A DNA stretch of 64,000 bases from Fictibacillus marinisediminis (GTDB lineage: Bacteria > Bacillota > Bacilli > Bacillales > Fictibacillaceae), in contig NZ_JAIWJX010000002.1 of the NCBI RefSeq assembly GCF_023149135.1, positions 2,666,001-2,730,000 of the forward strand, in the 5' to 3' direction. The position numbers were made by a program, and so were the translations under genes. This document shows positions 1 to 64,000 of this stretch, piece after piece. Below the pieces are notes generated by a model. The model was not told the DNA's origin. It saw only the letters and a list, made by a program, of their open reading frames with translations, and ran no database searches. How positions within the stretch are numbered: position 1 is the first letter of the stretch; each line of letters opens with the position of its first letter.

Positions 1-137
1 AGGACATAGGCCACCAGTAAAACGATACAACTCACAGCGAGATGAATTTTAATATTCTGCTCACCTTTAACTGCAGCTTTAATTCCTTCCCAGGCATATC
101 CAAAACTTCTAACAAATCTGCGGGCTGATGGCCTCAT
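1..137 (-). CDS. dgkA: Undecaprenol/diacylglycerol kinase, N-terminal part
   Basis: Partial gene cut by the window edge; 45 complete codons are visible. It starts at ATG 137 with MRPSARRFVRSFGYAWEG, an amphipathic, Arg-rich surface helix followed by the first hydrophobic segment (IHLAVSCIVLLVAYVL). This is the start of the small trimeric membrane kinase that in Gram-positive bacteria phosphorylates undecaprenol to recycle the cell-wall lipid carrier. The start codon lies one base after the ybeY stop, so the two are translated from one message, as in the B. subtilis ybeY-dgkA order. Family assignment rests on this N-terminus and the synteny. Confidence 0.85.
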   Translation of the reverse strand, partial: MRPSARRFVRSFGYAWEGIKAAVKGEQNIKIHLAVSCIVLLVAYV

Positions 138-138
138 C

Positions 139-609
139 TTATCTGGTGAGACCGTATTCGTTAAGAATTTCATCTTGCCTGCTGAACATTTTCTTTTCTT
201 CATGTTCGTTCAGGTGATCATAGCCCAAGAGGTGAAGAAAACCATGAACGGTCAAAAAGCCAAGTTCTCTCAAGAATGAGTGTCCGTATTCTTCTGCCTG
301 ATTTTTAGCAATCTCTGCTGATATAATAATGTCACCAAGAATTCTCGGTAAATCATCTCCAATGATTTCTAGTTCTCCCTCACCCATTTCTTCCATCGCA
401 AAAGAGATCACATCTGTTGGCGTATCTTTGTTCCGATATTGTTTGTTGATCTCATGGATCCGCTCGTTTGTTACAAAGGTAACAGAAAGCTCAGTCTCAT
501 TGGGAATGTCTTCCATGACTGCTGCCTGATTTAAAAGGTTCGTTAACTCCTCGATCTGAGCTGGGGAGATTTGTTCGGTTTCGTCTGTAAAATCAATGTG
601 TAAGCTCAT
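139..609 (-). CDS. ybeY: Endoribonuclease YbeY, rRNA maturation factor
   Basis: A 156-residue protein of the UPF0054/YbeY family, a single-strand-specific, zinc-dependent RNase that takes part in 16S rRNA 3'-end maturation and 70S quality control. The metal site HGFLHLLGYDH is present near residue 121, close to the C-terminus as usual, and the family motif around DVISFAM is present near residue 66. Length is normal. Its ATG overlaps the pgpH stop by one base (TAATG), so expression is probably coupled to pgpH. The order pgpH-ybeY-dgkA matches B. subtilis. Confidence 0.95.
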   Translation of the reverse strand: MSLHIDFTDETEQISPAQIEELTNLLNQAAVMEDIPNETELSVTFVTNERIHEINKQYRNKDTPTDVISFAMEEMGEGELEIIGDDLPRILGDIIISAEIAKNQAEEYGHSFLRELGFLTVHGFLHLLGYDHLNEHEEKKMFSRQDEILNEYGLTR

Positions 610-2747
610 TATAAGTCCACCTTCTTTTTAATTTGCTGCTCAGGATATTCAATTCTCGAATGAAAAATCCCGTTCAATGTTTCACTGAGTGTCTTTGCTA
701 CCGTATTTAATTCTTTAAATGTAAGATCACATTCATCAAACTGCCCGTCTTCAAGGCGTTCAGTAATAATCTTGCGGATAATGGCTTCAATTTTAACCGG
801 TGTCGGTTTGGAGAGGGAACGGACAGCTGCTTCCACACCGTCTGCAATTCCTACTACCGCGGCTTCTCTGGATTGAGCTTTCGGACCAGGATACCTGAAA
901 TCGGTTTCCTGGATCTCGGCATCACTCAGTTCAACTGCCTTGTGGTAGAAATATTGAAGCAGGGATGTCCCATGATGCTGTTCAGCTATATCAATAATTT
1001 CTCCAGGCAGCTTATATTCTTTCAACATTTCTGCTCCGTCATACGGATGGGCAATAATGATGGTCTTACTAAGCTGCGGTGTCAGTTTCTCATGCGGATT
1101 CTCCATATTCATCTGGTTCTCAATAAAGAAATGAGGCCTTTTTGTTTTGCCGAGATCATGATAATAAGATCCTACTCTGGCAAGAAGGCCGTTAGCTCCT
1201 ATGGATTCACAGCCGGCTTCTGAAAGGTTGGCCACCATGACAGAATGATGATAAGTGCCAGGAGCTTCAATCAATAGTTTCCTTAAAAGCGGGTGATTAG
1301 GGTTCGAAAGCTCGATCAGCCGTGTCGTAGATAAGATGCCGAACCAGGATTCAAAAACCGGCATCAGCCCCAAGGCTAGTACAGATGCGAGGCATCCGGA
1401 TAAAAAGCCAAATCCGATTTCCACCCCAATCTGTACAGGAGAGTACTTTCCATTTTGAAGCAACAGAATGATCAATATTGATAAAATATTGGTAAATGAA
1501 ACGAGAACACCAGCCTTTAATATTCTTGATTTTAAATGCCGTTTTCCCAGATAAATGATTCCTGCCACACAGCCGAGCAATACGTAGATGCCAAGTGGAA
1601 AATTAAATGTTCCGGTAGATCCTTCATTAAAAATAAGTGTCGCGCAAACTGCAAATAGAACACTGGAAAGAATCGCTGTAAATTCGTTGAGCAGCATTTT
1701 AATCATCATAGCTCCTGCAGCGATCGGAACCACAAAAAAGATTCCTGTGATCTCCAGTTTATCAATGAAGCTTGTCAGTTTCATTACGATCAAGGAAAAC
1801 GTGATCAGGATGACATACAGCAGCATCTGCTTTTTTTGCAGAGGCGCCGTTGCTTTTAAAGATTCTTTAATAAAATAATACAGGCCTATGACTAAAATAA
1901 GAACAAAAAGTAAAAGACCTAAATACGGATATATCGCAACTTCCTTATCAAGAAGCCCTACCAGCTTAAGCTGCCTGAATTTTTCAGGGGTAACCACGTC
2001 TCCCTCTCTGACGATGATTTCTCCTTCTTTAATCTCGACCGGTTCCGCTTCATCGATCGCTTTTTGTTTCGCCAATTTCGTTTTATCAACGTCCAGCAGA
2101 AAATTAGAGATGATATTGCTTCGGGTCAGTTCAACAACAGCATTTTTTAAAGAACTCGAAAAATTTGAATTCTGCTGTATTTTATCTTCTGCCTTGTCAC
2201 GGAAAAATTCGATCTGATCGACCCTGATCTTATTTTTAAGCGTGTCGTTGATTACTGAGCTTGCAAGGTCTCTGCCGTTTCTGAGTTCAGAAGGAGAGGC
2301 ATTAAACAGGGCAGTATACGCTTCTGGAGAGATCTGGTCGTTTCCAACCATCCCCTTGATCTGATCTATTTTCTGGTCAAGTGTCAGCGGGTCCTTATCT
2401 TTTTTATTCTTGCTCTCCGCTTCGTTGATTTTTTCGATAGCCTTAAAGATCTCATTGGACTTTTCCGCCTGTTTCAGCGGACTGTCTTCATCATAGGAAT
2501 AAATATTCTCTACTTTGTCCGCTGCATCGTTTTGCTTTTTCAGCGTTTCTTCTTTCATCTCAATCGTGATCGGTGATTGAATATCACGCGGGGAAATGGA
2601 GTACGGCCCAACATCCACCGTATCAGGGGTTACATTGCTGAGCAAGCTGGCGTAGATAATAAGAGCCAGCAGTCCAAACATAAAAAAATTCCATTTATTA
2701 TGCAGCCCCTTTTTTATTCGCAAACGTTTTTTGATCTGATTCGTCAA
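609..2747 (-). CDS. pgpH: Cyclic-di-AMP phosphodiesterase PgpH (7TM-HD)
   Basis: A 712-residue membrane protein of the 7TM-HD family that hydrolyses the second messenger c-di-AMP. The layout is: a first membrane helix near residue 25, a long extracellular 7TMR-HDED domain to about residue 270, a cluster of membrane helices to about 470, then a cytosolic HD domain with HHSVMVANL, YYHDLGK, HPYDGAEM and EQHHGTS metal-binding motifs. The frame is open to 2849, but I place the start at TTG 2747: a GGGGGA stretch sits about nine bases upstream and the protein then begins LTNQIKKRLR, a normal cytosolic start. ATG 2789 is the alternative. First gene downstream of phoH, same strand. Confidence 0.93.
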   Translation of the reverse strand: MTNQIKKRLRIKKGLHNKWNFFMFGLLALIIYASLLSNVTPDTVDVGPYSISPRDIQSPITIEMKEETLKKQNDAADKVENIYSYDEDSPLKQAEKSNEIFKAIEKINEAESKNKKDKDPLTLDQKIDQIKGMVGNDQISPEAYTALFNASPSELRNGRDLASSVINDTLKNKIRVDQIEFFRDKAEDKIQQNSNFSSSLKNAVVELTRSNIISNFLLDVDKTKLAKQKAIDEAEPVEIKEGEIIVREGDVVTPEKFRQLKLVGLLDKEVAIYPYLGLLLFVLILVIGLYYFIKESLKATAPLQKKQMLLYVILITFSLIVMKLTSFIDKLEITGIFFVVPIAAGAMMIKMLLNEFTAILSSVLFAVCATLIFNEGSTGTFNFPLGIYVLLGCVAGIIYLGKRHLKSRILKAGVLVSFTNILSILIILLLQNGKYSPVQIGVEIGFGFLSGCLASVLALGLMPVFESWFGILSTTRLIELSNPNHPLLRKLLIEAPGTYHHSVMVANLSEAGCESIGANGLLARVGSYYHDLGKTKRPHFFIENQMNMENPHEKLTPQLSKTIIIAHPYDGAEMLKEYKLPGEIIDIAEQHHGTSLLQYFYHKAVELSDAEIQETDFRYPGPKAQSREAAVVGIADGVEAAVRSLSKPTPVKIEAIIRKIITERLEDGQFDECDLTFKELNTVAKTLSETLNGIFHSRIEYPEQQIKKKVDL

Positions 2748-2854
2748 CTCGTACCATCCCCCGCCTGTCTCTCCTTTTGTTATCTTCATATTAACAAAAA
2801 CTGGACATAGAGGATAGCAGAGAAAAAGAATAAAAAATTCAGCATGCATAGAAG

Positions 2855-2945
2855 TGGTGTCCAGCTCCAGCGCCCAAGGCTGAAATCGTTTTTCCTGTTT
2901 TCAGCATGGGTCCTCGTTAGATGAAAAGTAAGATCTTCTTTTCAT
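2855..2945. repeat. Partial copy of a dispersed Bacillaceae intergenic repeat
   Basis: The gap between phoH and pgpH contains GTGTCCAGCTCCAGCGCCC followed by a GC-rich and then AGATCTT-containing stretch. From memory, the GTGTCTAGCTCCAGCGCC core is a common intergenic repeat in Bacillus-type genomes. Only one copy is visible here, so the assignment rests on recognition and not on repetition within the window. Confidence 0.4.
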
Positions 2946-3056
2946 CCTTAGTCGTCTTCACTCTTACTTCTCAACACAAAAAGCATGTTGTTGTGTAAGA
3001 GTTCCAGCGCTTGTCGGACCTTAGCAGGGGGCTGCAGCTTTTCTTCACAAAAAAAA

Positions 3057-3099
3057 GAAAAAGCTTGAGGGTTTTCTTCAAAAACCCTCAAGCTTTTTC
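3057..3099 (-). terminator. Rho-independent terminator after phoH
   Basis: A nearly perfect inverted repeat (arms 3057-3075 and 3081-3099, GAGGGTTTT core) is followed on the minus strand by a run of T. The phoH stop codon lies at the base of the stem, so phoH and pgpH are at least partly separate transcripts. Confidence 0.9.
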
Positions 3100-4061
3100 T
3101 ACTTCTCTGTCTTTTCGTATGCTGAAATAATTCGTTGAACAAGCGGGTGCCTTACTACATCCAGCTGCTTTAAGAATATAAATTGTATGCCTGGCACACC
3201 ATTGAGCGTCCGTTCAGCGATTTTAAGGCCTGATTCTTTTCCTTTCGGAAGATCGATTTGTGTCAGATCCCCCGTGATGACCATCCTAGAGCCGAAACCA
3301 AGACGTGTTAAAAACATTTTCATTTGTTCTGGCGATGTATTCTGTGCTTCATCTAAAATGACAAAGCATTCATCCAGCGTCCGTCCCCTCATATAGGCAA
3401 GCGGAGCTATTTCGATCGTGCCTCTTTCCAGCAGCCGTTCCGTATGCTCCATCCCAAGAAGGTCATGAAGTGCATCATACAAGGGGCGAAGATATGGATC
3501 GACTTTTTCTTTTAAGTCACCCGGCAGGAATCCTAAGCTTTCGCCCGCTTCAACCGCCGGCCTTGTAAGAACTATCTTTTTTATTTTTCCTTCTTTTAGA
3601 GCAGCAACAGCCATAACAACGGCTAAGTAAGTTTTACCCGTACCTGCTGGACCGATTCCAAAAACGAGGTCTCCCTTTTTCATCGCAGATACGTAATGGC
3701 GCTGACCGAGTGTCTTTACCCTGATTGGTTTACCTTTGACGTTGGTTGTAATCTCCTGCTGATACAATTCGGTGATCTCTTCAAGCATCCCCCGTTCAGA
3801 AAGCTGAACAGCATAAACAATGTCTCTTTCTGAAATATGAATCCCTTTACGGATAAGGTTTAGAAGTACGATTAAAACATCCTCCACTTTCTGAACCGTG
3901 TCGGATGTTCCACTGACAGAAATATCTTCACCTCTAGTGACAATCGTGACTTCAAGCTTATCTTCAATTATCTTCAGAAAAGCATCGTTAGGTCCGAAAA
4001 GCGCTTGGGCTTCCCCTTGATTTTCTAGTTGTAATCGCTGTAATTTAATGGGTTCTGACAA
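3099..4061 (-). CDS. phoH: PhoH-family ATPase
   Basis: A 320-residue cytosolic P-loop protein of the PhoH/PhoL family. Walker A GPAGTGKT lies near residue 139 and Walker B as FVILDEAQN near 235; the N-terminal part has the small KH-like domain of the family. The biochemical role is unsettled; related proteins are linked to RNA metabolism next to YbeY. It lies five bases after yqfD on the same strand and ends in a strong terminator. Length is typical. Confidence 0.92.
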   Translation of the reverse strand: MSEPIKLQRLQLENQGEAQALFGPNDAFLKIIEDKLEVTIVTRGEDISVSGTSDTVQKVEDVLIVLLNLIRKGIHISERDIVYAVQLSERGMLEEITELYQQEITTNVKGKPIRVKTLGQRHYVSAMKKGDLVFGIGPAGTGKTYLAVVMAVAALKEGKIKKIVLTRPAVEAGESLGFLPGDLKEKVDPYLRPLYDALHDLLGMEHTERLLERGTIEIAPLAYMRGRTLDECFVILDEAQNTSPEQMKMFLTRLGFGSRMVITGDLTQIDLPKGKESGLKIAERTLNGVPGIQFIFLKQLDVVRHPLVQRIISAYEKTEK

Positions 4062-4066
4062 ACTAC

Positions 4067-5260
4067 TCAGTCTCCTTGTTGGATAAGTATAGGTTGTTCA
4101 GATGCAATATTTTCTATTACCTGGTAGTGCATCGATAAATTAACTTTACCATTAGATACTGACTGGCGCAAAATTTTTTCTTCTTTTATCCGGGCATCAT
4201 GAGCAAGCAGTTTTCTCACTTCTTTTTTTGCCATGGCCCTGCCTGCTTGCACAGCTTCTTCCTTCGTATAGACCCTTTTTACACCATCTGTTTCCCTGAT
4301 CTCTTTTTTAATAAAAGAAACTGGGAGCGTCCATTTCCAAAACTTCAGCGGTGTTTCATTTTCACTGACTTCTTTGCTTTTATATTCCCCGTCTTTCCAT
4401 CCCCAAATCGGAATCCTGAGACCAAAAAGGCGGAGTTTATGCTGTGTCACAGTATTGCCTGTATACGTCTGAAATTTCGTTGCAAGCGGGATGGTCACAT
4501 TGGTCGTATACCACGTTTCACCAAGGACTACTCCTTTTGCAGGGACAAGCTTGGTTTTTCCTTCTTTACCGATATATCCAGAGACAAGAAGAGCCCCTTT
4601 ATAAACAAATTGATGCGGAGACACAACGGGTTGTCCCTTTTCAACGAACATGTCATAGATCACAGCATCTTTTTTTGCCACTAAATGTCTTGGTGATAGA
4701 GCTTCTTTCCGCTTTGGGATCTCTTTTTCCACCACTTGAAAGTTATAGGTTGTCCCATTAAGGCTGACTCCGATCCACGTCACATTATCCATGGCGTTCG
4801 TCAGCTGTTGCTGAAGCTGCCTTACATTCGGCAGGAGAAAGATAAATTTCCCTTTCTTAATGCCCAGTTCTTTTGCTGCTTTTAGCAACTGGTATTCTGT
4901 TTTAGGATTTGCTCCTGTCACATTAATATTCCAAACCATGTTAGATAATAGGAATAGAATGACTAAAAAGCCTGCAAGACCTAAGATAAGGCCGTTTCTC
5001 CTCCACATTCTGGCTGCCCAGAACGGCAAACCGTTCTTTTCTATAAAACGAATTTTGCACCCTGTCTGTTTTAAGAGGGGCCGAAAACCCTTAATATTCT
5101 TAGTATAAAGACAAGCTGTTACGGCGTTCTCATTCGTCCGCCTAAGGTTCCATATCGAGATATTTTGAGCGAGACATTCGTTAATAAAGTCTTCGATGTT
5201 TTCTCCCCGTATTTCAACTTTCACATAACTGTTTATAGGTTCCAGCCAGTCCTTTTTCAT
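4067..5260 (-). CDS. yqfD: Sporulation protein YqfD
   Basis: A 397-residue YqfD-family protein needed for efficient sporulation in B. subtilis, made in the mother cell. An N-terminal soluble domain of about 85 residues is followed by one membrane helix (GLILGLAGFLVILFLLSNMVW, near residues 90-110) and a long outer domain. It lies 21 bases after yqfC, and the yqfC-yqfD pair is kept as in B. subtilis. Molecular function is not known. Confidence 0.9.
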   Translation of the reverse strand: MKKDWLEPINSYVKVEIRGENIEDFINECLAQNISIWNLRRTNENAVTACLYTKNIKGFRPLLKQTGCKIRFIEKNGLPFWAARMWRRNGLILGLAGFLVILFLLSNMVWNINVTGANPKTEYQLLKAAKELGIKKGKFIFLLPNVRQLQQQLTNAMDNVTWIGVSLNGTTYNFQVVEKEIPKRKEALSPRHLVAKKDAVIYDMFVEKGQPVVSPHQFVYKGALLVSGYIGKEGKTKLVPAKGVVLGETWYTTNVTIPLATKFQTYTGNTVTQHKLRLFGLRIPIWGWKDGEYKSKEVSENETPLKFWKWTLPVSFIKKEIRETDGVKRVYTKEEAVQAGRAMAKKEVRKLLAHDARIKEEKILRQSVSNGKVNLSMHYQVIENIASEQPILIQQGD

Positions 5261-5281
5261 AACAGCCTCCTGTCCACAGGT

Positions 5282-5566
5282 TTACGTGGCTTTGTCATAA
5301 TAAACTCCATCTATGCTGCCCTCAAGCAGAATTTCTTCCGGCAATATCGTCTTAATTACAAAATCCTGGCCCTTGATCACGAGGTTGCCCTGCTTCAAAC
5401 GGAGTTTTAATTCCTCTTTTGAAAAAGCTATGACTCCCCGGTGATTTTCTATATAAATATGTAACTGGCCAATCATTGTAATACGGGGCAAATCCATCAT
5501 GGCATCCGCAGGGAGATCCAATTTTTCCACAAGCCACTTTGTTACCTGCTGTCTCCACTTTGCCAT
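5282..5566 (-). CDS. yqfC: Sporulation protein YqfC
   Basis: A 94-residue YqfC-family protein, co-transcribed with yqfD. I start it at ATG 5566 (MAKWRQQVTKWLVEKLDLP) because AGAGGGGTG lies just upstream; the frame is open to 5584 but an earlier ATG has no clear ribosome binding site. The conserved region around PRITMIGQLHIYIENHRGV is present. It probably acts in the mother cell during engulfment, inferred from the B. subtilis SigE regulon. Exact activity unknown. Confidence 0.88.
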   Translation of the reverse strand: MAKWRQQVTKWLVEKLDLPADAMMDLPRITMIGQLHIYIENHRGVIAFSKEELKLRLKQGNLVIKGQDFVIKTILPEEILLEGSIDGVYYDKAT

Positions 5567-5627
5567 CCGCAACACCCCTCTCATCTCATTTTTATGAAGA
5601 CGTGGGATAAACTATCACACCTAAATG

Positions 5628-5659
5628 AAAAAAGGCCGCCAAATCTGGCAGTCCTTTTC
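5628..5659 (-). terminator. Terminator between yqfB-like gene and yqfC
   Basis: On the minus strand AAAAGG and CTGCCA pair with TGGCGG and CCTTTT around a GATT loop, with one bulged A, and are followed by TTTTTT. It separates the SigW-type nfeD-floA operon from the sporulation genes. Confidence 0.75.
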
Positions 5660-5667
5660 GTCTAATC

Positions 5668-6069
5668 TTATTTTTTTCTTCCGTGCGGTGGATTGAAGGC
5701 CCTTGGTTTACCCAATATCTCTGACCAGATGATACCTTGCACAATGTTCTCTTTTTTTACTTTAACCGTAATGATCTCATTGCTTCTGTCTTTATAACGG
5801 TTACTCTTAAGTGGTTCTATTGTAAAGGTTTCCTGAGCTCTTCTTCTGACCTGCTGGTAGGTCGCTTCAGACAACGGAGGCGATTTTCCCTTTGATTCTT
5901 TCTTCTCAGGCTGAGAAAACGTGCTGGCACTTCTTTTCGTCTTGGCCATGCGTTTTGGAGGGGCTGAAAACTTCTGCTCCAGTCTTTTTTTGATTAACCC
6001 TAACAGCCCGACAACCACAAAGATTAAAAAAGGGATAAGGTCACCAATGGCATCCAGGATATGGTCCAT
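5668..6069 (-). CDS. Membrane-anchored protein of unknown function, yqfB position
   Basis: A 133-residue protein with one N-terminal membrane helix (LIPFLIFVVVGLLGLI, residues 11-26), a basic Lys/Ser/Pro-rich linker, and a folded C-terminal part ending GIIWSEILGKPRAFNPPHGRKK. It starts three bases after the floA stop and ends at a terminator, so it is the last gene of the nfeD-floA operon, the position of yqfB in B. subtilis. I do not recognise a catalytic motif. By operon membership it may work with FloA in membrane organisation under envelope stress; this is inference only. Confidence 0.7.
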   Translation of the reverse strand: MDHILDAIGDLIPFLIFVVVGLLGLIKKRLEQKFSAPPKRMAKTKRSASTFSQPEKKESKGKSPPLSEATYQQVRRRAQETFTIEPLKSNRYKDRSNEIITVKVKKENIVQGIIWSEILGKPRAFNPPHGRKK

Positions 6070-6072
6070 CGG

Positions 6073-7080
6073 TTATTTCCCTTTTTTTCCTGGAAGTTCA
6101 TCGTCACCATTCGGATCTGCAGATTTTCCGATGGACTCCCGCATCGAAGTATCAGCCATCACATTTGTTAAGTTGGCATAATCAAGTACTCCAAGCTTTC
6201 CGGAACGAAGCGCTTCAGCCATAGCTAACGGAACTTCAGCTTCAGCTTCCACTACTTTCGCTCGCATCTCCTGTACTTTCGCGATCATTTCCTGTTCGTT
6301 TGCAACCGCCATCGCTCTTCTCTCTTCAGCTTTTGCCTGTGCGATATTCTTGTCGGCGAGAGCCTGATCTGTCTGCAGTGCAGCACCTATATTTTTGCCG
6401 ATGTCAATATCCGCAATATCGATGGATAAGATTTCAAATGCAGTGCCTGAGTCCAAACCTTTTGAAAGAACAGTCTGTGAGATCGTATCAGGGTTCTCCA
6501 GCACTTTCTTATGATTTTCACTTGAACCAATGGTGGATACAATCCCTTCACCGACCCTTGCGATTACCGTTTCCTCACCCGCACCCCCTACGAGCCGCTC
6601 GATGTTGGCTCTTACGGTAATTCTAGCCTTCGCTTTCACTTCAATCCCATTGAGCGCTACACCGGCAATGAACGGAGTTTCGATGACCTTCGGATTAACA
6701 CTCATCTGAACCGCTTCCAGTACATCCCTCCCAGCCAGATCAATAGCTGCCGACCGTTCAAAGCTCAGTTCGATATCCGCCCTGTGCGCAGCAATTAAGG
6801 CGTTTACAACACGGTCCACATTCCCCCCTGCCAGGTAGTGGCTTTCCAGCTGATTCGTCGTTAAGTTAAGCCCTGCTTTCTGAGCCTTGATCAGCGGATT
6901 GATAACCCTGGAAGGGATAACCCTTCTTAATCTCATTCCAATCAATGTAAAGATGCCAACCCGCACACCTGCAGCCAGTGCAGAAATCCAAAGAGCAACT
7001 GGAACAAAGGTAAACAAAACGGCCAGTACGATAACTATGACTCCTATTAGAACCAGTGTAGCAATAGGTCCAGTAAACAT
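6073..7080 (-). CDS. floA: Flotillin-like protein FloA
   Basis: A 335-residue bacterial flotillin that organises functional membrane microdomains. It begins with a hydrophobic hairpin (residues 5-40), then an SPFH-like domain with [19 protein letters not shown] and an Ala/Glu-rich C-terminal coiled coil ([19 protein letters not shown], near 245-295). Length fits FloA (YqfA) and not the longer FloT. It directly abuts the nfeD stop-start junction, so both come from the SigW promoter at 8448-8473. Confidence 0.95.
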
Positions 7081-8415
7081 TTACATTCCTCCTTCATGAT
7101 GATCTTTCACTTCTCTTACTACAATTCTTGAACCTTGAACTTTTACAATCTTAATCCGCTTTCCTTTTTGAATGAAAGACCCTTCAGTCACAACATCCAA
7201 GTATTCTCCATCCAGTTCTGCTGTTCCGGACGGCCTCAGCGGGGTAATAGATTCTGCAATCCTTCCGGATAAATCATGCCTCTGCCTGCTTGAAACATAG
7301 CCTTTCTCGGTACTCGTGCTGTCGAACAAGACAAGTTTTCGGAGCGGGCCTCTGTAACCGAAGAACTTAAGGAACAAGAATGCTCCAATAATTGTCACGA
7401 CGATTGCGATGGCGATTGAGGTCACAATGGTGGTTAATGACCCTGCAGCCATGACTAGGCTGGCAATCACTGCAGTCAGCCCTAATATCCCGACAATACC
7501 GCCCGGAACAAAAACTTCAAGCAACAGAAAAATGATTCCTAAAATAAATAAGGCAATCGATTCCCATCCCGCTAGCCCTGCAAGAAGGTGTCCGAAAAAG
7601 TATAGAAACATTGAAGAAAGCCCAATGATTCCAGCTACGCCAAAACCAGCTGTGAACAGTTCGATCACCATTCCCAGGAAGCCAATCGAGAGCAAGATCG
7701 GAACAACGACCGGACTGGTAACAAAACTGGCAAGCCTTTCCGCTAAACTTAAATCTTCTTGTGTGACAGAAGCATCATCCAGTTTTAAATAAAAGAGCAA
7801 TTCAGAACGGTCTTTTACAATCTTTTCGGCATAGCCGACTTTAACCGCCTGATTAGCGGTCAATGTTAATAATTCTCCTTTTTTTAGGCCGAGCTCTTTT
7901 AACTCCATATCATCATCAGCCATCGCACGAGCGTACTTTGGATTTCGGTTATTTAACTCTGCAGCTGCTTCCATTTCTGCGATCCATGCTGATTCTGCTT
8001 TTTTTCCAGCTGTATTCCCGCGCGAGTCTATAACAGCTGCTGAACCTATCGTTGTGGAGGGTTTCATCACAATTTCATCTGCATTCAATGCAATATACGC
8101 TCCTGCAGAAAAGGCATCCTTCACTATGTATGCTGTAGTAGGTATCTTCGTATCTCTTATCACTTCAGCGATGTTATTTGCTGAATCCACCCTTCCTCCA
8201 GGCGTATTGATTTCAAAGATGATGTGGTCTGCCCCTGCACTTTCTGCGTCTTTAATACTGCGTTTTAAAAACGCTTCCAGTCCTCTCTCAATTTCCTGCT
8301 GAACAGGGATAACGAACACCGTTTTACCGCTTCCCTCACTGCTTGCAGGTTGAATTGAAGCCATCAGAGGGATCATGATTAACGCAAGAAAAAATACGAA
8401 TCGGACTTTTTTCAC
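7081..8415 (-). CDS. NfeD-family membrane serine protease, long form
   Basis: A 444-residue long NfeD (YqeZ) protein. I start it at GTG 8415 because AAAGGGGGG lies six bases upstream and the protein then begins with a clean signal peptide (KKVRFVFFLALIMIPLMA); the frame is open to 8490 but that stretch holds the promoter. A ClpP-class protease domain follows (EINTPGGRVDSA, then the nucleophile region KDAFSAGAYIALNADEI), then several membrane helices and a C-terminal OB-fold NfeD domain. NfeD proteins are paired with flotillins, here floA. The short distance from the SigW promoter supports the start. Confidence 0.9.
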   Translation of the reverse strand: MKKVRFVFFLALIMIPLMASIQPASSEGSGKTVFVIPVQQEIERGLEAFLKRSIKDAESAGADHIIFEINTPGGRVDSANNIAEVIRDTKIPTTAYIVKDAFSAGAYIALNADEIVMKPSTTIGSAAVIDSRGNTAGKKAESAWIAEMEAAAELNNRNPKYARAMADDDMELKELGLKKGELLTLTANQAVKVGYAEKIVKDRSELLFYLKLDDASVTQEDLSLAERLASFVTSPVVVPILLSIGFLGMVIELFTAGFGVAGIIGLSSMFLYFFGHLLAGLAGWESIALFILGIIFLLLEVFVPGGIVGILGLTAVIASLVMAAGSLTTIVTSIAIAIVVTIIGAFLFLKFFGYRGPLRKLVLFDSTSTEKGYVSSRQRHDLSGRIAESITPLRPSGTAELDGEYLDVVTEGSFIQKGKRIKIVKVQGSRIVVREVKDHHEGGM

Positions 8416-8447
8416 TTTACGCCCCCCTTTGTTCCCTCTTTTATGAA

Positions 8448-8473
8448 TACGCTTGACGAGTGAAAAAGTTTCA
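8448..8473 (-). promoter_or_regulatory. SigW-type promoter of nfeD-floA
   Basis: On the minus strand TGAAAC (8473-8468) is separated by exactly 16 bases from CGTA (8451-8448), the consensus of the extracytoplasmic sigma factor SigW. The B. subtilis yqeZ-yqfA-yqfB operon belongs to the SigW regulon, which agrees. The start codon follows about 33 bases downstream. Confidence 0.88.
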
Positions 8474-8553
8474 AATATTGGAAAGAACATATTTATTTTA
8501 CAGGCTGTACTTTTGGAAGACCAGCACTTCTCCAGCTTTTAACGCATGCAAAA

Positions 8554-8588
8554 AGACGCCCTCAAGGCTAAAAACCTTTCAGACGTCT
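8554..8588 (-). terminator. Terminator after rpsU-yqeY
   Basis: Minus-strand hairpin with AGACG/CGTCT base and AAGG/CCTT top, followed by TTTTT. It closes the rpsU-yqeY unit ahead of the SigW promoter. Confidence 0.7.
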
Positions 8589-8596
8589 GTTCGAGT

Positions 8597-9040
8597 TTAA
8601 GATAAATTTTGTTGGACGAGGCGATTGACAAGAGCACCATCGGCTTTGCCTTTAACTTTTGGCATTACCGCTCCCATCACTTTCCCCATATCTGCTTTAG
8701 ATACAGCTCCAACTTGTTCAATTGCTGCCAAGACGATGTCTTTAACTTCTTCTTCACTTAACTGTTCCGGCATGTAATCCGTAATGATGACAATTTCGTC
8801 TTTCAACGCATCCGCCAAGTCATTACGGCCGGCTTTTTCAAATTCTTGGAGGGAGTCTTTTCTTTGTTTCATTTCACGTGCAAGAACAGTGAGCTCTTCT
8901 TCTTCATTCAGGTCGTGCCCGAGCTTGATTGACTCGTTTTGAAGAGATGCCTTCAACATACGAATCACAGAAAGCTTTTGCTTGTTTTTGTCCTTCATCG
9001 CTTGTTTCATATCCTGGTTTAATCGATTAAGAAGACTCAT
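8597..9040 (-). CDS. yqeY: YqeY, GatB/YqeY-domain protein
   Basis: A 147-residue protein with the all-helical YqeY domain related to the tail of GatB amidotransferase subunits (motifs [19 protein letters not shown] and [18 protein letters not shown]). In amidotransferases this domain contacts tRNA; the role of the stand-alone protein is not established. It follows rpsU by 14 bases in one transcript, as in B. subtilis, which hints at a translation-related job. Confidence 0.92.
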
Positions 9041-9054
9041 AACTTACACCTCTC

Positions 9055-9228
9055 TTAGAACTTGCGCTTTCTTGCTGCCTCAGCCTTCTTCTTACGTTTC
9101 ACGCTTGGCTTTTCATAATGCTTGCGCTTTTTAACTTCTGCCAAAGTTCCATCTTTGGAAACGGATCTTTTAAAACGACGAAGAGCATCATCAATGGATT
9201 CGTTCTTGCGAACACGAGTTTCTGCCAT
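9055..9228 (-). CDS. rpsU: 30S ribosomal protein S21
   Basis: A 57-residue S21 ([20 protein letters not shown], basic C-terminus AEAARKRKF). The frame is open to 9252, but ATG 9228 has GGAGGGAAAGAAA directly upstream and gives the family's normal N-terminus. S21 binds the 30S platform near the anti-Shine-Dalgarno. First gene of the rpsU-yqeY operon. Confidence 0.97.
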
Positions 9229-9297
9229 TTTCTTTCCCTCCCTCCAGACCATTCCGGCATGAAAACCATGTCAGGAATGCGTCACATATCTTTTGCC

Positions 9298-9326
9298 ATT
9301 ATAATATACCAATCAGTAATGGTCAA
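9298..9326 (-). promoter_or_regulatory. SigA promoter of rpsU
   Basis: Minus strand: -35 TTGACC (9326-9321), 17-base spacer, -10 TATAAT (9303-9298), about 70 bases upstream of the rpsU start. Confidence 0.85.
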
Positions 9327-9343
9327 TAAGAAACCGCTTAGTT

Positions 9344-10018
9344 TTAATAATCAGAATTGGAATCTTCGCCTTTTACAATGGCAATCCCAGCACTTGCACC
9401 AATTCTTGATGCACCTGCTTCAACCATGGCCAGTGTGGTCTCTCTGTCGCGTACACCGCCTGAAGCTTTTACACCGATATTAGGACCGACGGTTTTGCGC
9501 ATTAATTGAATATCTTCAGCTGTAGCCCCTGCAGAAGAAAAACCAGTCGAAGTCTTCACAAAATTAATTCCTGCTTTAACAGCAATTTCACACGCTTTAA
9601 CTTTTTCTTCATCCGTAAGGAGCGATGTTTCGATAATTGCCTTAGTTAAGGCCTTTCCTTTCGCTGCTTCAACCACAGCCCGTACATCCCGCTCTACAAG
9701 ATCATAATCCTGCCCTTTTAAAGCTCCAATATTGATGACCATGTCCACTTCGGTCGCACCATTTTCAATGGCATTCCGCGTTTCAAACGCCTTTACTTCC
9801 GGCGTGCTCGCACCAAGTGGAAAGCCGATCACTGTACAGACAGCTACATCTGATCCTTTAAGCTGTTCAAAGGCTGTGAACACCCAGGTTGGATTAACAC
9901 AGACAGAGAAGAAATTATATTCTTTTGCTTCTGAACAAAGTTTCAGAATATCTTCCTTTGTTGTTTCAGGTTTTAATGCTGTGTGGTCAATTAATTTTGC
10001 AAGATCCATAGCAGACAT
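9344..10018 (-). CDS. deoC: Deoxyribose-phosphate aldolase
   Basis: A 224-residue class I aldolase that splits 2-deoxyribose-5-phosphate into acetaldehyde and glyceraldehyde-3-phosphate. The Schiff-base lysine lies in [14 protein letters not shown] near residue 152; [15 protein letters not shown] (near 92) and [10 protein letters not shown] (near 187) are the other active-site strands. Length is normal for Bacillus DeoC. Its insertion between mtaB and rpsU differs from B. subtilis, where dra lies elsewhere with nupC-pdp. It has its own start region with GAAGGGATGATAG upstream. Confidence 0.96.
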
Positions 10019-10100
10019 TTTCTATCATCCCTTCAGCCATTAGTACATTCTTATATATTTTACCAAAACTTCTCTACAAATTCGAGATAGTTAGGATTAA

Positions 10101-10127
10101 ACAAAAGAAAGCCCGGTTTCCCGGACT
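10101..10127 (-). terminator. Terminator after mtaB
   Basis: Minus strand GTCCGG-GAAA-CCGGGC hairpin followed by TTTCTTTTGTTT. It ends the long dnaK operon. Confidence 0.8.
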
Positions 10128-10142
10128 AAATAATTGTGGATT

Positions 10143-11495
10143 TTATAGGTTAACGATCTGTTTTGATGACTGGTCCTCTATCACTTTAACAAACTGTCCA
10201 TCACTATATGGATAGCCTGCTCTTTCGATTTTTACCAGCACCTGTTTTCCGATCATTTCTTCATTCGCAGGGAATCTAACCTTCAAATAGTTAGGTGTAT
10301 ACCCTACATATAGGCCTGTACCGGCTTCTTCCTTGTACGCTTCTTCAGGGATTACTTCTACCACTTCCCCTTCGTAGCCGGATGCATACTCTTTTGCCAG
10401 CTGGTCAGAAAGCTCAATCAGCCGATGGACGCGTTCGTTCTTAATATCTTCAGGAATCTGATCATCCATTCTTGCCGCCGGAGTGCCTGTCCGTTTTGAA
10501 TATGGAAAGACATGAAGTTCTGAAAATTTATGATCACGGATGAAATTGTACGTTTCCATAAATTCTTTTTCTGTTTCGCCTGGAAACCCAACAATAACAT
10601 CTGATGTGATAGCCAGGCCTGGCAAAGCTTTTTTAAGCTTCGTGATCCGTTCTGCAAACAGTTCCATCGTATATTTTCTTCGCATTCTTTGCAGCACAGT
10701 ATTAGAGCCTGACTGCAGTGGAATATGAAGGTGAGGGACGATCTTATCGGACCGATCCATTACTTCAATAACCTCATCAGTAATCTGGCTAGCTTCAATG
10801 GATGATATTCGAAGACGCTTCAATCCATCCACTTTTTCATCCAATTCAGAAAGAAGCATGGCAAAATTATAGTCCTTTAGATCTTCTCCATAGCCGGCAG
10901 TATGAATGCCTGTCAGGACGATTTCTTTATATCCTGCATCAACAAGCTGCTGCGCCTGATGGACGACTTCCTTTGAATCCCGGGAACGCAGAAGGCCACG
11001 AGCCCATGGAATAATGCAGAACGTACAGAAATTGTTGCACCCTTCCTGGATCTTGAGTGACGCACGGGTACGGTCAGTAAAGGACGGAACATCAAGCTCC
11101 TCATAGACGCGTGCTTTCATTATGTTGCTGACCCCGTTTATCGGAAGACGTTCTTCTTTATATTGAGCAATATACTGAAGCATTTTAGATCGATCCTGTG
11201 TTCCTACAACAATATCCACTCCAGGAATCGCCATAATTTCTGCAGGCGAAGTCTGGGCATAGCACCCTGTAACACAGATCACGGCGTCGGGATTTTTTCG
11301 GATCGCACGGCGGATGACCTGCCTGCTTTTTTTATCGCCTGTATTCGTAACAGTACATGTATTGATTACATAAACGTCAGCTGCCTGCTCGAACTCCTTG
11401 CGTTCGTAGCCATCACCTTGAAACAGCTGCCAGATCGCTTCTGTTTCATAATGGTTTACTTTACAGCCTAATGTATGAAAAGCCACTGATGGCAT
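10143..11495 (-). CDS. mtaB: tRNA t6A37 methylthiotransferase MtaB
   Basis: A 450-residue radical-SAM methylthiotransferase that converts t6A to ms2t6A at position 37 of tRNAs reading ANN codons. The N-terminal UPF0004 domain carries cysteines in FHTLGCKVNHYE, NTCTVT and CVTGCYAQ; the radical-SAM cluster motif is CNNFCTFCIIP; a TRAM-like domain ends the protein. I start at ATG 11495 because AGGTGATTGAA precedes it; the in-frame GTG at 11504 overlaps the rsmE stop. The gene is the last of the hrcA heat-shock operon (B. subtilis yqeV). Confidence 0.95.
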   Translation of the reverse strand: MPSVAFHTLGCKVNHYETEAIWQLFQGDGYERKEFEQAADVYVINTCTVTNTGDKKSRQVIRRAIRKNPDAVICVTGCYAQTSPAEIMAIPGVDIVVGTQDRSKMLQYIAQYKEERLPINGVSNIMKARVYEELDVPSFTDRTRASLKIQEGCNNFCTFCIIPWARGLLRSRDSKEVVHQAQQLVDAGYKEIVLTGIHTAGYGEDLKDYNFAMLLSELDEKVDGLKRLRISSIEASQITDEVIEVMDRSDKIVPHLHIPLQSGSNTVLQRMRRKYTMELFAERITKLKKALPGLAITSDVIVGFPGETEKEFMETYNFIRDHKFSELHVFPYSKRTGTPAARMDDQIPEDIKNERVHRLIELSDQLAKEYASGYEGEVVEVIPEEAYKEEAGTGLYVGYTPNYLKVRFPANEEMIGKQVLVKIERAGYPYSDGQFVKVIEDQSSKQIVNL

Positions 11496-11500
11496 TTCAA

Positions 11501-12253
11501 TCACCTCATTAATTCAAAATGGTAAGAAATTGCGGAAAGTATATAAGAGCTTGCCGTTTCCGTACGGAGTATCCTTGGTCCCAGCCCGCATGGGATAAAG
11601 CCGGCTTCTTTTAATTCATCAACTTCCTGCTCGCTCAAACCGCCCTCTGGACCGATGGCACACAGGATAGAAGCACCTGGAGCCATTTGGTTAAAAAGCT
11701 CAGAAAGACGCTTGGTCTCCCCTTTTTTAGCCTCTTCTTCATAGGCAACGATCTTATAGTCAAATTCCGCGGCTTGTTTTAATAAAGACTTAAAAGAAAC
11801 AGGAGATAAAACATCTGGTATACGGCTTCGATGCGATTGCTCTGCAGCTTCTTTTGCAATCTTCTCCAGCCGCTGTGTTTTTTTCTGCCCTTTCTTTTCA
11901 TCCCATTTAACAATACACCTCGAAGAAGAAAAAGGCAAAAAGGCCTTAGCACCCAGTTCTGTGCCTTTTTGGACGATGGTTTCAAGTTTGTCCCCTTTTG
12001 GAATTCCCTGGGCAATGGTAACCCGGATTGGACTCTCTTTACTCTCCTGAATGGACTCTATAATGCTGGTCTTTACGGTATCACGATCGATTTCCGTTAT
12101 TTCGCAAAGCGCTACTCTGCCTTGATTATCAGAACAGATGACTTGGTCGCCGATTTCCATTCTCATCACCTTAGCAATATGGTTAGCGTCGTCTCCGATA
12201 ATGGTCACGGAGGAATCATTCATCTCTGCAGATGAGACAAAGTATCTCTGCAT
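11501..12253 (-). CDS. rsmE: 16S rRNA m3U1498 methyltransferase RsmE
   Basis: A 250-residue SPOUT-class methyltransferase for 16S rRNA U1498. An N-terminal PUA-like domain is followed by the SPOUT knot with CAIGPEGGLSEQEVDEL near residue 199 and LGPRILRTETA near 224, both typical SAM-binding loops. Length is normal. It starts three bases after prmA's stop, in the dnaK operon. Confidence 0.95.
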   Translation of the reverse strand: MQRYFVSSAEMNDSSVTIIGDDANHIAKVMRMEIGDQVICSDNQGRVALCEITEIDRDTVKTSIIESIQESKESPIRVTIAQGIPKGDKLETIVQKGTELGAKAFLPFSSSRCIVKWDEKKGQKKTQRLEKIAKEAAEQSHRSRIPDVLSPVSFKSLLKQAAEFDYKIVAYEEEAKKGETKRLSELFNQMAPGASILCAIGPEGGLSEQEVDELKEAGFIPCGLGPRILRTETASSYILSAISYHFELMR

Positions 12254-12256
12254 AGG

Positions 12257-13231
12257 TTAAACCTCTTTCGCAAATGGCCCATCATTTCGTGCAATGATGG
12301 CTACCCAGTCTTCCATCTCTAAAATTTCAACAATTGAAAAACCGCAGCGTTTCAATTCTTCCTTCACATCATTCTTTTTCCCTTGAATGATGCCTGATGT
12401 AATAAATAAACCGCCTTTTTTAAGTACCCTTGCGGCATCTGGGACAAATCGCAAAATAATTTCCGCGAGCAGATTTCCTGCAATTAAATCAACAGGACCT
12501 TCAATTCCGTTCAACAGATTATTTTGTTTTACAGTAACAGAATCGGCTACTTTATTTAATTTTACATTAAGCCTGGCACTCGCAACTGCTACATCATCCA
12601 GATCATATGCCTGGACATGCTTTGCTCCCAAGTGGGCCGCAGCGATACTTAAAACCCCGGATCCTGTTCCAACATCAATGACTTCATCGTCTTTTTGCAG
12701 GTATTTCTCGATCGCCTGCAGACACATGACAGTCGTTGGATGGGTTCCGGTACCAAATGCCATCCCCGGATCTAGTTCGATGATGACTTCATCAGAGCTA
12801 ACAGGCTTATAGTCTTCCCATGTCGGCGTAATGGTTATTTTTTCAGAGATCTTAACGGGCTTGTAATATTTCTTCCAAGCCGTTGCCCATTCCTCTTCAT
12901 TTACTTCACTGATCGTAACCTTATTATGTCCAAGGTCAATATCATAGGTCATGAGATTATTGATAGCTACTTTAATCTCATCAACCGTTTCTCCGAGAAA
13001 GCTGGTCACAGGCAGATAGGCCTTAACAATAACTCCCTCATCAGGATAATCATTAGGATCGAGTTGATAGATTTCCCCATAAACGGATGCTCTCTCTTTA
13101 ACTAAATCTTCCGGGTCCTCAATTACGACTCCGCTTGCACCTGCTTCGTGTAGAATGTTTGAGATTGGTTCAATCGCTTCCTGGGTAGTGTGAATGCTAA
13201 TTTCTGACCATTTCAATTCTATCAACTCCAT
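12257..13231 (-). CDS. prmA: Ribosomal protein L11 methyltransferase PrmA
   Basis: A 324-residue class I SAM methyltransferase that trimethylates L11. The N-terminal substrate-recognition domain ([20 protein letters not shown]) is followed by the Rossmann core [18 protein letters not shown] near residue 181 and NLLAEII. ATG 13231 has AAAGGATCA upstream; TTG 13216, giving [11 protein letters not shown], matches the B. subtilis start and has GGAG nine bases ahead, so the true start could be either. It follows dnaJ by 12 bases. Confidence 0.94.
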
Positions 13232-13243
13232 TCCTATGATCCT

Positions 13244-14368
13244 TTACTCGCCTTTAAAGGCTCTTTTCACTTTATCAAAAAATGATTCTTCATGTTCATC
13301 AGGCACATCGCCCCCGATTTCAGCAAAATCACGGAGCAGCTGTTTCTGTTTCTCAGATAATTTCGTAGGAGTCAAAACTTTTACCTGGATATGCTGGTCA
13401 CCCTGGCCTCTTCCCCTTACGTTTTGAACTCCTTTGCCTCTTAGGCGGAAATGAGTTCCGGTCTGCGTTCCTGCTGGAATCTTAAGCTTGATCCGGCCAT
13501 GCAGGGTAGGGACTTCAATTTCGTCACCTAATGCGGCCTGAGCATAGGTAATCGGCATTTCACAGAAAATGTCGTCTCCGTCCCTCTCAAAGAACTCGTG
13601 AGGAAGCACTCTGAAGACAACATAGAGGTCGCCGGCTGGACCGCCGTTCACTCCTGGTTCCCCATGCCCTGAAAGACGGATCTGCTGTCCATTGTCCACT
13701 CCCGCAGGAATCTTAACCTTGACTTTCTTTGTAGTCGTTACCTTCCCTTTTCCGTGGCAAGTTCCGCATTTTTCCTTTATAAGCTTGCCTGTACCGCTGC
13801 AATATTGGCACACACGTTTATTGACAATCCTGCCAAACGGTGTGTTTTGTTCAACATTCAGCTGGCCCGTTCCTTTACAATGGGTACAATTTTCCGGATG
13901 GGTACCCGGTTTAGCACCTGAACCGTGGCATGTTCCGCACGTTTCTTCTTTAGGAATTTCAATTTCTGTTTCTTTTCCGAAAACAGCTTCTTCAAATTTC
14001 AAGTTCATATTATACTGCAGATCGGATCCCTGGCGAGGAGCGTTTGGATTTCTTCTTCCACCGCCACCGCCGCCAAAGAACATATCAAATATGTCTCCAA
14101 AACCGCCGAAGTCGGCTCCAGCGCCTCCAAAGCCGCCGAAACCCTGGTTTGGATCGGTATGCCCGAATTGGTCATACTGCGCTTTTTTCTGTGGATCCTT
14201 TAATGTATCGTACGCTTCACGGACTTCTTTAAACTTTTCAGCTGCATCCGCTTCCTTGTTAACATCCGGATGGTATTGCTTCGTCATTTTCCGGTAAGCT
14301 TTTTTTATTTCATCGCTGGATGCGTTTTTATCCAGTCCGAGCACTTCATAGTAATCTCGTTTACTCAT
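13244..14368 (-). CDS. dnaJ: Chaperone DnaJ (Hsp40)
   Basis: A 374-residue type I J-protein, co-chaperone of DnaK. J domain at residues 1-70 with the HPD motif (YHPDVNKEA); Gly/Phe-rich linker near 75-110; four CxxCxGxG zinc repeats ([32 protein letters not shown]) near 145-205; then the substrate-binding C-terminal domains. Complete and of normal length. Part of the CIRCE-controlled operon. Confidence 0.98.
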
Positions 14369-14477
14369 AAAAATCCCACTCCCGAATCTTCACATAAAAA
14401 TTATCTTACCATTGTTCCATTTCTTTTTTCAAGAAAGATCTTTAAATATGTGAAGGGTTATTTATTCGACAAAACGG

Positions 14478-14521
14478 AAAAAAAGTCAAAGCCAAGATGC
14501 TCGCCTGACTTTGACTTTTTC
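14478..14521 (-). terminator. Hairpin between dnaK and dnaJ
   Basis: Minus strand AAAAAGTCAAAG pairs with CTTTGACTTTTTT. It sits inside the operon, so partial read-through or processing here could set the dnaK:dnaJ ratio; B. subtilis also shows separate dnaK and dnaJ messages. Confidence 0.65.
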
Positions 14522-14539
14522 CTCACTGAAAATCAGTTG

Positions 14540-16387
<1,848 letters not shown>

Positions 16388-16413
16388 TTATATGTAATAT
16401 TAAGAACTTAATA

Positions 16414-16995
16414 TTACTGATTTACTTTAACCATTGCTGGACGAATGACACGATCCTTAAGTCTGTAGCCCTTTTGCAGGGTTTCAACAACGACATTGGA
16501 TTCGTATTTTTCATCCTGGACTTGCATAACCGCCTGATGCAGGTTTGGATCAAACGCTGAGCCTTCGGAGTCGATCACTTCCAAGCCTTCACTCTTCATG
16601 GCCTCAAGCAGCTGGCGGTATACCATCTCCACCCCTTGAAGGACAGAAGCAGCTTGAGCGTCCTCAACCTTCACATCCAATGCTCTTTCGAAATTATCAA
16701 GAGCAGGCAGCAGCTGTGTCAAAAGGCTCTGTGATTTATATTTTAACTGAGCGGCGTTGTCTTCACGTGTACGCCGCTTAAAGTTTTCAAAGTCAGCCTG
16801 TACGCGGAGCAATCGGTTTTCAGTGTCAGCAAGATTGGTTTCAAGCTCTGAAATTCGTTGCTGCTCTTCAGTTGTCTCAGCCGTTTCCCCTTCATTGTCT
16901 GAAGGCTCAGAGCCGGCTGTTTGATCTGCTTCCACATACGTTTCAGCGTTTTCCGTCTGTTCAAATTCAGCAGTTTCCTTTTGTTTGTCTTCCAT
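16414..16995 (-). CDS. grpE: Nucleotide exchange factor GrpE
   Basis: A 193-residue GrpE. The first 55 residues are acidic and disordered (many E, T, Q), followed by the long coiled coil ([29 protein letters not shown]) and the beta-wing domain ending [18 protein letters not shown], the family signature. It speeds ADP release from DnaK. Second gene of the operon. Confidence 0.97.
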
Positions 16996-17035
16996 GTTGT
17001 CACCTCCCTAAAATAATCGGAGTTTATTGTTATTG

Positions 17036-18058
17036 TTAGAACCTCGCGTTAAATAAGTTCGTAAACTCTTTGCTGATCGTGTCAAGCAGACCGATTACGC
17101 GTTTATATTCCATTCGGGTAGGCCCGATCAAGGAAATCGTACCGATATGCTTGCCGTGAAACGAATAGGAAGCTTTGATCAGGCTGCAGTTTCTGACAGC
17201 TTCTACCTGATTTTCCTGTCCGATCGTTACGGTTATGCCATCATTATTCGCTGAAAGCAGCTGTTCAATGACCGCCTTTTCCTCCAGTGCGTCCAAAAGA
17301 ATACGGACTTTTTCTATATCCCTGAATTCAGGCTGATACAGCATTTTGGTTTTACCGCCAAAAAATATCTTATCTTTGTTGCTCCATTTAAAGATATCAT
17401 CAATAAACAGGGAAGCCTGCTGATGATTCATCAGATGCTTTCTGAAAACAACATTAAGTTCATCCTGGATTTTTTTGTGAAGTTCAGCGAGAGGCACCCC
17501 TGCCAGCTTCTCATTTAAGATATTGACCAGCTTCTCAATCTCTTCGGGCGCAATTCCTTCGGGCAGGATCACATGCCTGTTTTCAACATGTCCCGTACTT
17601 GTCACAAAGATAGCAACGGCCTGCTGGGATCCTAAAGGAATCAACTGAATGTGTTTTAATGTCGTTTCAATCGCTTCCGGTCCAAGAATGATTGATGTGT
17701 AGTTGGTAAGTTCAGAAAGAATTTTAGCAGATTGTTCAAAAATACGTTCGGTTTCTTCCAATTTCTCGTTGAATAGCGCCTGTATATTAAAAATATCCGC
17801 TGTCGAAAGAACCGTGGGGCTCAATAGGTGATCGACGTAAAAGCGATACCCTTTCTCGGACGGAATCCTGCCTGATGAAGTGTGAGTCTTTTCAAGGAAT
17901 CCCAAATCCTCCAAGTCCGCCAGCTCATTCCGGATGGTCGCCGGGCTGAAATGGACATCTTCTCTTTTGGAAATGGTCCTTGATCCTACAGGTTCAACAT
18001 GCTGGATGTAATCATCAATCAGCACTTGAAGTATAAAAAGCTGTCTTTCAGATAACAT
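17036..18058 (-). CDS. hrcA: Heat-inducible transcription repressor HrcA
   Basis: A 340-residue HrcA, repressor of class I heat-shock genes. N-terminal winged helix (LFILQVLIDDYIQHVEPVGSRTISKR), then a GAF-like domain. HrcA binds CIRCE when kept active by GroEL. It is the first gene of the operon it controls, with the CIRCE element 20 bases upstream of its start. Length is normal. Confidence 0.97.
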   Translation of the reverse strand: MLSERQLFILQVLIDDYIQHVEPVGSRTISKREDVHFSPATIRNELADLEDLGFLEKTHTSSGRIPSEKGYRFYVDHLLSPTVLSTADIFNIQALFNEKLEETERIFEQSAKILSELTNYTSIILGPEAIETTLKHIQLIPLGSQQAVAIFVTSTGHVENRHVILPEGIAPEEIEKLVNILNEKLAGVPLAELHKKIQDELNVVFRKHLMNHQQASLFIDDIFKWSNKDKIFFGGKTKMLYQPEFRDIEKVRILLDALEEKAVIEQLLSANNDGITVTIGQENQVEAVRNCSLIKASYSFHGKHIGTISLIGPTRMEYKRVIGLLDTISKEFTNLFNARF

Positions 18059-18077
18059 CCTTTCACCTCCGAGGCTG

Positions 18078-18104
18078 TTAGCACTCCGAAAGAGCGAGTG
18101 CTAA
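18078..18104 (-). promoter_or_regulatory. CIRCE operator (HrcA binding site)
   Basis: A perfect match to TTAGCACTC-N9-GAGTGCTAA, symmetric so strand is nominal. It lies just downstream of the -10 box, where bound HrcA blocks the heat-shock operon. Confidence 0.98.
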
Positions 18105-18114
18105 ATCTAATATT

Positions 18115-18144
18115 AAATTACCAAAAGCAACTGAAGATTGTCAA
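18115..18144 (-). promoter_or_regulatory. SigA promoter of the hrcA operon
   Basis: Minus strand: -35 TTGACA (18144-18139), 18-base spacer, -10 TAATTT (18120-18115), directly before CIRCE. Confidence 0.8.
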
Positions 18145-18147
18145 CGA

Positions 18148-19287
18148 TTAAACCACACCGATAAATTCCTGAAACACTTCATTCCCTAAAAACGTTCCAT
18201 CCTTCGTCAGTGATACCCTGTCTCCGGACTTTTTAAGCCACCCCTTTGCCAGCAGCTGTTCGATCTGCGGGCCAAATACATCATACATGGACTTTCCGTA
18301 CCTTTGTTTAAATCGGGTATCAGATACACCATCCATTTTTCTCAATCCCATAAAAAGTTCTTCCTCCATTTTAGCTGATGGAGCCAGCGTTTCAGAATGA
18401 ACATAAGGAAAGCCTGTCTCATCGATCAACGACATATATTTCTTCAAAGGCCCTGCATTGGCCACGCGTTTGCCATTTACATAGCTATGTGCACCGGCTC
18501 CTATGCCATAGTATTCGTTATTATCCCAGTATTGCAGATTATGCTTGCTTTCATAACCAGGTCTCGCAAAGTTTGAAATTTCATACTGGATATAGCCGTG
18601 CTTCTCCATCTGTTCCATAAGAACTTCATACATTTGTGCTTCTTCCTCCTGCTCAGGCAGCAGCAAGTCCCCTTTTACCGCACGATTGTAAAACACCGTC
18701 TTTTTTTCAAGCTGAAGGGAGTAGGCCGAGAAATGGGGGACGTTTAGAGAAAATGCAATTTCGAGCGTTTCTTTTAGCATATCAACGGTTTGATGGGGCA
18801 GTCCGAACATAATATCCAGAGAAATATTCTCGATGCCAACAGCTTTTGCTTCTAAGACTGTTCGAATAACGTCCTTTTTCACATGGGTCCGTCCAAGTTC
18901 TTTTAAAAGCTGTTCCTGAAAGGCCTGCACACCAATGCTCAGCCTGTTCACTCCAAAGGCCTTCATGATCTCCAATTTCTTTCGATCAGTTTGTTCCGGA
19001 TTAGCTTCTACGGTGAATTCATCGAGTTTGTCAGAAGAAAAGTGTCGGTTCACCATTTTAAGAAACATTTCAAATTGTTCATAATCGAGTGCAGTGGGCG
19101 TGCCTCCGCCAACAAAGATGGTTTTTATCCTGGAATATGGGGTTTGTCTAACCGTGTTGATCATTTCTTTTTCCATATAGGTTAAATATTCGTTAACGGG
19201 CTGCCCTTTTAAGAACACCTTGTTAAAATCGCAATAATGGCAAATGTTCACACAGAACGGGATATGAAAATAAGCCGCTTCTGGCAT
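18148..19287 (-). CDS. hemW: HemW, heme chaperone/radical-SAM protein
   Basis: A 379-residue HemN-like protein. The cluster motif is CVNICHYCDF near residue 12 and the glycine-rich GGGTPTAL follows. The HemW group transfers heme or aids heme insertion; the true oxygen-independent coproporphyrinogen oxidase HemN is longer. I start at ATG 19287 (AGGGATCAC upstream); the frame is open to 19329, but that stretch carries the lepA terminator. It lies between lepA and hrcA as in B. subtilis, where it was long annotated hemN. Confidence 0.92.
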   Translation of the reverse strand: MPEAAYFHIPFCVNICHYCDFNKVFLKGQPVNEYLTYMEKEMINTVRQTPYSRIKTIFVGGGTPTALDYEQFEMFLKMVNRHFSSDKLDEFTVEANPEQTDRKKLEIMKAFGVNRLSIGVQAFQEQLLKELGRTHVKKDVIRTVLEAKAVGIENISLDIMFGLPHQTVDMLKETLEIAFSLNVPHFSAYSLQLEKKTVFYNRAVKGDLLLPEQEEEAQMYEVLMEQMEKHGYIQYEISNFARPGYESKHNLQYWDNNEYYGIGAGAHSYVNGKRVANAGPLKKYMSLIDETGFPYVHSETLAPSAKMEEELFMGLRKMDGVSDTRFKQRYGKSMYDVFGPQIEQLLAKGWLKKSGDRVSLTKDGTFLGNEVFQEFIGVV

Positions 19288-19320
19288 GTGATCCCTGCTT
19301 TCGTGTCTAAAATTTGTGAA

Positions 19321-19342
19321 AGACCGCAAAAATATGCGGTCT
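19321..19342 (-). terminator. Terminator after lepA
   Basis: Perfect 8-base stem AGACCGCA/TGCGGTCT with a short A/T loop; the minus-strand tail is TTTCAC, only weakly T-rich. Confidence 0.65.
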
Positions 19343-19374
19343 CGTCCTGTTGCTTATTTTATTTCGTTGTGGAA

Positions 19375-21198
19375 TTAATCGTTGTCCATTCGCAGTACCG
19401 CCATGAAGGCTTCCTGCGGCACCTCGACTCGTCCAATGGTTTTCATGCGCTTCTTACCTTCTTTTTGCTTTTCAAGCAATTTTCTTTTACGGGAAATATC
19501 TCCGCCGTAACACTTGGCAAGAACGTTTTTACGAAGTGCTTTAATATTGGACCTTGCAATGATCTTTTGTCCGATTGAGGCTTGAATAGGTACCTCAAAC
19601 TGCTGGCGAGGAATCAGTTCTTTAAGCTTTTCAACGACTACTTTTCCGCGTTCATAAGCAAAATCTTTATGAACGATGACAGAAAGAGCATCGATTTTTT
19701 CTCCATTTAACAATATATCCATCTTAACCAGTTTGGAAGGCTTGTAACCGATCAACTCATAATCAAGTGACGCATAGCCTTTCGTGCTCGATTTCAGCTG
19801 GTCAAAGAAATCATAGACAATTTCCGAGAGAGGGATTTCGTAAAGCACGTTTACCCGGTTATTTTCCAGGTAATCCATCGTCTGGAAAATCCCGCGTTTT
19901 TTCTGGCAGATTTCCATGATGGTCCCTACATAATCATTCGGTGTCATAATCGTCGCTTTTACATAAGGTTCTTCTACTTTTTGCAGGAGCTGTGCTTCCG
20001 GCATGTTGGCCGGGTTATCAACGATCATCTCTTCACCGTCAGTTAACAAAACATTGTAAATTACACTTGGTGCTGTTGCAATGAGGTCAATGTTAAATTC
20101 ACGCTCGATCCTCTCCTGAATAATCTCCATGTGAAGCAGCCCCAAGAATCCGCAGCGATAGCCGAACCCGAGTGCTTGAGAGGTTTCAGGTTCATATTGA
20201 AGAGCAGAATCATTTAAAACAAGCCGTTCCAATGCCTCGCGCAAATCATTATATTTTGCGTTATCAACTGGATATAATCCGCAATATACCATCGGGTTCA
20301 TTTTTCGGTATCCAGGCAGCGGTTCGCTGGCTGGTTTGACAGCACTCGTAATGGTATCCCCGACTTGAGTATCGCCTACATTTTTAATGGCAGCAGTCAA
20401 ATAGCCTACGTCTCCGACTGTTAAGAAATCCTTGTTGACAGCTTTTGGCGTGAACACACCGAGTTCCACTACCTCAAATTCTTTCTGTGTCGCCATCATT
20501 TTGATTTTATCGCCGATTTTAACCGTGCCTTCGGTTACACGGATATACGTTACTACTCCACGGTATGGATCATAAAGCGAGTCGAAAATAAGAGCTTGAA
20601 GCGGGCCGTCCGGATCCCCAGATGGAGCCGGCACCTTTTCGACAATCTGTTCCAGTATTTCTTCAATCCCGATCCCCGCTTTCGCCGAAGCTAAAACAGC
20701 CTCGGAAGCATCGAGCCCGATGATGTCTTCAACCTCCTGCCTCACTCTTTCCGGTTCAGCACTCGGAAGGTCGATCTTATTAATGACTGGGAGGATTTCC
20801 AGATCATTCTCTAATGCAAGATAAACATTAGCAAGGGTTTGGGCTTCGATTCCCTGGGCAGCGTCAACAATCAGAAGCGCCCCTTCACAGGCTGCAAGGC
20901 TTCTCGATACTTCATACGTGAAGTCAACATGTCCTGGAGTATCAATCAGGTGAAATGTATACACTTCTCCATCTTTAGCTTTGTAGTTTAACTGAACAGC
21001 ATTCAGCTTTATGGTTATCCCCCGTTCACGTTCAAGGTCCATGGAGTCCAGAAGCTGTTCTTTCATTTCTCTTTGAGTCAAGGCGCTAGTTTTCTCAAGG
21101 ATCCGGTCAGCCAGCGTTGATTTTCCATGGTCGATATGAGCAATGATGGAAAAATTGCGAATCCTTGATTGCCTGTCCAGTTTTTGTTCTCGATTCAT
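19375..21198 (-). CDS. lepA: Elongation factor 4 (LepA)
   Basis: A 607-residue translational GTPase that back-translocates or remodels stalled ribosomes. G1 [14 protein letters not shown] near residue 20, G2/G3 RGITIK and [17 protein letters not shown]4 NKIDLP; the LepA-specific C-terminal domain ends [24 protein letters not shown]. Length is normal. Confidence 0.98.
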
Positions 21199-21326
21199 TC
21201 ATTTCACTCCTACATTTTGCGCAAAGTACACTATTTTAGATTATAGCAATACAAAGACCGTTGTTCAATGCTGAACCAAATGAAAAGTGGAGACGCCTTG
21301 AAATGTTCCACTGGATAACAAACATG

Positions 21327-21362
21327 AAAAAACAGTTATTTTTCTTAAATGAAAATAACTGT
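21327..21362 (-). terminator. Terminator after yqxA
   Basis: Minus strand ACAGTTATTTTCATTTAAGA and its complementary half, followed by TTTTTTC; directly after the yqxA stop. Confidence 0.85.
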
Positions 21363-21733
21363 CAGCTTAATGATCCAAATATCTGTGAAAGTATTGCGGA
21401 GATAAGACCGATGACCGCTTGAAAAAGAGATGAAATGAGAACAGACACTTTCTCACCCAGCGAAGAAAAGAAGTTAAAGGCTTTAGACTCTTCTAATTGT
21501 TTCTGTTTCGCCGTTAAATCTTTAGCATCTATTGGAGCTCCCAGTACTTCAGCATCAGTATGACCTTTGCTTTCCTTTATCACCAAAGCTTTACCTGTGT
21601 CCGTATTGCCTTTTAAATGATTCATCCCTACTGAGGCCCTCTGCATTCCAAGCAGGACACCGAAAAACAAAACAGCCGTGATCAGAAAACACTTCAGCAT
21701 AAATTTACCCACAGGACCCACCCCGTTTACCAT
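21362..21733 (-). CDS. yqxA: YqxA-like protein (DUF3679)
   Basis: A 123-residue protein with an N-terminal membrane helix (CFLITAVLFFGVLLGMQRA) and a hydrophobic C-terminus (VSVLISSLFQAVIGLISAILSQIFG), matching the pattern of B. subtilis YqxA. Function unknown. In B. subtilis it follows spoIIP, but here it follows gpr directly after 42 bases. The ATG at 21733 has a poorly spaced AGGA; GTG 21712 (giving GKFMLKCFLITAV) with GGGGTGGG upstream is an equally good start. Confidence 0.75.
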   Translation of the reverse strand: MVNGVGPVGKFMLKCFLITAVLFFGVLLGMQRASVGMNHLKGNTDTGKALVIKESKGHTDAEVLGAPIDAKDLTAKQKQLEESKAFNFFSSLGEKVSVLISSLFQAVIGLISAILSQIFGSLS

Positions 21734-21775
21734 TGGTTTCTTTACATCCTATGAAACAGCTTGTCCTTTTATGTG

Positions 21776-22891
21776 TCAGTGCGTATAGGAAGAACTGTTG
21801 GATTGGTCAACCTGCCTGTGAAGCGCTGTGTTCAATCCTACGGCAAGAACATTTGCCATGTCCTCTATAAATGTATCCACCTCTTTTGGCGTTACCATGA
21901 GATTATGCCCGATTGGCGAGAGGACCTCCCGAATCAGCATTCTTTTTTCATCTTCATCAAGGGTTCCTACCATTCCCAGGAAGGATTGCCGTTCCGCTTC
22001 TGGTGGAAGATCGTCGTCTTTCAGAATTTTCTTTTCCCCAAACGTCATCCATGTTGGTGCGAGAGACTTGGACGGCTTATCCTTTTCTTTGATCTCTCTG
22101 CCAAAATGCTTGAGGATATAATCAATGGCATCGCTCGTGATCGTAACTGCATCGACAACGGTAGGAATCCCGATCGCGATAACCGGGATACCCAGTGTGT
22201 CTTTGCTCAGCTCTTTTCTTTTGTTGCCGACACCAGACCCTGGATGAATTCCACTGTCAGAGATTTGGATAGTCGTGTTTACCCGCTCGAGCGATCTCGA
22301 AGCCAGAGCATCGATCGCGATCACAAAATCAGGATTAACTTTTCGAATGACGCCTTCAATAATATCGCTCGTTTCAATCCCTGTTATCCCCATAACTCCA
22401 GGCGAGATGGCACAGACCGGCCGGAACCCTTCTTCCACATTTTCAGGCGACAGAGCAAATAAATGTTTTGTGATCAATAAATTTTCCACTACGTTGGGCC
22501 CTAGAGAATCAGGTGTAACATTCCAGTTTCCAAGACCGACAACCAGGCACGTGTCATCATCCTGAATTCCAAGTTCATTAATAAAGTTTTTAAAGTCACG
22601 GGCAAAGACCTCCTGTACCCGTTCCTGAAGCTCCGAATCCTTTTCCCGAATTCCCTGCATCTCAAATGTTAAATATGTACCCGGTTTTTTCCCCGTAGCC
22701 TGTGCCCCATTTTCATCTATCTCTACCCTCGTATATTTAATTCCATCATGATCCCGTTCTTTAATAATGATGCCTTTAACAGAGCTCTCCTTTTCCTTCA
22801 TCTTTTCTTCATTGACCAGCATTTCATGTGCTTCGATCGCTAAGTCTGTCCGAATGGAATAGTTGTTCCGATCCAAATCTTTGTTGTTCAT
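21776..22891 (-). CDS. gpr: Germination protease GPR
   Basis: A 371-residue aspartic-type spore protease that degrades small acid-soluble proteins on germination, made as an inactive zymogen in the forespore. The cleavage region SIRTDLAIE lies at residues 12-20; [15 protein letters not shown] and [35 protein letters not shown] are family signatures. I start at ATG 22891 ([17 protein letters not shown]), which gives the usual propeptide length; the frame is open to 22954 but lacks a ribosome binding site there. Confidence 0.94.
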
Positions 22892-22961
22892 TTTGGCACC
22901 GTCCTGTGATAGAGATATATTGTCTCTATTTTTGCCCTTAAAAAGCCATTTCATTCTTGTA

Positions 22962-22990
22962 TTGCAATTGAAGAATTAAACTGATAAAAT
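22962..22990 (+). promoter_or_regulatory. SigA promoter of rpsT
   Basis: -35 TTGCAA (22962-22967), 17-base spacer, -10 TAAAAT (22985-22990). A small TTGCAA-TCCAG-TTGCAA hairpin follows in the leader before the ribosome binding site. Confidence 0.75.
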
Positions 22991-23044
22991 ACTCTGTGTC
23001 CTATTTTTTTGCAATCCAGTTGCAATGTTAGGGAGGTGAATGGA

Positions 23045-23311
23045 TTGGCTAATATTAAATCTGCTATTAAACGTGTAAAAACGAACGATAAGAACCGTGC
23101 TCATAATGCTTCTTTAAAGTCTGCTATGCGTACAGCTGTGAAAAACTTTGAAACTAAGGTCGCTAACAAAGATGCTGAAGGTGCTAAAGAAGCTTTCACA
23201 GTTGCTACTAAAAAAGTTGATAAAGCGGCAACTAAAGGACTTATCCATAAAAATGCAGCTTCCCGTCAGAAGTCTCGTCTTGCTAAAGCGTTAAACGGAA
23301 TCAACGCATAA
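23045..23311 (+). CDS. rpsT: 30S ribosomal protein S20
   Basis: An 88-residue S20 ([22 protein letters not shown], then the basic helical core ending [12 protein letters not shown]). Translation starts at TTG 23045, with GGGAGGTG six bases upstream; no ATG gives the family N-terminus. A TTG start is unusual for a ribosomal protein gene and may serve autoregulation. Divergent from gpr. Confidence 0.96.
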
Positions 23312-23329
23312 TCACGGGAAATGACACGA

Positions 23330-23355
23330 AACGGCCTTACAGGTCGTTTTTTTTT
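23330..23355 (+). terminator. Terminator after rpsT
   Basis: AACGGCCT/AGGTCGTT hairpin followed by nine T. Confidence 0.88.
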
Positions 23356-23523
23356 CATGTCTTTTTTTTGAAAAGCGACTGTTAACAGATGCTTTTCAAA
23401 AAAAATGACATTCCATAATAATAAAAGATTCACCATGTTGACCGTGATGTTCCGGTTTAAAACGAAATCGTCGAATCCTGTCGTAAGTTGTCGCGTATAA
23501 ACGACTTGAAAATAAAAGCGTAG

Positions 23524-23581
23524 ATTTTAAACATAAATCAGATTTTTTGAACATAAATCGGTATTTTTGAACATAAAAACT
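23524..23581. repeat. Short imperfect tandem repeat
   Basis: Three copies of an AACATAAA-containing unit (period about 22 bases) in the AT-rich gap between rpsT and holA. No gene is seen in 23356-23635. Confidence 0.55.
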
Positions 23582-23635
23582 ATAAATTTGAATAATTTCC
23601 AAATTGGTGGTTTTATGATTTAACACAGCATGAAC

Positions 23636-23676
23636 AAAAAACGTCCAGCCGATATCCAATCGGCTGGACGTTTTTT
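23636..23676 (-). terminator. Terminator after holA (bidirectional)
   Basis: Perfect stem ACGTCCAGCCGAT/ATCGGCTGGACGT with A- and T-runs on the two sides; works for holA and could act from either side. Confidence 0.92.
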
Positions 23677-24700
23677 AATTTGCCATCTTCAGCATAATCA
23701 GTTCCAAAATAAGCTGTTTATCCATTTTTCCTGTTTTCATTTCATAATCCGCCTCAGCTATGCGATCCAGCATGCTGAGAAGCTCTTCTTCCTCAAAAAG
23801 CCTCGCCTGTCTGGAAGCCAGTTTTACTGCATAGGGATGCAGCTTTAAAGCTCCTGCAATCTGTTTTTCTCCATATCCTTTTGAAAAAAGTTCTTTCACC
23901 CCGTATATAATACGAAATTGTCTTGCCATCAGGGAGAGAATTTTAATCGGTTCTTCATTCTGCTTGGCTAGGTCATAAAAAGTTCTTAGTGCAGCGTCAA
24001 TTTTTTTATGAACAATATCATCAATGAGAGAAAAAATATTATCTTCCAGTGTTCTCGGTACGAGTTCATCAATGACGGGTATCGTGATATTTCCGCCATC
24101 CCCAACGTATAATGCCAGTTTGTCCATTTCCTGAATGAGCGCCATCAATTCATTTCCTACCTTGGCCGTCAAATATTGAGCTGCATCTGTATCGATGTGC
24201 ACTTGCCGCTGAATCGCCCGGTCCTTAATCCATTCTACTGCCGAATCACCGCTCAAAGGGGTAGCCGCGATCAGTTCTCCTGACTTTTTCAGCGTTTTAA
24301 CTATTTTCTTTCGTTCATCTAATTTCTCAGCTGGGACCACGAAAACGAGAAGCGTAAAATCAGCTGGATTCTGAATATATCTTTCAACGGTTGCAAGATC
24401 ATGCTCAACTTTGCTCTTGTCCTTTACCCCTGTTAGAAAATAAGCATTTTTCACGACGACAACACGCCTGTCCCCCATAAACGGGAGCGTTTCCGCATCT
24501 TCCATAACCGCTTGTATAGGAGTTTCCATATAGTCATATACAGAGAAGTTAAAATCCTTATCTTCTTCATTCAACGAATGCTTTACAATGGCGGATATGG
24601 CTTGCTCAATAATATAAGATTCAGTTCCGTACAGAACATAATACGGAGAAAATTCCTTCTGCTTCAACTTTTTTTGTAATGGGACGATCGACAAAACCAC
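23675..24700 (-). CDS. holA: DNA polymerase III subunit delta
   Basis: A 341-residue clamp-loader subunit (YqeN) that opens the beta clamp. AAA+-like fold without a Walker A motif, as usual for delta; recognisable stretches are YVLYGTESYIIEQAISAI near the N-terminus, LPFMGDRRVVVVKNAYFL, and DNIFSLIDDIVHKKIDAALRTF. Length is normal. Lies between rpsT and the comE locus as in B. subtilis. Confidence 0.95.
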   Translation of the reverse strand: MVLSIVPLQKKLKQKEFSPYYVLYGTESYIIEQAISAIVKHSLNEEDKDFNFSVYDYMETPIQAVMEDAETLPFMGDRRVVVVKNAYFLTGVKDKSKVEHDLATVERYIQNPADFTLLVFVVPAEKLDERKKIVKTLKKSGELIAATPLSGDSAVEWIKDRAIQRQVHIDTDAAQYLTAKVGNELMALIQEMDKLALYVGDGGNITIPVIDELVPRTLEDNIFSLIDDIVHKKIDAALRTFYDLAKQNEEPIKILSLMARQFRIIYGVKELFSKGYGEKQIAGALKLHPYAVKLASRQARLFEEEELLSMLDRIAEADYEMKTGKMDKQLILELIMLKMAN

Positions 24701-24772
24701 TCACCTCAAACTTTCTCTGTTCTTATCGTATGCCGTATAGCTGTTTTTTTCAATAGGAATCAAACCAAAAAA

Positions 24773-24798
24773 GAAGAAGCAGCTTATGCTGCTTCTTC
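24773..24798 (-). terminator. Hairpin in the holA-yqzM gap
   Basis: Perfect 11-base stem GAAGAAGCAGC/GCTGCTTCTTC with a TTAT loop; the minus-strand side is followed by TTTTTT. No minus-strand gene precedes it closely, so it may stop transcription entering holA from upstream. The rest of 24701-25026 shows no gene. Confidence 0.6.
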
Positions 24799-25026
24799 AT
24801 TTATATTAAACGCTGATCACCAAGACCCCGGGACTCCCAGTGAACAGCGAGTAAACCGCTCTATTCCTTGTAATGTTATGATATCCTATGCCAATCTGCA
24901 GTATTGGTGACAACAGTTAGCAAAAAAGGAAAAGAATATGCATTTTATAGACAACGCTTCCAATCAAATATGGATTTTTTTATCTGAATGACTTATACTT
25001 ATTATCGATACGGGAGGGTTGCGGAA

Positions 25027-25161
25027 ATGAATCATTTCGAAAAAGACGTCCAAAGCAAACGCAATGATTTAATCGATTCAGGCATGGGCTTCGTTTGGTC
25101 CTTTGGTTTTTTCACGTTAATCTTTGCAATTGGAGTTATTATCAAACTTATCGCTACATAA
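25027..25161 (+). CDS. yqzM: YqzM family small membrane protein
   Basis: A 44-residue protein, MNHFEKDVQSKRNDLIDSG at the start, then one membrane helix (FVWSFGFFTLIFAIGVIIKL). It matches B. subtilis YqzM in length, N-terminal motif and place between comEC and holA; GGGAGGGTTGCGGAA precedes the ATG. Function is unknown; B. subtilis yqzM has been linked with competence genes only by position. Confidence 0.85.
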   Translation: MNHFEKDVQSKRNDLIDSGMGFVWSFGFFTLIFAIGVIIKLIAT

Positions 25162-25166
25162 TCAAT

Positions 25167-25195
25167 AAAAAGAAGCCTGAAAAAGGCTTCTTTTT
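25167..25195. terminator. Shared terminator of yqzM and comEC
   Basis: AAAAAGAAGCCT-GAAA-AAGGCTTCTTTTT stem between converging genes; T-runs on both strands. Confidence 0.9.
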
Positions 25196-27497
25196 ATTTG
25201 GATCCGGTTACACTGTGATGTATCCTTAGCTCATGACCCCGCATTTGGATCTCAATATCCCCAAGCTGATCGGTACGCAAAATGACCGCAGCATTTTTTT
25301 TGAAACGTGACACAACATCCGGATGAGGATGTCCGTACCGATTGTTTTTCCCGGCTGATATGACGGCATAAATGGGATTGACAGCGTTGATAAAAGCCTG
25401 TGAGGACGACGTTTTACTCCCATGATGGCCAGCCTTTAAAAAATCTGCCTTTAAAGGGACATCTTCACTTATAATACGCTTTTCCCCTTCTTCTTCTAAA
25501 TCCCCAGTGAATAGGAAGGAAAAACGCTTCATTTTTGCTAACAGGACGAGGGATTGGGCATTGCTCTCGGTCTCATCACCATAAGGAGAAAGTACATAAA
25601 AAAGATGATCCCCAACCGACCACCTTTGCCCGCGCTGAGTAACACGAATAGGAATATCCAGGCTGGCCGCATGATTCAGCACACTGGTTTCCAACACTCC
25701 GTCAATTGTGCCTTTTGGATACAACAGTTCACCTATCATGACTCCAGACAGAACCGTTTCCGCCCCGCCGATGTGATCCATGTCTCCATGCGTCAATATC
25801 AATTTATCGATCTTCCGGATCCCCCGTGCTTTTAACGCGGGCATAACGACCTCTTTCGTGATATTATAATCCACCTTTCTTTTTCTCCATTCTTCCTTTT
25901 CAAAATTTAATGTTCCTCCCGTATCTATTAAATAAACCCCTTGCCTGAATGGAAGTTCAATCAAGATACTGTCTCCCTGCCCAACATTTAAATAGGTAAT
26001 TGAGCTGCTTGGATCAAGGGAATGAACATTCCAATGAAAAACACCGGCCAAAACAAGAAAGGAAGCAGGATGAAGCAGACGCTTATGACATCCATACCTT
26101 TCCCATTGGACGAATAAATAAAAGATGCCAAAATAATAGATCGGGATAAGATAGGCAGGAGGCTGTCCAAACACAAAATTAAGATTGTTCTGCTGCGCGT
26201 AAAGAAGGATTGAATTTGTGAATTTTATGAGGATGACAGGAAGATAAAGGATTATTTTCGCTGCATTGAGCGATAGGAACAAAATCGGAAGTGACAGACA
26301 CGCAAGGGGCAGAACCACAAAAGACAGTAAGGGAATAAACAGAAGGTTCAGAGGCACTGACCATAATGACGTTTCATAAAAATGGTAGATAATGATGGGG
26401 AAAGAAACAATTTGGCATATGAAGGTAGTTACCAAGGCTTGAGCTAAATAGGAGGTATATCGGCTGAAGATCAGACGCGATGATATCAGTAAGGCAAACA
26501 CATTCATAAAAGATAGCTGAAAACCGAGCTGAAAAACGTAATAAGGGTTCATCAGAAGCATAAGAAGGCACACACCGCTCACAGGTGACAACGGATGAAT
26601 CCTCCATTTATATCGCCGGAACATCAGCAGCGCCATACCCATAATACCTGCACGGACGATGGAAGCTTCACTGCCGGTCATCACAACATAAAGAGGCAGG
26701 ACCGCAGCGATACCCAGAGCTGCTCTTTCCCTGGTGATGCCCATTCGAAGACTGCCCGCAAAGAGCATGCCCATGATGATCGCCACATTAAACCCTGATA
26801 CCGCAAGCAAATGTGACAAACCCATTCGCTGGTAGGCCTCATCAATATCGCCCGGTATTTTTTCACGATAGCCAAATATCAGAGCATTGATTATCCCGGA
26901 GACATCCTCTTCAACCACTTTTTCTATCAGACGGATGCCCTTTTCACGAAAAGCAGCTGCATGCCCCAATAGATCAGGCGGTTTATCCCGGCAAGCAGAG
27001 ACTGCAAGATGGGCTGCCTTTATGCTCCAGTGGATTCTCTGTCGTTTTAAGTACGAGGCGTAATCCATTCCTGCGAAATTCCCCCGCCCCTCAGGGACGA
27101 TCAGTTCACCATCAAACGTACAGACCATCCCCTGATGAAGATGCTGTTTAAGCTGTTTCTGCATCCCATGAGATGGTATGAGATGCTGAACAACAAATTT
27201 CTCATGTTTTGTTTGAAGTCTGAAGGATAGTAAATCTCCGTCAATCTCCGGAATGGTCATGACGGTTCCGGTAAAGGTTCGTTCATCTCCAGAAAACCTC
27301 GTCACATTTTGCTTATCGGTAAACTGGTAATAGGCGTAAAAGAATACAAATACCGCTAAGCAAAAGCTGATGGCCAACGTATTCGCACCTTTTTTGCCAT
27401 AAAAAAGAGCGATGCCGGCGATCGCCCAGATGTAATGGCAAGATGATAAAAACACGCCTGCTGCCGCACTTATCGCGTATAAGTATCCGGCTCTCAT
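25194..27497 (-). CDS. comEC: Competence DNA channel ComEC
   Basis: A 767-residue membrane protein that passes single-stranded DNA through the membrane during transformation. N-terminal membrane helices, an extracellular OB-like DUF4131 region (FTGTVMTIPEIDGDLLSF), the competence domain with LSHLLAVSGFNVAIIMG, further helices to about 480, then a C-terminal metallo-beta-lactamase domain (NVGQGDSILIELP, LTHGDMDHIGGAE, KAGHHGSKTSS) that may degrade the non-transported strand. Intact and of usual length, so DNA uptake is likely functional. Confidence 0.96.
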   Translation of the reverse strand: MRAGYLYAISAAAGVFLSSCHYIWAIAGIALFYGKKGANTLAISFCLAVFVFFYAYYQFTDKQNVTRFSGDERTFTGTVMTIPEIDGDLLSFRLQTKHEKFVVQHLIPSHGMQKQLKQHLHQGMVCTFDGELIVPEGRGNFAGMDYASYLKRQRIHWSIKAAHLAVSACRDKPPDLLGHAAAFREKGIRLIEKVVEEDVSGIINALIFGYREKIPGDIDEAYQRMGLSHLLAVSGFNVAIIMGMLFAGSLRMGITRERAALGIAAVLPLYVVMTGSEASIVRAGIMGMALLMFRRYKWRIHPLSPVSGVCLLMLLMNPYYVFQLGFQLSFMNVFALLISSRLIFSRYTSYLAQALVTTFICQIVSFPIIIYHFYETSLWSVPLNLLFIPLLSFVVLPLACLSLPILFLSLNAAKIILYLPVILIKFTNSILLYAQQNNLNFVFGQPPAYLIPIYYFGIFYLFVQWERYGCHKRLLHPASFLVLAGVFHWNVHSLDPSSSITYLNVGQGDSILIELPFRQGVYLIDTGGTLNFEKEEWRKRKVDYNITKEVVMPALKARGIRKIDKLILTHGDMDHIGGAETVLSGVMIGELLYPKGTIDGVLETSVLNHAASLDIPIRVTQRGQRWSVGDHLFYVLSPYGDETESNAQSLVLLAKMKRFSFLFTGDLEEEGEKRIISEDVPLKADFLKAGHHGSKTSSSQAFINAVNPIYAVISAGKNNRYGHPHPDVVSRFKKNAAVILRTDQLGDIEIQMRGHELRIHHSVTGSK

Positions 27498-27500
27498 GTT

Positions 27501-28082
27501 TTATTTCAAGTGCAAAGAACGGGGATACAGATTATGCGCCTTACTTTTCAAAGCCTCGACTTTTTCTTGATCTCCCGCTCCACCTTCCTCTACAGCTCGC
27601 AACAGTTCAAAGGTTAATTCCATCTGTTCTATGTAATGAGGGTTGATATTATGGTCATTAAAAGGGACTTGCTTTACAACCAGTCCTGCTTCTTTAAATT
27701 GTTCAATAGCGTACGGGTGATTCTTATAATCTTTGGCATAGTAAAGTGTCTTTATTCCGCTCTGAATAATCGTACGGCAGCAATGCAGACAAGGAAAATG
27801 GGTGACATACATTTCTGCCCCCTCCACTGGTACACCAAATTTTGCACATTGCAAAATGGCATTCATCTCGGCATGGATCGTCCGCACACAATGGCCGTCT
27901 ATCACATAACAACCTTCATCTATGCAATGAACGCCCCCGGATATGGAACCATTGTATCCACCCGCAATGATCCTTTTATCCCTTACGATTGTTGCTCCCA
28001 CCGCAAGTCTTGTACATGTGCTTCTGTAGGCAAGCAGATGGCTCTGTGCCATAAAATATTCATCCCAGGAAATACGGTCCAT
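27501..28082 (-). CDS. comEB: ComEB, dCMP deaminase family
   Basis: A 193-residue zinc deaminase. Motifs HAEMNAIL and PCLHCC form the metal site; it is similar to dCMP deaminases that make dUMP. ATG 28082 has GGAGGAGAAAAG upstream; an open frame reaches 28121 without support. It lies between comEA and comEC, three bases before comEC; in B. subtilis it is not needed for transformation itself. Confidence 0.95.
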   Translation of the reverse strand: MDRISWDEYFMAQSHLLAYRSTCTRLAVGATIVRDKRIIAGGYNGSISGGVHCIDEGCYVIDGHCVRTIHAEMNAILQCAKFGVPVEGAEMYVTHFPCLHCCRTIIQSGIKTLYYAKDYKNHPYAIEQFKEAGLVVKQVPFNDHNINPHYIEQMELTFELLRAVEEGGAGDQEKVEALKSKAHNLYPRSLHLK

Positions 28083-28147
28083 CTTTTCTCCTCCAATCTT
28101 ATTTATTTTTAGTGTAGGCATTTACGCTGCTCTGAGTCAATGATAAC

Positions 28148-28783
28148 TTAGTCAACCTCAATCTGCTCCTTCATGTTTTCCAGAGACTTTTCTCCAATTC
28201 CTGGTACATTCAGCAAATCTTCAATTGTTTTAAACGGTCCGTTCTCTTCACGATAGGCCATGATCGCTTTGGCTTTAGAAGGACCTATGCCATTCAGCGT
28301 TTCCAGCTCCTGCTCTGCTGCAGAATTAATATTAACCTTTGTTGTGCCACCACCATCCTGTCCTCCTGCTCCTGGCCCAGCCGGCAAACGTTCCTCGCCT
28401 TTGGCTGGGATGTAAAGAAGCATTTCATCCTTCACCCGTGCTGAAAGGTTAACTCCTTTTTCCTCCGCTTTTTTCGAAAACCCTCCTGCTCGATTAACTG
28501 CATCAATCACCCGGTCCCCTTGCTTCATCTCGTACACTCCCGGTTTCCTGACTGCACCTTTTATATCGATCTCAATTCTCTGAGAATCTGCATCCTTTGC
28601 AATAGGGGTTGTTTTACTCGCTGCCCCTTTATTCTCCATCAATTCGACCGGAATGCCTTGTTCATGCTCTACTTCATCGGGCATTCTTCCTGCAAAATAG
28701 AAAATTGCGGCTGCCAAGCATGCCGCAGCGGGAAGAATGTACCTGAGTTTGCGAACGGCTCCATCATATTTTCTGATCATCAT
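28148..28783 (-). CDS. comEA: Competence DNA receptor ComEA
   Basis: A 211-residue membrane-anchored DNA-binding protein. One N-terminal helix (YILPAAACLAAAIFYFAG), a SLBB domain (VRKPGVYEMKQGDRVIDAVNRAGG), a flexible Gly/Pro linker (AGPGAGGQDGGG) and a C-terminal double helix-hairpin-helix (LETLNGIGPSKAKAIMAYREENG...LLNVPGIGEKSLENM). It binds incoming DNA outside the membrane and hands it to ComEC. Two ATG codons at 28783 and 28780 share the AAGGAG site. Confidence 0.95.
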   Translation of the reverse strand: MMIRKYDGAVRKLRYILPAAACLAAAIFYFAGRMPDEVEHEQGIPVELMENKGAASKTTPIAKDADSQRIEIDIKGAVRKPGVYEMKQGDRVIDAVNRAGGFSKKAEEKGVNLSARVKDEMLLYIPAKGEERLPAGPGAGGQDGGGTTKVNINSAAEQELETLNGIGPSKAKAIMAYREENGPFKTIEDLLNVPGIGEKSLENMKEQIEVD

Positions 28784-28878
28784 TCGTCTCCTTTCAATAC
28801 GATAATTTCAATTTCATATTTTGGGCAAATCAAGCATATACATCAAGGTAGGAAAGATAAGAGAGAGGAGGAGTTAAA

Positions 28879-29715
28879 GTGAAACTAGGTTTTATTGGAA
28901 CCGGGAACATGGGGAGCATTTTAGTGTCATCTTTCATAGAATCATCGGCTGTACAGCCTTCACGTATAATGGTCACAAACCGGACGCTTTCTAAAGCCGA
29001 ACGTCTGCAGTCTGCCCACCCCAAACTCCGAGTGGGAGCAACAGCTGAAGAGGTGATCCGTTTTGCCGATATCCTTTTCATCTGTGTAAAGCCGCATCAA
29101 TTCTATGATGTTCTTTCTGAAAATAAAAAGTTTATATCCAAACATAAACTCGTGGTCTCGATCACAAGCCCCATTTCCTGTGAACAAATTGAAAACCTGC
29201 TTGATTGCAGTGTAGCCCGCGCCATTCCAAGCATCACAAACCGGGCCCTTTCAGGAACCTCATTGATCACATTTGGTTCGAAATGCCACACGGAATACAA
29301 AGAGAAACTCTTATCATTGATGTCGTTTATCTCTAAACCAGTGATCATCGATGAAAATGTGACACGCATCTCATCCGATATCGCAAGCTGCGGCCCGGCA
29401 TTCATTGGGTATCTCGTGCAATGTTTTGTTGACAGTTCCATTAAAAAAACTGATTTGACAAAAAACCAGGCGACATTGCTTGCCAGTGAAATGATTATTG
29501 GAATGGGAAAATTGCTGGAGAACGAAGTGTTTTCATTGCCTTCACTCATTGAGAAAGTTTGCGTGAAGGGCGGAATCACTGGTGAAGGAATAAGAATATT
29601 GAACGAGGGAGCAGGTGATGTTTTCGATAAAGTCATAGACCGTACGCATGCAAAATACCACGATGAGTGTGAAAAAATCAGTGAACAATTTGAGGTAAAA
29701 GAGGAATTAAAGTAA
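28879..29715 (+). CDS. comER: ComER, pyrroline-5-carboxylate reductase-like
   Basis: A 278-residue NAD(P)-binding protein of the ProC superfamily. Rossmann start KLGFIGTGNMGSILVSSFIESSA, then the dimerisation domain with NQATLLASEMIIGMGKLL and VCVKGGITGEGIRIL, where ProC has its VTSPGGTT loop. Divergent from comEA as in B. subtilis; an affect on sporulation/biofilm has been described for B. cereus ComER, but no proline enzyme activity is certain. Confidence 0.92.
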   Translation: MKLGFIGTGNMGSILVSSFIESSAVQPSRIMVTNRTLSKAERLQSAHPKLRVGATAEEVIRFADILFICVKPHQFYDVLSENKKFISKHKLVVSITSPISCEQIENLLDCSVARAIPSITNRALSGTSLITFGSKCHTEYKEKLLSLMSFISKPVIIDENVTRISSDIASCGPAFIGYLVQCFVDSSIKKTDLTKNQATLLASEMIIGMGKLLENEVFSLPSLIEKVCVKGGITGEGIRILNEGAGDVFDKVIDRTHAKYHDECEKISEQFEVKEELK

Positions 29716-29756
29716 TCATTCGGCAGCATTTGAAATATTCCTTCAAGAATAAAATA

Positions 29757-29786
29757 AAAAATAAGCCAATCCATGGCTTATTTTTT
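29757..29786. terminator. Shared terminator of comER and yqeM
   Basis: AAATAAGCCA/TGGCTTATTT hairpin with T-runs on both strands between converging genes. Confidence 0.88.
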
Positions 29787-30525
29787 ATTTTTTACAGATG
29801 AAGAATATCCGTTCGGCTTCAGGCTGAATATCATCCTGAGAGAAATCTCCTGTTACTGCCAGAACTCGAAATCCGGTGCTTTGCAGCATCTTTTTATAAA
29901 CCTCAATTGACAAGGTTCTTTGAATATGTACTTCATCAAATCGTATATAACGGTTTTCTTCCTCTTGAACAAAGAAACTAAGCTCATGTTCCACACTGTC
30001 TGGTTCTTCCCCTTCATAGCACTGCCAAATATACGAAAGCTGCTCTTCGTTGGATCCAAATGTGCTGCCCATAAATATGTTATGAATTTTATAAAGACTG
30101 TGTACATCGAATAAAAAGAGGCCGTCTTCTTTTAAATGCTGATAAACGGATTGAAACGCAGCCAAGACCTTTTCTTCAGAAAGAATATAATTAAGTGAAT
30201 CACAAAAAATGACAGCAGCATCAAATTCCTGAAGCGCTTCCAGTTCCGTCATATCCTGCTGAATGTATTGTACGGGCACCTTCTGCTGCAAGGATTTTTC
30301 ATTTGCCATCACCAGCATGTCCTCAGAAAGGTCAACGCCCGTTACGTCATAACCCTGTTTTGATAAGCGGATGGACACAGACCCTGTACCGCAGCCAAGA
30401 TCAAGGACACTGCTGACGTTTCCCCCATATGACTGAACGGCCTGTTTAAAAAAAGCAACCCATTGATCATACGGTGCATCTTCCATTAGCTGATCATAGT
30501 AATACGCAAATTGTTGATAGCTCAT
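29785..30525 (-). CDS. yqeM: SAM-dependent methyltransferase YqeM
   Basis: A 246-residue class I methyltransferase: SAM motif VLDLGCGTGSVSIRLSKQGYDVTGVDLSEDML near residue 40, then FDAAVIFCDSLNYI. Substrate unknown. It is the last gene of the yqeG-yqeM operon, 13 bases after rsfS, so a ribosome- or tRNA-linked substrate is plausible but unproven. Confidence 0.88.
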   Translation of the reverse strand: MSYQQFAYYYDQLMEDAPYDQWVAFFKQAVQSYGGNVSSVLDLGCGTGSVSIRLSKQGYDVTGVDLSEDMLVMANEKSLQQKVPVQYIQQDMTELEALQEFDAAVIFCDSLNYILSEEKVLAAFQSVYQHLKEDGLFLFDVHSLYKIHNIFMGSTFGSNEEQLSYIWQCYEGEEPDSVEHELSFFVQEEENRYIRFDEVHIQRTLSIEVYKKMLQSTGFRVLAVTGDFSQDDIQPEAERIFFICKK

Positions 30526-30538
30526 CGCTGCTCCACAA

Positions 30539-30892
30539 TTAGGAAAGGATCTTATTCAGATCAACGGTAGGGGCATCTCCCCATAGCTTCTCCAGGTTAT
30601 AATAAGATCTCTCATCACGATGGAATACATGGACAACCATATCTCCCATATCAACAAGGACCCATCTCGCCTGGTCATAGCCTTCCATGCGCTTGATGAT
30701 GATCTCTTTTTCAGCTGCTACATCTTTAATTTCCTTGGCGATGGCCTGCACCTGCTTTTCGGAGTTCCCATGACAGATTAAGAAATAATCAGCTACAAGG
30801 GAAATGCCTTTCATATCGAGCATCATAATATCTTCCGCCCGTTTGTCATCCACCGCTTTCACGACTAACTCAATTAGCTCCTGTTCTTTCAA
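30539..30892 (-). CDS. rsfS: Ribosomal silencing factor RsfS
   Basis: A 117-residue Iojap/RsfS protein that binds L14 on the 50S and blocks subunit joining under starvation. Motifs DYFLICHGNSEKQVQAIAKEI near residue 35 and DMGDMVVHVFHRDERSYYNLEKLWGD near 80. Normal length; follows yqeK in the operon. Confidence 0.95.
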   Translation of the reverse strand: MKEQELIELVVKAVDDKRAEDIMMLDMKGISLVADYFLICHGNSEKQVQAIAKEIKDVAAEKEIIIKRMEGYDQARWVLVDMGDMVVHVFHRDERSYYNLEKLWGDAPTVDLNKILS

Positions 30893-30908
30893 AATTATAT
30901 TCCTCCAT

Positions 30909-31481
30909 TCACTTTTTGTTATTCACTTCAGCCAATAAGCTGTTATACGTATAAATTGTTTCCGGGTATATCAGTTGATTTTGCTTCATTAAGAATCCTA
31001 CAGTATTTTTTAATGCCTGAATACAAGCAAGGTTTAGATTTCCCTTAGCCAATTGACGGACTTCATCAACGCCCGGAAAAATCCTGCCCGGTTCGATATA
31101 ATCCGCAAGAAAAATAATTTTCTCAAGCGTACCCATCGCTGCTCTGCCCGTCGTGTGATTGGCGATAGCCTCGAGTACCTCAAGGTCTTCGATTCCTGCT
31201 TCTTCTTTCACCAGATAAGCACCGACCGGGGCATGCAAAAGTTCTGTCCCATAATGAAGGAGGCTCTCTGGCATGCCCTGCTGCATGACAATCTCCCGCA
31301 TCTCATCCTTTGAACGGAATTTGGCATAATCATGAAATATGGCTGCAAGTTCGGCTTTTTCCTTGCTTGCTCCATATCGGTCTGCAAGCTCGATAGCCGT
31401 TTCCATTACACCAAGTGTATGAATGTACCGATGTTCCGTTAATTGAGCCTTAACGATTTCAAGGGCTTCTTCTCGATCCAT
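30909..31481 (-). CDS. yqeK: Diadenosine tetraphosphatase YqeK
   Basis: A 190-residue HD-domain protein. H...HD motif: YIHTLGVMETAIELADRYG and AAIFHDYAKF, later HAPVGAYLV and AIANHTTGRAAM. Family members cleave Ap4A symmetrically to ADP with iron in the active site. It overlaps the end of nadD by 23 bases, so translation is coupled. Confidence 0.93.
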   Translation of the reverse strand: MDREEALEIVKAQLTEHRYIHTLGVMETAIELADRYGASKEKAELAAIFHDYAKFRSKDEMREIVMQQGMPESLLHYGTELLHAPVGAYLVKEEAGIEDLEVLEAIANHTTGRAAMGTLEKIIFLADYIEPGRIFPGVDEVRQLAKGNLNLACIQALKNTVGFLMKQNQLIYPETIYTYNSLLAEVNNKK

Positions 31482-32049
31482 AAAGTCCCTTCACCTCTAT
31501 AATTTTTCTTACATCATCCGGAATTAAATATTTTGTGTTCTCTCCAGCTGCTATTCTCTTTCTGATCAGGGTCGAAGAAACATCAAAAACCGGTACTTCC
31601 AGCAAATGGACTCCATAAGGATTATGGTTTTCATCAAGGGGATGGCCGCTGCGGTTAATACCGATAAAGGTTACAAGCCGGCTAAGCTCCTCGATCCCAT
31701 GCCAAGTGGATAACGAATCAGCCATGTCACCGCCAATAATGAAAAAATAATGATGGTTCGGTTCCCTCTTTTTAAGTTCCCTGATGGTATCTATAGTATA
31801 TGAAGGGCCTTCCCTTTCAAACTCTATAAGAGAGAGGGAAAATTTAGAATTTCCCTGGATGGCAGCTTTTACTAAGTCGATCCGGTCCTCTGCTGAAACA
31901 CCTGATACCAATTCCTTATGAGGCGGATGGCTTGCCGGAAGCCATTCAACCCTATCAAGTGAAAATGCGGCTAATGCCTCCTGGGCAATGAGAAGATGCC
32001 CGTTATGCGGAGGGTGGAAAGAGCCGCCGAAAATACCGATTCTCGCCAT
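31459..32049 (-). CDS. nadD: Nicotinate-nucleotide adenylyltransferase NadD
   Basis: A 196-residue nucleotidyltransferase that makes deamido-NAD from nicotinate mononucleotide and ATP. The ATP-binding GIFGGSFHPPHNGHLLIAQEA is at the N-terminus and the ISSTLIRKRI-type motif appears as VSSTLIRKRIAAG near residue 157. Normal length. Follows yhbY in the operon. Confidence 0.96.
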   Translation of the reverse strand: MARIGIFGGSFHPPHNGHLLIAQEALAAFSLDRVEWLPASHPPHKELVSGVSAEDRIDLVKAAIQGNSKFSLSLIEFEREGPSYTIDTIRELKKREPNHHYFFIIGGDMADSLSTWHGIEELSRLVTFIGINRSGHPLDENHNPYGVHLLEVPVFDVSSTLIRKRIAAGENTKYLIPDDVRKIIEVKGLYGSRRSP

Positions 32050-32061
32050 GTAATCAATCCT

Positions 32062-32352
32062 TTACGGAAGTACAATCTCTTTATTTTCTTTAGATTCTTT
32101 ATAGAGAATAATGACATTTCCAATCACTTGCACGAGGTTGGCCTTTGCGCCTTTAACCAATGTCTGAGCGACGTCTTCCTTGCTTTGCTCGCAATTTTGC
32201 AGGATGCTGACCTTGATTAACTCACGCGCCTCAAGTGCATCTTCAATTTGCTTGACCATATTGCTGTTGACTCCGCCTTTTCCAACTTGAAAAATAGGCT
32301 GAATCGGATTTGCTTTTGAACGTAAAAAACGTTTTTGTTTACCTGTTAACAT
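32062..32352 (-). CDS. yhbY: CRM-domain RNA-binding protein YhbY
   Basis: A 96-residue single CRM-domain protein: LTGKQKRFLRSKANPIQPIFQVGKGG and the GxxG loop region, with VIGNVIILYKESKEN at the end. CRM proteins bind pre-50S particles. It overlaps aroE by 14 bases. B. subtilis name yqeI. Confidence 0.93.
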   Translation of the reverse strand: MLTGKQKRFLRSKANPIQPIFQVGKGGVNSNMVKQIEDALEARELIKVSILQNCEQSKEDVAQTLVKGAKANLVQVIGNVIILYKESKENKEIVLP

Positions 32353-33181
32353 AATTTCCTCCCAATTTCTCGATCACGATCGTTTCCATCAGTTCGATGT
32401 CTGGCTGCATACCTGTCCACTTCTCAAAAGAAAGAGCACCTTGAAGAACCAGCATGGACACTCCGTTGTCAATAACTGCTCCCCGCTTCTCACCTTCCTG
32501 CAAAAAAGCAGTTTTATACGGGTTGTATATGATATCAGAGAGTACTGTACCCGGTGCAAGATGATGGAGATCGATAGGAGTGCTCCCATCATTCTTCATT
32601 CCGATAGACGTCGTGTTAATTACGATTTGAAAATCTGAAAGAACGGCAGCTGCTTCTTGTAAGCTCATTACCTTGTCATGCTCTCTCAAACACTCTATTT
32701 GAATATCTCTTGCTTTTTCCATCGTCCGGTTAGCAATGACGATGGATTTAGGAGCCGTTTGCGCCAGAGCATAACCAATCGCTCTGGATGCCCCGCCTGC
32801 TCCAATAATAAGAACATTCGCTTGCTCAATAGGAAAATGGACATGCCGTATTAATCCTTTTACAAAACCAGCCCCGTCCGTATTGTATCCAATCAGCTTT
32901 CCGTTCTCATTCAACACCGTATTTACGGCTCCGATCTTTTTAGCCTCGTCCGAAATTTTGTCCAGATAGGGCATAATGGTTTGTTTATGCGGAATCGTCA
33001 CATTCCAGCCTGCAAAACCCTTTGTTCTCATATTGTAAATTGCCTCTTCCAAACGATCAGGATGAACTTCATATTTGTCATAATAAAAAGGAAGCCCTGA
33101 TTTTTGAAAAGCTGCGTTATGCATCTCCGGTGACATGGAATGGCTGACAGGATATCCAATTAGACCGACTAATTTTTTCAT
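32339..33181 (-). CDS. aroE: Shikimate dehydrogenase
   Basis: A 280-residue AroE that reduces 3-dehydroshikimate with NADPH. Substrate motif GYPVSHSMSPEMHNAAF at the N-terminus, catalytic lysine in WNVTIPHKQTIMPYLD, NADP-binding VLIIGAGGASRAIGYAL and NRTMEKA. I start at ATG 33181 with GGGAG upstream; an in-frame GTG lies at 33190. Between yqeH and yhbY as in B. subtilis. Confidence 0.96.
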   Translation of the reverse strand: MKKLVGLIGYPVSHSMSPEMHNAAFQKSGLPFYYDKYEVHPDRLEEAIYNMRTKGFAGWNVTIPHKQTIMPYLDKISDEAKKIGAVNTVLNENGKLIGYNTDGAGFVKGLIRHVHFPIEQANVLIIGAGGASRAIGYALAQTAPKSIVIANRTMEKARDIQIECLREHDKVMSLQEAAAVLSDFQIVINTTSIGMKNDGSTPIDLHHLAPGTVLSDIIYNPYKTAFLQEGEKRGAVIDNGVSMLVLQGALSFEKWTGMQPDIELMETIVIEKLGGNYVNR

Positions 33182-33196
33182 TTTGATCACTCCCGG

Positions 33197-34297
33197 CTAT
33201 ATGAGTGAAGGCCTCAATGTTACCGCAACGCCTTCAGGTGCATATGCTGCGATTTGAGCGCCCGGTTCTTTAACCGACACCCATCCAAGTCCAGAAAAGA
33301 CAACATCAGTATCTTTATCTTTGATCTTAAATTCATGCCTTCTGAGAGGCGGCAGATTCTCAGCATCCGAAGGCGGCGACAAAAGATCACCCAGATGGTT
33401 CTTGTATAGTTCATCCGCCTTTTCAAGCTTGGTTCTATGAATGGTTAACTCATTGGAAACGTGGCAGACAAACGACCTTCGTCCCCCACTGATGTAATCA
33501 AACCTGGCCAGTCCGCCTAAAAATAAAGTCTGGCCTTCATTTACCTGATAAACCATCGGCTTTATTTCTTTTTTGGGCATGATGATTTTCAATTCATTCT
33601 TCCCGACAAAGTGAGCCATCTGATGATGGTTGATGATTCCCGGCGTATCATACAGTGCTGTTTCAGCATCAAGCGGTATATCGATCAAATTCAGTGTTGT
33701 ACCAGGAAAGTGAGAGGTTGTGATAATATCATCCTGTTCTGTTCCAAGCTGTTTGATCAGGCCATTAATGAAAGTGGACTTTCCTACATTGGTACAGCCG
33801 ACAACGTAGACATCCTTGCCATCTCTCAGTTCATCAATCCGTTCAGCTACGTCCAGCAGGCCGGTGCCTTTCGCTGCAGAAACCAGGTGTACTTCTTCTG
33901 CCTTTACACCAAGTTCCTTTGCCATAGTTGACATCCATTGAGTCATCCTGTTTTTATTGACCGATTTTGGAAGCAAATCCACCTTGTTTCCTACAAGTAT
34001 AAGCTTATTGCGTCCAATGTAGCGGTGTATACCAGGAAGCCACGAGCCGTTGAAATCAAAGATATCTACAATTTTGACGACAAGGGCATCTGTTTCTCCA
34101 ATTCCTGACAAAATTTTCCGGTAATCGTCATCGGTAAGGCTGACATCTTGAATCTCGTTATAATGCTTAAGACGGAAACAACGCTGGCAGATCACAGCAT
34201 CCCTTTTTAAACTGGACGGCGGTGCATAGCCTAGCTCGTCCTTATTTTCCGTCTGAATGGGTGCTCCGCATCCAATACATTTAATTTGTTCCTTCAA
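33197..34297 (-). CDS. yqeH: Ribosome biogenesis GTPase YqeH
   Basis: A 366-residue circularly permuted GTPase needed for 30S assembly. N-terminal zinc finger CIGCGAPIQ...CQRCFRL, then the G motifs in permuted order: G4 VGNKVDLLP (near 102), G5 VSAAKGTG, G1 GCTNVGKSTFINGL (near 167), G3 DTPGI. A C-terminal domain ends the protein. Normal length; starts two bases after yqeG. Confidence 0.96.
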   Translation of the reverse strand: MKEQIKCIGCGAPIQTENKDELGYAPPSSLKRDAVICQRCFRLKHYNEIQDVSLTDDDYRKILSGIGETDALVVKIVDIFDFNGSWLPGIHRYIGRNKLILVGNKVDLLPKSVNKNRMTQWMSTMAKELGVKAEEVHLVSAAKGTGLLDVAERIDELRDGKDVYVVGCTNVGKSTFINGLIKQLGTEQDDIITTSHFPGTTLNLIDIPLDAETALYDTPGIINHHQMAHFVGKNELKIIMPKKEIKPMVYQVNEGQTLFLGGLARFDYISGGRRSFVCHVSNELTIHRTKLEKADELYKNHLGDLLSPPSDAENLPPLRRHEFKIKDKDTDVVFSGLGWVSVKEPGAQIAAYAPEGVAVTLRPSLI

Positions 34298-34299
34298 TC

Positions 34300-34815
34300 T
34301 TATTCCTCCCAGTTAAGCATGCCTTTCCTTTTCATCCATGATAAAATCATTCTTTCAATTTTCCTGTTTACTCTTGTCCATAGACCATCGGTGCTTGCCA
34401 CAGGTACAACCATGATCGTATGGAGACCCAGCCGATTCCCGCCAAGGACATCCGTCAGCAGCTGATCACCGATAACTACAATTTCTTCACGTTGAAGTTT
34501 CATATCACGAATAGCCCGCTTGAATGCACGGGACATTGGTTTTCTGGCACTATAAATAAACGGAATTTTAACTGGATCGGAGAAGCTGCTCACACGCTGC
34601 TGCGTGTTATTTGAAACAATTGTAATTAAAATTCCCTTTTCTTTAAAAGAGCTAAACCATTTTAAAAGTTCAGGAGTAGCTTCCGGCCGATCCCATTCAA
34701 CCAGGGTATTATCCAGGTCCGTAATGATCCCTTTTACATTTCGTTTCACTAGCATTTCAGGGGTTATATCAAAAATGCTCTGGACATGTTCATCCGGCAA
34801 AAATTTTTTTAACAT
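34300..34815 (-). CDS. yqeG: HAD-family phosphatase YqeG
   Basis: A 171-residue HAD hydrolase of the YqeG/IIIA group. Catalytic DxD as GIITDLDNTLVEWDRPEA near residue 35; ITIVSNN (motif II) and VVIGDQLLTDVLGGNRLG (motif IV) follow. ATG 34815 has GAGGTGTCCAGC upstream; an open frame reaches 34839. First gene of the operon that runs to yqeM. Physiological substrate unknown. Confidence 0.92.
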   Translation of the reverse strand: MLKKFLPDEHVQSIFDITPEMLVKRNVKGIITDLDNTLVEWDRPEATPELLKWFSSFKEKGILITIVSNNTQQRVSSFSDPVKIPFIYSARKPMSRAFKRAIRDMKLQREEIVVIGDQLLTDVLGGNRLGLHTIMVVPVASTDGLWTRVNRKIERMILSWMKRKGMLNWEE

Positions 34816-34856
34816 GCTGGACACCTCTATACTATTCATTCAGATTACACTTTTAC

Positions 34857-34884
34857 ATTGTACCAGTTATTCGACGGGTAACAA
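34857..34884 (-). promoter_or_regulatory. Probable SigA promoter of the yqeG operon
   Basis: Minus strand: -35 TTGTTA (34884-34879), 16-base spacer, -10 TACAAT (34862-34857), about 40 bases upstream of the yqeG start. Confidence 0.6.
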
Positions 34885-34971
34885 CTTTTTTATTGTTTTA
34901 AGATACATTTGCCTGGAAAGTATGCATTCTTTTAAAGAAAAGTTTTCGACAAAATGTTCGCATTCCGACAA

Positions 34972-35071
34972 TGTGGATAACTTTATTAACATTATTCCTC
35001 TATGCAATGAGCAGAATTTTCTGTCTTATCTACATGCTACCCACAAGTTATCCACCAAACATTGTGGATAA
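34972..35071. promoter_or_regulatory. Cluster of DnaA boxes upstream of sda
   Basis: Two perfect boxes TGTGGATAA (34972-34980 and 35063-35071) and two one-mismatch boxes, TTATCTACA (35026-35034) and TTATCCACC (35048-35056). In B. subtilis DnaA activates sda through such boxes, linking replication initiation to a block on sporulation. The remaining part of 34885-35180 shows no gene. Confidence 0.85.
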
Positions 35072-35179
35072 TCGAACGATTGTTCTGTTCCATGTTTCAT
35101 GTTAAGCTGATTTTAGAAAACTACCCGAACATATAGTTTATGCGGATCTATGAGAAATCATGACACATACAGCAATTAA

Positions 35180-35197
35180 AATGCATCAATATGCATT
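35180..35197 (+). other. Hairpin in the sda leader
   Basis: AATGCAT-CAAT-ATGCATT, a perfect 7-base stem, lies seven bases before the strong AGGAGGTGAAC ribosome binding site. Confidence 0.55.
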
Positions 35198-35239
35198 AAA
35201 AACAGGAGGTGAACATGCCACCCGATTGGCATCTCACTT

Positions 35240-35395
35240 ATGGAAAACTTATCGGACGAACTGTTGATCGAATCTTATTTTAAAGCAAAAGAACTTCAAT
35301 TAAGTACAGACTTTATTTCATTGATTCAAAAAGAGATCGAACGCAGATCACTTCAGACCCGTCTCAGCACTCACTTTTGGAAAGCCCATCACTAA
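35240..35395 (+). CDS. sda: Sporulation checkpoint inhibitor Sda
   Basis: A 51-residue protein: [20 protein letters not shown] and [15 protein letters not shown] match the helical hairpin of Sda, which binds histidine kinase KinA and stops phosphorelay signalling when replication is perturbed. It follows DnaA boxes and sits beside yqeG, as in B. subtilis. The ATG at 35240 lacks a good ribosome binding site; the strong AGGAGGTGAAC at 35204-35214 instead faces ATG 35215, which opens a 22-codon frame (ending at 35283) that overlaps sda in the +1 frame. Either coupling or an indel explains this. Confidence 0.88.
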
Positions 35396-35411
35396 AAATG
35401 GGCTTTTTTTT
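35381..35411 (+). terminator. Terminator overlapping the end of sda
   Basis: AAAGCCCAT/ATGGGCTTT hairpin followed by T7; the sda stop codon is in its loop. The following 35412-35684 is AT-rich with no recognisable gene. Confidence 0.9.
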
Positions 35412-35684
35412 ATGCCTTAAGTAATTCATTTAGTTCTCAATTTAATAGTAGGCATGTTTTCTGGAAATGATACAGTGTTCTATTCCAAAGTTCTCACCCT
35501 TTTTATTTCTATTAAATAGGAAGAAACAGAAACAGGGACTTATTGCCAATTATCCCCTTTCCAATTTTATAAAATTAACATATAATGATAAGAATCAAAT
35601 ATATTTCATTAATAGTGAATAATATTAATACACAAGTACTCTTTCCATTCAGATGAAGAAAGGTACAGGGAGTGATGTGATGTT

Positions 35685-36230
35685 ATGTCCATGATTGCAA
35701 GAGAGCGGGTTGACTCTACAGTTAAGAAAATGAAAGGCCAAACGGCCAACGTTCTTACGCTGATCAACCTTTCACTAGGTGCTCTCGCTTTGATGTTTAT
35801 TTTTAAAGATGATTTAAAAGTTGGCTTTATTCTAATTTTTTTAGCAGGCCTTTTTGACAGATTTGATGGTATGGTTGCACGGAAATTAAACATAGAATCA
35901 GAATTTGGTAAGCAGCTGGATTCACTGTGTGACTTAATTTCCTTCGGGATTGCACCTGCATTCCTGCTGTATCAGGGCTCTCTTTTCAATTTTGGGGTTC
36001 CCGGCATTATTTTTACCATTCTATTTATCGTGTGTGGAGCGATGCGTCTGGCACGATTCAATATTACCGAATTCAACGGTTCCTTCGTCGGTGTTCCAAT
36101 CACTGTGGCAGGGTGTATCATCGCCATGTGCTATCTTCTTATCCCTTTTGTTCCAGGATATGTTTTTATGTTTTTCATCATCGCTTTTGCTTTTCTAATG
36201 ATCAGTTCGATCTCCATCCAGAAAAGGTAA
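35685..36230 (+). CDS. pssA: CDP-diacylglycerol-serine O-phosphatidyltransferase
   Basis: A 181-residue integral membrane enzyme that makes phosphatidylserine, the precursor of phosphatidylethanolamine. The CDP-alcohol phosphotransferase signature D-G-x2-A-R-x8-G-x3-D-x3-D is complete: DGMVARKLNI, then EFGKQLDSLCD, near residues 65-87. Several membrane helices follow. It is a one-gene unit here; the psd gene that follows in B. subtilis is not nearby. AGGGAG lies about 12 bases before the ATG, a loose spacing. Confidence 0.93.
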   Translation: MSMIARERVDSTVKKMKGQTANVLTLINLSLGALALMFIFKDDLKVGFILIFLAGLFDRFDGMVARKLNIESEFGKQLDSLCDLISFGIAPAFLLYQGSLFNFGVPGIIFTILFIVCGAMRLARFNITEFNGSFVGVPITVAGCIIAMCYLLIPFVPGYVFMFFIIAFAFLMISSISIQKR

Positions 36231-36232
36231 TT

Positions 36233-36264
36233 AAAAACCATGGCCGACTTGGGCCATGGTTTTG
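36233..36264. terminator. Shared terminator of pssA and the M3 peptidase
   Basis: AAAACCATGGCC/GGGCCATGGTTTT hairpin between converging genes. Confidence 0.88.
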
Positions 36265-36274
36265 TTGTGGCTTA

Positions 36275-38053
36275 TTATTTTGTCAGTTCAAGAAATTCCT
36301 TCACATCTTCCATTGCAACCTCTATGCCCTTTTTCCAGAACGCCGGTTTGGTTACATCTTCATTCAAGTGTTTCATCGCCAATTCCTCGACCGTCATGCT
36401 TGCCGTATCTCTGAGAAGAGCGATGTACTTCTCTTCGAAACTGCTGCCTTCTATTTTGGCAATCGCATAAATGCAGGCACTGAACAAATACCCAAACGTA
36501 TATGGGAAATTGTAAAATGGAACGTCGGTAATATAGAAATGAAGCTTAGAAGCCCAGAAATATGGATGATAGCTTTCAAGAGAGCCGCAGAAGGCTTCTT
36601 TTTGTGCTTCAGCCATCAATTCATTCAAACGCTCAACAGGTACAAGCCCTTTTTTGCGCTCTTCATAAAATCTAGTCTCAAACAAGAACCGGGCATGAAT
36701 GTTCATAAAAAAGGCTACAGAGCGCTGTGCTTTATCTTCAAGCAGGGCAATCTTTTCTTCTTTTGTTTTCGCATTCTTTACTGCAGCATCTGATACGACC
36801 ATTTCAGCGAAAGTAGACGCGGTTTCCGCGACATTCATCGCATAGTCAGTAGCCAGATAAGGCATATCTTCCATTACATATGAGTGGAAGGCATGGCCAA
36901 GTTCATGTGCTAGAGTGGAGACATTGCTTGGTGTGCCCGAAAACGTCATGAAAATTCGTGTTTCGTTCTTTACCGGGAAACCAGTACAGAATCCACCAGG
37001 CCTTTTACCTGTACGGTCTTCCGCTTCAATCCATTGCTTTTCGAACGCTTGTTTTGAGAACTCTGCCATCTTAGGGCTGAAGGACTGAAACTGCTCGACA
37101 ATAAAGTTGGCCGCTTCATCATAGCTCATTTTGCTGTCGGCACTTGATAATGGTGCATCAACATCGTGCCAGCTTAATTTATCCAAGCCAAGGAGAGAAG
37201 CTTTTCTGTCCAGGTAGGACACGAAAAGACCTTTATTCTCTTCGATTGCCTGCCACATGGCGTTCAGCGTATCAGCAGACATGCGGTTGATATCAAGCGG
37301 TTCTTTCAGCACTTCGTCCCACTTGCGATGCTTATATAGGCTGTTTCGGAACCCTGCAATATGATTTAAAGCTTCTGCACAATAATCACCCTGCTGATCC
37401 CATGCTTCCGTATATTTAGCGAATACCGTTTCTCTTTCCTGCCTGTCCGCACTTGTCATCCGGTTTTCTGCCTGGCCGACAGAAAGCGTTTCTTTCTTGC
37501 CGCTCAGTTCTACCTCGATGCCGATTTTCCCTACGACTGTGTCATAGAGGGTAGACCAGCTATGATACCCATCCACGGCCAGGTCATTCATCAAAGCTTC
37601 TTGTTCATAAGACAATTTTTGAGACGCAAGATTACGTCTCTCATTTAACGAAAATGCAATGCTGGACAAATATTCGCTTTGAAGGGCTTCGTTCCACTCT
37701 TCATCCGGAATTTCAGCCATCTTATTATCAAGAAGCACCAGAATGGTAGTGTAGGCCGCATTCATAGACTCGAGCTTTCCGCGAAGATTTAAAGCCTGTT
37801 TGTCATTAACATCTTGAGCAGCAAGACACCCAACATAGGAGATACATTCATTCAATAAGGCAGCTGTTTCTTGAACATCCTTCACGATCACCTGAAATGA
37901 TTCCTCTGAAAACTGAAAGTCTTCTACCTTTTTGTTTAGAGCCGCAAGCTGTGCTTCAATGCTGGAGATAGCAGATAAAAGCTCTTCCGATCGGCTACCT
38001 CCGCTGAATATAGAATCCAAATCCCAGCTCTCGCGCAATCCCTGTAATAGCAT
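36275..38053 (-). CDS. M3-family oligoendopeptidase (PepF-like)
   Basis: A 592-residue zinc metallopeptidase. The active site HELGHAFHSYVM lies near residue 389, with the third ligand Glu about 28 residues later in NVAETASTFAEMVVSD. Mostly helical, no signal peptide, so it acts on cytosolic oligopeptides. Close to Bacillus oligoendopeptidase F relatives; the exact subgroup cannot be fixed by eye. Single-gene unit. Confidence 0.92.
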   Translation of the reverse strand: MLLQGLRESWDLDSIFSGGSRSEELLSAISSIEAQLAALNKKVEDFQFSEESFQVIVKDVQETAALLNECISYVGCLAAQDVNDKQALNLRGKLESMNAAYTTILVLLDNKMAEIPDEEWNEALQSEYLSSIAFSLNERRNLASQKLSYEQEALMNDLAVDGYHSWSTLYDTVVGKIGIEVELSGKKETLSVGQAENRMTSADRQERETVFAKYTEAWDQQGDYCAEALNHIAGFRNSLYKHRKWDEVLKEPLDINRMSADTLNAMWQAIEENKGLFVSYLDRKASLLGLDKLSWHDVDAPLSSADSKMSYDEAANFIVEQFQSFSPKMAEFSKQAFEKQWIEAEDRTGKRPGGFCTGFPVKNETRIFMTFSGTPSNVSTLAHELGHAFHSYVMEDMPYLATDYAMNVAETASTFAEMVVSDAAVKNAKTKEEKIALLEDKAQRSVAFFMNIHARFLFETRFYEERKKGLVPVERLNELMAEAQKEAFCGSLESYHPYFWASKLHFYITDVPFYNFPYTFGYLFSACIYAIAKIEGSSFEEKYIALLRDTASMTVEELAMKHLNEDVTKPAFWKKGIEVAMEDVKEFLELTK

Positions 38054-38142
38054 GATAATCCCCCTTGTAAATAAAGTATTCGATCTTCTTCCATTATAAT
38101 GAAATTCTCAATAAAAATCGACTATTTAGTTTATTTAAAATA

Positions 38143-38173
38143 AAAAAACTCTTCTCCCTTACAGGAAAAGAGC
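38143..38173 (-). terminator. Terminator after the small membrane peptide gene
   Basis: Minus strand CTCTTTTCC/GGAGAAGAG hairpin followed by TTTTTTT, seven bases after the stop codon at 38181. Confidence 0.75.
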
Positions 38174-38180
38174 CAAAAAC

Positions 38181-38255
38181 CTATTCTGCGATGCAAAGAT
38201 ACATGAAATAGACTAATGTCAGGATCATAACTGCAAATAACAAAACTTCCTGCAT
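38181..38255 (-). CDS. 24-residue single-helix membrane peptide
   Basis: A very short frame, MQEVLLFAVMILTLVYFMYL followed by CIAE, almost wholly one membrane helix. AAGGAGG lies ten bases before the ATG and a terminator follows the stop at once, so it looks like a real small transcription unit. Not recognised; type I toxin, regulator of a membrane enzyme, or a transport accessory are all possible. The nearest transporter is mntH, 800 bases away on the other strand. Confidence 0.6.
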   Translation of the reverse strand: MQEVLLFAVMILTLVYFMYLCIAE

Positions 38256-38415
38256 ATTCCGCAGCCTCCTTATGTATATTTCTTACTTCATCTATTCCCT
38301 TTAATAATAGGTTCAATCCTAATTCCTGTTTTCCTTTTTAATTAAATTGTAAATTTCTTACTATTTTGTTTTTTTCAAGAGAGCTTGCTTAATTCATCTT
38401 TTTAAGGGGAGCACA

Positions 38416-38887
38416 TTGAAAAATAGAAAATGATCCAAAAGTAATTGAGATCAGCCGAACTTTGACCAAACAAGATTGGGCTTGTTCTTCTACCCTGATG
38501 TCTGTCGTCTTCTTCTTTCTCATGCTGGTCTCTGCAATAGTCTGGGTCGTACCCACGATTATTTTTCTCTTCATTATGTAAATGGTGAATACCAATCGAT
38601 TCGAGCAAGCTCCTGCCTGGATTTCCAATGCAGGAATAATGTTGTACCTAATTACACAATTTATCGTTATACAGAAGTTTTTTACTCACACCTTTTATTC
38701 TTTTGCTCCGAAGTACTTGATCTTCTCCGGCAGCAGCTATCTCATTCCCTTACTTCTGGCCGTTCTGGTAGGATGTTTTCTGAAATGGTCGAAGGATAAG
38801 GATTGGGGTATTCTTGAAACCGTTTCTTACTATGCTGTCGTGAACATTGTTCTGAGTATTTTTCTTATCGTGCCTTATGTACTTTAA
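38416..38887 (+). pseudogene. Broken small membrane protein gene
   Basis: Two hydrophobic frames that look like one gene. TTG 38416 has AAGGGGAG upstream but meets TGA at 38431. Dropping one base continues as DPKVIEISRTLTKQDW, then one membrane helix, to a TAA at 38579. ATG 38582 then opens 101 residues with about three more helices (ISNAGIMLYLITQFIVIQ, IPLLLAVLVGCFLKW, YAVVNIVLSIFLIVPYVL). A terminator follows. Read as a membrane protein of about 155 residues with one frameshift and one stop; alternatively the second part is a separate gene. Family not recognised. Confidence 0.55.
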
Positions 38888-38896
38888 CACGAGGAA

Positions 38897-38928
38897 AGGA
38901 AGCATAAATTCCGATGCTTCCTTTTTTG
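38897..38928 (+). terminator. Terminator after the broken membrane gene
   Basis: GGAAGCAT/ATGCTTCC hairpin followed by TTTTTT. Confidence 0.85.
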
Positions 38929-38939
38929 TTTCTTATTTG

Positions 38940-38968
38940 TTGCATTTTCCTGATTACTCGCATATATT
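38940..38968 (+). promoter_or_regulatory. SigA promoter of mntH
   Basis: -35 TTGCAT (38940-38945), 17-base spacer, -10 TATATT (38963-38968). Confidence 0.75.
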
Positions 38969-38981
38969 ATAGTCAAATCTC

Positions 38982-39007
38982 AAAAAGTTGAACAAAGGAA
39001 ACTTTTT
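38982..39007 (+). promoter_or_regulatory. MntR-like operator
   Basis: AAAAAGTT and AACTTTTT arms around GAACAAAGGA, resembling the AGTTTgcctTAAGGAAACT type MntR site. It lies just downstream of the -10 box, fitting Mn-dependent repression of mntH. The match is partial. Confidence 0.55.
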
Positions 39008-39055
39008 AACCTGAAGGACACCCTGTGACCTATTTCGCAAGGAAGGTGAGCAACA

Positions 39056-40306
39056 ATGAATAGTAAAGCACTGGCTACTGCTATCCCTAAGAAGGGTAAA
39101 TTTCGCAGAGCGTTTCCTTTTCTCGGACCAGCGTTTCTTGTGAGTGTCGGCTATATCGACCCTGGTAACTGGGCAACGAACATTGAAGGCGGCGCCACGT
39201 TTGGCTATACGCTGTTATGGGTTCTCCTTCTTAGTAATTTAATGGCGATTCTTTTACAGATTACAGCTGCCAAACTCGGAGTAGCTACAGGGAAATCATT
39301 GGCAGAAAACTGCCGCCAGCATTTTTCAAAGCCGGTTGCTGTTTTTTTATGGATAACAGCAGAACTTGCTGCCATGGCTACCGATCTTGCAGAGTTTCTC
39401 GGTGCTGCACTCGGGATCTATATACTTCTTGGAATCCCTTTATTTCCAGCCGCATTAATCGGAGCTGCTGTTACATTTGGGATCTTGCTTCTTCATAAGT
39501 ATGGATATCGTTTCATCGAACAGATCATACTGGCTTTCGTGTTAGTCGTAGCCTCTGTTTATATCATGGAATTATTTTATGCCAAACCAGATTTTGCCCA
39601 AGTAGGCTATCATATGGTTGTGCCTCAACTTAGTTCAGCCAGCATCTTAGTGGCCATCGGTATGCTCGGAGCGACCGTGATGCCGCATAATATCTTTCTT
39701 CACTCTTCGGTTGTGAAAAATCGTTTGAAGAAGGACCAGCCAAAACATAATCATCGCGTATATAAGTTTGCGATCGTAGATTCCCTTCTTGCTTTGAACA
39801 TTGCCTGGTTCATTAATTCGGCCATGATCATTGTCGCAGCTGCTGTCTTTTTCAAAAATGGAGTGAGCGTCAAATCGATTGAGGATGCCTATTCAACGCT
39901 TACTCCTCTGCTTGGCGGGTTTGCCAGCCTTGCTTTTGCGATCGCGCTGCTCTCAGCCGGCCTATCGTCCTCAGTAACAGGAACAATGGCAGGACAGTAT
40001 ATATTGGAAGGATTCTTGAATGTTAAACTGCCAATCTGGGTTAGAAGGGTTGTAACGATGATTCCCGCTCTTATCATCATTGGGATGGGAATTGATACGT
40101 GGAAAGCGCTCGTAGTCAGCCAGGTTGTGCTCAGCATGCAGCTGCCGTTTACGATCATTCCGCTTATCATGTTTACACGCAATAAAAAGATTATGGGCAA
40201 ATATGCGAACCGACCATTGACGAACGTTTTATTATGTATTGTAGCCACGCTCATTATCTTTTTGAATGCCCTCCTGATTTACCAGACATTCGGCGGGAAT
40301 TTCTAA
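39056..40306 (+). CDS. mntH: Mn2+/H+ symporter, Nramp family
   Basis: A 416-residue transporter with about eleven membrane helices. Nramp metal-site motif SVGYIDPGNWATNIEGGA (DPGN in helix 1) and the helix-6 motif GATVMPHNIFLHSSV (MPHN) are both intact, the consensus transport signature for Mn2+/Fe2+. AAGGAAGGTGAG precedes the ATG. Length matches Bacillus MntH. Confidence 0.95.
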   Translation: MNSKALATAIPKKGKFRRAFPFLGPAFLVSVGYIDPGNWATNIEGGATFGYTLLWVLLLSNLMAILLQITAAKLGVATGKSLAENCRQHFSKPVAVFLWITAELAAMATDLAEFLGAALGIYILLGIPLFPAALIGAAVTFGILLLHKYGYRFIEQIILAFVLVVASVYIMELFYAKPDFAQVGYHMVVPQLSSASILVAIGMLGATVMPHNIFLHSSVVKNRLKKDQPKHNHRVYKFAIVDSLLALNIAWFINSAMIIVAAAVFFKNGVSVKSIEDAYSTLTPLLGGFASLAFAIALLSAGLSSSVTGTMAGQYILEGFLNVKLPIWVRRVVTMIPALIIIGMGIDTWKALVVSQVVLSMQLPFTIIPLIMFTRNKKIMGKYANRPLTNVLLCIVATLIIFLNALLIYQTFGGNF

Positions 40307-40315
40307 TAAACAAGA

Positions 40316-40346
40316 AACAAGCCAGCATAGACTGGCTTGTTTTATT
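40316..40346 (+). terminator. Terminator after mntH
   Basis: AACAAGCCAG/CTGGCTTGTT hairpin followed by TTATTT. Confidence 0.85.
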
Positions 40347-40493
40347 TCGTTTCATTTCCTGTTTTTTGAACGCATACTTTTTTAGCATATTGTTGATTTT
40401 CTATCATAATGAGCCTCGGATATTGAAGAGATCCTCAAGCCTTTTTCTCCAGTAATAGGGGTGATAGCTGGCAATGATAAGAGTTTTAGCAAA

Positions 40494-40535
40494 AATAAAA
40501 GTACTGGGTCCATTCTCTGGCCAGTACTTTTATTG
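40494..40535 (-). terminator. Terminator after sigK
   Basis: AAAAGTACTGG/CCAGTACTTTT stem followed on the minus strand by TATTTTTG. Confidence 0.8.
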
Positions 40536-40542
40536 TATTTAA

Positions 40543-41268
40543 TTAATAGGAGGGCTTTTCTTTCTGCCCCTGCTGCCGGCTTCGATAAAATTCATGAAAC
40601 AGTTTCATTAAGGCTCGCTTTTCAATCCTTGAGACATAGCTTCTCGAGATTCCCAGCATCTTCGCGATCTCCCGCTGGGTTTTTTCCTTTTGAAGATCAA
40701 GTCCGAACCGGCCGACAATGACTTCCTTCTCCCGATCATCCAAAACATGAATGTAATCATAGATTTTCTTTTTTTGCATTTTGAGCTGAATGGCATCAAC
40801 GACATCCTCAGTTTCTGCTTTCAGGACATCAATGAGTGTAATTTCGTTCCCTTCCTTATCGGTACCGATCGGATCATGAAGAGAAACATCTTTCTTGGTC
40901 TTCTTTAACGCACGCAAATGCATAAGAATCTCATTTTCAATACATCGCGCAGCGTACGTCGCAAGCTTCGTTCCCTTCCCTCTCGAATAGCTTTCTATTG
41001 CCTTGATCAGCCCAATGGTTCCGATTGAAATCAGATCTTCGGTATCTTCACCTGTATTTTCAAATTTCTTTACTATATGTGCAACCAAACGCAAGTTGTG
41101 TTCGATCAGCTTGCTTCTGGCCTCCTGATCTCCCTCGGCCATCAGCTTTAAGTATTCTTTCTCCTCATTTTCGGAGAGGGGTTGCGGAAACGCATTGTTT
41201 TTTACATACGAAACAAACAGCATTACCTCTTTGAAAAAGTACGCTAACACGGCTAGCAACCCGGACAT
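40543..41268 (-). CDS. sigK: RNA polymerase sporulation sigma factor SigK
   Basis: A 241-residue late mother-cell sigma factor. The hydrophobic pro-sequence ([25 protein letters not shown]) removed by SpoIVFB is present; region 2 contains [37 protein letters not shown] and region 4 [24 protein letters not shown]. The gene is in one piece: no skin-type element interrupts it at the ENEI codons, where AATGA is the recombination core in B. subtilis. A second, partial sigK lies at 56707-56943. Confidence 0.97.
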
Positions 41269-41303
41269 ACAGACACCTCCCGGCTTTTTTCGTTACTCTT
41301 ATC

Positions 41304-41309
41304 TGTATG
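41304..41309 (-). promoter_or_regulatory. Possible SigE/SigK -10 element of sigK
   Basis: Minus strand GCATACA, the -10 core shared by SigE and SigK promoters, lies 36 bases before the sigK start, inside arms of an inverted repeat (CCGGGAGGTGTCT near 41269-41285 and AGACACCTAACAAGCCCAACCCGG upstream). The -35 is unclear. Confidence 0.45.
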
Positions 41310-41319
41310 CCGGGTTGGG

Positions 41320-41828
41320 CTTGTTAGGTGTCTGTACTATTGTATAAACATTGTCTCGATATACAAAATTACTATAGTGGTCTGTGCAAAGCTACACTTG
41401 ATTTATCAAAGTGCATTTTAAAAAGTGTGGATCTGAAAACTATTCTTCCGGCATTCCTTGATCTGATCTTCCAAGATGAAGCCTTTTTTCACCAGCTCCT
41501 CTGTACTCACCCTTGCATAGATCGCGATCATTGAGCTTCACCCTTCTGTACTTAACTACCGTTTTCAAAATGTTTTAAAATAGATGGGTAGCCCTGAATT
41601 AAATTAATTGCACCGTGTCATAAAATAGTTTTCTATCAAAGTTGCAAAACCCATAAATCAACTTTTTCCCTTTTTCATTTTTATAACGTATTAAGATTTT
41701 TAAAAACTCAATCGGCACGAGAGGATAGCAATTCATTTCGAAAATGATACCTATTTTTATTCGCATCTTTAAAAGGTTATAAATGATCTACTTTACATTT
41801 ATCTCAAAGTTAACAACCAAATGACTCT
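41320..41828. other. AT-rich stretch without recognised genes
   Basis: Start of the accessory island. No frame here shows a ribosome binding site, a known motif or plausible composition. Nothing further seen until the first island repeat at 41829. Confidence 0.6.
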
Positions 41829-41900
41829 CAATAAGCTATCTGGCCCAATACAAAAAGACGCCACCTTAATAAAGAAGGCGCCCAATTGCAGAAGATTAAA
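41829..41900 (-). repeat. Island repeat copy A (terminator type)
   Basis: Contains GGCCC, a minus-strand hairpin (GGCGCCTTCTT / AAGGTGGCGTC) followed by TTTTTG, then CCCAATTG. Located 60 bases downstream of the VOC gene stop. Acts as its terminator. Confidence 0.7.
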
Positions 41901-41960
41901 AATGCTCTTTAGTTATTGTGCTAACGCTTAGCGGAGAGAAAGAAATGGATGTACGGTGAC

Positions 41961-42317
41961 TCAGCCCTCTAGATCGTAGGCAGTGGGATGTCGTGGCTGG
42001 TAAATTGAGAGATCAGCGCCGCTGGGAAGCTTGATGGAGATAAGCCGGCCCCAACGCTGCTCGCTGATTGGCTCCGAGATCGTGATGCCCTTAGCGGTTA
42101 GTTCTGTGATCGTCTTCTCGATATCGTCGCACATCAAGTAAAACTCGTGTTTATCAAGCCCGTCTGTAGGATGCACGGCGATTTCGGCAGGAGGCAGTTT
42201 GAAGACTAGCCAACCATCGCCGGCGTCAACCCCAGCTAACCCGAGTACATCGCGTATGAATACCCGGTCTGCCTCAGCGTTGGTACTGTAGAGAATAATG
42301 TGTGCTGCATTGATCAT
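41961..42317 (-). CDS. VOC-family (glyoxalase/bleomycin-resistance fold) protein
   Basis: A 118-residue protein with paired beta-alpha-beta-beta-beta modules: INAAHIILYSTNAEADRVFIRDVLGL, then GWLVFKLPPAEIAVHP and HEFYLMCDDIEKTITELTAKGI, ending in GADLSIYQPRHP. Possible metal ligands are His6 and Glu near 73; catalytic role unknown. Its codon use is richer in G and C at third positions than its neighbours, suggesting separate origin. Its ATG overlaps the stop of a regulator remnant (ATGA). Confidence 0.82.
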   Translation of the reverse strand: MINAAHIILYSTNAEADRVFIRDVLGLAGVDAGDGWLVFKLPPAEIAVHPTDGLDKHEFYLMCDDIEKTITELTAKGITISEPISEQRWGRLISIKLPSGADLSIYQPRHPTAYDLEG

Positions 42318-42400
42318 GATTCTTCTTCACTCTCCTGTTCATCGACTGTTTCGTTTATCGCTTTGCTCTTCTTGAGCAAGTCTAATACTTTATTTTTGGT
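42314..42400 (-). pseudogene. C-terminal remnant of a gene coupled to the VOC gene
   Basis: Twenty-eight open codons, KVLDLLKKSKAINETVDEQ and an acidic tail, ending in a TGA that overlaps the VOC ATG. The highly charged tail and the stop-start coupling suggest the last codons of a lost upstream gene, possibly a regulator. Just upstream the stretch AATAAAGTxTTAGAC occurs twice in tandem, marking a local duplication or junction. Confidence 0.4.
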
Positions 42401-42492
42401 CTAACACTTTATTTTCTTTCAACATTATTGTTACCGAGACTGATCCATTTCGAATATAAATATTCGTTTCTGCTTGGGATTTTCCCTCCATT

Positions 42493-42556
42493 AAATGGCC
42501 CTTATATGCAGAAAGAGCACTCTCCTTACTAAAGGAAAGTGCCCGATTGCCGAAAA
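42493..42556 (-). repeat. Island repeat copy B (terminator type)
   Basis: GGCCC, minus-strand hairpin GCACTTTCCTT/AAGGAGAGTGC with CTTTC tail, GCCCGATTG outer arm. Confidence 0.75.
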
Positions 42557-42583
42557 AGCCGTCTGAAGAGACGGCTTTTTAAT
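42553..42583. terminator. Strong bidirectional hairpin
   Basis: AAAAAGCCGTCT-GAAG-AGACGGCTTTTT, directly beside repeat copy B; probably terminates the PspC gene or transcription from either side. Confidence 0.8.
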
Positions 42584-42608
42584 TTATTTAGAATATAAAC
42601 TCCATCTC

Positions 42609-42699
42609 TTTACTAAGCAATCCTGCCCTTTAGCTGATGAAGAAAAGAGCATCCCAGTATTGGCAACCATATCTTCAACTAACGCACCCGATCGTTGAA
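42609..42699 (-). repeat. Island repeat copy C (compound)
   Basis: A decayed long copy (CAATCCTGCCC...AAGAGCATCCC) followed by a short copy with TTCAAC (42674-42679) and GTTGAA (42694-42699) arms around ACGCACCCGATC. It ends three bases before the PspC gene stop. Confidence 0.7.
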
Positions 42700-42701
42700 A
42701 A

Positions 42702-42884
42702 TCATAATGAAGGAGGACTGTCATGAAGTGTATTGGCAAGAATGATATATATCAGCAAGTTTGCAGGTAAAAGGATAAATATAAGTCTTACCAGAAAAGA
42801 GGTTACACCTAAATATTCAGCTATCCCCCCGCAAACACCAGATATCGATTTATCTGTGAATGATTTTCTTAATTTCTTATTCAA
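42702..42884 (-). CDS. PspC-domain small membrane protein
   Basis: A 60-residue protein: [23 protein letters not shown], then one membrane helix ([21 protein letters not shown]). The GVCGGIAxYxG motif is diagnostic of PspC domains, which in other bacteria take part in phage-shock/envelope stress control. TAGGAGGATTTAATTTGA precedes the ATG. Complete; function here unknown. Confidence 0.9.
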
Positions 42885-42925
42885 ATTAAATCCTCCTAAT
42901 GCTATATAGCAGAGATTGATTGCTA

Positions 42926-42953
42926 TTTTCTACAATCGCACCCGATTGTGGAA
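42926..42953. repeat. Island repeat copy D (short type)
   Basis: ACAATCG (42932-42938) and CGATTGT (42943-42949) around CACC; only the outer arms are present. Confidence 0.7.
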
Positions 42954-43079
42954 AAAATTAATACTGTAATCTGGCATAAATTAAAATGAAAAGCAATACT
43001 TTTACGGGGTTATTTACTAATATAAGCGAAATCGAATCATTGAGATTTTAAGTGTTTTAAACATAATTGTATATAAAAA

Positions 43080-43118
43080 AAGAAGCTTACTTTCATGGAT
43101 AAGCCCCCTTTAATCTCA
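43080..43118 (-). repeat. Island repeat copy E (terminator type)
   Basis: Minus-strand GGCTTATCC/GTAAGCTTC hairpin with T7 tail, 20 bases after the stop of the PAS-receptor gene. Confidence 0.65.
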
Positions 43119-43137
43119 TGATACTTATCAGGATGTG

Positions 43138-43959
43138 TTATTGCATCTTCTCAAATTCTGCTATCGTCTGTTCAAATGTCTGTTTTGTATCCTCGACCAA
43201 TTTTTGGAGGTCTTTCGTTATTTGATTTACGTTTGAAAGCTCCTTTGTAATGTTTTCAATATTAGAATTAACTTCCTTAATAGCTTCGTCTGCATTGCCT
43301 GATAATTTACGAACTTCTTGGGCTACAACATTAAAACCTCTCCCATGCTCCCCGGCTCGTGCTGCCTCTATGGCGGCATTCAATGCTAATAAATTCGTCT
43401 GAGCAGAAATATTTTTTATCAACTTGGATGTTTCATCAATTAAATGTATTTGCTTTTCCAATGAATGGACAGCTTTCATTTTCTTAGAGGAATTCCCCAT
43501 TACTACATTCACTAATTCATTGGGCATTTTTTTTAATTTATCAATTATTTCTAATGTTATATTTTCACGTTTCGTAATATCTGTTGCTATTTTTAAGACG
43601 GCATGTACTTTTCCGTCCTCGTTTAAGATTGGAATATATGTAGCCTCTAGCCATATTAATTTGCCTTGCTTGTTCACTCTTTCTATCTTTTCTTGAAACT
43701 TTTTGCCCTTGCGGAGATTATTCCATAATTCTATATATTCAGTGCTAATTCTTAATTCTTGAGTGCAAAATTCCTGATGATCCATACCAATTAGTTCACT
43801 CGCATTGTAACCAATGGCTTGTGAAAAATTATCATTTACCCAGATCACTTTTCTATCCAGGTTGAATTCAATCATGGCTAAGTTTTTTTCGAGCGAAGAT
43901 AAGATGGATATGGGATCTAAAACCTGTGTGCTTCTATTAATATCTGATTGAATAATCAT
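43138..43959 (-). CDS. Soluble PAS-MCP chemoreceptor-like protein
   Basis: A 273-residue protein. PAS domain at about 25-135 ([27 protein letters not shown], later [26 protein letters not shown]), then a short chemoreceptor signalling hairpin with [21 protein letters not shown] and [13 protein letters not shown], the CheA/CheW-binding tip. No membrane helix or HAMP, and the coiled coil is short, similar in plan to soluble receptors such as B. subtilis YfmS. It probably senses a cytosolic redox or small-molecule cue. ATG 43959 has GGGAGTTTAT upstream. Confidence 0.88.
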
Positions 43960-44289
43960 ATAAACTCCCTTTTCCTTTAATATACTAAACTCCAACGTTA
44001 GTCTAACTCTTACTTTATCGGTCACATTCCGAAAATATCAAATTGGATTTCTTTTTACCAAGTTAACTTAAGAGTGCCAAACAGATTATAGACATCACAA
44101 TGAAGAGTTGAGTAATTCTTTTGCAACTCGTAAGGACCTTATTCAACAATCATGGCCCGATTGTGGAATAAGAAGTGATTTCCATACCATTAATTATTAA
44201 TAATTTTAGCTATTTAATTTTTTTAGAAAGCCGTATAATTTTCCTATATCTAAACGTCTTATTAATGTAAAGACTTTAGGAGGGGAAAT
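43960..44289. other. Intergenic stretch with one island repeat
   Basis: Between divergent PAS-MCP and ECF genes. It holds repeat copy F; both promoters should lie here but I see no clear -35/-10 pair that I would defend. No gene. Confidence 0.5.
44142..44171. repeat. Island repeat copy F (short type)
   Basis: TTCAACAATC (44142-44151) and GATTGTGGAA (44159-44168) around ATGGCCC; nine of ten arm positions pair. Confidence 0.8.
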
Positions 44290-45228
44290 ATGAAGCAATC
44301 TCTTAAAATTGAAAATGATATTGTGAATGAAACTCGAAGGTTAAAAAATGAATTTGAAGAAATCGTTTCATTTTATTCATCAGACCTGTGGAATTATTGT
44401 AAATATGTTACTGGGTCCGCTTGGGATGGTGAAGATCTTTATCAAGATACCATGATCAAATCGTTCGGTTTGTTACCGCACCGCTGGAGTGAGATTACGG
44501 ATAAAAAATACTACTTATTCCGAATGGCAACCAATACATGGCTCGATCAATGCAGAAAGCGAAAACGGGAAGTGGGAACATTAGAAGAGAGCATTGAGCC
44601 AATCCAAGATTTTTCAGATACGCTTGTTTTAGAAGAAATTTTAATATCCTTGGAGTCTAATTTGACCCCTAAACAAACAGCAGCTTTTCTCTTGCTCGAT
44701 ATTTTTCAATTTTCCGCGGAAGAAGTAGCCGGAATAGTTCATAGTACACCAGGCGGAGTATATGCTTCTGTACAGCGAGCCAGAAGAAACCTTGCTTCTT
44801 TAGATATGTCAACCTCTAAAAGAAAAGTAGGTACGAAATTGGCCAACGCTACTATTCAAGCTTATTTAGCTGCCTTTAATTCTGGGGATTTACAAGGGAT
44901 GTTACAGTTATTCAGTGATCAAGCACAAAATGAAGCGTTCTCTGGTTTCCAAGAATTCTCGAAAGAAGAAATGCTAAAAGGATCTCTCAGATTTGGTTTG
45001 CCTGGTCATGCAGCCCAAGAAACTATTCTATGGGGTAAACCGGTTATTCTTGTTTTAGCTAATGGTGAAAATGGACCTGAAATTCATGACATCCAAATGC
45101 AAGAAGTTGAAAATGATAAAATAGTAAGTCATAAAAGTTATTTCTTTAGAAAAGAATTTATTTTAGCAGCAGCTGAAGAGCTAGAAATAAAGGCACAGTT
45201 AGTAAAACCACCAGTAGACTGGAGCTAA
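44290..45228 (+). CDS. ECF sigma factor with SnoaL-like C-terminal domain
   Basis: A 312-residue protein. Sigma region 2 at about 22-90 (DLWNYCKYVTGSAWDGEDLYQDTMIKSFG, FRMATNTWLDQCRKRKRE) and region 4 at about 120-180 (LTPKQTAAFLLLDIFQFSAEEVAGIVHSTPGGVYASVQRARRNL), followed by a SnoaL/NTF2-like domain (ATIQAYLAAFNSGDLQGMLQLFSD). This plan is that of ECF41/ECF56-type sigma factors, where the tail replaces an anti-sigma factor and tunes activity. No anti-sigma gene is next to it. TAGGAGGGGAAAT precedes the ATG. Confidence 0.85.
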   Translation: MKQSLKIENDIVNETRRLKNEFEEIVSFYSSDLWNYCKYVTGSAWDGEDLYQDTMIKSFGLLPHRWSEITDKKYYLFRMATNTWLDQCRKRKREVGTLEESIEPIQDFSDTLVLEEILISLESNLTPKQTAAFLLLDIFQFSAEEVAGIVHSTPGGVYASVQRARRNLASLDMSTSKRKVGTKLANATIQAYLAAFNSGDLQGMLQLFSDQAQNEAFSGFQEFSKEEMLKGSLRFGLPGHAAQETILWGKPVILVLANGENGPEIHDIQMQEVENDKIVSHKSYFFRKEFILAAAEELEIKAQLVKPPVDWS

Positions 45229-45234
45229 GTTTTT

Positions 45235-45262
45235 AGGGATAACATTTGTTATCCCTTTTTTA
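45235..45262 (+). terminator. Terminator after the ECF sigma gene
   Basis: AGGGATAAC-ATTT-GTTATCCCT followed by TTTTTATTT. Confidence 0.9.
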
Positions 45263-45290
45263 TTTATTGCTGTTATTTACATTTTCAGAA

Positions 45291-45338
45291 AAGCATACTT
45301 CTCCTTCTAGAAAAAATGCACCTGATTGTGGAATAAAA
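45291..45338 (-). repeat. Island repeat copy G (terminator type)
   Basis: Minus-strand GTGCATTTTTTCT/AGAAGGAGAAGTATGC hairpin with CTTTTC tail; outer arm GATTGTGGAATAA. Confidence 0.65.
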
Positions 45339-45475
45339 ACTACTACCGATTTGGTTCAAATGATTTAATCAAATGGTCTCCCAATTTAAATCTTTTACCG
45401 TAACATATATTAATTAGTTGTTTGTAAATTCTCATGTATGGGTATTGGTAAAAATTGAAAGAAGGAGGTTTTTCT

Positions 45476-45676
45476 TTGAGGCATGGAATCTATTTAGTAA
45501 TAGCATATTTCATAATTTGTTTATTTTTTATTACATCCTTTCCATTTAAAGACTGGCTATTTTTTACTTCTCTCATTCTTATTTTAGTCTTCGTGGTCGG
45601 TTATTTATCGTTTCATATAAGAACATGGCGGATCTCGTTTCCAATTACGGCTGTACTGGTCACTATATTCCTGTAA
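45476..45676 (+). CDS. Small membrane protein, unknown
   Basis: A 66-residue protein with about three membrane helices (GIYLVIAYFIICLFFITSF, WLFFTSLILILVFVVGYLSF, ISFPITAVLVTIFL). TTG 45476 has AAGGAGG seven bases upstream, the best site in the area; an earlier in-frame TTG lies at 45455. The C-terminus ends inside a helix, so the gene could be truncated. Not recognised. Confidence 0.6.
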   Translation: MRHGIYLVIAYFIICLFFITSFPFKDWLFFTSLILILVFVVGYLSFHIRTWRISFPITAVLVTIFL

Positions 45677-45799
45677 CAGTTCCACTTCTATTAAGATCCC
45701 TACATCACTTGTGTTTAACATGGGCGTTATATACTTTTTCATCGGCGTCGGAAAGCGACTTCCTAAAAATGATAATTAGAAACAAAAGGAGCAGCCTCT

Positions 45800-45856
45800 A
45801 CTTTAATAAGAAAGTGTACTTCTCCTTTTTTAAGAAACGCACCCGTTTGTGGAAGA
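45800..45856 (-). repeat. Island repeat copy H (terminator type)
   Basis: Minus-strand GTGCGTTTCTT/AAGGAGAAGTACAC hairpin with CTTTCTTATT tail, outer arm GCACCCGTTTGTGG. It lies 76 bases after the MFS gene stop. Confidence 0.7.
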
Positions 45857-45931
45857 CGGGAAAACCACTTCCAGAATATAACCTTATTGTAGAGATACCG
45901 ATTGTATTTTGTACAACACATTCCCTTGTAG

Positions 45932-47263
45932 TTATAATTTCGCATGCTTTGATGATAGTTGGTTAGATCCTATTAATGATAAAATAATCGACAAGATTAA
46001 AATAACAACAAAAAAGGTGAAAGCATAACTGAAATGAGAGAACGATTCTAAAATGCGGCTTGATATGGCCGGTCCAAATGACATGCCCAAAAAGTTGATA
46101 AGATTATATATTCCTAAACCCATCGCAATTTTGTCCTTTTCTATCGTTTGTGGAATTTCAATATTGATTGCCACAGTCATCATTGTAAAAGCAATATAAA
46201 TGGAGAAAACGCCAAGAGTTGCGAATATTGATTGTCTTACACCGACAGTCGCCAATATCAGGAATCCGATAAGTTCTATGATCGCGGAATATCCAATAAG
46301 TTGTTTACTGCTTAAGACATGCAGGCTCTTTTTTGCGATGAAACTTATCAAAAAGGCAAAGATTGAGATCACACCCAAAATAAAACCTGAGCCAATAGCT
46401 GAATGATGAAAACGCTGCTCGGATAATAATGGGAATAAAAACACAATGCCCACCATTGCTGCGTTATTAACAAAGCTTATCACAAGCAATCTGTTAAAAG
46501 CGAAATGTCCAAATACAGATAGATCGACAAATAGAGCCAAATCTTTGCGGTTACCATGAGCCATTAAACCAACTACTGACAGAGCAGTTATGATAAGGAG
46601 ATAGCCATTCATTTTAACACCCAGAATAAACGACACAACGAAAATCAATAAATAAAATAACCCGATGAAGTCAAAAGGACGGGTAACTTTTTTCCCGTTG
46701 GCATACCCGGAAGGCATAACCACAAATAACCCGATGAGCGTCAGAACGACCAACAACATCAATAAAAACAAAGAATGCCAGCCCCATAAGAAAGTAAACG
46801 TGCCGCCAATCAAAAATCCTATTCCTGAACCTAATGATAAACATCCACTAATTAACGTTAATGCCAGGTTTCTTTTAGAAGCTGTCATATATTGATTGGC
46901 GATAATCATGGACAAGGCAATGAAAGCACTGCCTCCAGCAGATTGAATAATCCTTGCAATGATCACAAAGATATACTGATTGGTTATGGAACCAATAATG
47001 GAACCACACACGAACATACACACACCGAAGATTAATAAGGTCTTAAGTTGGAAGTATGACGCCAATTTACTGTAAGTAATAGAACCGAAGGCAATGACCA
47101 ATGTATATAAAATCACGACCCAACTAATCATAGAAGTTGTTACCCCTAGTTCTCCTTTCATATCGACAAGTGCCACATTAAACAAAATTGAATTCATCAC
47201 ACCCGATAAAACGATGAAACACAAGGTTAAGATAAGACCATTTTCTTTACTTTTCATCTTCAT
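45932..47263 (-). CDS. MFS drug efflux transporter, 14-helix DHA2 type
   Basis: A 443-residue major facilitator protein related to Tet(K)/Tet(L)-type and other DHA2 proton antiporters. First helices LILTLCFIVLSGVMNSILFNVAL and SMISWVVILYTLVIAFGSI; motif A is weak, and the motif C-type GSGIGFLIGGTFTFLWGW is present near residue 148. Probably exports a drug or metabolite; substrate unknown. It lies behind an ArsR-type gene with a perfect palindrome between them, so expression is likely substrate- or ligand-induced. GGAGGAGAAAAAAAT precedes the ATG. Confidence 0.87.
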   Translation of the reverse strand: MKMKSKENGLILTLCFIVLSGVMNSILFNVALVDMKGELGVTTSMISWVVILYTLVIAFGSITYSKLASYFQLKTLLIFGVCMFVCGSIIGSITNQYIFVIIARIIQSAGGSAFIALSMIIANQYMTASKRNLALTLISGCLSLGSGIGFLIGGTFTFLWGWHSLFLLMLLVVLTLIGLFVVMPSGYANGKKVTRPFDFIGLFYLLIFVVSFILGVKMNGYLLIITALSVVGLMAHGNRKDLALFVDLSVFGHFAFNRLLVISFVNNAAMVGIVFLFPLLSEQRFHHSAIGSGFILGVISIFAFLISFIAKKSLHVLSSKQLIGYSAIIELIGFLILATVGVRQSIFATLGVFSIYIAFTMMTVAINIEIPQTIEKDKIAMGLGIYNLINFLGMSFGPAISSRILESFSHFSYAFTFFVVILILSIILSLIGSNQLSSKHAKL

Positions 47264-47283
47264 ATTTTTTTCTCCTCCTCATA

Positions 47284-47321
47284 TTATTCTAAAGTCATAA
47301 AACTTTATGACTTTAGAATAA
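47284..47321 (-). promoter_or_regulatory. Perfect palindrome before the MFS gene (likely ArsR-type operator)
   Basis: Arms of 18 bases (TTATTCTAAAGTCATAAA and its complement) with a two-base centre. There is no T-run after it on the minus strand, so it is not a good terminator. AGTTTTATGxxxTTA from its centre recurs at the arsR start (47629-47615), which supports a shared protein-binding site. Confidence 0.75.
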
Positions 47322-47335
47322 AAAAAGTGGCTACA

Positions 47336-47623
47336 TCAGAGCGTAGCCAAAAACCCCGGTAAATAATAATCAAATATCTCTTTGTTTAGCGTGATATACT
47401 TTGTCACACCTTCACGTTCAATTAGCACTAATTGTGCGTCCGATAAAATTTTCAAATGATAAGAACCATTTGACTTACTGATTCCTAAACTCCTTCCAAT
47501 ATCCGAACACATAGGGCGATTGTTCTCGTGAAATAGTAAACGAATCATCTGTATTCTTTTCTCATCCGCTAATGCATTAAATACCTTAATGCGTTGTTGA
47601 TCATCCAATTGTTTTAATACCAT
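47336..47623 (-). CDS. ArsR-family transcriptional regulator
   Basis: A 95-residue winged-helix protein: RIKVFNALADEKRIQMIRLL, then CSDIGRSLGISKSNGSYHLKILSDAQLVLIEREGV as recognition helix and wing. The CxC metal motif of ArsR/SmtB sensors is absent (one Cys only), so it may sense a non-metal ligand. It has no Shine-Dalgarno; the -10 hexamer lies six bases before ATG, so the message is likely leaderless. Probably controls itself and the MFS gene behind it. Confidence 0.87.
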   Translation of the reverse strand: MVLKQLDDQQRIKVFNALADEKRIQMIRLLFHENNRPMCSDIGRSLGISKSNGSYHLKILSDAQLVLIEREGVTKYITLNKEIFDYYLPGFLATL

Positions 47624-47629
47624 AAAACT

Positions 47630-47657
47630 ATTATATAAATTAGCTCAAATTTGTCAA
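47630..47657 (-). promoter_or_regulatory. Consensus SigA promoter of arsR-type gene
   Basis: Minus strand: -35 TTGACA (47657-47652), 16-base spacer, -10 TATAAT (47635-47630). Predicted start point falls on the ATG itself. Confidence 0.85.
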
Positions 47658-47757
47658 ACCATCTTGCTGGAATTCAAATCTACTTGTGTATTGCTGCTTT
47701 CACTATTGTCTATCAAAGATTACCGTTACATTGTAACAACATGGGTTTACTCCTTTA

Positions 47758-47835
47758 TCTGGCCCGTTTGTTCAAAAAAAGAGAGCTATTATCAGCCCTC
47801 TCGATCTTCAACTAACGCACCCGATTGTTGAATAT
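47758..47835 (-). repeat. Island repeat copy I (terminator type, variant core)
   Basis: GGCCCGTTTGTTC, minus-strand GAGAGGGC/AGCTCTC hairpin with T7 tail, then TTCAAC (47807-47812) and GTTGAA (47827-47832) around TAACGCACCCGATT. It ends six bases before the Amj remnant's stop. Confidence 0.75.
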
Positions 47836-47840
47836 ACTTT

Positions 47841-48601
47841 TTATATCCATTTAGCAAACCCAGCAACATAATATGCAGCAGGTATAAAGATAAGTTGTGC
47901 TACTAATGTACCTATAAATTTTGAACATATCATTGTTAACGAGTAACTTTTTAGAAAAACATACTTACTTTCTTTCTTAACCACTCTGTCAGCTAGAACT
48001 GATGCTTTTGGATCAATAAACAATGTTAAAAGGATGGTTGCAATACCGTTAATAATGCCAGATGACATTAAAGCTGCTTGTGCATAATCTTTTGGTACCA
48101 ACATCGAAGCATAAATAGAGGAAAGTACTCCTATTGTAAAAACCGCAGAGATTACCACATTTACAAAAAATAAACGTTTTGGAATGGTACTCAAAGTAAT
48201 TCCGTCTAGATATGAAATCTTTGGAATTCTAATACACTTTATAAGTTTTTTAAACCTAGATAAATTTAAATGCTTAACTAGCAGTTTGATTATTGAGCCT
48301 CTTTCATTTTGAAAGCTGAACAATAGCTCTTGAGAAGATGGTGATGAATGTAGGAAATAACATTATTCCAATGATAACGCCTAAAGATGTTACCCCAATA
48401 AGTACACGATATTGTCCTTCAATAAGGGATAATTTATTTGAATCTGGTGCCTCCGCAATGAGCTTTGCAGTTAAAGGTTGCTGGATCATCGTAGAAAATC
48501 TCGATACAATAACCATAGTACTGAACAATGAATGTTTCAATAACTGTTATTATTAAAAGAAAAATAGATATTATAATTACTTTACCAGTGAGTAGGTCCA
48601 T
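47841..48601 (-). pseudogene. Amj-like lipid II flippase, broken
   Basis: Three frame pieces of one gene. ATG 48601 (AGGAAG upstream) gives MDLLTGKVIIISIFLLIITV and IET. A frame change and apparent loss of about 20 residues lead into LFSTMVIVSRFSTMIQQPL (frame ending at 48304). A second frameshift near 48310 leads to NERGSIIKLLVKHLNLSRFK and five further helices ending at 47841. The motif VSRFSTMIQQPLTAKL and overall plan recall Amj (YdaH), the alternate lipid II flippase; I am fairly but not fully sure of the family. Not expected to be functional. Confidence 0.6.
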
Positions 48602-48671
48602 TTTTTAATCTTCCTTCACATAGAATAATACCAATTATTTCAAATCATTCTCTTTAACACAAGCCATAATA

Positions 48672-48719
48672 ACAAAAAGAGCTTACCTTATTACAGATAA
48701 GCACCCTTTAGTTGAATAA
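48672..48719 (-). repeat. Island repeat copy J (terminator type)
   Basis: Minus-strand GTGCTTATC/GGTAAGCTC hairpin with TTTTTG tail; outer arm TTTAGTTGAATAA overlaps the last codons of the Nudix gene. Confidence 0.75.
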
Positions 48720-49103
48720 CGCTTGAATTTTTATAGCGACTTCTTTTGGTTTAACATCAATAGATGATAACTGGTTTATTTCAATCCACAATGGTAGATA
48801 AGTTCCTCGCTTTCTATTAAAATCTGTGTACTCTTCACCATTCCCTGTACCAAAATTTCCAGTTATTATTTCAGCAAGAAAAAAGTATTGAGTGCCGTTA
48901 AATTCAACTTCTGCGATACACTCATTTATATTAACCGTTACTCCTAATTCCTCTTGAGCTTCTCTTTTGGCTGCTTCTTGAGGTGTCTCTCCATCTTCTA
49001 TTCCACCACCAGGAAATACATAATAAACTGAATCCCCTCTAACCCTCTTAATCAGACCTACTTTTTGATTTTCAACTAAAACTACTGAACCTCTATTTCT
49101 CAT
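48708..49103 (-). CDS. Nudix hydrolase
   Basis: A 131-residue Nudix protein. The box GGGIEDGETPQEAAKREAQEELGV (G-x5-E-x7-RE-x2-EE-x-G) is complete near residues 37-60. Substrate unknown; MutT-like or ADP-sugar-type are possible. ATG 49103 has GGGGGTAA upstream; an in-frame ATG lies at 49115. The stop codon lies inside repeat copy J. Confidence 0.88.
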   Translation of the reverse strand: MRNRGSVVLVENQKVGLIKRVRGDSVYYVFPGGGIEDGETPQEAAKREAQEELGVTVNINECIAEVEFNGTQYFFLAEIITGNFGTGNGEEYTDFNRKRGTYLPLWIEINQLSSIDVKPKEVAIKIQALFN

Positions 49104-49128
49104 ATTTACCCCCATAGCTGAAATACAT

Positions 49129-49206
49129 TGTTCAACAATCCTGCCCTTAAATCAATAAAAAAGCCACTTCTCCTTCTTGAAGAAATACGCCCTTTAGTTG
49201 AAGATC
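49129..49206 (-). repeat. Island repeat copy K (full length)
   Basis: The most complete copy: TTCAACAATCCTGCCC at one end, minus-strand GCGTATTTCTTC/GAAGGAGAAGTGGC hairpin with TTTTTT tail, and CGCCCTTTAGTTGAAG at the other end. It overlaps the last codons of the neighbouring gene. Confidence 0.8.
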
Positions 49207-49562
49207 GTTATATTACGTTTGTTTTTTATTTCCCTCATATTCAATTCAAGAAGAATGTCTTTCGGTACACAGCCTTCTAAACCTTCTTTTTTTATCAAGT
49301 CATACCCCGTACAGCTATCATCAACAACTGAGACAATGTCTCCTTTACTTACGCTTATTTGTGCACAAGAAACATCGGTCTTAGCAGTAAAATGCCCCGT
49401 TTCATTTTGTTGAATATATTCATTTTTAACGTATAGTAGTTCATTGGTTTCTAGCTGTTTACATAAAGTGAAGTTATCATTTTTTTCAACTAGCGCAAGA
49501 TCATATAAAGGATAAGTAATAGAACCAATCATCATAGGTTCAGCACTAAAATCTTCCAACAC
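49194..49562 (-). CDS. Protein of unknown function, possibly 5'-truncated
   Basis: A 122-residue frame from GTG 49562 (LEDFSAEPMMIGSITYPLYD), ending NMREIKNKRNITIFN. The reading frame stays open and protein-like upstream to 49673 (TGQLNAFIIHRSFAEDTYSN) but without a start codon; an ATG at 49674 is in another frame and would need a frameshift. So the true N-terminus may be longer and damaged. No known motif recognised. Confidence 0.5.
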   Translation of the reverse strand: MLEDFSAEPMMIGSITYPLYDLALVEKNDNFTLCKQLETNELLYVKNEYIQQNETGHFTAKTDVSCAQISVSKGDIVSVVDDSCTGYDLIKKEGLEGCVPKDILLELNMREIKNKRNITIFN

Positions 49563-49743
49563 TTCACAATTTAGAAAATGATCAATATATGCATTCGAAT
49601 ATGTATCTTCAGCAAATGATCTATGAATGATAAATGCATTTAATTGTCCAGTTGTTTTGATGGCGTTTCCCCATTATTTTAATCCATTTTTTTACTAGTT
49701 GATAGTCTTACAACTATTTCCTCACATAACTATTTGAAAATTT

Positions 49744-49793
49744 TAAAAAAGCGCTGATCCTTATTTCAGGAAAGCGCCCTTTAATTGTATAAG
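49744..49793 (-). repeat. Island repeat copy L (terminator type)
   Basis: Minus-strand GCGCTTTCCT/AGGATCAGCGC hairpin followed by TTTTTT: a textbook terminator, 64 bases after the GNAT gene. Confidence 0.8.
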
Positions 49794-49856
49794 AATGGAC
49801 TATATTTTATTGAAATTATGGTCAACAAACCTCTTCATTTTATCTGTATAAGAACG

Positions 49857-50411
49857 CTAAGTTTCCAGGTTAGTAATTTTGCCGAAAAGTAATGCATCAT
49901 AATACTTATCCTCTATAAAATAGTGGTCTTTTAAACGTCCTTCTAACTCATACCTGTTCTTTTCAAGTATCCGTGCAGAACCAATATTGGCATCCACTAC
50001 CATAGCATGGAGTCTATGAAGATTTAGTGATTTAAAAGCAAAATCACTCATCAATGCAACAATCTCTGTGCCATACCCCTTACCCCAATGATGTTTATGC
50101 AACACATAACCAATTTCAGCTTTGTTTGCTCCTTGGTCAAAATTGAAAATCATGGCTGTCCCTATAATTGCTTGAGTTGATTTTTCAACAATGGAGGAAT
50201 ATAAATGAGTACCTGCCGACTCACGTTTTAACATTATTTCAATGTACTGACGAGTTTCCTCCAAAGTATTCATTAAATTCCAGCCAATAAATCGTGAAAC
50301 TTCTTGATCTGACGCATAATGATGTATCTCTTGAACATCCTCAATCCTAAGTGCTTTGAAGTAGATTTTTTCACCCTCCAATGAATGAAATAAAACAGCC
50401 TGCTTCTCCAT
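49857..50411 (-). CDS. GNAT acetyltransferase, RimJ/RimL-like
   Basis: A 184-residue acetyltransferase. GEKIYFKALRIEDVQEIHHYASD at the N-terminus, acetyl-CoA loop region GYVLHKHHWGKGYGTEIVALM near residue 105, and LHRLHAMVVDANIGSARILEKNRYELEGRLKDHYF, the usual end of RimJ/RimL-type enzymes. Likely acetylates a protein N-terminus or small amine. AGAGGAGGTTAAA precedes the ATG. Confidence 0.9.
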   Translation of the reverse strand: MEKQAVLFHSLEGEKIYFKALRIEDVQEIHHYASDQEVSRFIGWNLMNTLEETRQYIEIMLKRESAGTHLYSSIVEKSTQAIIGTAMIFNFDQGANKAEIGYVLHKHHWGKGYGTEIVALMSDFAFKSLNLHRLHAMVVDANIGSARILEKNRYELEGRLKDHYFIEDKYYDALLFGKITNLET

Positions 50412-50549
50412 TTTAACCTCCTCTAATTTCGATTTGTTAAATGAACCTCAGATGGCAGCGAAAATGTCCCTAATTAAGGTTAATATCATCGCACTCATCT
50501 TAGTACATCCTTTCAAATAATTTTCCATATATATGTTATAACTGTTTCC

Positions 50550-50620
50550 TCGGCAAACTGGCCTTAAAATGAAAAAAGCTCTAATCCTTGTTCCAGGAAA
50601 GCACCCTATTGCTAAATAAA
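50550..50620 (-). repeat. Island repeat copy M (terminator type)
   Basis: GGCCTTAAAAT, minus-strand GTGCTTTCCT/AGGATTAGAGC hairpin with TTTTTTC tail; outer arm decayed. It lies immediately downstream of the coding remnant at 50623. Confidence 0.7.
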
Positions 50621-50622
50621 GA

Positions 50623-50805
50623 TTAGTTATTAATGAGGATGCTTACAGAATTAAAACTATATCCACCGCTCCCTTTATGCATAATAGAAAAGAATGGTTC
50701 GTATCGGTGTCCCTCAATATCTTCAAACGATAGGATAAATTTATAGTCACCTTCGGCCATATTAGTAATGGCGTCCGATGTGTGAAATAGATCGACTTCA
50801 TTTTA
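50623..50805 (-). pseudogene. 3' remnant of an unidentified gene
   Basis: Sixty protein-like codons without a start: NEVDLFHTSDAITNMAEGDY, then KFILSFEDIEGHRYEPFFSI, ending at TAA 50623. A stop lies directly before them. Looks like the surviving C-terminus of a beta-rich protein. Not identified. Confidence 0.4.
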
Positions 50806-50862
50806 GAAAAAATAACGATCTACATAGATAATGATTAAACTCACAACCTTTTATCAGAAAGG

Positions 50863-51119
50863 ATGATTAACATTATATTTTCTTATGAAAAAATCACTTT
50901 ATCCGGAGATAACTCTGCTGAAGTATTTTTACACAGGACTATTGATAGACGTTTTTTGCAGCCATTCCTGATCTTCACTGGTCAGCAGAATTTAAAGAAT
51001 TCGATAAAATACATACACAAATGCAACACCTGCAAAACTCTTTAAATTTTCATTTGTTTTCAGGTGATACGGATAAATTGATTGAAGCTATTATTGAGTT
51101 GGTTAAGCGGTACGAATAA
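50863..51119 (+). pseudogene. Frameshifted small gene, unidentified
   Basis: ATG 50863 (MINIIFSYEKITLSGDNSAE) continues in another frame as FAAIPDLHWSAEFKEFDKIH and ends HLFSGDTDKLIEAIIELVKR at TAA 51117. One frameshift near 50955 reconciles the two. About 85 residues in total; function not recognised. Confidence 0.45.
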
Positions 51120-51251
51120 TAGTTAGTGAACATTATGGGTCAAATACGAAGAATCGTTATTTCTTTTTTAAATTTTGGCTCTGTAAAATTAAATGTCGAT
51201 TTTCATATAGTAATTAGGGGAACCTGCATTTGTCGAGGTTCTCCTTTTTTG

Positions 51252-51277
51252 TTCAACTAACGCCCCCGTTAGCTCAA
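51252..51277. repeat. Island repeat copy N (short type)
   Basis: TTCAACTAACG and CGTTAG arms around CCCC: CTAACG (51257-51262) pairs perfectly with CGTTAG (51267-51272). It lies 22 bases after the VOC gene stop. Confidence 0.8.
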
Positions 51278-51298
51278 TAGCAAATGAATTACAACTCG

Positions 51299-51646
51299 TT
51301 ATTTCTCCCAAAGCTCGACCAGTCGACCTTCAGGATCTTCAATCCAAATAAACTTTCCAAATTCACTAATCTCTTTTTTCTTTGCAAGAGGTACACCAAT
51401 ATGTTCAAGATGCTTAATAGTCTCGTTTAGATTATGTACTTGGAAATTTAACATCACTTGTTGTTCTGTTGGAAAATAACTGTCATTCTCGGTAAAGAAA
51501 GAAAAGATAGTCTCATTTCCTAATTGGGGTTTTATCACAGTCCCATTCCAATTTTCCACTTCAATCTTCAACACTTCACTGTACCATTTTTTTACAACTT
51601 CAAGATTCTTAGTTCTCCAAAATATTCCTCCGAAACCTTTTATCAT
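51299..51646 (-). CDS. VOC-family protein (glyoxalase-like)
   Basis: A 115-residue vicinal-oxygen-chelate protein: GFGGIFWRTKNLEVVKKWYSEVL, then QVMLNFQVHNLNETIKHLEHIG and FIWIEDPEGRLVELWEK. The last stretch carries the Glu ligand typical of the fold's second metal strand. Substrate unknown. AGGAGTTAGATACG precedes the ATG. Unlike the VOC gene at 41961, its base composition fits its AT-rich surroundings. Confidence 0.88.
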   Translation of the reverse strand: MIKGFGGIFWRTKNLEVVKKWYSEVLKIEVENWNGTVIKPQLGNETIFSFFTENDSYFPTEQQVMLNFQVHNLNETIKHLEHIGVPLAKKKEISEFGKFIWIEDPEGRLVELWEK

Positions 51647-51726
51647 CGTATCTAACTCCTGTCTGTCATCAAATTTTTAGCTGTGCGATTACATTAGATA
51701 TTCGAGATTTAAATTTAAGTTCCTTT

Positions 51727-51756
51727 TTCAACTATACTGCCCGATAGTTAAATAAG
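51727..51756. repeat. Island repeat copy O (short type)
   Basis: TTTCAACTAT and ATAGTTAAA arms around ACTGCCCG. It lies three bases after the transposase remnant's stop. Confidence 0.7.
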
Positions 51757-51758
51757 CA

Positions 51759-52455
51759 CTATAGAGCGCATTTTGATAAACGTAAACTATCGTAAGTATC
51801 TGTCATTTCAAAAACAAAAGATGATAATAGGAATTCCTTAATATTATGTTTTGTGCTTTCATTGCTACGGCTATCCACAAACAAGAACCAAGCAAGGTAA
51901 TTGTCGAGATACTTTGTTGCTACACCTTTAAATCGGTTTATCCATTGTTCTGTTTATCATCGTTCGATTTAATTCTGTAATACTCGATGCCTTTTTCTTT
52001 CGCGTATGTTTTATAGGCTCTCCAAGCATCTGTCACAAGCACATTTTCAGGTGTTAACTTTGAACCAATCATTTCTTCAACTTTGGTTTTAACAATACGC
52101 CCCATACAAACAACTTTGGAAACAGTTGCCTTTGTGCGATCTCTGGCAACAAGAACGCAAACTTGCTCGTGGTAATTTCTCTGTGTTTGGAGCTGCCACC
52201 ACGTTTACGAGGTTTTCTCCCAGTAATGCCACGCTGCCCTTTTTGAGAGTATAAGAAATAGGTCTCATCTACCTCAACAATACCCTCAAATTGTTCAAAA
52301 TCGATTTGTTTAAGAGCGTTCAAGAGGTTGTGTCTCCAATAAAAAAGCGTAACCCAAGTAACCCCTACGATTTCTTCCGATTTTCGTAGAGAATAGCCTT
52401 TGAACATCCAATCAACAAATGTAATCCATTCGTTTACTTTACAAGTGCAGAACAA
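51759..52455 (-). pseudogene. IS1595-family transposase remnant
   Basis: Frameshifted pieces of one transposase. The 5' piece has VNEWITFVDWMFKGYSLRKS and the catalytic strand FEGIVEVDETYFLYSQKG; the middle piece has SKLTPENVLVTDAWRAYKTY with the second Asp; the end has RFKGVATKYLDNYLAWFLFV. The N-terminal zinc ribbon is missing and at least two frameshifts are needed. Terminal inverted repeats were not found close by, so this is a dead insertion-sequence relic. Confidence 0.8.
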
Positions 52456-52751
52456 AACGGTATTTGTTTTCTATGTTTATTGATTTGTAAGGATTTTTAA
52501 AATTTAACAGCTGAAATTACAGTTAAAATAACAACAAAAAACACCGAATAATGAGAACTATTCGCTGTACACTTTTGCTAATACGAAAGATCATACACAT
52601 CTCTTTTGTAATTATAGATATCGTATTTAAGGTTTAATTTTCCACCGCTAATTTTTACAATTTTTTCAAAAGCCATTTTATGTGGTTTTTATCTTCTGGA
52701 TAATTAAAGTAAATGACCTTTTTTGTATTCTGCTATTCTCCATTATTAAAG

Positions 52752-53264
52752 TTATTTTACCTGAATAGACCTGGCTTTAATTACATAAGGAAGGAGCTGT
52801 TCTACAGCATGTTTTTGACTCTCATACACTTCAAGTATTTCAAGTTTTTGCTTTAATATATCCACTTGTAATACTTCTTCTAGCGATAAATCAAACATAA
52901 ATAAGTTTTCTTTTACTATAGAGTTCATAATTTCAGAAAGAGCTTTATGTTCAGGGTGGCCGTATTCACCTTGTAAATTGTGCGTAACAATTTTGCGATA
53001 GGGGCGCTCGTGGATTATCCGTTGTAACTCCTGTTCTAATTTCGGCCGGTTAACGTGTTCTGTCCATGCATCCTTAAAACTCCAGATTTCATATTCGGCT
53101 TCTACCTTTTTCATAGCTGCTTTAAATTCTTGTGAACGAGTATCATTATTTCCTTCTGAGATACAAATCACTTTCCAACCTTTTTCCTGTATCAATTCAT
53201 CCCCGCCAAAAATAATTTCATCATCTGGGTGGGCTACAACCATTAGTTTATTAATTTCCGCCAT
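52752..53264 (-). CDS. PIG-L family N-deacetylase
   Basis: A 170-residue zinc deacetylase of the LmbE/PIG-L fold. AHPDDE motif at residues 11-16 and the HPEH motif in GEYGHPEHKALSEIM near 122 provide the metal ligands. Family members remove acetyl groups from GlcNAc-linked compounds (BshB in bacillithiol synthesis, MshB). It follows an Eis-like acetyltransferase by 12 bases in one operon, with AAGAGGAGGTAATT before the ATG. Confidence 0.88.
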   Translation of the reverse strand: MAEINKLMVVAHPDDEIIFGGDELIQEKGWKVICISEGNNDTRSQEFKAAMKKVEAEYEIWSFKDAWTEHVNRPKLEQELQRIIHERPYRKIVTHNLQGEYGHPEHKALSEIMNSIVKENLFMFDLSLEEVLQVDILKQKLEILEVYESQKHAVEQLLPYVIKARSIQVK

Positions 53265-53276
53265 AATTACCTCCTC

Positions 53277-54377
53277 TTAAAAGTGATCGCTTCTCCAAAA
53301 AATATAAGGACGATGTATAAAGGTGTCTCTTAATATCGATTTGTCTTTTGTCGTCATTTCTTTTGTGTCTTTTCCCTGTAAAAAAAACGTTAAAAAGTCC
53401 GAATGTGACAATCTGGTCCATACTTCATTCTTATAAAAACCATCTATATAATGATCTTCTGTTTTAATATATTCTAATCCGTTATCCTTCTTTATTAGGT
53501 CGTTTACTTGGTTGGTGAATGAAGATTTGGATATAATTTTCCACATGGATTCATGATGTTCAAAAGGATATAACGTTTGATGGCTAAGATGAGTAAACAA
53601 TTCATGATGCGGAGGGAGAAATAAGATCACTTTATTTTCTTCCTGTGAAAGTGCGGCCTGGTACAAGCGAAACACGGTATTGGAGCAGCTCTGATGACAT
53701 AATTCAATAATATCAATGGTCGCATCTGCTTTTTGAAAACGGATATACCCTGTCACTTGGTTGTGGTGTTTCGCTACTAAAAAATGATCATGTTCTTTCA
53801 TACTGTTTAGCTGCTGGGTCCAATATTCCTTTGTCCGTTCCATCGGCCCGTTCAGCTGCTGGGAATAGTTTTGATAGATTTCCATTATCTCTGGCAAATC
53901 ACTATGCTGTACGGGTGTAATTTTCATTCCATCTTCAAGAGCCTGCCCTTCACATTTATCATAAAGGTAGTGATAATTTTCAGGGATTGAGTGCCAGCCC
54001 GCTTTTTCATAAAAGGAGGGAATACCGGTATATAAAAGCGATAAATCAAACGCCTCCTCTTCCATCCAAGAGAGGGCTTTATCCAATAAGCGGTGGCCTA
54101 ATTTCTGTCCACGGTTAGCCGGCATAGTAGCAACATTCCCAATACCAGCTACATTAAATGTTAGAGGAGGAACATTGATACAAAAAGGAAAAACTTGAAG
54201 TACCGAACTAATCTTTCCATTGACTATGGCAACCCATGTTGTCTTTAGGCGGTAAGCAGGATTATTCTTAATTCGTTCTTCAAAAAAAGCTCTATCTTTA
54301 TTGAATACCTTTTCCAACAGGACAAATACATCTTCTAATTCACATTTGGTTTTTATACTACGGAATTCTACAGTCAT
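53277..54377 (-). CDS. Eis-like GNAT acetyltransferase
   Basis: A 366-residue protein with a tandem GNAT plan: an N-terminal GNAT domain with VAGIGNVATMPANRGQKLGHRLLDKAL (acetyl-CoA loop) and YTGIPSFYEKAGWHSIP, then a second GNAT-like half (ITPVQHSDLPEIMEIYQNYSQQ) and a C-terminal part. Close in plan to Eis/PF13527 enzymes, some of which acetylate aminoglycosides at several amines. ATG 54377 has AAGGAGGGTGAGT upstream. First gene of a two-gene operon with the PIG-L deacetylase. Confidence 0.85.
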   Translation of the reverse strand: MTVEFRSIKTKCELEDVFVLLEKVFNKDRAFFEERIKNNPAYRLKTTWVAIVNGKISSVLQVFPFCINVPPLTFNVAGIGNVATMPANRGQKLGHRLLDKALSWMEEEAFDLSLLYTGIPSFYEKAGWHSIPENYHYLYDKCEGQALEDGMKITPVQHSDLPEIMEIYQNYSQQLNGPMERTKEYWTQQLNSMKEHDHFLVAKHHNQVTGYIRFQKADATIDIIELCHQSCSNTVFRLYQAALSQEENKVILFLPPHHELFTHLSHQTLYPFEHHESMWKIISKSSFTNQVNDLIKKDNGLEYIKTEDHYIDGFYKNEVWTRLSHSDFLTFFLQGKDTKEMTTKDKSILRDTFIHRPYIFWRSDHF

Positions 54378-54606
54378 ACTCACCCTCCTTACTGATTTAT
54401 TCCCAAATTCCAAAAACGAAAACACACCGGAAGATAACATTCTATTGATAACAGAACAGAAAAAGGAGGAAAAAAATATTCCTCCGAAAATGTGTATGGA
54501 GTATAGAAAGACTGGGTCCTCCTATTAATGGGGCAAACGTACAAGAGTTCTAGATAATCTCTTTTGCATTATGCGGGCATCGATAGGCTTTGGATCATAC
54601 CAAGAT
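54378..54606. other. Gap upstream of the Eis-like gene
   Basis: Holds the promoter region of the Eis-like/PIG-L operon; a -35/-10 pair was not assigned. No gene. Confidence 0.5.
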
Positions 54607-54639
54607 AAAACCAGTGTCCGTTACCGGCACTGGTTTTTT
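54607..54639. terminator. Hairpin without an obvious gene
   Basis: AAAACCAGTG/CACTGGTTTT with an inner CCG/CGG pairing and T6 on the plus strand. No intact plus-strand gene precedes it, so it may be left over from a deleted gene. Confidence 0.7.
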
Positions 54640-54705
54640 AAATATCTTATCAGTTGATCGATTTTGCTCTTAATCGAAGGATATTTTGCTATTCTTGTAA
54701 AACCT

Positions 54706-54776
54706 TTTCAACAATCTGGCCCTAAAATGGAAATATGCGCTAATCCTTATTTCATGTAAGCGCCCGTTTCATGAAG
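54706..54776 (-). repeat. Island repeat copy P (full length)
   Basis: TTTCAACAATCTGGCCC at one end, minus-strand GCGCTTACATG/AAGGATTAGCGC hairpin (T-run decayed), CGCCCGTTTCATGAAG at the other. It ends nine bases before the stop of the unknown frame at 54785. Confidence 0.78.
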
Positions 54777-54784
54777 ATCTTTAG

Positions 54785-55006
54785 TTAAACTGCGTTCATG
54801 GTTATACCATTCCAGGTGGCGAACCAATTACCTTTGGTCAGTCGCCACCGTCTGGGGAGTTCCCCCAGTCCTCCTAAATGATCAGTATTCCAATAAACAA
54901 CCCGGCCCTTTAAACGACCAGGAATAATAGATAAACTAGATAGCCCTGTTAATTTTGATGGTTCTGTCCATCTTAAGAGAGCTGAGCGAATAAGCCTATT
55001 TAGCAA
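54785..55006 (-). CDS. Unidentified 73-residue frame, probably a fragment
   Basis: A frame rich in Arg, Trp and Gly (LSSLSIIPGRLKGRVVYWNT, then LGGLGELPRRWRLTKGNWFA) in a stretch with higher GC than its neighbours. There is no good ribosome binding site, so it may be a remnant of a longer gene or mobile element. Not identified. Confidence 0.3.
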   Translation of the reverse strand: MLNRLIRSALLRWTEPSKLTGLSSLSIIPGRLKGRVVYWNTDHLGGLGELPRRWRLTKGNWFATWNGITMNAV

Positions 55007-55052
55007 AAGCGAACTTGCTGGGTTTAATGATCTTCACTATATAAAGGCTAGA

Positions 55053-55915
55053 TTATTTAATTCTTTCTAATTCAGTCTTTATTTCAATAAAGCTAGAGGT
55101 TTTGCAAAGCTCCGAAACCAACTTTTTATTCTGGACTACCTTCCATAGCCGGTTAAAAAGGATGCTGAATTCTTCCTTATCTTTTTCATTTAAAGCCAGG
55201 AGAAACACTAATTGAACGTTGTTCATTCCCCATTTTATCGGTTTCTTTAGGATTCCAATCGCAATGCATGAATCGAGTGCATTTTGTTTTACCGGATGAG
55301 GAATAGCTACCAAATTGCCAATCGAAGTGGGTGATATATTCTCTCTTTCAAGAACAGAATCCAAGTAAGATTCCTCTACATATCCTCTCATATTTAGCGC
55401 GTAAGCCATTGATCTAATAATTGCTGCCGGTTCTTCTTCTTCAATCTCCGGGAAGAACAATTCCTCACTAAATAAATTCCGGAGTTTTTCAAACGATTTC
55501 TCTTGGTCATCATTTAAATACCTTCGTGAAATATAGTTATTCACCATGTCCACGTCTTTTTCAGTCAATAATGCGTTAATATGCAGAATTGGAATCGTTC
55601 GTTCTTCTCTTACCGGAACTGTACTTAAGATTAAATCGACATCTTGATATTCAATATCCTTTAAGGAATAGGAAGGATAGGTTCCAACAATATTTAATCC
55701 TGGAAACTCACTTTCAATGCTTGCGGCCAGCAGCTTGGCTGATAATGAACCTTCCCAATCAACAAATGAAAATCCCCGTCTCTAAAATACGTAAAGCATA
55801 AATCCAAATTTTCAGCCATCGTCTCGCCGATGGTCTCCTCCATCAACTCCAGCTGCTGCTCATCCAGTTCAGGCTTTGTTTTCTTTTTGTTGTCCCGATC
55901 AAACTCGAAAGAGAT
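55053..55915 (-). pseudogene. BglG/MtlR-type PTS regulator, 3' remnant
   Basis: The last frame (55568-55053) is a PTS EIIA type-2 domain with its phosphorylatable His in SIGNLVAIPHPVKQNALDS. It continues upstream into an EIIB-like stretch (SLSAKLLAASIESEFPGLNI, VDLILSTVPVREERTIPILH). After an in-frame TAG and frameshift near 55780 comes ELDEQQLELMEETIGETMAE, the end of a PRD. N-terminal DNA-binding and first PRD regions are missing. So it is the decayed tail of a PRD-containing activator or antiterminator; the partner PTS genes are not in the window. Confidence 0.75.
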
Positions 55916-56017
55916 TAGTGATGACGCTCACACCAACAGCACAATTTTTTAGTAATAAGTAGCTTGTCCATACCAACGTCTCTCTATTTGCATTTAATAG
56001 AGTAGGAGGTGATTTTA

Positions 56018-56533
56018 ATGGGAGAAAAAAAGAAATCTCGAAAAAAGATTTATTGTGAACCGGAATATATTGTTAAAGACGTATATACCGAAAAAGAAGT
56101 AATATTCGTTCACCCTATCATCCGTATTAAAAAAGAGCATATCAAATATGTCCCTCGCCATGTCTATAAAGAAGAATCAATACATGAGATCATAGACCCT
56201 GGCTTTCCAAAATGTGATTGCAAAAAGAAAAAGAAGAAAGAATTTGATGAGTCTAGTTCCAGTTCCAGCTCCAGCAAAAAGCACGTTGAGTCGAGCTCCA
56301 GCTCCAGCTCCATCAAAAAACACGTTGAGTCGAGCTCCAGCTCCAGCCCCATCAAAAAACACGTTGAGTTGAGCTCCAGCTTCAGCAAAAAACACGTTGA
56401 ATCGAGCTCCAGCTCCAGCTCCAGCAAAAACAAAAAGAAAAAGAAGAAATATCAAGATGACATCAAAGACCCTGGCTTTCCAAAATGTAATTGCAAAATT
56501 TGCAAAAAGAAAAAGAAGAAAAATCGCTGGTAA
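56018..56533 (+). CDS. Serine-rich repeat protein, likely spore coat
   Basis: A 171-residue, very basic, low-complexity protein. N-terminal 55 residues (KIYCEPEYIVKDVYTEKEVI, IKYVPRHVYKEE) look like small coat proteins. Then the motif DPGFPKCDCKKKKKK, four or five units of poly-Ser plus KKHVE, poly-Lys, and the motif again as DPGFPKCNCKICKKKKKK. Serine/lysine repeats of this type occur in CotB/CotG-like coat proteins that the kinase CotH phosphorylates. AGTAGGAGGTGATTTTA precedes ATG 56018; a terminator follows. Coat assignment is inference. Confidence 0.65.
   Translation: MGEKKKSRKKIYCEPEYIVKDVYTEKEVIFVHPIIRIKKEHIKYVPRHVYKEESIHEIIDPGFPKCDCKKKKKKEFDESSSSSSSSKKHVESSSSSSSIKKHVESSSSSSPIKKHVELSSSFSKKHVESSSSSSSSKNKKKKKKYQDDIKDPGFPKCNCKICKKKKKKNRW
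56250..56430 (+). repeat. In-frame tandem repeat within the serine-rich gene
   Basis: Four copies of a unit of about 45 bases (AGCTCCAGCTCCAGC and AAAAAACACGTTGAGTC), differing by short length changes in the AGCTCC run, all multiples of three. Confidence 0.9.
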
Positions 56534-56547
56534 TTTAATATTTCTAG

Positions 56548-56571
56548 AGAACGCCTTTAGGCGTTCTTTTA
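56548..56571 (+). terminator. Terminator after the serine-rich gene
   Basis: AGAACGCC/GGCGTTCT hairpin followed by TTTA. Confidence 0.82.
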
Positions 56572-56706
56572 TGTATAGGGAGCTGATCATCACGTTTGAT
56601 ATGCAGTTAGACACCCACCACATGTAACCTTTTTCCGTTGCTATGACCTCAGTCAAATTTAAAAGAAACCGCCTCTAAAGGCAGCCATTCACAGTAATGG
56701 TAATGA

Positions 56707-56943
56707 CATTAGAATCTCATTTTCGATACAGCGTGCAGCATACGTCGCAAGCTTCGTGCCCTTCCCTCTCGAATAGCTCTCGATCGCCTTGATCAGTCCA
56801 ATGGTTCCGATTGAAATCAGATCTTCAGTATCTTTACCTGTATTTTCAAATTTCTTTACGATATGTGCATCCAAACGCAAGTTGTGTTCGATCAGTTTGC
56901 TTCTGGCTTCCTGGTCTCCCTCGGCCATCGCTTTTAAGTATTT
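56707..56943 (-). pseudogene. Partial second copy of sigK
   Basis: About 237 bases match sigK codons for [15 protein letters not shown] through [10 protein letters not shown] at roughly 90% identity by eye. Differences are nearly all silent; the protein differs only at V to D in LDAHIV and E to K in TGKDTE plus one near the start. The match stops 10-12 bases past the AATGA core (TCATT at 56717-56721 on the plus strand) and, on the other side, just before the codons for EYLK. No start codon region or 3' half is present. Same orientation as intact sigK, 15.8 kb away. Confidence 0.9.
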
Positions 56944-57100
56944 GCATCGTTACTTTTACTTTTTCATTGCGAAATTTGTTTAGCGTATATTTTCCGCGTT
57001 TTGATACCGAATCCCTTACACAAATAAACCATTCCAAAGATGGAATGGTCCAATTTTGACAATCAGTTACCAGCGGTCTTTTCCATATCCTAACGAGTGA

Positions 57101-57544
57101 TTAAAGTTGAATCCCTAATTCTTTTACAGCCTTCTGTAGGCTGTCACGATTAATTTTTACATTGGTTAGGATTTGAGTTTTATCCTTGCTGTTAATCGCT
57201 GCTTCTAATGCATCAAACTTCCCGTGCATATCCTCTCCCATTTTTTTGTTTTTGGCTTCAATCGGAGGAAGGACGGTCGAATGATATTCTTCATGCATCG
57301 ACTCAAATTGGTCAGCAGCACTTTTAAAATCCTTTTTATTGACATCTTTTTCGATGCTATCCAATCCATTAAGTTCTTCTTTGATGGCCTTGCCGGTTTG
57401 GCTGTTATTTGGCTTGCTAGTATTGGTTTTTTTATGCTCATGTTGCGAGTGATCTTTGCCAGATTGCTTGGAAGTGCCGCATCCTGCAAGGCTAAGGATC
57501 ACTGCGAATGTAAGCGGAATAAGTAGAAACTCTTTAGTTTTCAT
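57101..57544 (-). CDS. His-rich lipoprotein, unknown
   Basis: A 147-residue lipoprotein: signal peptide with lipobox LAGC (Cys 22), a hydrophilic linker with KDHSQHEHKK, then an all-helical domain (IKEELNGLDSIEKDVNKKDF, FDALEAAINSKDKTQILTNV). The early His cluster could bind copper. It precedes a small PepSY-type membrane protein's gene position (29 bases downstream of it) in one unit. Family not recognised by name. Confidence 0.75.
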   Translation of the reverse strand: MKTKEFLLIPLTFAVILSLAGCGTSKQSGKDHSQHEHKKTNTSKPNNSQTGKAIKEELNGLDSIEKDVNKKDFKSAADQFESMHEEYHSTVLPPIEAKNKKMGEDMHGKFDALEAAINSKDKTQILTNVKINRDSLQKAVKELGIQL

Positions 57545-57572
57545 GTGTTATTCATTCTCCTTTTTATACGCT

Positions 57573-57860
57573 TCATTTTCTTTTGGCCATTCGGCTTCCT
57601 TTAAACCATAACCAAATGCCCGTCAAACTAAATACAATCATACAAACAGCACCAAGGTCAGTTAGCCATACAATGGAAGTATGGTCTAAAACACCTGAGT
57701 GAATTCCGAATATCCATTTCTGCAGTTTCAATTCGTTAGTAGATCCATATCCAATCCATGAACGGTGGTTCAATAATAAGCCTGTTATAGCCATTAAAAG
57801 GACAAGCAAAGATCCGATGATGCCAAATAACCTATGAATGGTCTTCATTAATCGATACAT
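57573..57860 (-). CDS. Small PepSY-associated membrane protein
   Basis: A 95-residue protein with about three helices: IHRLFGIIGSLLVLLMAITG, then HSGVLDHTSIVWLTDLGAVC and FSLTGIWLWFKGSRMAKRK. The HR...G...TGLLLNH and FSLTGIWLWxK patterns match the membrane part of PepSY_TM proteins, without the PepSY domain itself. Conserved His residues at 9, 31, 54 and 60 may hold heme or metal. Upstream of the lipoprotein gene in the same unit. Confidence 0.78.
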   Translation of the reverse strand: MYRLMKTIHRLFGIIGSLLVLLMAITGLLLNHRSWIGYGSTNELKLQKWIFGIHSGVLDHTSIVWLTDLGAVCMIVFSLTGIWLWFKGSRMAKRK

Positions 57861-58312
57861 AAAAAACTCCTAAATTCATACCAATTTTCCCTTGAGATTA
57901 TGAATGCCGGATTTAGATACTATTTCTCTCACTCTGACGCACTATATTTGGTTTTAAGTATAGGCTAATGAGAGTATAGGGGTTACAGAGAAGAGGTGTC
58001 ATCACCCCTAAGAGTGAATTTTCCACTTGTTATGATAAAAAGCACTAGTGCCTTATTAAAACGATACAAAAACTTCACAAGATGAACTTTTTATAACCCC
58101 TTCCAGTCATTTTTGTTCAATCCTTTCGAATATTATACTTCTACCTATTCAATCAAAAGGTGTAAGGACGATAGGATTAATTTTTCCATTGTGAAATATA
58201 TGTACTCCTAGACATCGCAAAAAATAAACATATCATTTTAAGGTTAAAGCAATCTCCGGTTGCCACAAAACTGATTTCTATTGTAAAAATTGAGGATGTC
58301 TGGTTTTTCTGG
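57861..58312. other. Intergenic region of the PepSY cluster
   Basis: Contains GGTGTCATCACCCC at 57995-58008, a short palindrome (GGTG/CACC) whose GTCATCAC core recurs at 59771-59778 in the other control region of the cluster. No gene seen. Confidence 0.45.
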
Positions 58313-59713
58313 TTATGCACTTAAGTATTTTTTCATGAATGGGACTTTCTTAATAACAAACCAATCTAAGAACAGTACGATGAGTAATGATACTCCGACT
58401 AACGGGAAAAACAAGCCAAATGCAACAATGATGAGGGCAACACCTTTCATTAAATTAAAACTATTAGATACTGAAGGCGCCCCTAATTTCCCTTGTGGCT
58501 TCCTCTTCCACCACATTAGTAGCCCAGAAACAGAGACACCAATTAAGCCTAGACAGACCGCTGCTCCAAGAATCTGGTTCGGTAATCCAAAATAGTGTCC
58601 CTCGTGTAAAGCAATACCAACTTCGATGATCTTTGCCATCCATCCATAATCCTTATATCGAAGATCCGCAAGAACTTTCCCACTGTATTGATCGATGTGT
58701 AGAGTCGCTTGATCTTTAGGTAATGGAGGGAAAACTGAGACGGTATAGACTCCTTTTTTTCCATGCGGCAGATTGATGCTGTAGCCAGAGTGCACTTTTT
58801 GTTTATTAGCCAAACCTATAACTTGATCTACTGTTAACTGTTGAATACCTCTACCGGTTCTTGATTTGGGCAATGACATATTTTCAGCTGACCACGGTAC
58901 TTTTATTGAGACATTCTTAGTAGGAGCAGTAGATTCAGGTACACTGTCCCATAGGCCTGTTGGATAACCTGATTGTGTGGATGTTGCTAATTTGTTTACA
59001 TTATTACCCCATACCCCTGCCCAGGGCAGACCTGTCATAATGAGTAATGCAGCAAACAATGAGAGCCAGAAAGCGGGTACAGCATGCAAATCACGCCAGA
59101 AGATACGCTTCCCTTTTGTAAATCTAGGAATTAATGTTCCAAACCGTTGTGCATTTCCTTCCCGCGGCCACCATAGATATACCCCAGTTACCAATAAGAT
59201 CATGATCCAGCATGCAGACAGTTCTACAATTCGATCCCCAATTGTCCCAACCATAATCTCCCCATGCAGCTTTTTCATAACCTCCATGAGCTTTCCTTCG
59301 TTACCCAGTGTACCAACGATTTTATTTGTGTATGGATTTACAAAAACTGTCATTTCATGATCTTGATTTATAATTCCTACTTCAGAGGAGCGCTTTCGTT
59401 CATCTGATGGGCGGAAACTTAATATCGTTGCTCTAGGATAAATTTCCTTCACTTGTTTTATTTGCTGATCGGCTGAGACCTCTTGCTTTCCTTGATGAAC
59501 ATAATATAAATCCTTATAGAGGATAGGTTCAATTTGAGGTTTAAATAAATAGACCCCGCCTGTTACAGCCAGCATGATCAAAATTGGAGCAAATAATATA
59601 CCTGCATAAAAGTGCCAACGCCATATAGCCTGGTACAAACTTTTCCCTCTTTGTGATTGCTTGTTCGCCGTATCCTCGGGAACTTCTTTTCTTACTACGT
59701 TCGTAGAATACAT
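58313..59713 (-). CDS. PepSY-domain membrane protein (PiuB-like)
   Basis: A 466-residue PepSY_TM protein. First helix region AIWRWHFYAGILFAPILIML, an outer PepSY domain (QIKQVKEIYPRATILSFRPS), second helix pair with LHGEIMVGTIGDRIVELSA and VTGVYLWWPR, a second PepSY domain (QVIGLANKQKVHSGYSINLP), then LHEGHYFGLPNQILGAAVC and SGLLMWWKRKP. The paired membrane histidines suggest heme-linked electron transfer, as proposed for PiuB/FoxB-type reductases. Divergent from the Sco1 gene. Confidence 0.85.
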   Translation of the reverse strand: MYSTNVVRKEVPEDTANKQSQRGKSLYQAIWRWHFYAGILFAPILIMLAVTGGVYLFKPQIEPILYKDLYYVHQGKQEVSADQQIKQVKEIYPRATILSFRPSDERKRSSEVGIINQDHEMTVFVNPYTNKIVGTLGNEGKLMEVMKKLHGEIMVGTIGDRIVELSACWIMILLVTGVYLWWPREGNAQRFGTLIPRFTKGKRIFWRDLHAVPAFWLSLFAALLIMTGLPWAGVWGNNVNKLATSTQSGYPTGLWDSVPESTAPTKNVSIKVPWSAENMSLPKSRTGRGIQQLTVDQVIGLANKQKVHSGYSINLPHGKKGVYTVSVFPPLPKDQATLHIDQYSGKVLADLRYKDYGWMAKIIEVGIALHEGHYFGLPNQILGAAVCLGLIGVSVSGLLMWWKRKPQGKLGAPSVSNSFNLMKGVALIIVAFGLFFPLVGVSLLIVLFLDWFVIKKVPFMKKYLSA

Positions 59714-59981
59714 TTTTCCAACTACCTCTCCGTTAAGCTATGCTGAGTATAGTGTAAAATTATTTTCCTCGTCATCACTCTAAAGGGGGATAATTAGCAA
59801 AATGTGAGCCGATTGTTTGACTAATTAGTGAACGCTTCCAATCTTATTGACTATTAAATTTTAAATCACCGTTTTCACTCGTAAGAGGGATATTCTCATG
59901 TGCAAAGATATGACATGATAAAAAAAGCTATGTTTTTTTCAGGATGAAGATAATGAAAACGTTTGAAAGAAGGTATCTTTA
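59714..59981. promoter_or_regulatory. Divergent control region of PepSY and Sco1 genes
   Basis: Contains GTCATCACTC (59771-59780), matching GTCATCACCC at 57998. A likely place for binding of the NarL-type regulator encoded at 61219, but this rests on a short shared word only. Confidence 0.4.
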
Positions 59982-60593
59982 GTGAAAAAATTCAATTTCT
60001 TAGTCTTATTTATTTCTTTATTGTTTTTATTGTCGGCTTGTGTCAGCACCCCCAGGGAACATCCAAATAAAAATGCTTCAAATGATTCCCTTAACTGGAA
60101 AGTACAATCGTTTTCTTATACGGATCAGAATGAGAAAACATTTTCAATTGACAAATTAAAGGGTAAGGTCTGGCTGGCTAATTTTATTTTCACAAATTGT
60201 GAAACTGTTTGTCCTCCCATGACAGCCCACATGGCAAAACTGCAAAAAATGTTAGCAAATCAAAAAGTTGATACACAAATCGTATCCTTTAGTGTCGATC
60301 CAAAAAGGGATACGCCGGAAAATTTATTCGCTTTTGGAAAAAAATTCGGTGCAGACTTTTCACACTGGCACTTCTTGACCGGCTACGAACAGAAGGAAAT
60401 TGAGACGGTCGCCAAAAATTCTTTCAAGACTGCTGTTTCCGCTGATCCTACCTCCGACCAATTTGTTCATGGAACCTCGTTTTACCTGGTGAACCAAGAA
60501 GAAAAGGTCGTAAAAAGATATGATGGTGTTCAAAATGTGCCCTTTGATCAAATTGTTAAAGATGCCAAAAAAGTCTTAAATCAACCGAGGTGA
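59982..60593 (+). CDS. Sco1/SenC family lipoprotein
   Basis: A 203-residue thioredoxin-fold lipoprotein. Lipobox LLSAC near residue 20; copper motif FTNCETVCPPM (CxxxC) near 74-84, and the distal His in FVHGTSFYLVNQ near 166, the complete Cys-Cys-His Cu site. Sco proteins deliver copper to the CuA centre of cytochrome oxidase and protect against redox stress. GTG start at 59982 with GAAAGAAGG nine bases upstream; the following lipoprotein gene begins seven bases after the stop. Confidence 0.93.
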   Translation: MKKFNFLVLFISLLFLLSACVSTPREHPNKNASNDSLNWKVQSFSYTDQNEKTFSIDKLKGKVWLANFIFTNCETVCPPMTAHMAKLQKMLANQKVDTQIVSFSVDPKRDTPENLFAFGKKFGADFSHWHFLTGYEQKEIETVAKNSFKTAVSADPTSDQFVHGTSFYLVNQEEKVVKRYDGVQNVPFDQIVKDAKKVLNQPR

Positions 60594-60600
60594 AATTGAC

Positions 60601-61014
60601 ATGCAACTCAAATCTAAACTTGTACTTTTTCTAAGTTCAATCCTTGTATTAACGGCCTGCGGAAATCCTAAACATCATACCCACCAGCAATCTACAAATG
60701 AAAGTGAAAATTCACTAGTGCCTGTTCAGGTTAAAATTAATATTGATCCCTATCAGCCAAAGACAAATAAACCTTTCATAATTCAGGCCAAGGTTACACA
60801 AAACGGTCATGCTTTAAATGATGCAGATGATGTTCAATTTGAAATTTGGAAAGACGGGAATCGAAAACATAAAAAGGTTAAGGTGGAGAAAGCAAAAAAG
60901 GGAGTCTATTCTATTCAAAGTACATACAGTAAGGCTGGCAATTATCATGTGATTTCTCATGTTACAGCCAGAGATATGCACACTATGCCGCAAAAACAGT
61001 TTACGATTAAATAA
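60601..61014 (+). CDS. YtkA/FixH-like lipoprotein
   Basis: A 137-residue lipoprotein with lipobox LTACG, a His-rich linker (NPKHHTHQQS) and a beta-sandwich domain (VQVKINIDPYQPKTNKPFII, VQFEIWKDGNRKHKK, YHVISHVTARDMHTM). The final HxxxxxMHTMP stretch could bind copper. The YtkA-like group often sits beside Sco1. Same transcript as Sco1; GAGGTGAAATTGAC precedes the ATG. Confidence 0.85.
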   Translation: MQLKSKLVLFLSSILVLTACGNPKHHTHQQSTNESENSLVPVQVKINIDPYQPKTNKPFIIQAKVTQNGHALNDADDVQFEIWKDGNRKHKKVKVEKAKKGVYSIQSTYSKAGNYHVISHVTARDMHTMPQKQFTIK

Positions 61015-61042
61015 AAAAATCAGACACTTGTCTGATTTTTTT
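61013..61042 (+). terminator. Terminator after the Sco1-YtkA operon
   Basis: AAAAATCAGAC-ACTT-GTCTGATTTTTTT hairpin. The following 61043-61218 holds no gene. Confidence 0.9.
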
Positions 61043-61218
61043 ACTATTATTTATGTTCATGAATGATTTTCATGTTTTGTATGAAGTGAACATGCACTTA
61101 ACAGCTTGTAGGTAGTAAATCCACTGATCCATATTTTTCTTCATTAGTTAAGCGACTTTTCCAGACTTTTTTCCGGGGATTTTCAGCATTCAATATGACT
61201 TTATTAATCATTTTTATG

Positions 61219-61860
61219 TTATTCAATCCACCCTTTGCTGTAAGCATAACTTGTCAATTGAACACGGTTATCCAGATGAAGCTTGTTTAGAATGTTCTTT
61301 AGATGGCTTTTCACCGTATGCTCTGAAATAAAGATAGTTTCAGCGATGTCACGGTTTGATTTACCCTGCGCAACCAGTTGTAAAACTTCTTTTTCACGCT
61401 CGGATAAGGGAGTTTGTTCTATTTGTTTTTTGCTCTGTGTGAATTCTTCCAGAATTCGAAATGCCATATTTTGTGACATGGGTGCTTCATCTACAGCAAA
61501 AGCACGCAAATAACTGTACCATTCATTTGAATTTAAGTTCTTTAATAAATAACCTTGAGCACCACGTTTGACCGCTTCAAATAAATCGGTAATATCATCT
61601 GAAACTGTCATAATCACGATTTTTATCGTTGGGTATTTAAATTTTATGATTTTAGTAGCTTCCAGACCATCCAATACTGGCATCCGAATGTCCATCAAGA
61701 TTAAGTCCGGTTGCAGCTCAGCAGTTAATTCAATCGCTTCTGAGCCATTTGTTGCTTCACCGATAATTTTAAACTCTTCATAATCCTCTAACAGTTCCTG
61801 AATTCCTTCCCTTGCATGTTGATGATCATCCACCAACAATAGACGAATTGGTTCTTTCAT
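61219..61860 (-). CDS. NarL/FixJ-family response regulator
   Basis: A 213-residue regulator. Receiver with LLLVDDHQHAREG (acidic pair), phospho-Asp in PDLILMDIRMPVLDG near residue 55, and the conserved Lys in QGYLLKNLN; LuxR-type helix-turn-helix TPLSEREKEVLQLVAQGKSN and TVKSHLKNILNKLHLDNRVQ at the C-terminus. It starts four bases after the kinase gene. Targets probably include the neighbouring Sco1/PepSY genes; this is by position. Confidence 0.92.
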   Translation of the reverse strand: MKEPIRLLLVDDHQHAREGIQELLEDYEEFKIIGEATNGSEAIELTAELQPDLILMDIRMPVLDGLEATKIIKFKYPTIKIVIMTVSDDITDLFEAVKRGAQGYLLKNLNSNEWYSYLRAFAVDEAPMSQNMAFRILEEFTQSKKQIEQTPLSEREKEVLQLVAQGKSNRDIAETIFISEHTVKSHLKNILNKLHLDNRVQLTSYAYSKGWIE

Positions 61861-61863
61861 ATC

Positions 61864-62709
61864 CTAAATCTCCTTTAAAAAAATAATCCGCATTTCTCCG
61901 TCTTGAATATTAATTCTTAGGTGGCTTCCCATCGCCTTCGCTCTGTCTTTTAATATTTGCAGCCCATAACCCTTATGGCTGTTAACTAAGGATTGTTGGT
62001 CTGTTTTATTCTTAATGATGCATGTCCACCCCGTTTTTGTTTCATGGGCATCAATCCAAACTTGTTTGGTCCTTGCATGCTTAACAACGTTTATCAGTGC
62101 TTCTTTTATGCAAGCATATAACTCAACCTTATCTTTCGTTGAAAACAAAGATTCTCCAATCTTCCAAGTCATTTGAACTTTTAATTGATGTTCTTTTTCC
62201 ATACTTTGGATATGATTTAATAACGTATCTGTCCAATTAAAGTTTGATTCTACAGGTGGCACACGTAAATTGTTAATGGCTTGTCTAGTATCCTCATGGA
62301 TATGTTGAAGTGTTTTTTTCATTTTGATGAAATGAGGATTGTTATCCAGATTAGCTTGTTTGCCTAGTTTATTTATTTTGATGGATAAGAGAAATAGGGA
62401 TTGTGCCATACCATCATGAAGTTCTCTTGAAATCTTAGCCCGCTCTTGCAATGCACTTTTTTGAGATCGTTCTTCGTTTAATTCTGCTTGTATTTTTTCC
62501 AGCATATTAAAAAGTTTCAATAAGAAAATTATGGTGACCCCAAAAACAATTAAAGGAGATAAAAAATTGCCAGTTTCCATTGATATATAGGGCATTAGCA
62601 AGGTATGTCTTAAATACTCCCATATTCCTATGGATAAAGTAGGCAGCATTAAAATTAGCCATTTAATTTGTTTATAAGTCATCTTTTCACCACTCAGCAT
62701 ATATTTCAT
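61864..62709 (-). CDS. HisKA_3 sensor histidine kinase
   Basis: A 281-residue kinase. Two membrane helices near residues 16-38 and 48-66 with only a short outer loop, a linker coiled coil (MLEKIQAELNEERSQKSALQ), the HisKA_3 phospho-His in ISRELHDGMAQSLFLLSIKI near 96, N-box EALINVVKHARTKQ and G-box KGYGLQILKDRAKAMGS. The tiny outer loop suggests sensing inside the membrane or through a partner. ATG 62709 has AGGAAAGGAAT upstream. Cognate of the regulator at 61219. Confidence 0.92.
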   Translation of the reverse strand: MKYMLSGEKMTYKQIKWLILMLPTLSIGIWEYLRHTLLMPYISMETGNFLSPLIVFGVTIIFLLKLFNMLEKIQAELNEERSQKSALQERAKISRELHDGMAQSLFLLSIKINKLGKQANLDNNPHFIKMKKTLQHIHEDTRQAINNLRVPPVESNFNWTDTLLNHIQSMEKEHQLKVQMTWKIGESLFSTKDKVELYACIKEALINVVKHARTKQVWIDAHETKTGWTCIIKNKTDQQSLVNSHKGYGLQILKDRAKAMGSHLRINIQDGEMRIIFLKEI

Positions 62710-63136
62710 ATTCCTTTCCTATCTTGACATATTTCTAAAAAAAATCTATCACTATTTTGAGGGAGATATATTAAAGTTCAATCATTGCTAATTTATTATT
62801 TTTCATTTTTCTTCTGTAGTAAGCACAAAAAGCTCCTTAAGCGGCACTTGATCTGCTTAAACAAACCTCTCTTTCAAGTCAGGGGTACATCATGTCCTCT
62901 TCTTCGACAAATATATCAAGATAATGTTCATTTTCAAAATCTATTTTTGCAGTGATTACATATTGATTTTTACTAAATTGGGTAATTCATATTGGTGAAC
63001 AACCTATACTTTTAAAATAAAAATGAATAGTATGAACGGATTGAAGCAGGAAATCAGGATGGTCAAATCTTCAGATAGGTACATCGAGAAAGCAGGATTT
63101 CTATCTAGTAACATGATAAATAAAAAAGGTGATAAA
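62710..63136. other. AT-rich gap before the haloperoxidase gene
   Basis: No convincing gene, terminator or repeat. It must hold the promoters of the kinase operon and the haloperoxidase gene; none stood out. Confidence 0.5.
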
Positions 63137-64000
63137 ATGGCAAAAAGAAACCAGTCCAATAATAAAAAAAAGTGTTTAATCGGACCTTTAAATGGACAAA
63201 AGCGCAGTGAGAAAGCATTTCGTGTTCGTCATAAGGCAGCATGTTCACAAATGGAGCTTCCCCTTACTGAACATCCATGTAATGGTGACGAACAATTGTA
63301 TCCTACTAAAATTGGCAGCTTTTCTAAGGGGCTGCCGCATAATTCCCTTGGCGAGGTTGACCTTCAGGCCTATAACCAATTTATTAAGGCTCTAAAAACC
63401 GGGAACAAAGACGATTTTGAATCCATTCCTCTCGGCGGTAACGCCAAGCTTTCAAATCCTCAAGCCGCATATGTATTTGATCTTGCGGGAACGGATTGCC
63501 ACAACTTGGATATTGCTGTTCCTCCTTCCTTCAAAAGTGCTTGGGCGGCTGGTGAGATGGCTGAACTATATTGGCAGGCGCTGACCCGGGATGTGTCTTT
63601 TCATGAGTACCGCACCCATCCACTGACCATGGAGGCAGCTTCAGAGTTATCGTCATTTTCTGATTTTCGCGGGCCAAAAGCCGGCGGCAAAGTCACAACG
63701 GGTACGCTATTTCGCGGGATTACACCTGGTGACCTAATTGGCCCTTATATTTCGCAATTTCTTTGGAAAAACGTCCCCTATGGCGGGACAACAATCGTTC
63801 AGCATTATCGTACAACTTTGGCGGGGTCTGATCATATGACATCCTATGATCAATGGCTGGAGATCCAGAACGGCTCAACTCCTGCTGCACCGTTATTCGA
63901 CCCCACACCCCGCTATATCCGTAATGGAAGGGATCTGAGTGAATATGTTCATCAGGACTTTTCCTTCCAGGGTCCGCTTTCCGCTTGTTTAGTTCTGCTC
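63137..64000 (+). CDS. Vanadium-dependent haloperoxidase-like protein, N-terminal part
   Basis: 288 codons visible, gene runs off the window. It starts at ATG 63137 (AAGGTGATAAA upstream) with a basic N-terminus, then GLPHNSLGEVDLQAYNQFIK, AAYVFDLAGTDCHNLDIAVP, AGEMAELYWQALTRDVSFHE and LTMEAASELSSFSDFRGP, typical of bacterial vanadium haloperoxidase/PAP2-type proteins. The vanadate-binding Arg/His motifs lie in the C-terminal half, outside this window, so activity cannot be judged. Confidence 0.78.
   Translation, partial: MAKRNQSNNKKKCLIGPLNGQKRSEKAFRVRHKAACSQMELPLTEHPCNGDEQLYPTKIGSFSKGLPHNSLGEVDLQAYNQFIKALKTGNKDDFESIPLGGNAKLSNPQAAYVFDLAGTDCHNLDIAVPPSFKSAWAAGEMAELYWQALTRDVSFHEYRTHPLTMEAASELSSFSDFRGPKAGGKVTTGTLFRGITPGDLIGPYISQFLWKNVPYGGTTIVQHYRTTLAGSDHMTSYDQWLEIQNGSTPAAPLFDPTPRYIRNGRDLSEYVHQDFSFQGPLSACLVLL

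Follow-up and report, generated by a model that had tools for sequence, protein, structure and literature searches.

A probable integron-like gene cassette array in Fictibacillus marinisediminis and its proposed dedicated Xer-type integrase

Results

The window, that is, the whole 64,000-nucleotide stretch of Fictibacillus marinisediminis DNA analysed in the present study, carries between positions 41,831 and 54,775 an island of genes interspersed with 16 copies of one repeat (A-H and J-Q), which were identified using the sequence, a core-site score and covariance models and lie on the minus strand throughout (Table 1). An earlier note on this DNA had described about 16 copies within 13 kb, absent before and in one orientation, and these observations were confirmed. 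At a core-site score of at least 14.5, 10 places were found in the window, all on the minus strand, and none in the first 38 kb, compared with 0.2 places per shuffled array (five shuffles). The place at 49,122, one of these 10, probably arose by chance. At E<=0.5, model R2 gave two weak matches beyond the array, at 33,548 and 38,125 (22.6 and 20.3 bits). An Rfam scan of the window returned no match at the gathering score, and a known Rfam family for the repeat was rejected on this basis. Of 16 listed minus-strand ORFs, 11 have a copy whose distance from the stop codon is between -15 and +80 nt; placing 16 positions at random 5,000 times gave a mean of 1.7 and a maximum of 7. PIG-L, formerly taken as the exception, has no copy at its end but is one of five such ORFs, together with the GNAT partner of PIG-L, the ArsR-type HTH gene, the transposase remnant and the upstream Amj fragment.

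Table 1. Repeat copies, genes and shared units of the array (positions in the window)
Feature	Position	Strand	Remarks
Att-like copy A	41831..41893	-	67 nt after VOC gene; R1 38 bits, R2 49 bits
Putative cassette gene, VOC/glyoxalase	41961..42317	-	Pfam, just over cut-off
Att-like copy B, full length	42488..42554	-	R1 68 bits; part of R1 seed
Att-like copy C	42616..42699	-	2 nt after PspC; core score 18.0; R2 21 bits; R''-GGGTGC-L'' core 42674-42699, L'-R'-like core downstream
Putative cassette gene, PspC	42702..42884	-	Pfam
Copy D, single-core	42928..42953	-	Core score 17.5
Copy E, degenerate	43061..43118	-	19 nt after PAS-MCP gene; R2 22.7 bits
Putative cassette gene, PAS-MCP	43138..44025	-	Pfam
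Copy F, single-core, R''-GGGCCA-R' fusion	44143..44168	-	Sequence; R2 18 bits
Sigma-70 r2/r4 gene, opposite-facing within array	44290..45228	+	Pfam
Copy G	45275..45333	-	R2 22 bits
Copy H	45795..45854	-	77 nt after MFS gene; R2 46.5 bits
Putative cassette gene, MFS transporter	45932..47263	-	Pfam
ArsR-type HTH accompanying MFS gene	47336..47623		Pfam
Copy J, both cores and terminator	47752..47832	-	8 nt after Amj remnant; core score 18.0
Amj-gene unit, also in own array L001	47820..48096	-	96.8% identity; flank switch after GGG
Amj remnant	47841..48323	-	Pfam
Copy K	48656..48716	-	Overlaps Nudix gene end; R2 47 bits
Putative cassette gene, Nudix	48708..49115	-	Pfam
Copy L, full length	49131..49202	-	Overlaps end of 49194 ORF; R2 61 bits
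Putative cassette ORF	49194..49562	-	No Pfam match
Copy M	49728..49789	-	67 nt after GNAT gene; R2 53 bits
Putative cassette gene, GNAT	49857..50411	-	Pfam
Copy N, full length	50552..50616	-	R2 61 bits
Copy O, single-core	51252..51277	-	21 nt after VOC2; junction with strain G023
VOC2 unit, also in strain G023 (other surroundings)	51265..51682	-	96.2% identity; flank switch after GGG
Putative cassette gene, VOC2	51299..51646	-	Pfam, below cut-off
Copy P, single-core	51727..51752	-	Core score 17.75
Copy Q, full length	54707..54775	-	R1 77 bits

The repeat is built from core sites in which 10-nt arms flank a 6-nt spacer whose start is GGG. A full copy contains two cores, R''-GGGYGC-L'' and L'-GGGC(CA/AG)-R', enclosing an intrinsic terminator, and the short copies are single cores, which corrects the earlier description of the anatomy. 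The arms had also been thought to change together, and this was strong in a model-aligned set (14 of 17 outer-arm pairs changed on both sides, reached by 0 of 500 shuffles), to be read with the limit that this set had been fitted to the structure, but weak in the 77 of 125 sites with both cores placed, where R''/R' was reached by 65 of 2,000 shuffles and the inner 4 nt by 15 (in the 48 sites left out, the second core was absent by score). An attC-like L''/L' pairing was rejected, being reached by 217 of 2,000 shuffles. DNA folding gave z values of -5.4 at L002:10400 and between -0.5 and -3.0 at four further copies. Arm pairing would be expected of a folded-strand substrate, and its weakness is a point against the recombination model discussed below. 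The attC boxes of integrons are RYYYAAC and GTTRRRY in the part of PMC3053210 cited here, and the suggested fit to them was poor; attC consensus boxes were rejected for the repeat, with YYYAAC in 25 and GTTRRR in 15 of the 77 two-core sites.

In the genome as a whole, 13 of 14 strong matches fall within three clusters, every one single-orientation, and the two clusters outside the window carry tyrosine recombinase genes, intact in array L001 and broken in array L002. The unlinked tyrosine recombinase whose presence the earlier note had raised co-occurs with the repeat, and the intact integrase gene, at L001:15309-16157, lies approximately 380 kb outside the window. Across six genomes, 86 of 94 copies form 19 clusters, all 19 multi-copy clusters are single-stranded, and eight copies stand alone. 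In the arrays of genome G004, counted in stretches L096-L103, 33 of 71 sites lie up to 60 nt after a same-strand stop (observed window -3 to 60 nt), compared with a random mean of 4.3 (window 0 to 60 nt), and five of the 71 lie inside a called ORF. The intervals below 2.5 kb in these stretches (n=52; longer ones were left out) contain one ORF of at least 60 aa in 30 cases, none in five and more than one in 17, and 62 of these ORFs are on the same strand and nine on the opposite strand.

Many genomes have arrays without integrase, e.g. G004, in which only two recombinases of approximately 30% identity were found, and G003; a related species has approximately 125 repeat matches without an integrase of the linked family, and the clade A integrase occurs in only 14 of 57 genomes having at least three sites. 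At least three sites were observed in 14 of 23 versus 43 of 275 genomes, a positive association with the integrase at the genome level (Fisher 4e-6). Of the 299 genomes sampled from the order, 63 encode an integrase of this kind, and the family has members in B. cereus, B. mycoides, B. wiedmannii and B. toyonensis. Model R2 matched all 34 genomes of the bacterial family at E<=0.01, and weak R2 matches were not counted as arrays because R2 also picks up other terminators. A plasmid search using the repeat returned 10 records, from Lysinibacillus, Cytobacillus, Peribacillus, Priestia and Pseudalkalibacillus and, for two of them, under the label Stenotrophomonas; B. cereus is not among the labels. 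With the terminus assumed at the midpoint, 24 of the 27 clusters, holding 86 of the 94 sites, are co-oriented with the replication fork. This share departs from 50% (P 5e-5) but is compatible with genes being biased to 75%, an assumed value (P 0.12), and is suggestive only.

The integrase family is physically linked to the repeat. A core lies within 1.5 kb of the integrase in 34 of 48 loci, compared with four of 30 other tyrosine recombinase loci, and 14 of the 48 have no site by core score; the 48 include near-identical loci (L140/L141, L137/L138), and the count omits L019 (= L034), the fragments L025, L028, L029, L030, L040, L042 and L043, the remote L031, and L113/L114 (37-38% identical). 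At E<=0.1, R2 matched 14 of 29 order-sample integrase loci and 0 of 30 control loci. Two integrase groups were distinguished: sites mostly share the strand of the integrase in the first and mostly occupy the complementary strand in the second (21:0 versus 0:13 loci, Fisher 1.1e-9). A quick tree needs a single change to explain the switch, and one R2 match at L144 is on the 'wrong' strand. Clade A integrase genes are themselves situated inside the array and have the same strand as the sites.

By our own assignment, 47 relatives conserve the R-K-H-R-H and Tyr positions, with the first Arg present in at least 90% of rows. The F. marinisediminis integrase scored 93.9 bits against IntI model TIGR02249 (cut-off 265) and 58.5 against PRK15417 (cut-off 435), and 194-202 against the XerA, XerD and XerC models, likewise below the cut-offs. 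With alignment A6 (48 rows), the best E-values were 5e-62 to 5e-68 for Xer models and 4e-31 and 2e-21 for integron models, and the best PDB fold was XerA 5hxy (TM about 0.5), with IntI4 2a3v at rank 12. Judged from these comparisons, the family is Xer-like and not IntI. An I2-like domain is presented as an IntI adaptation in the cited section of PMC4792948. A core-like site lies 3' of the integrase gene (L001 about 15,138-15,164) without a feature marking an attI. PADLOC gave two weak matches among ten proteins, both to the same model.

Genes and repeats move together. When the same gene occurs in different arrays, the flanks switch at the conserved GGG adjoining the repeat arm, as after the GGG of copy J, and a 0.77-kb unit that is 98.6% identical in two strains of one species has different surroundings and both ends at GGG. 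Gene-repeat units thus behave as blocks, a possibility considered in the earlier note, both when arrays of the same genome are compared and when two conspecific strains are. Window positions 41,830-51,250 are 0% covered in 532 kb of strain G023, and the upstream flank is 95% covered. A preliminary pass had placed 60 of 388 alignment ends close to a half-site, with chance accounting for many of them. From 42 matched site pairs at alignment ends, 26 were retained after an identity filter and repeat removal, and 23 junction pairs, not all independent, after dropping two reverse views and one without GGG; being sampled at sites by design, they locate breaks within the repeat and not the frequency of breaks elsewhere. 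Eighteen of the 23 involve the 5' core of a site. Identity in one class of junctions amounts to 0.92 within the arm and 1.00 over GGG, dropping at +4 to the level of random pairs; the other class shows that random level within the arm and 0.95 beyond the spacer. From -12 to +13 nt about the core, the identity of random site pairs is 0.59-0.75, the near-invariant GGG excepted.

Discussion

Herein, we propose that the island is very probably a mobile gene cassette array, integron-like, shuffled by a dedicated Xer-type integrase at an att-like repeat, a reading that the earlier note had put forward and that survived most of the tests proposed there. The tyrosine integrase, whose intact gene lies in array L001, would recombine the cores, strand exchange taking place on the GGG side of the spacer and most frequently in the R''-L'' core. 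A mobile unit would consist of the rest of the spacer, the terminator, R', the gene, the next R'' and GGG, and the gene would thus carry its own upstream insulating terminator; the terminator is assigned to the downstream gene because most junctions fall at the 5' core. Insertion of unit beside unit would keep all sites in one orientation as the array grows. Clustering, the orientation lock within clusters, integrase linkage, unit movement and breakpoints in the GGG spacer are shown by the sequences; that this integrase is responsible, its action in trans on the window array and the chemistry of strand exchange are inferred. Points that weigh against the proposal are the 14 integrase loci with no site by score, the L144 match, the many genomes having arrays but lacking the integrase, the weak arm pairing and the five G004 sites inside called ORFs.

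Other explanations were weighed. RecA-type homologous recombination between dispersed terminator repeats might swap the intervening genes without the repeat being an att site, and the similarity of random site pairs, the arrays in genomes lacking the integrase and the terminators in most copies fit this explanation. However, the excess identity ends within +3 in one junction class and begins at GGG in the second, one unit has exact GGG boundaries on either side, and neither the integrase linkage nor the group-specific orientation rule is predicted, making it unlikely. Host XerC/XerD might act on the sites in a pdif-like manner, with the linked integrase as a passenger cassette; the 10-6-10 core geometry resembles dif-like sites, and genomes such as G004 have arrays with only the two divergent recombinases, but the linkage of the integrase family to sites, its association at the genome level and the prediction of site orientation by integrase group render this very improbable. 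A portable terminator or MITE inserted behind genes by an unlinked transposase is scarcely credible despite the palindromic arms, terminator content, location 3' of genes and lone copies, since gene and repeat move jointly, multi-copy clusters are single-stranded and a tyrosine recombinase is linked. The MITE hallmarks of scatter, both orientations and movement without the neighbouring gene are contrary to what was found, and these simpler readings of the earlier note leave the GGG breakpoints and integrase linkage unexplained.

Integrons comprise an IntI integrase, attI and attC cassettes, and CALIN are arrays lacking the integrase. The proposed cassette array resembles integrons in its dense one-orientation arrays, about one gene per site, palindromic site, tyrosine recombinase and moving units, and resembles CALIN in its arrays without integrase. 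Unlike that of integrons, the integrase is of Xer-like type and falls short of the IntI model, and the breakpoint triplet is GGG instead of AAC/GTT, where, according to PMC4792948, IntI crossover at AAC gives microhomology. In further contrast, the sites hold an intrinsic terminator, which would travel with the downstream gene, and the clade A integrase gene lies inside the array. The pdif modules on Acinetobacter plasmids are XerC/XerD-dependent. Such XerCD-dif modules also place genes between short two-arm cores with a 6-nt spacer, but the present system has a dedicated linked integrase, one-orientation sites and a terminator in the site, and few XerC/XerD-type loci lie near a site (the control loci above).

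The bcr5 repeats of the Bacillus cereus group were reportedly tied by Kristoffersen et al. in 2011 to strain-specific genes, and large bcr5 gene clusters are said to have been noted there as integron-like. The likeness to our repeat clusters concerns this reported description, together with the presence of the integrase family in B. cereus and the other three Bacillus species named above, and we know of no recombinase, crossover point or unit boundaries from the bcr5 work. BCR mobility is linked to a TTTAT motif in the cited part of PMC6542083. Integrase relatives of 45-60% identity occur in viral contigs, recalling phage tail-region recombinases, and those of L164 and L169 (two of three loci inspected) lie among tail or baseplate genes; relatives in seven phage records reach at most 36% identity. 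In contrast to the bacterial arrays, a scan of 77 viral-contig loci found 67 to lack a site, although L196 has two convincing ones, and a de novo search for direct repeats at three viral loci revealed nothing att-like.

We lean, with less confidence than for the island itself, towards the broader view that Bacillaceae and relatives possess an independently evolved integron in which a non-IntI Xer-like integrase, with some outside relatives among phage tail genes, recombines terminator-bearing att sites at GGG and in one clade is itself a cassette. In the portion of PMC9024848 cited here, the IntegronFinder 2.0 data set holds one complete integron (Limnochorda pilosa) and a few integrase-less clusters in Firmicutes. 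Integrons have been thought almost absent in the bacterial group carrying these arrays, which reach about 125 sites in one genome. If the proposal is true, common soil bacteria would own a cassette-shuffling system missed by IntI/attC searches, the mover enzyme and the purpose of the cassettes would become testable, and these arrays would be a second, convergent case of an Xer-like recombinase becoming a gene-capture machine.

Results

Repeat copies and their spacing

The repeat was described in the earlier note as about sixteen copies in one orientation, and this description held: the att-like repeat occurs 16 times in the window, between 41,831 and 54,775, and always on the minus strand. In the 5' to 3' direction of this strand, a full copy opens with R'' (TTCAACAATC)-GGGYGC-L'', continues through a terminator hairpin and T run, and closes with L'-GGGC(CA/AG)-R' (GATTGTTGAA); short copies consist of one core each, that is, two 10-nt arms around a 6-nt spacer starting with GGG. 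In our own ORF list, 11 of the 16 minus-strand ORFs end at a copy (random mean 1.7). A sigma-70-type factor gene (44290-45228) lies between copies F and G and is directed against the array, and the Amj gene (47841-48540) is divided between two frames and apparently disrupted; its copy in L001, another array of this genome, is likewise a fragment. A lysine- and serine-rich ORF with internal repeats in its DNA is located at 56009-56533. Several diverged copies of a sigma-70 region 2/region 4 gene, full or partial, were observed in this genome and in relatives from the genus (Table).

The window spans C2:2,666,001-2,730,000 of the genome (4.57 Mb in 4 contigs). With model R1, seeded with 6 copies, 13 places in this genome matched at E ≤ 0.01, every one inside three clusters (Table), and R2, a covariance model derived from 39 matches in 16 searched sources, added one lone match at E ≤ 0.001, at 3.90 Mb (+). 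For six chromosomes whose dnaA lies near coordinate 0, R2 at E ≤ 0.001 listed 94 matches, which fell into 27 clusters. Of these, 19 contained at least two copies (86 matches), and each of the 19 was single-stranded; 24 of the 27 ran with the replication fork, the terminus being taken at the midpoint. The exceptions were a lone match in the own genome and two clusters of genome G032 just beyond the midpoint.

G004, a genome of another genus in the same family, had 125 matches at E ≤ 0.01, with 150 candidates scored. Across 8 stretches with 71 sites, a same-strand stop codon preceded the site by at most 60 nt in 33/71 cases (random mean 4.3, maximum 10, 500 runs); 4/71 sites preceded an opposite-strand stop, and 5/71 lay within an ORF. 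Intervals shorter than 2.5 kb had a median of 906 nt, and 30/52 held exactly one ORF of at least 60 aa. At L096:2480-7347, eight ORFs in a row alternate with sites; of ten L096 ORFs searched against Pfam, five matched (Nudix twice, DUF1569, DUF3885 and DUF2716) and five were without any match.

Table. Repeat clusters, integrase genes and sigma-70 gene copies
Feature	Position	Strand	Remark
R1 cluster	1.167-1.170 Mb	+	own genome
R1 cluster	2.708-2.721 Mb	-	own genome, this window
R1 cluster	3.095-3.099 Mb	-	own genome
Intact integrase gene	C2:3,100,311-3,101,153		in 3.1-Mb array; PF00589
Broken integrase gene	1,158,033-1,158,483		in 1.16-Mb array; PF00589
Sigma-70 region 2/region 4 copies	window 40543-41268, 56702-56942; L084, L086, L088-L091, L095; L001:12990-13266		~83-98% identity over 200-800 nt

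The integrase and its linkage to the sites

The PF00589 search of the own genome returned 12 matches, including an intact and a broken gene for a Xer-like integrase within arrays (Table). The protein (282-290 aa) scored 202 bits on XerA_Arch (cut-off 220), 197 on XerD (cut-off 329.6) and 93.9 on the integron integrase model (cut-off 265), and thus meets the cut-off of none of them. R141, K165, H231, R234, H257 and Y266, which we assign as the catalytic residues, are among the invariant or nearly invariant columns. In an AlphaFold2 model (mean pLDDT 78.7, pTM 0.56), the predicted fold is nearest in the PDB to XerA (TM about 0.5), with IntI4 at rank 12. The closest named locus is that of Fictibacillus sp. 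FJAT-27399 (97% identical), and 982 relatives were found at E ≤ 1e-40, the best 120 of which include Bacillus cereus, mycoides, wiedmannii and toyonensis as well as Lysinibacillus, Peribacillus, Virgibacillus and Halobacillus. At E ≤ 1e-45, the integrase was detected in 8/34 genomes of the own family, the best matches in 11 of the remaining genomes being 1.7e-33 or weaker, and a match was obtained in 74/299 genomes of an even sample of the order (by our count, 63 at ≥54% identity, 11 at 34-44%).

A core site (score ≥14) lay within 1.5 kb of 34/48 integrase loci versus 4/30 loci of other tyrosine recombinases; with R2 at E ≤ 0.1, 14/29 order-sample integrase loci and 0/30 of these control loci matched. 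Of the genomes encoding a complete or partial clade A integrase, 14/23 had at least three sites at E ≤ 1e-4, versus 43/275 others (Fisher 4e-6), the per-genome counts being lower bounds from the best 17 candidates. Among viral-contig relatives, 67/77 had no site scoring ≥14.5. On viral contig L196, a 57% relative is accompanied by two convincing sites; these lie on the strand opposite to it, the arrangement seen in the second integrase group.

The two groups, clade A (≥69% identical to the own integrase) and the second group (54-66%), differ in orientation. Sites lay mostly on the integrase strand at 21 of 29 clade A loci, mostly opposite at 0 and were absent at 8 (42 sites same, 2 opposite), versus 0, 13 and 6 of 19 second-group loci (2 same, 29 opposite). 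R2 matches at the order loci fit this rule, except for one L144 match. A quickly built tree that included XerC/XerD-type controls requires one change of orientation; clade A received an SH-aLRT of 98 in it, the controls had long branches, and the tree does not establish the second group as a clade. At clade A loci L019, L021, L023 and L032, sites flank the integrase on both sides, and it therefore looks like a cassette itself. Plasmids L110 (Sporosarcina psychrophila) and L112 (record labelled Arthrobacter citreus) carry arrays in which a second-group integrase and the majority of the sites are on opposite strands, and group II intron reverse transcriptase genes lie in the same regions.

Breakpoints and a shared unit

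Between the window and L001, the Amj gene is 96.8% identical up to ...TTCAACAATCGGG and different from the very next base; the identity of VOC2 with its copy in G023, a strain labelled "same species" in the genome search, stops right after ...GAGCTAACGGG. Comparing 105 stretches (1.6 Mb) with one another yielded 568 alignments, from which 23 junction pairs were kept, several having a cassette in common and thus not independent; VOC2 is missing among them, probably because its site score was too low. The junction filter used only positions at least 14 nt away, and the nearer positions are therefore the informative part. Identity over the arm, GGG, +1 to +3 and +4 to +13 was 0.92, 1.00, 0.87 and 0.68 in 10 "end" pairs and 0.72, 0.97, 0.90 and 0.95 in 13 "start" pairs, versus 0.75, 0.99, 0.59 and 0.64 in 1,002 random site pairs, indicating that the excess identity starts and stops within the 6-nt GGGNNN spacer. 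As printed, the junction spacers belonged to the R''-L'' core (TGC type) in 18/23 pairs, to the CCA/CAG-type core in 4/23 and were mixed in 1/23.

One whole unit is shared by the two strains: L001:14341-15119 and G023:C1 (L255:8129-8905) are 98.6% identical, with identity opening at GGGTGCGTTAGC and closing at TTAAACTAACGGG, and beyond both ends the DNA differs save for the common arm consensus. What is shared thus reads [terminator, R', gene, next R'', GGG]. In the own genome, the integrase unit (98.2%) adjoins it, but in G023 the integrase unit sits on a different contig, C6; one or both must therefore have moved. G023 covers 95% of the window's upstream flank, and the 532 kb of G023 compared gave 0% coverage of 41,830-51,250.

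Discussion

At the level of sequence comparison, the present study demonstrates that the sites are clustered, share a single orientation within each multi-copy cluster, are spaced gene by gene and are linked to the integrase, that units move and that breakpoints fall at GGG. The array appears to work like an integron, but it failed the IntI and attC-box tests and is therefore not classed as one. Kristoffersen et al. (2011) reportedly associated bcr5, a repeat found in the B. cereus group, with large integron-like gene clusters. Our literature search, covering titles and the beginnings of abstracts largely outside subscription journals, returned no description of the integrase or its sites, and the passages of PMC6542083 on BCR repeats make no mention of an integron resemblance.

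Recombinases 59-60% identical to the integrase occur amid phage baseplate or tail genes on viral contigs L164 and L169, and the cassette integrase may derive from such recombinases. On L169, two tandem tail-like genes next to the recombinase share blocks of 76-79% identity, as in tail-fibre switching systems.

Herein, we propose binding of the integrase to the 10-nt arms and strand exchange on the spacer's GGG side. Since GGGTGC and GGGCCA spacers share mainly GGG, a one-strand exchange resolved by replication, the integron mode according to passages of PMC4792948, would be a better fit than a pair of matched cuts. With regard to a possible folded single-stranded DNA substrate, folding was strong for one repeat copy (z -5.4) and ranged from z -0.5 to -3.0 for four others, and arm covariation was weak in an independent set. 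Upon insertion, a newly arriving gene would be insulated by the terminator from the gene upstream of it.
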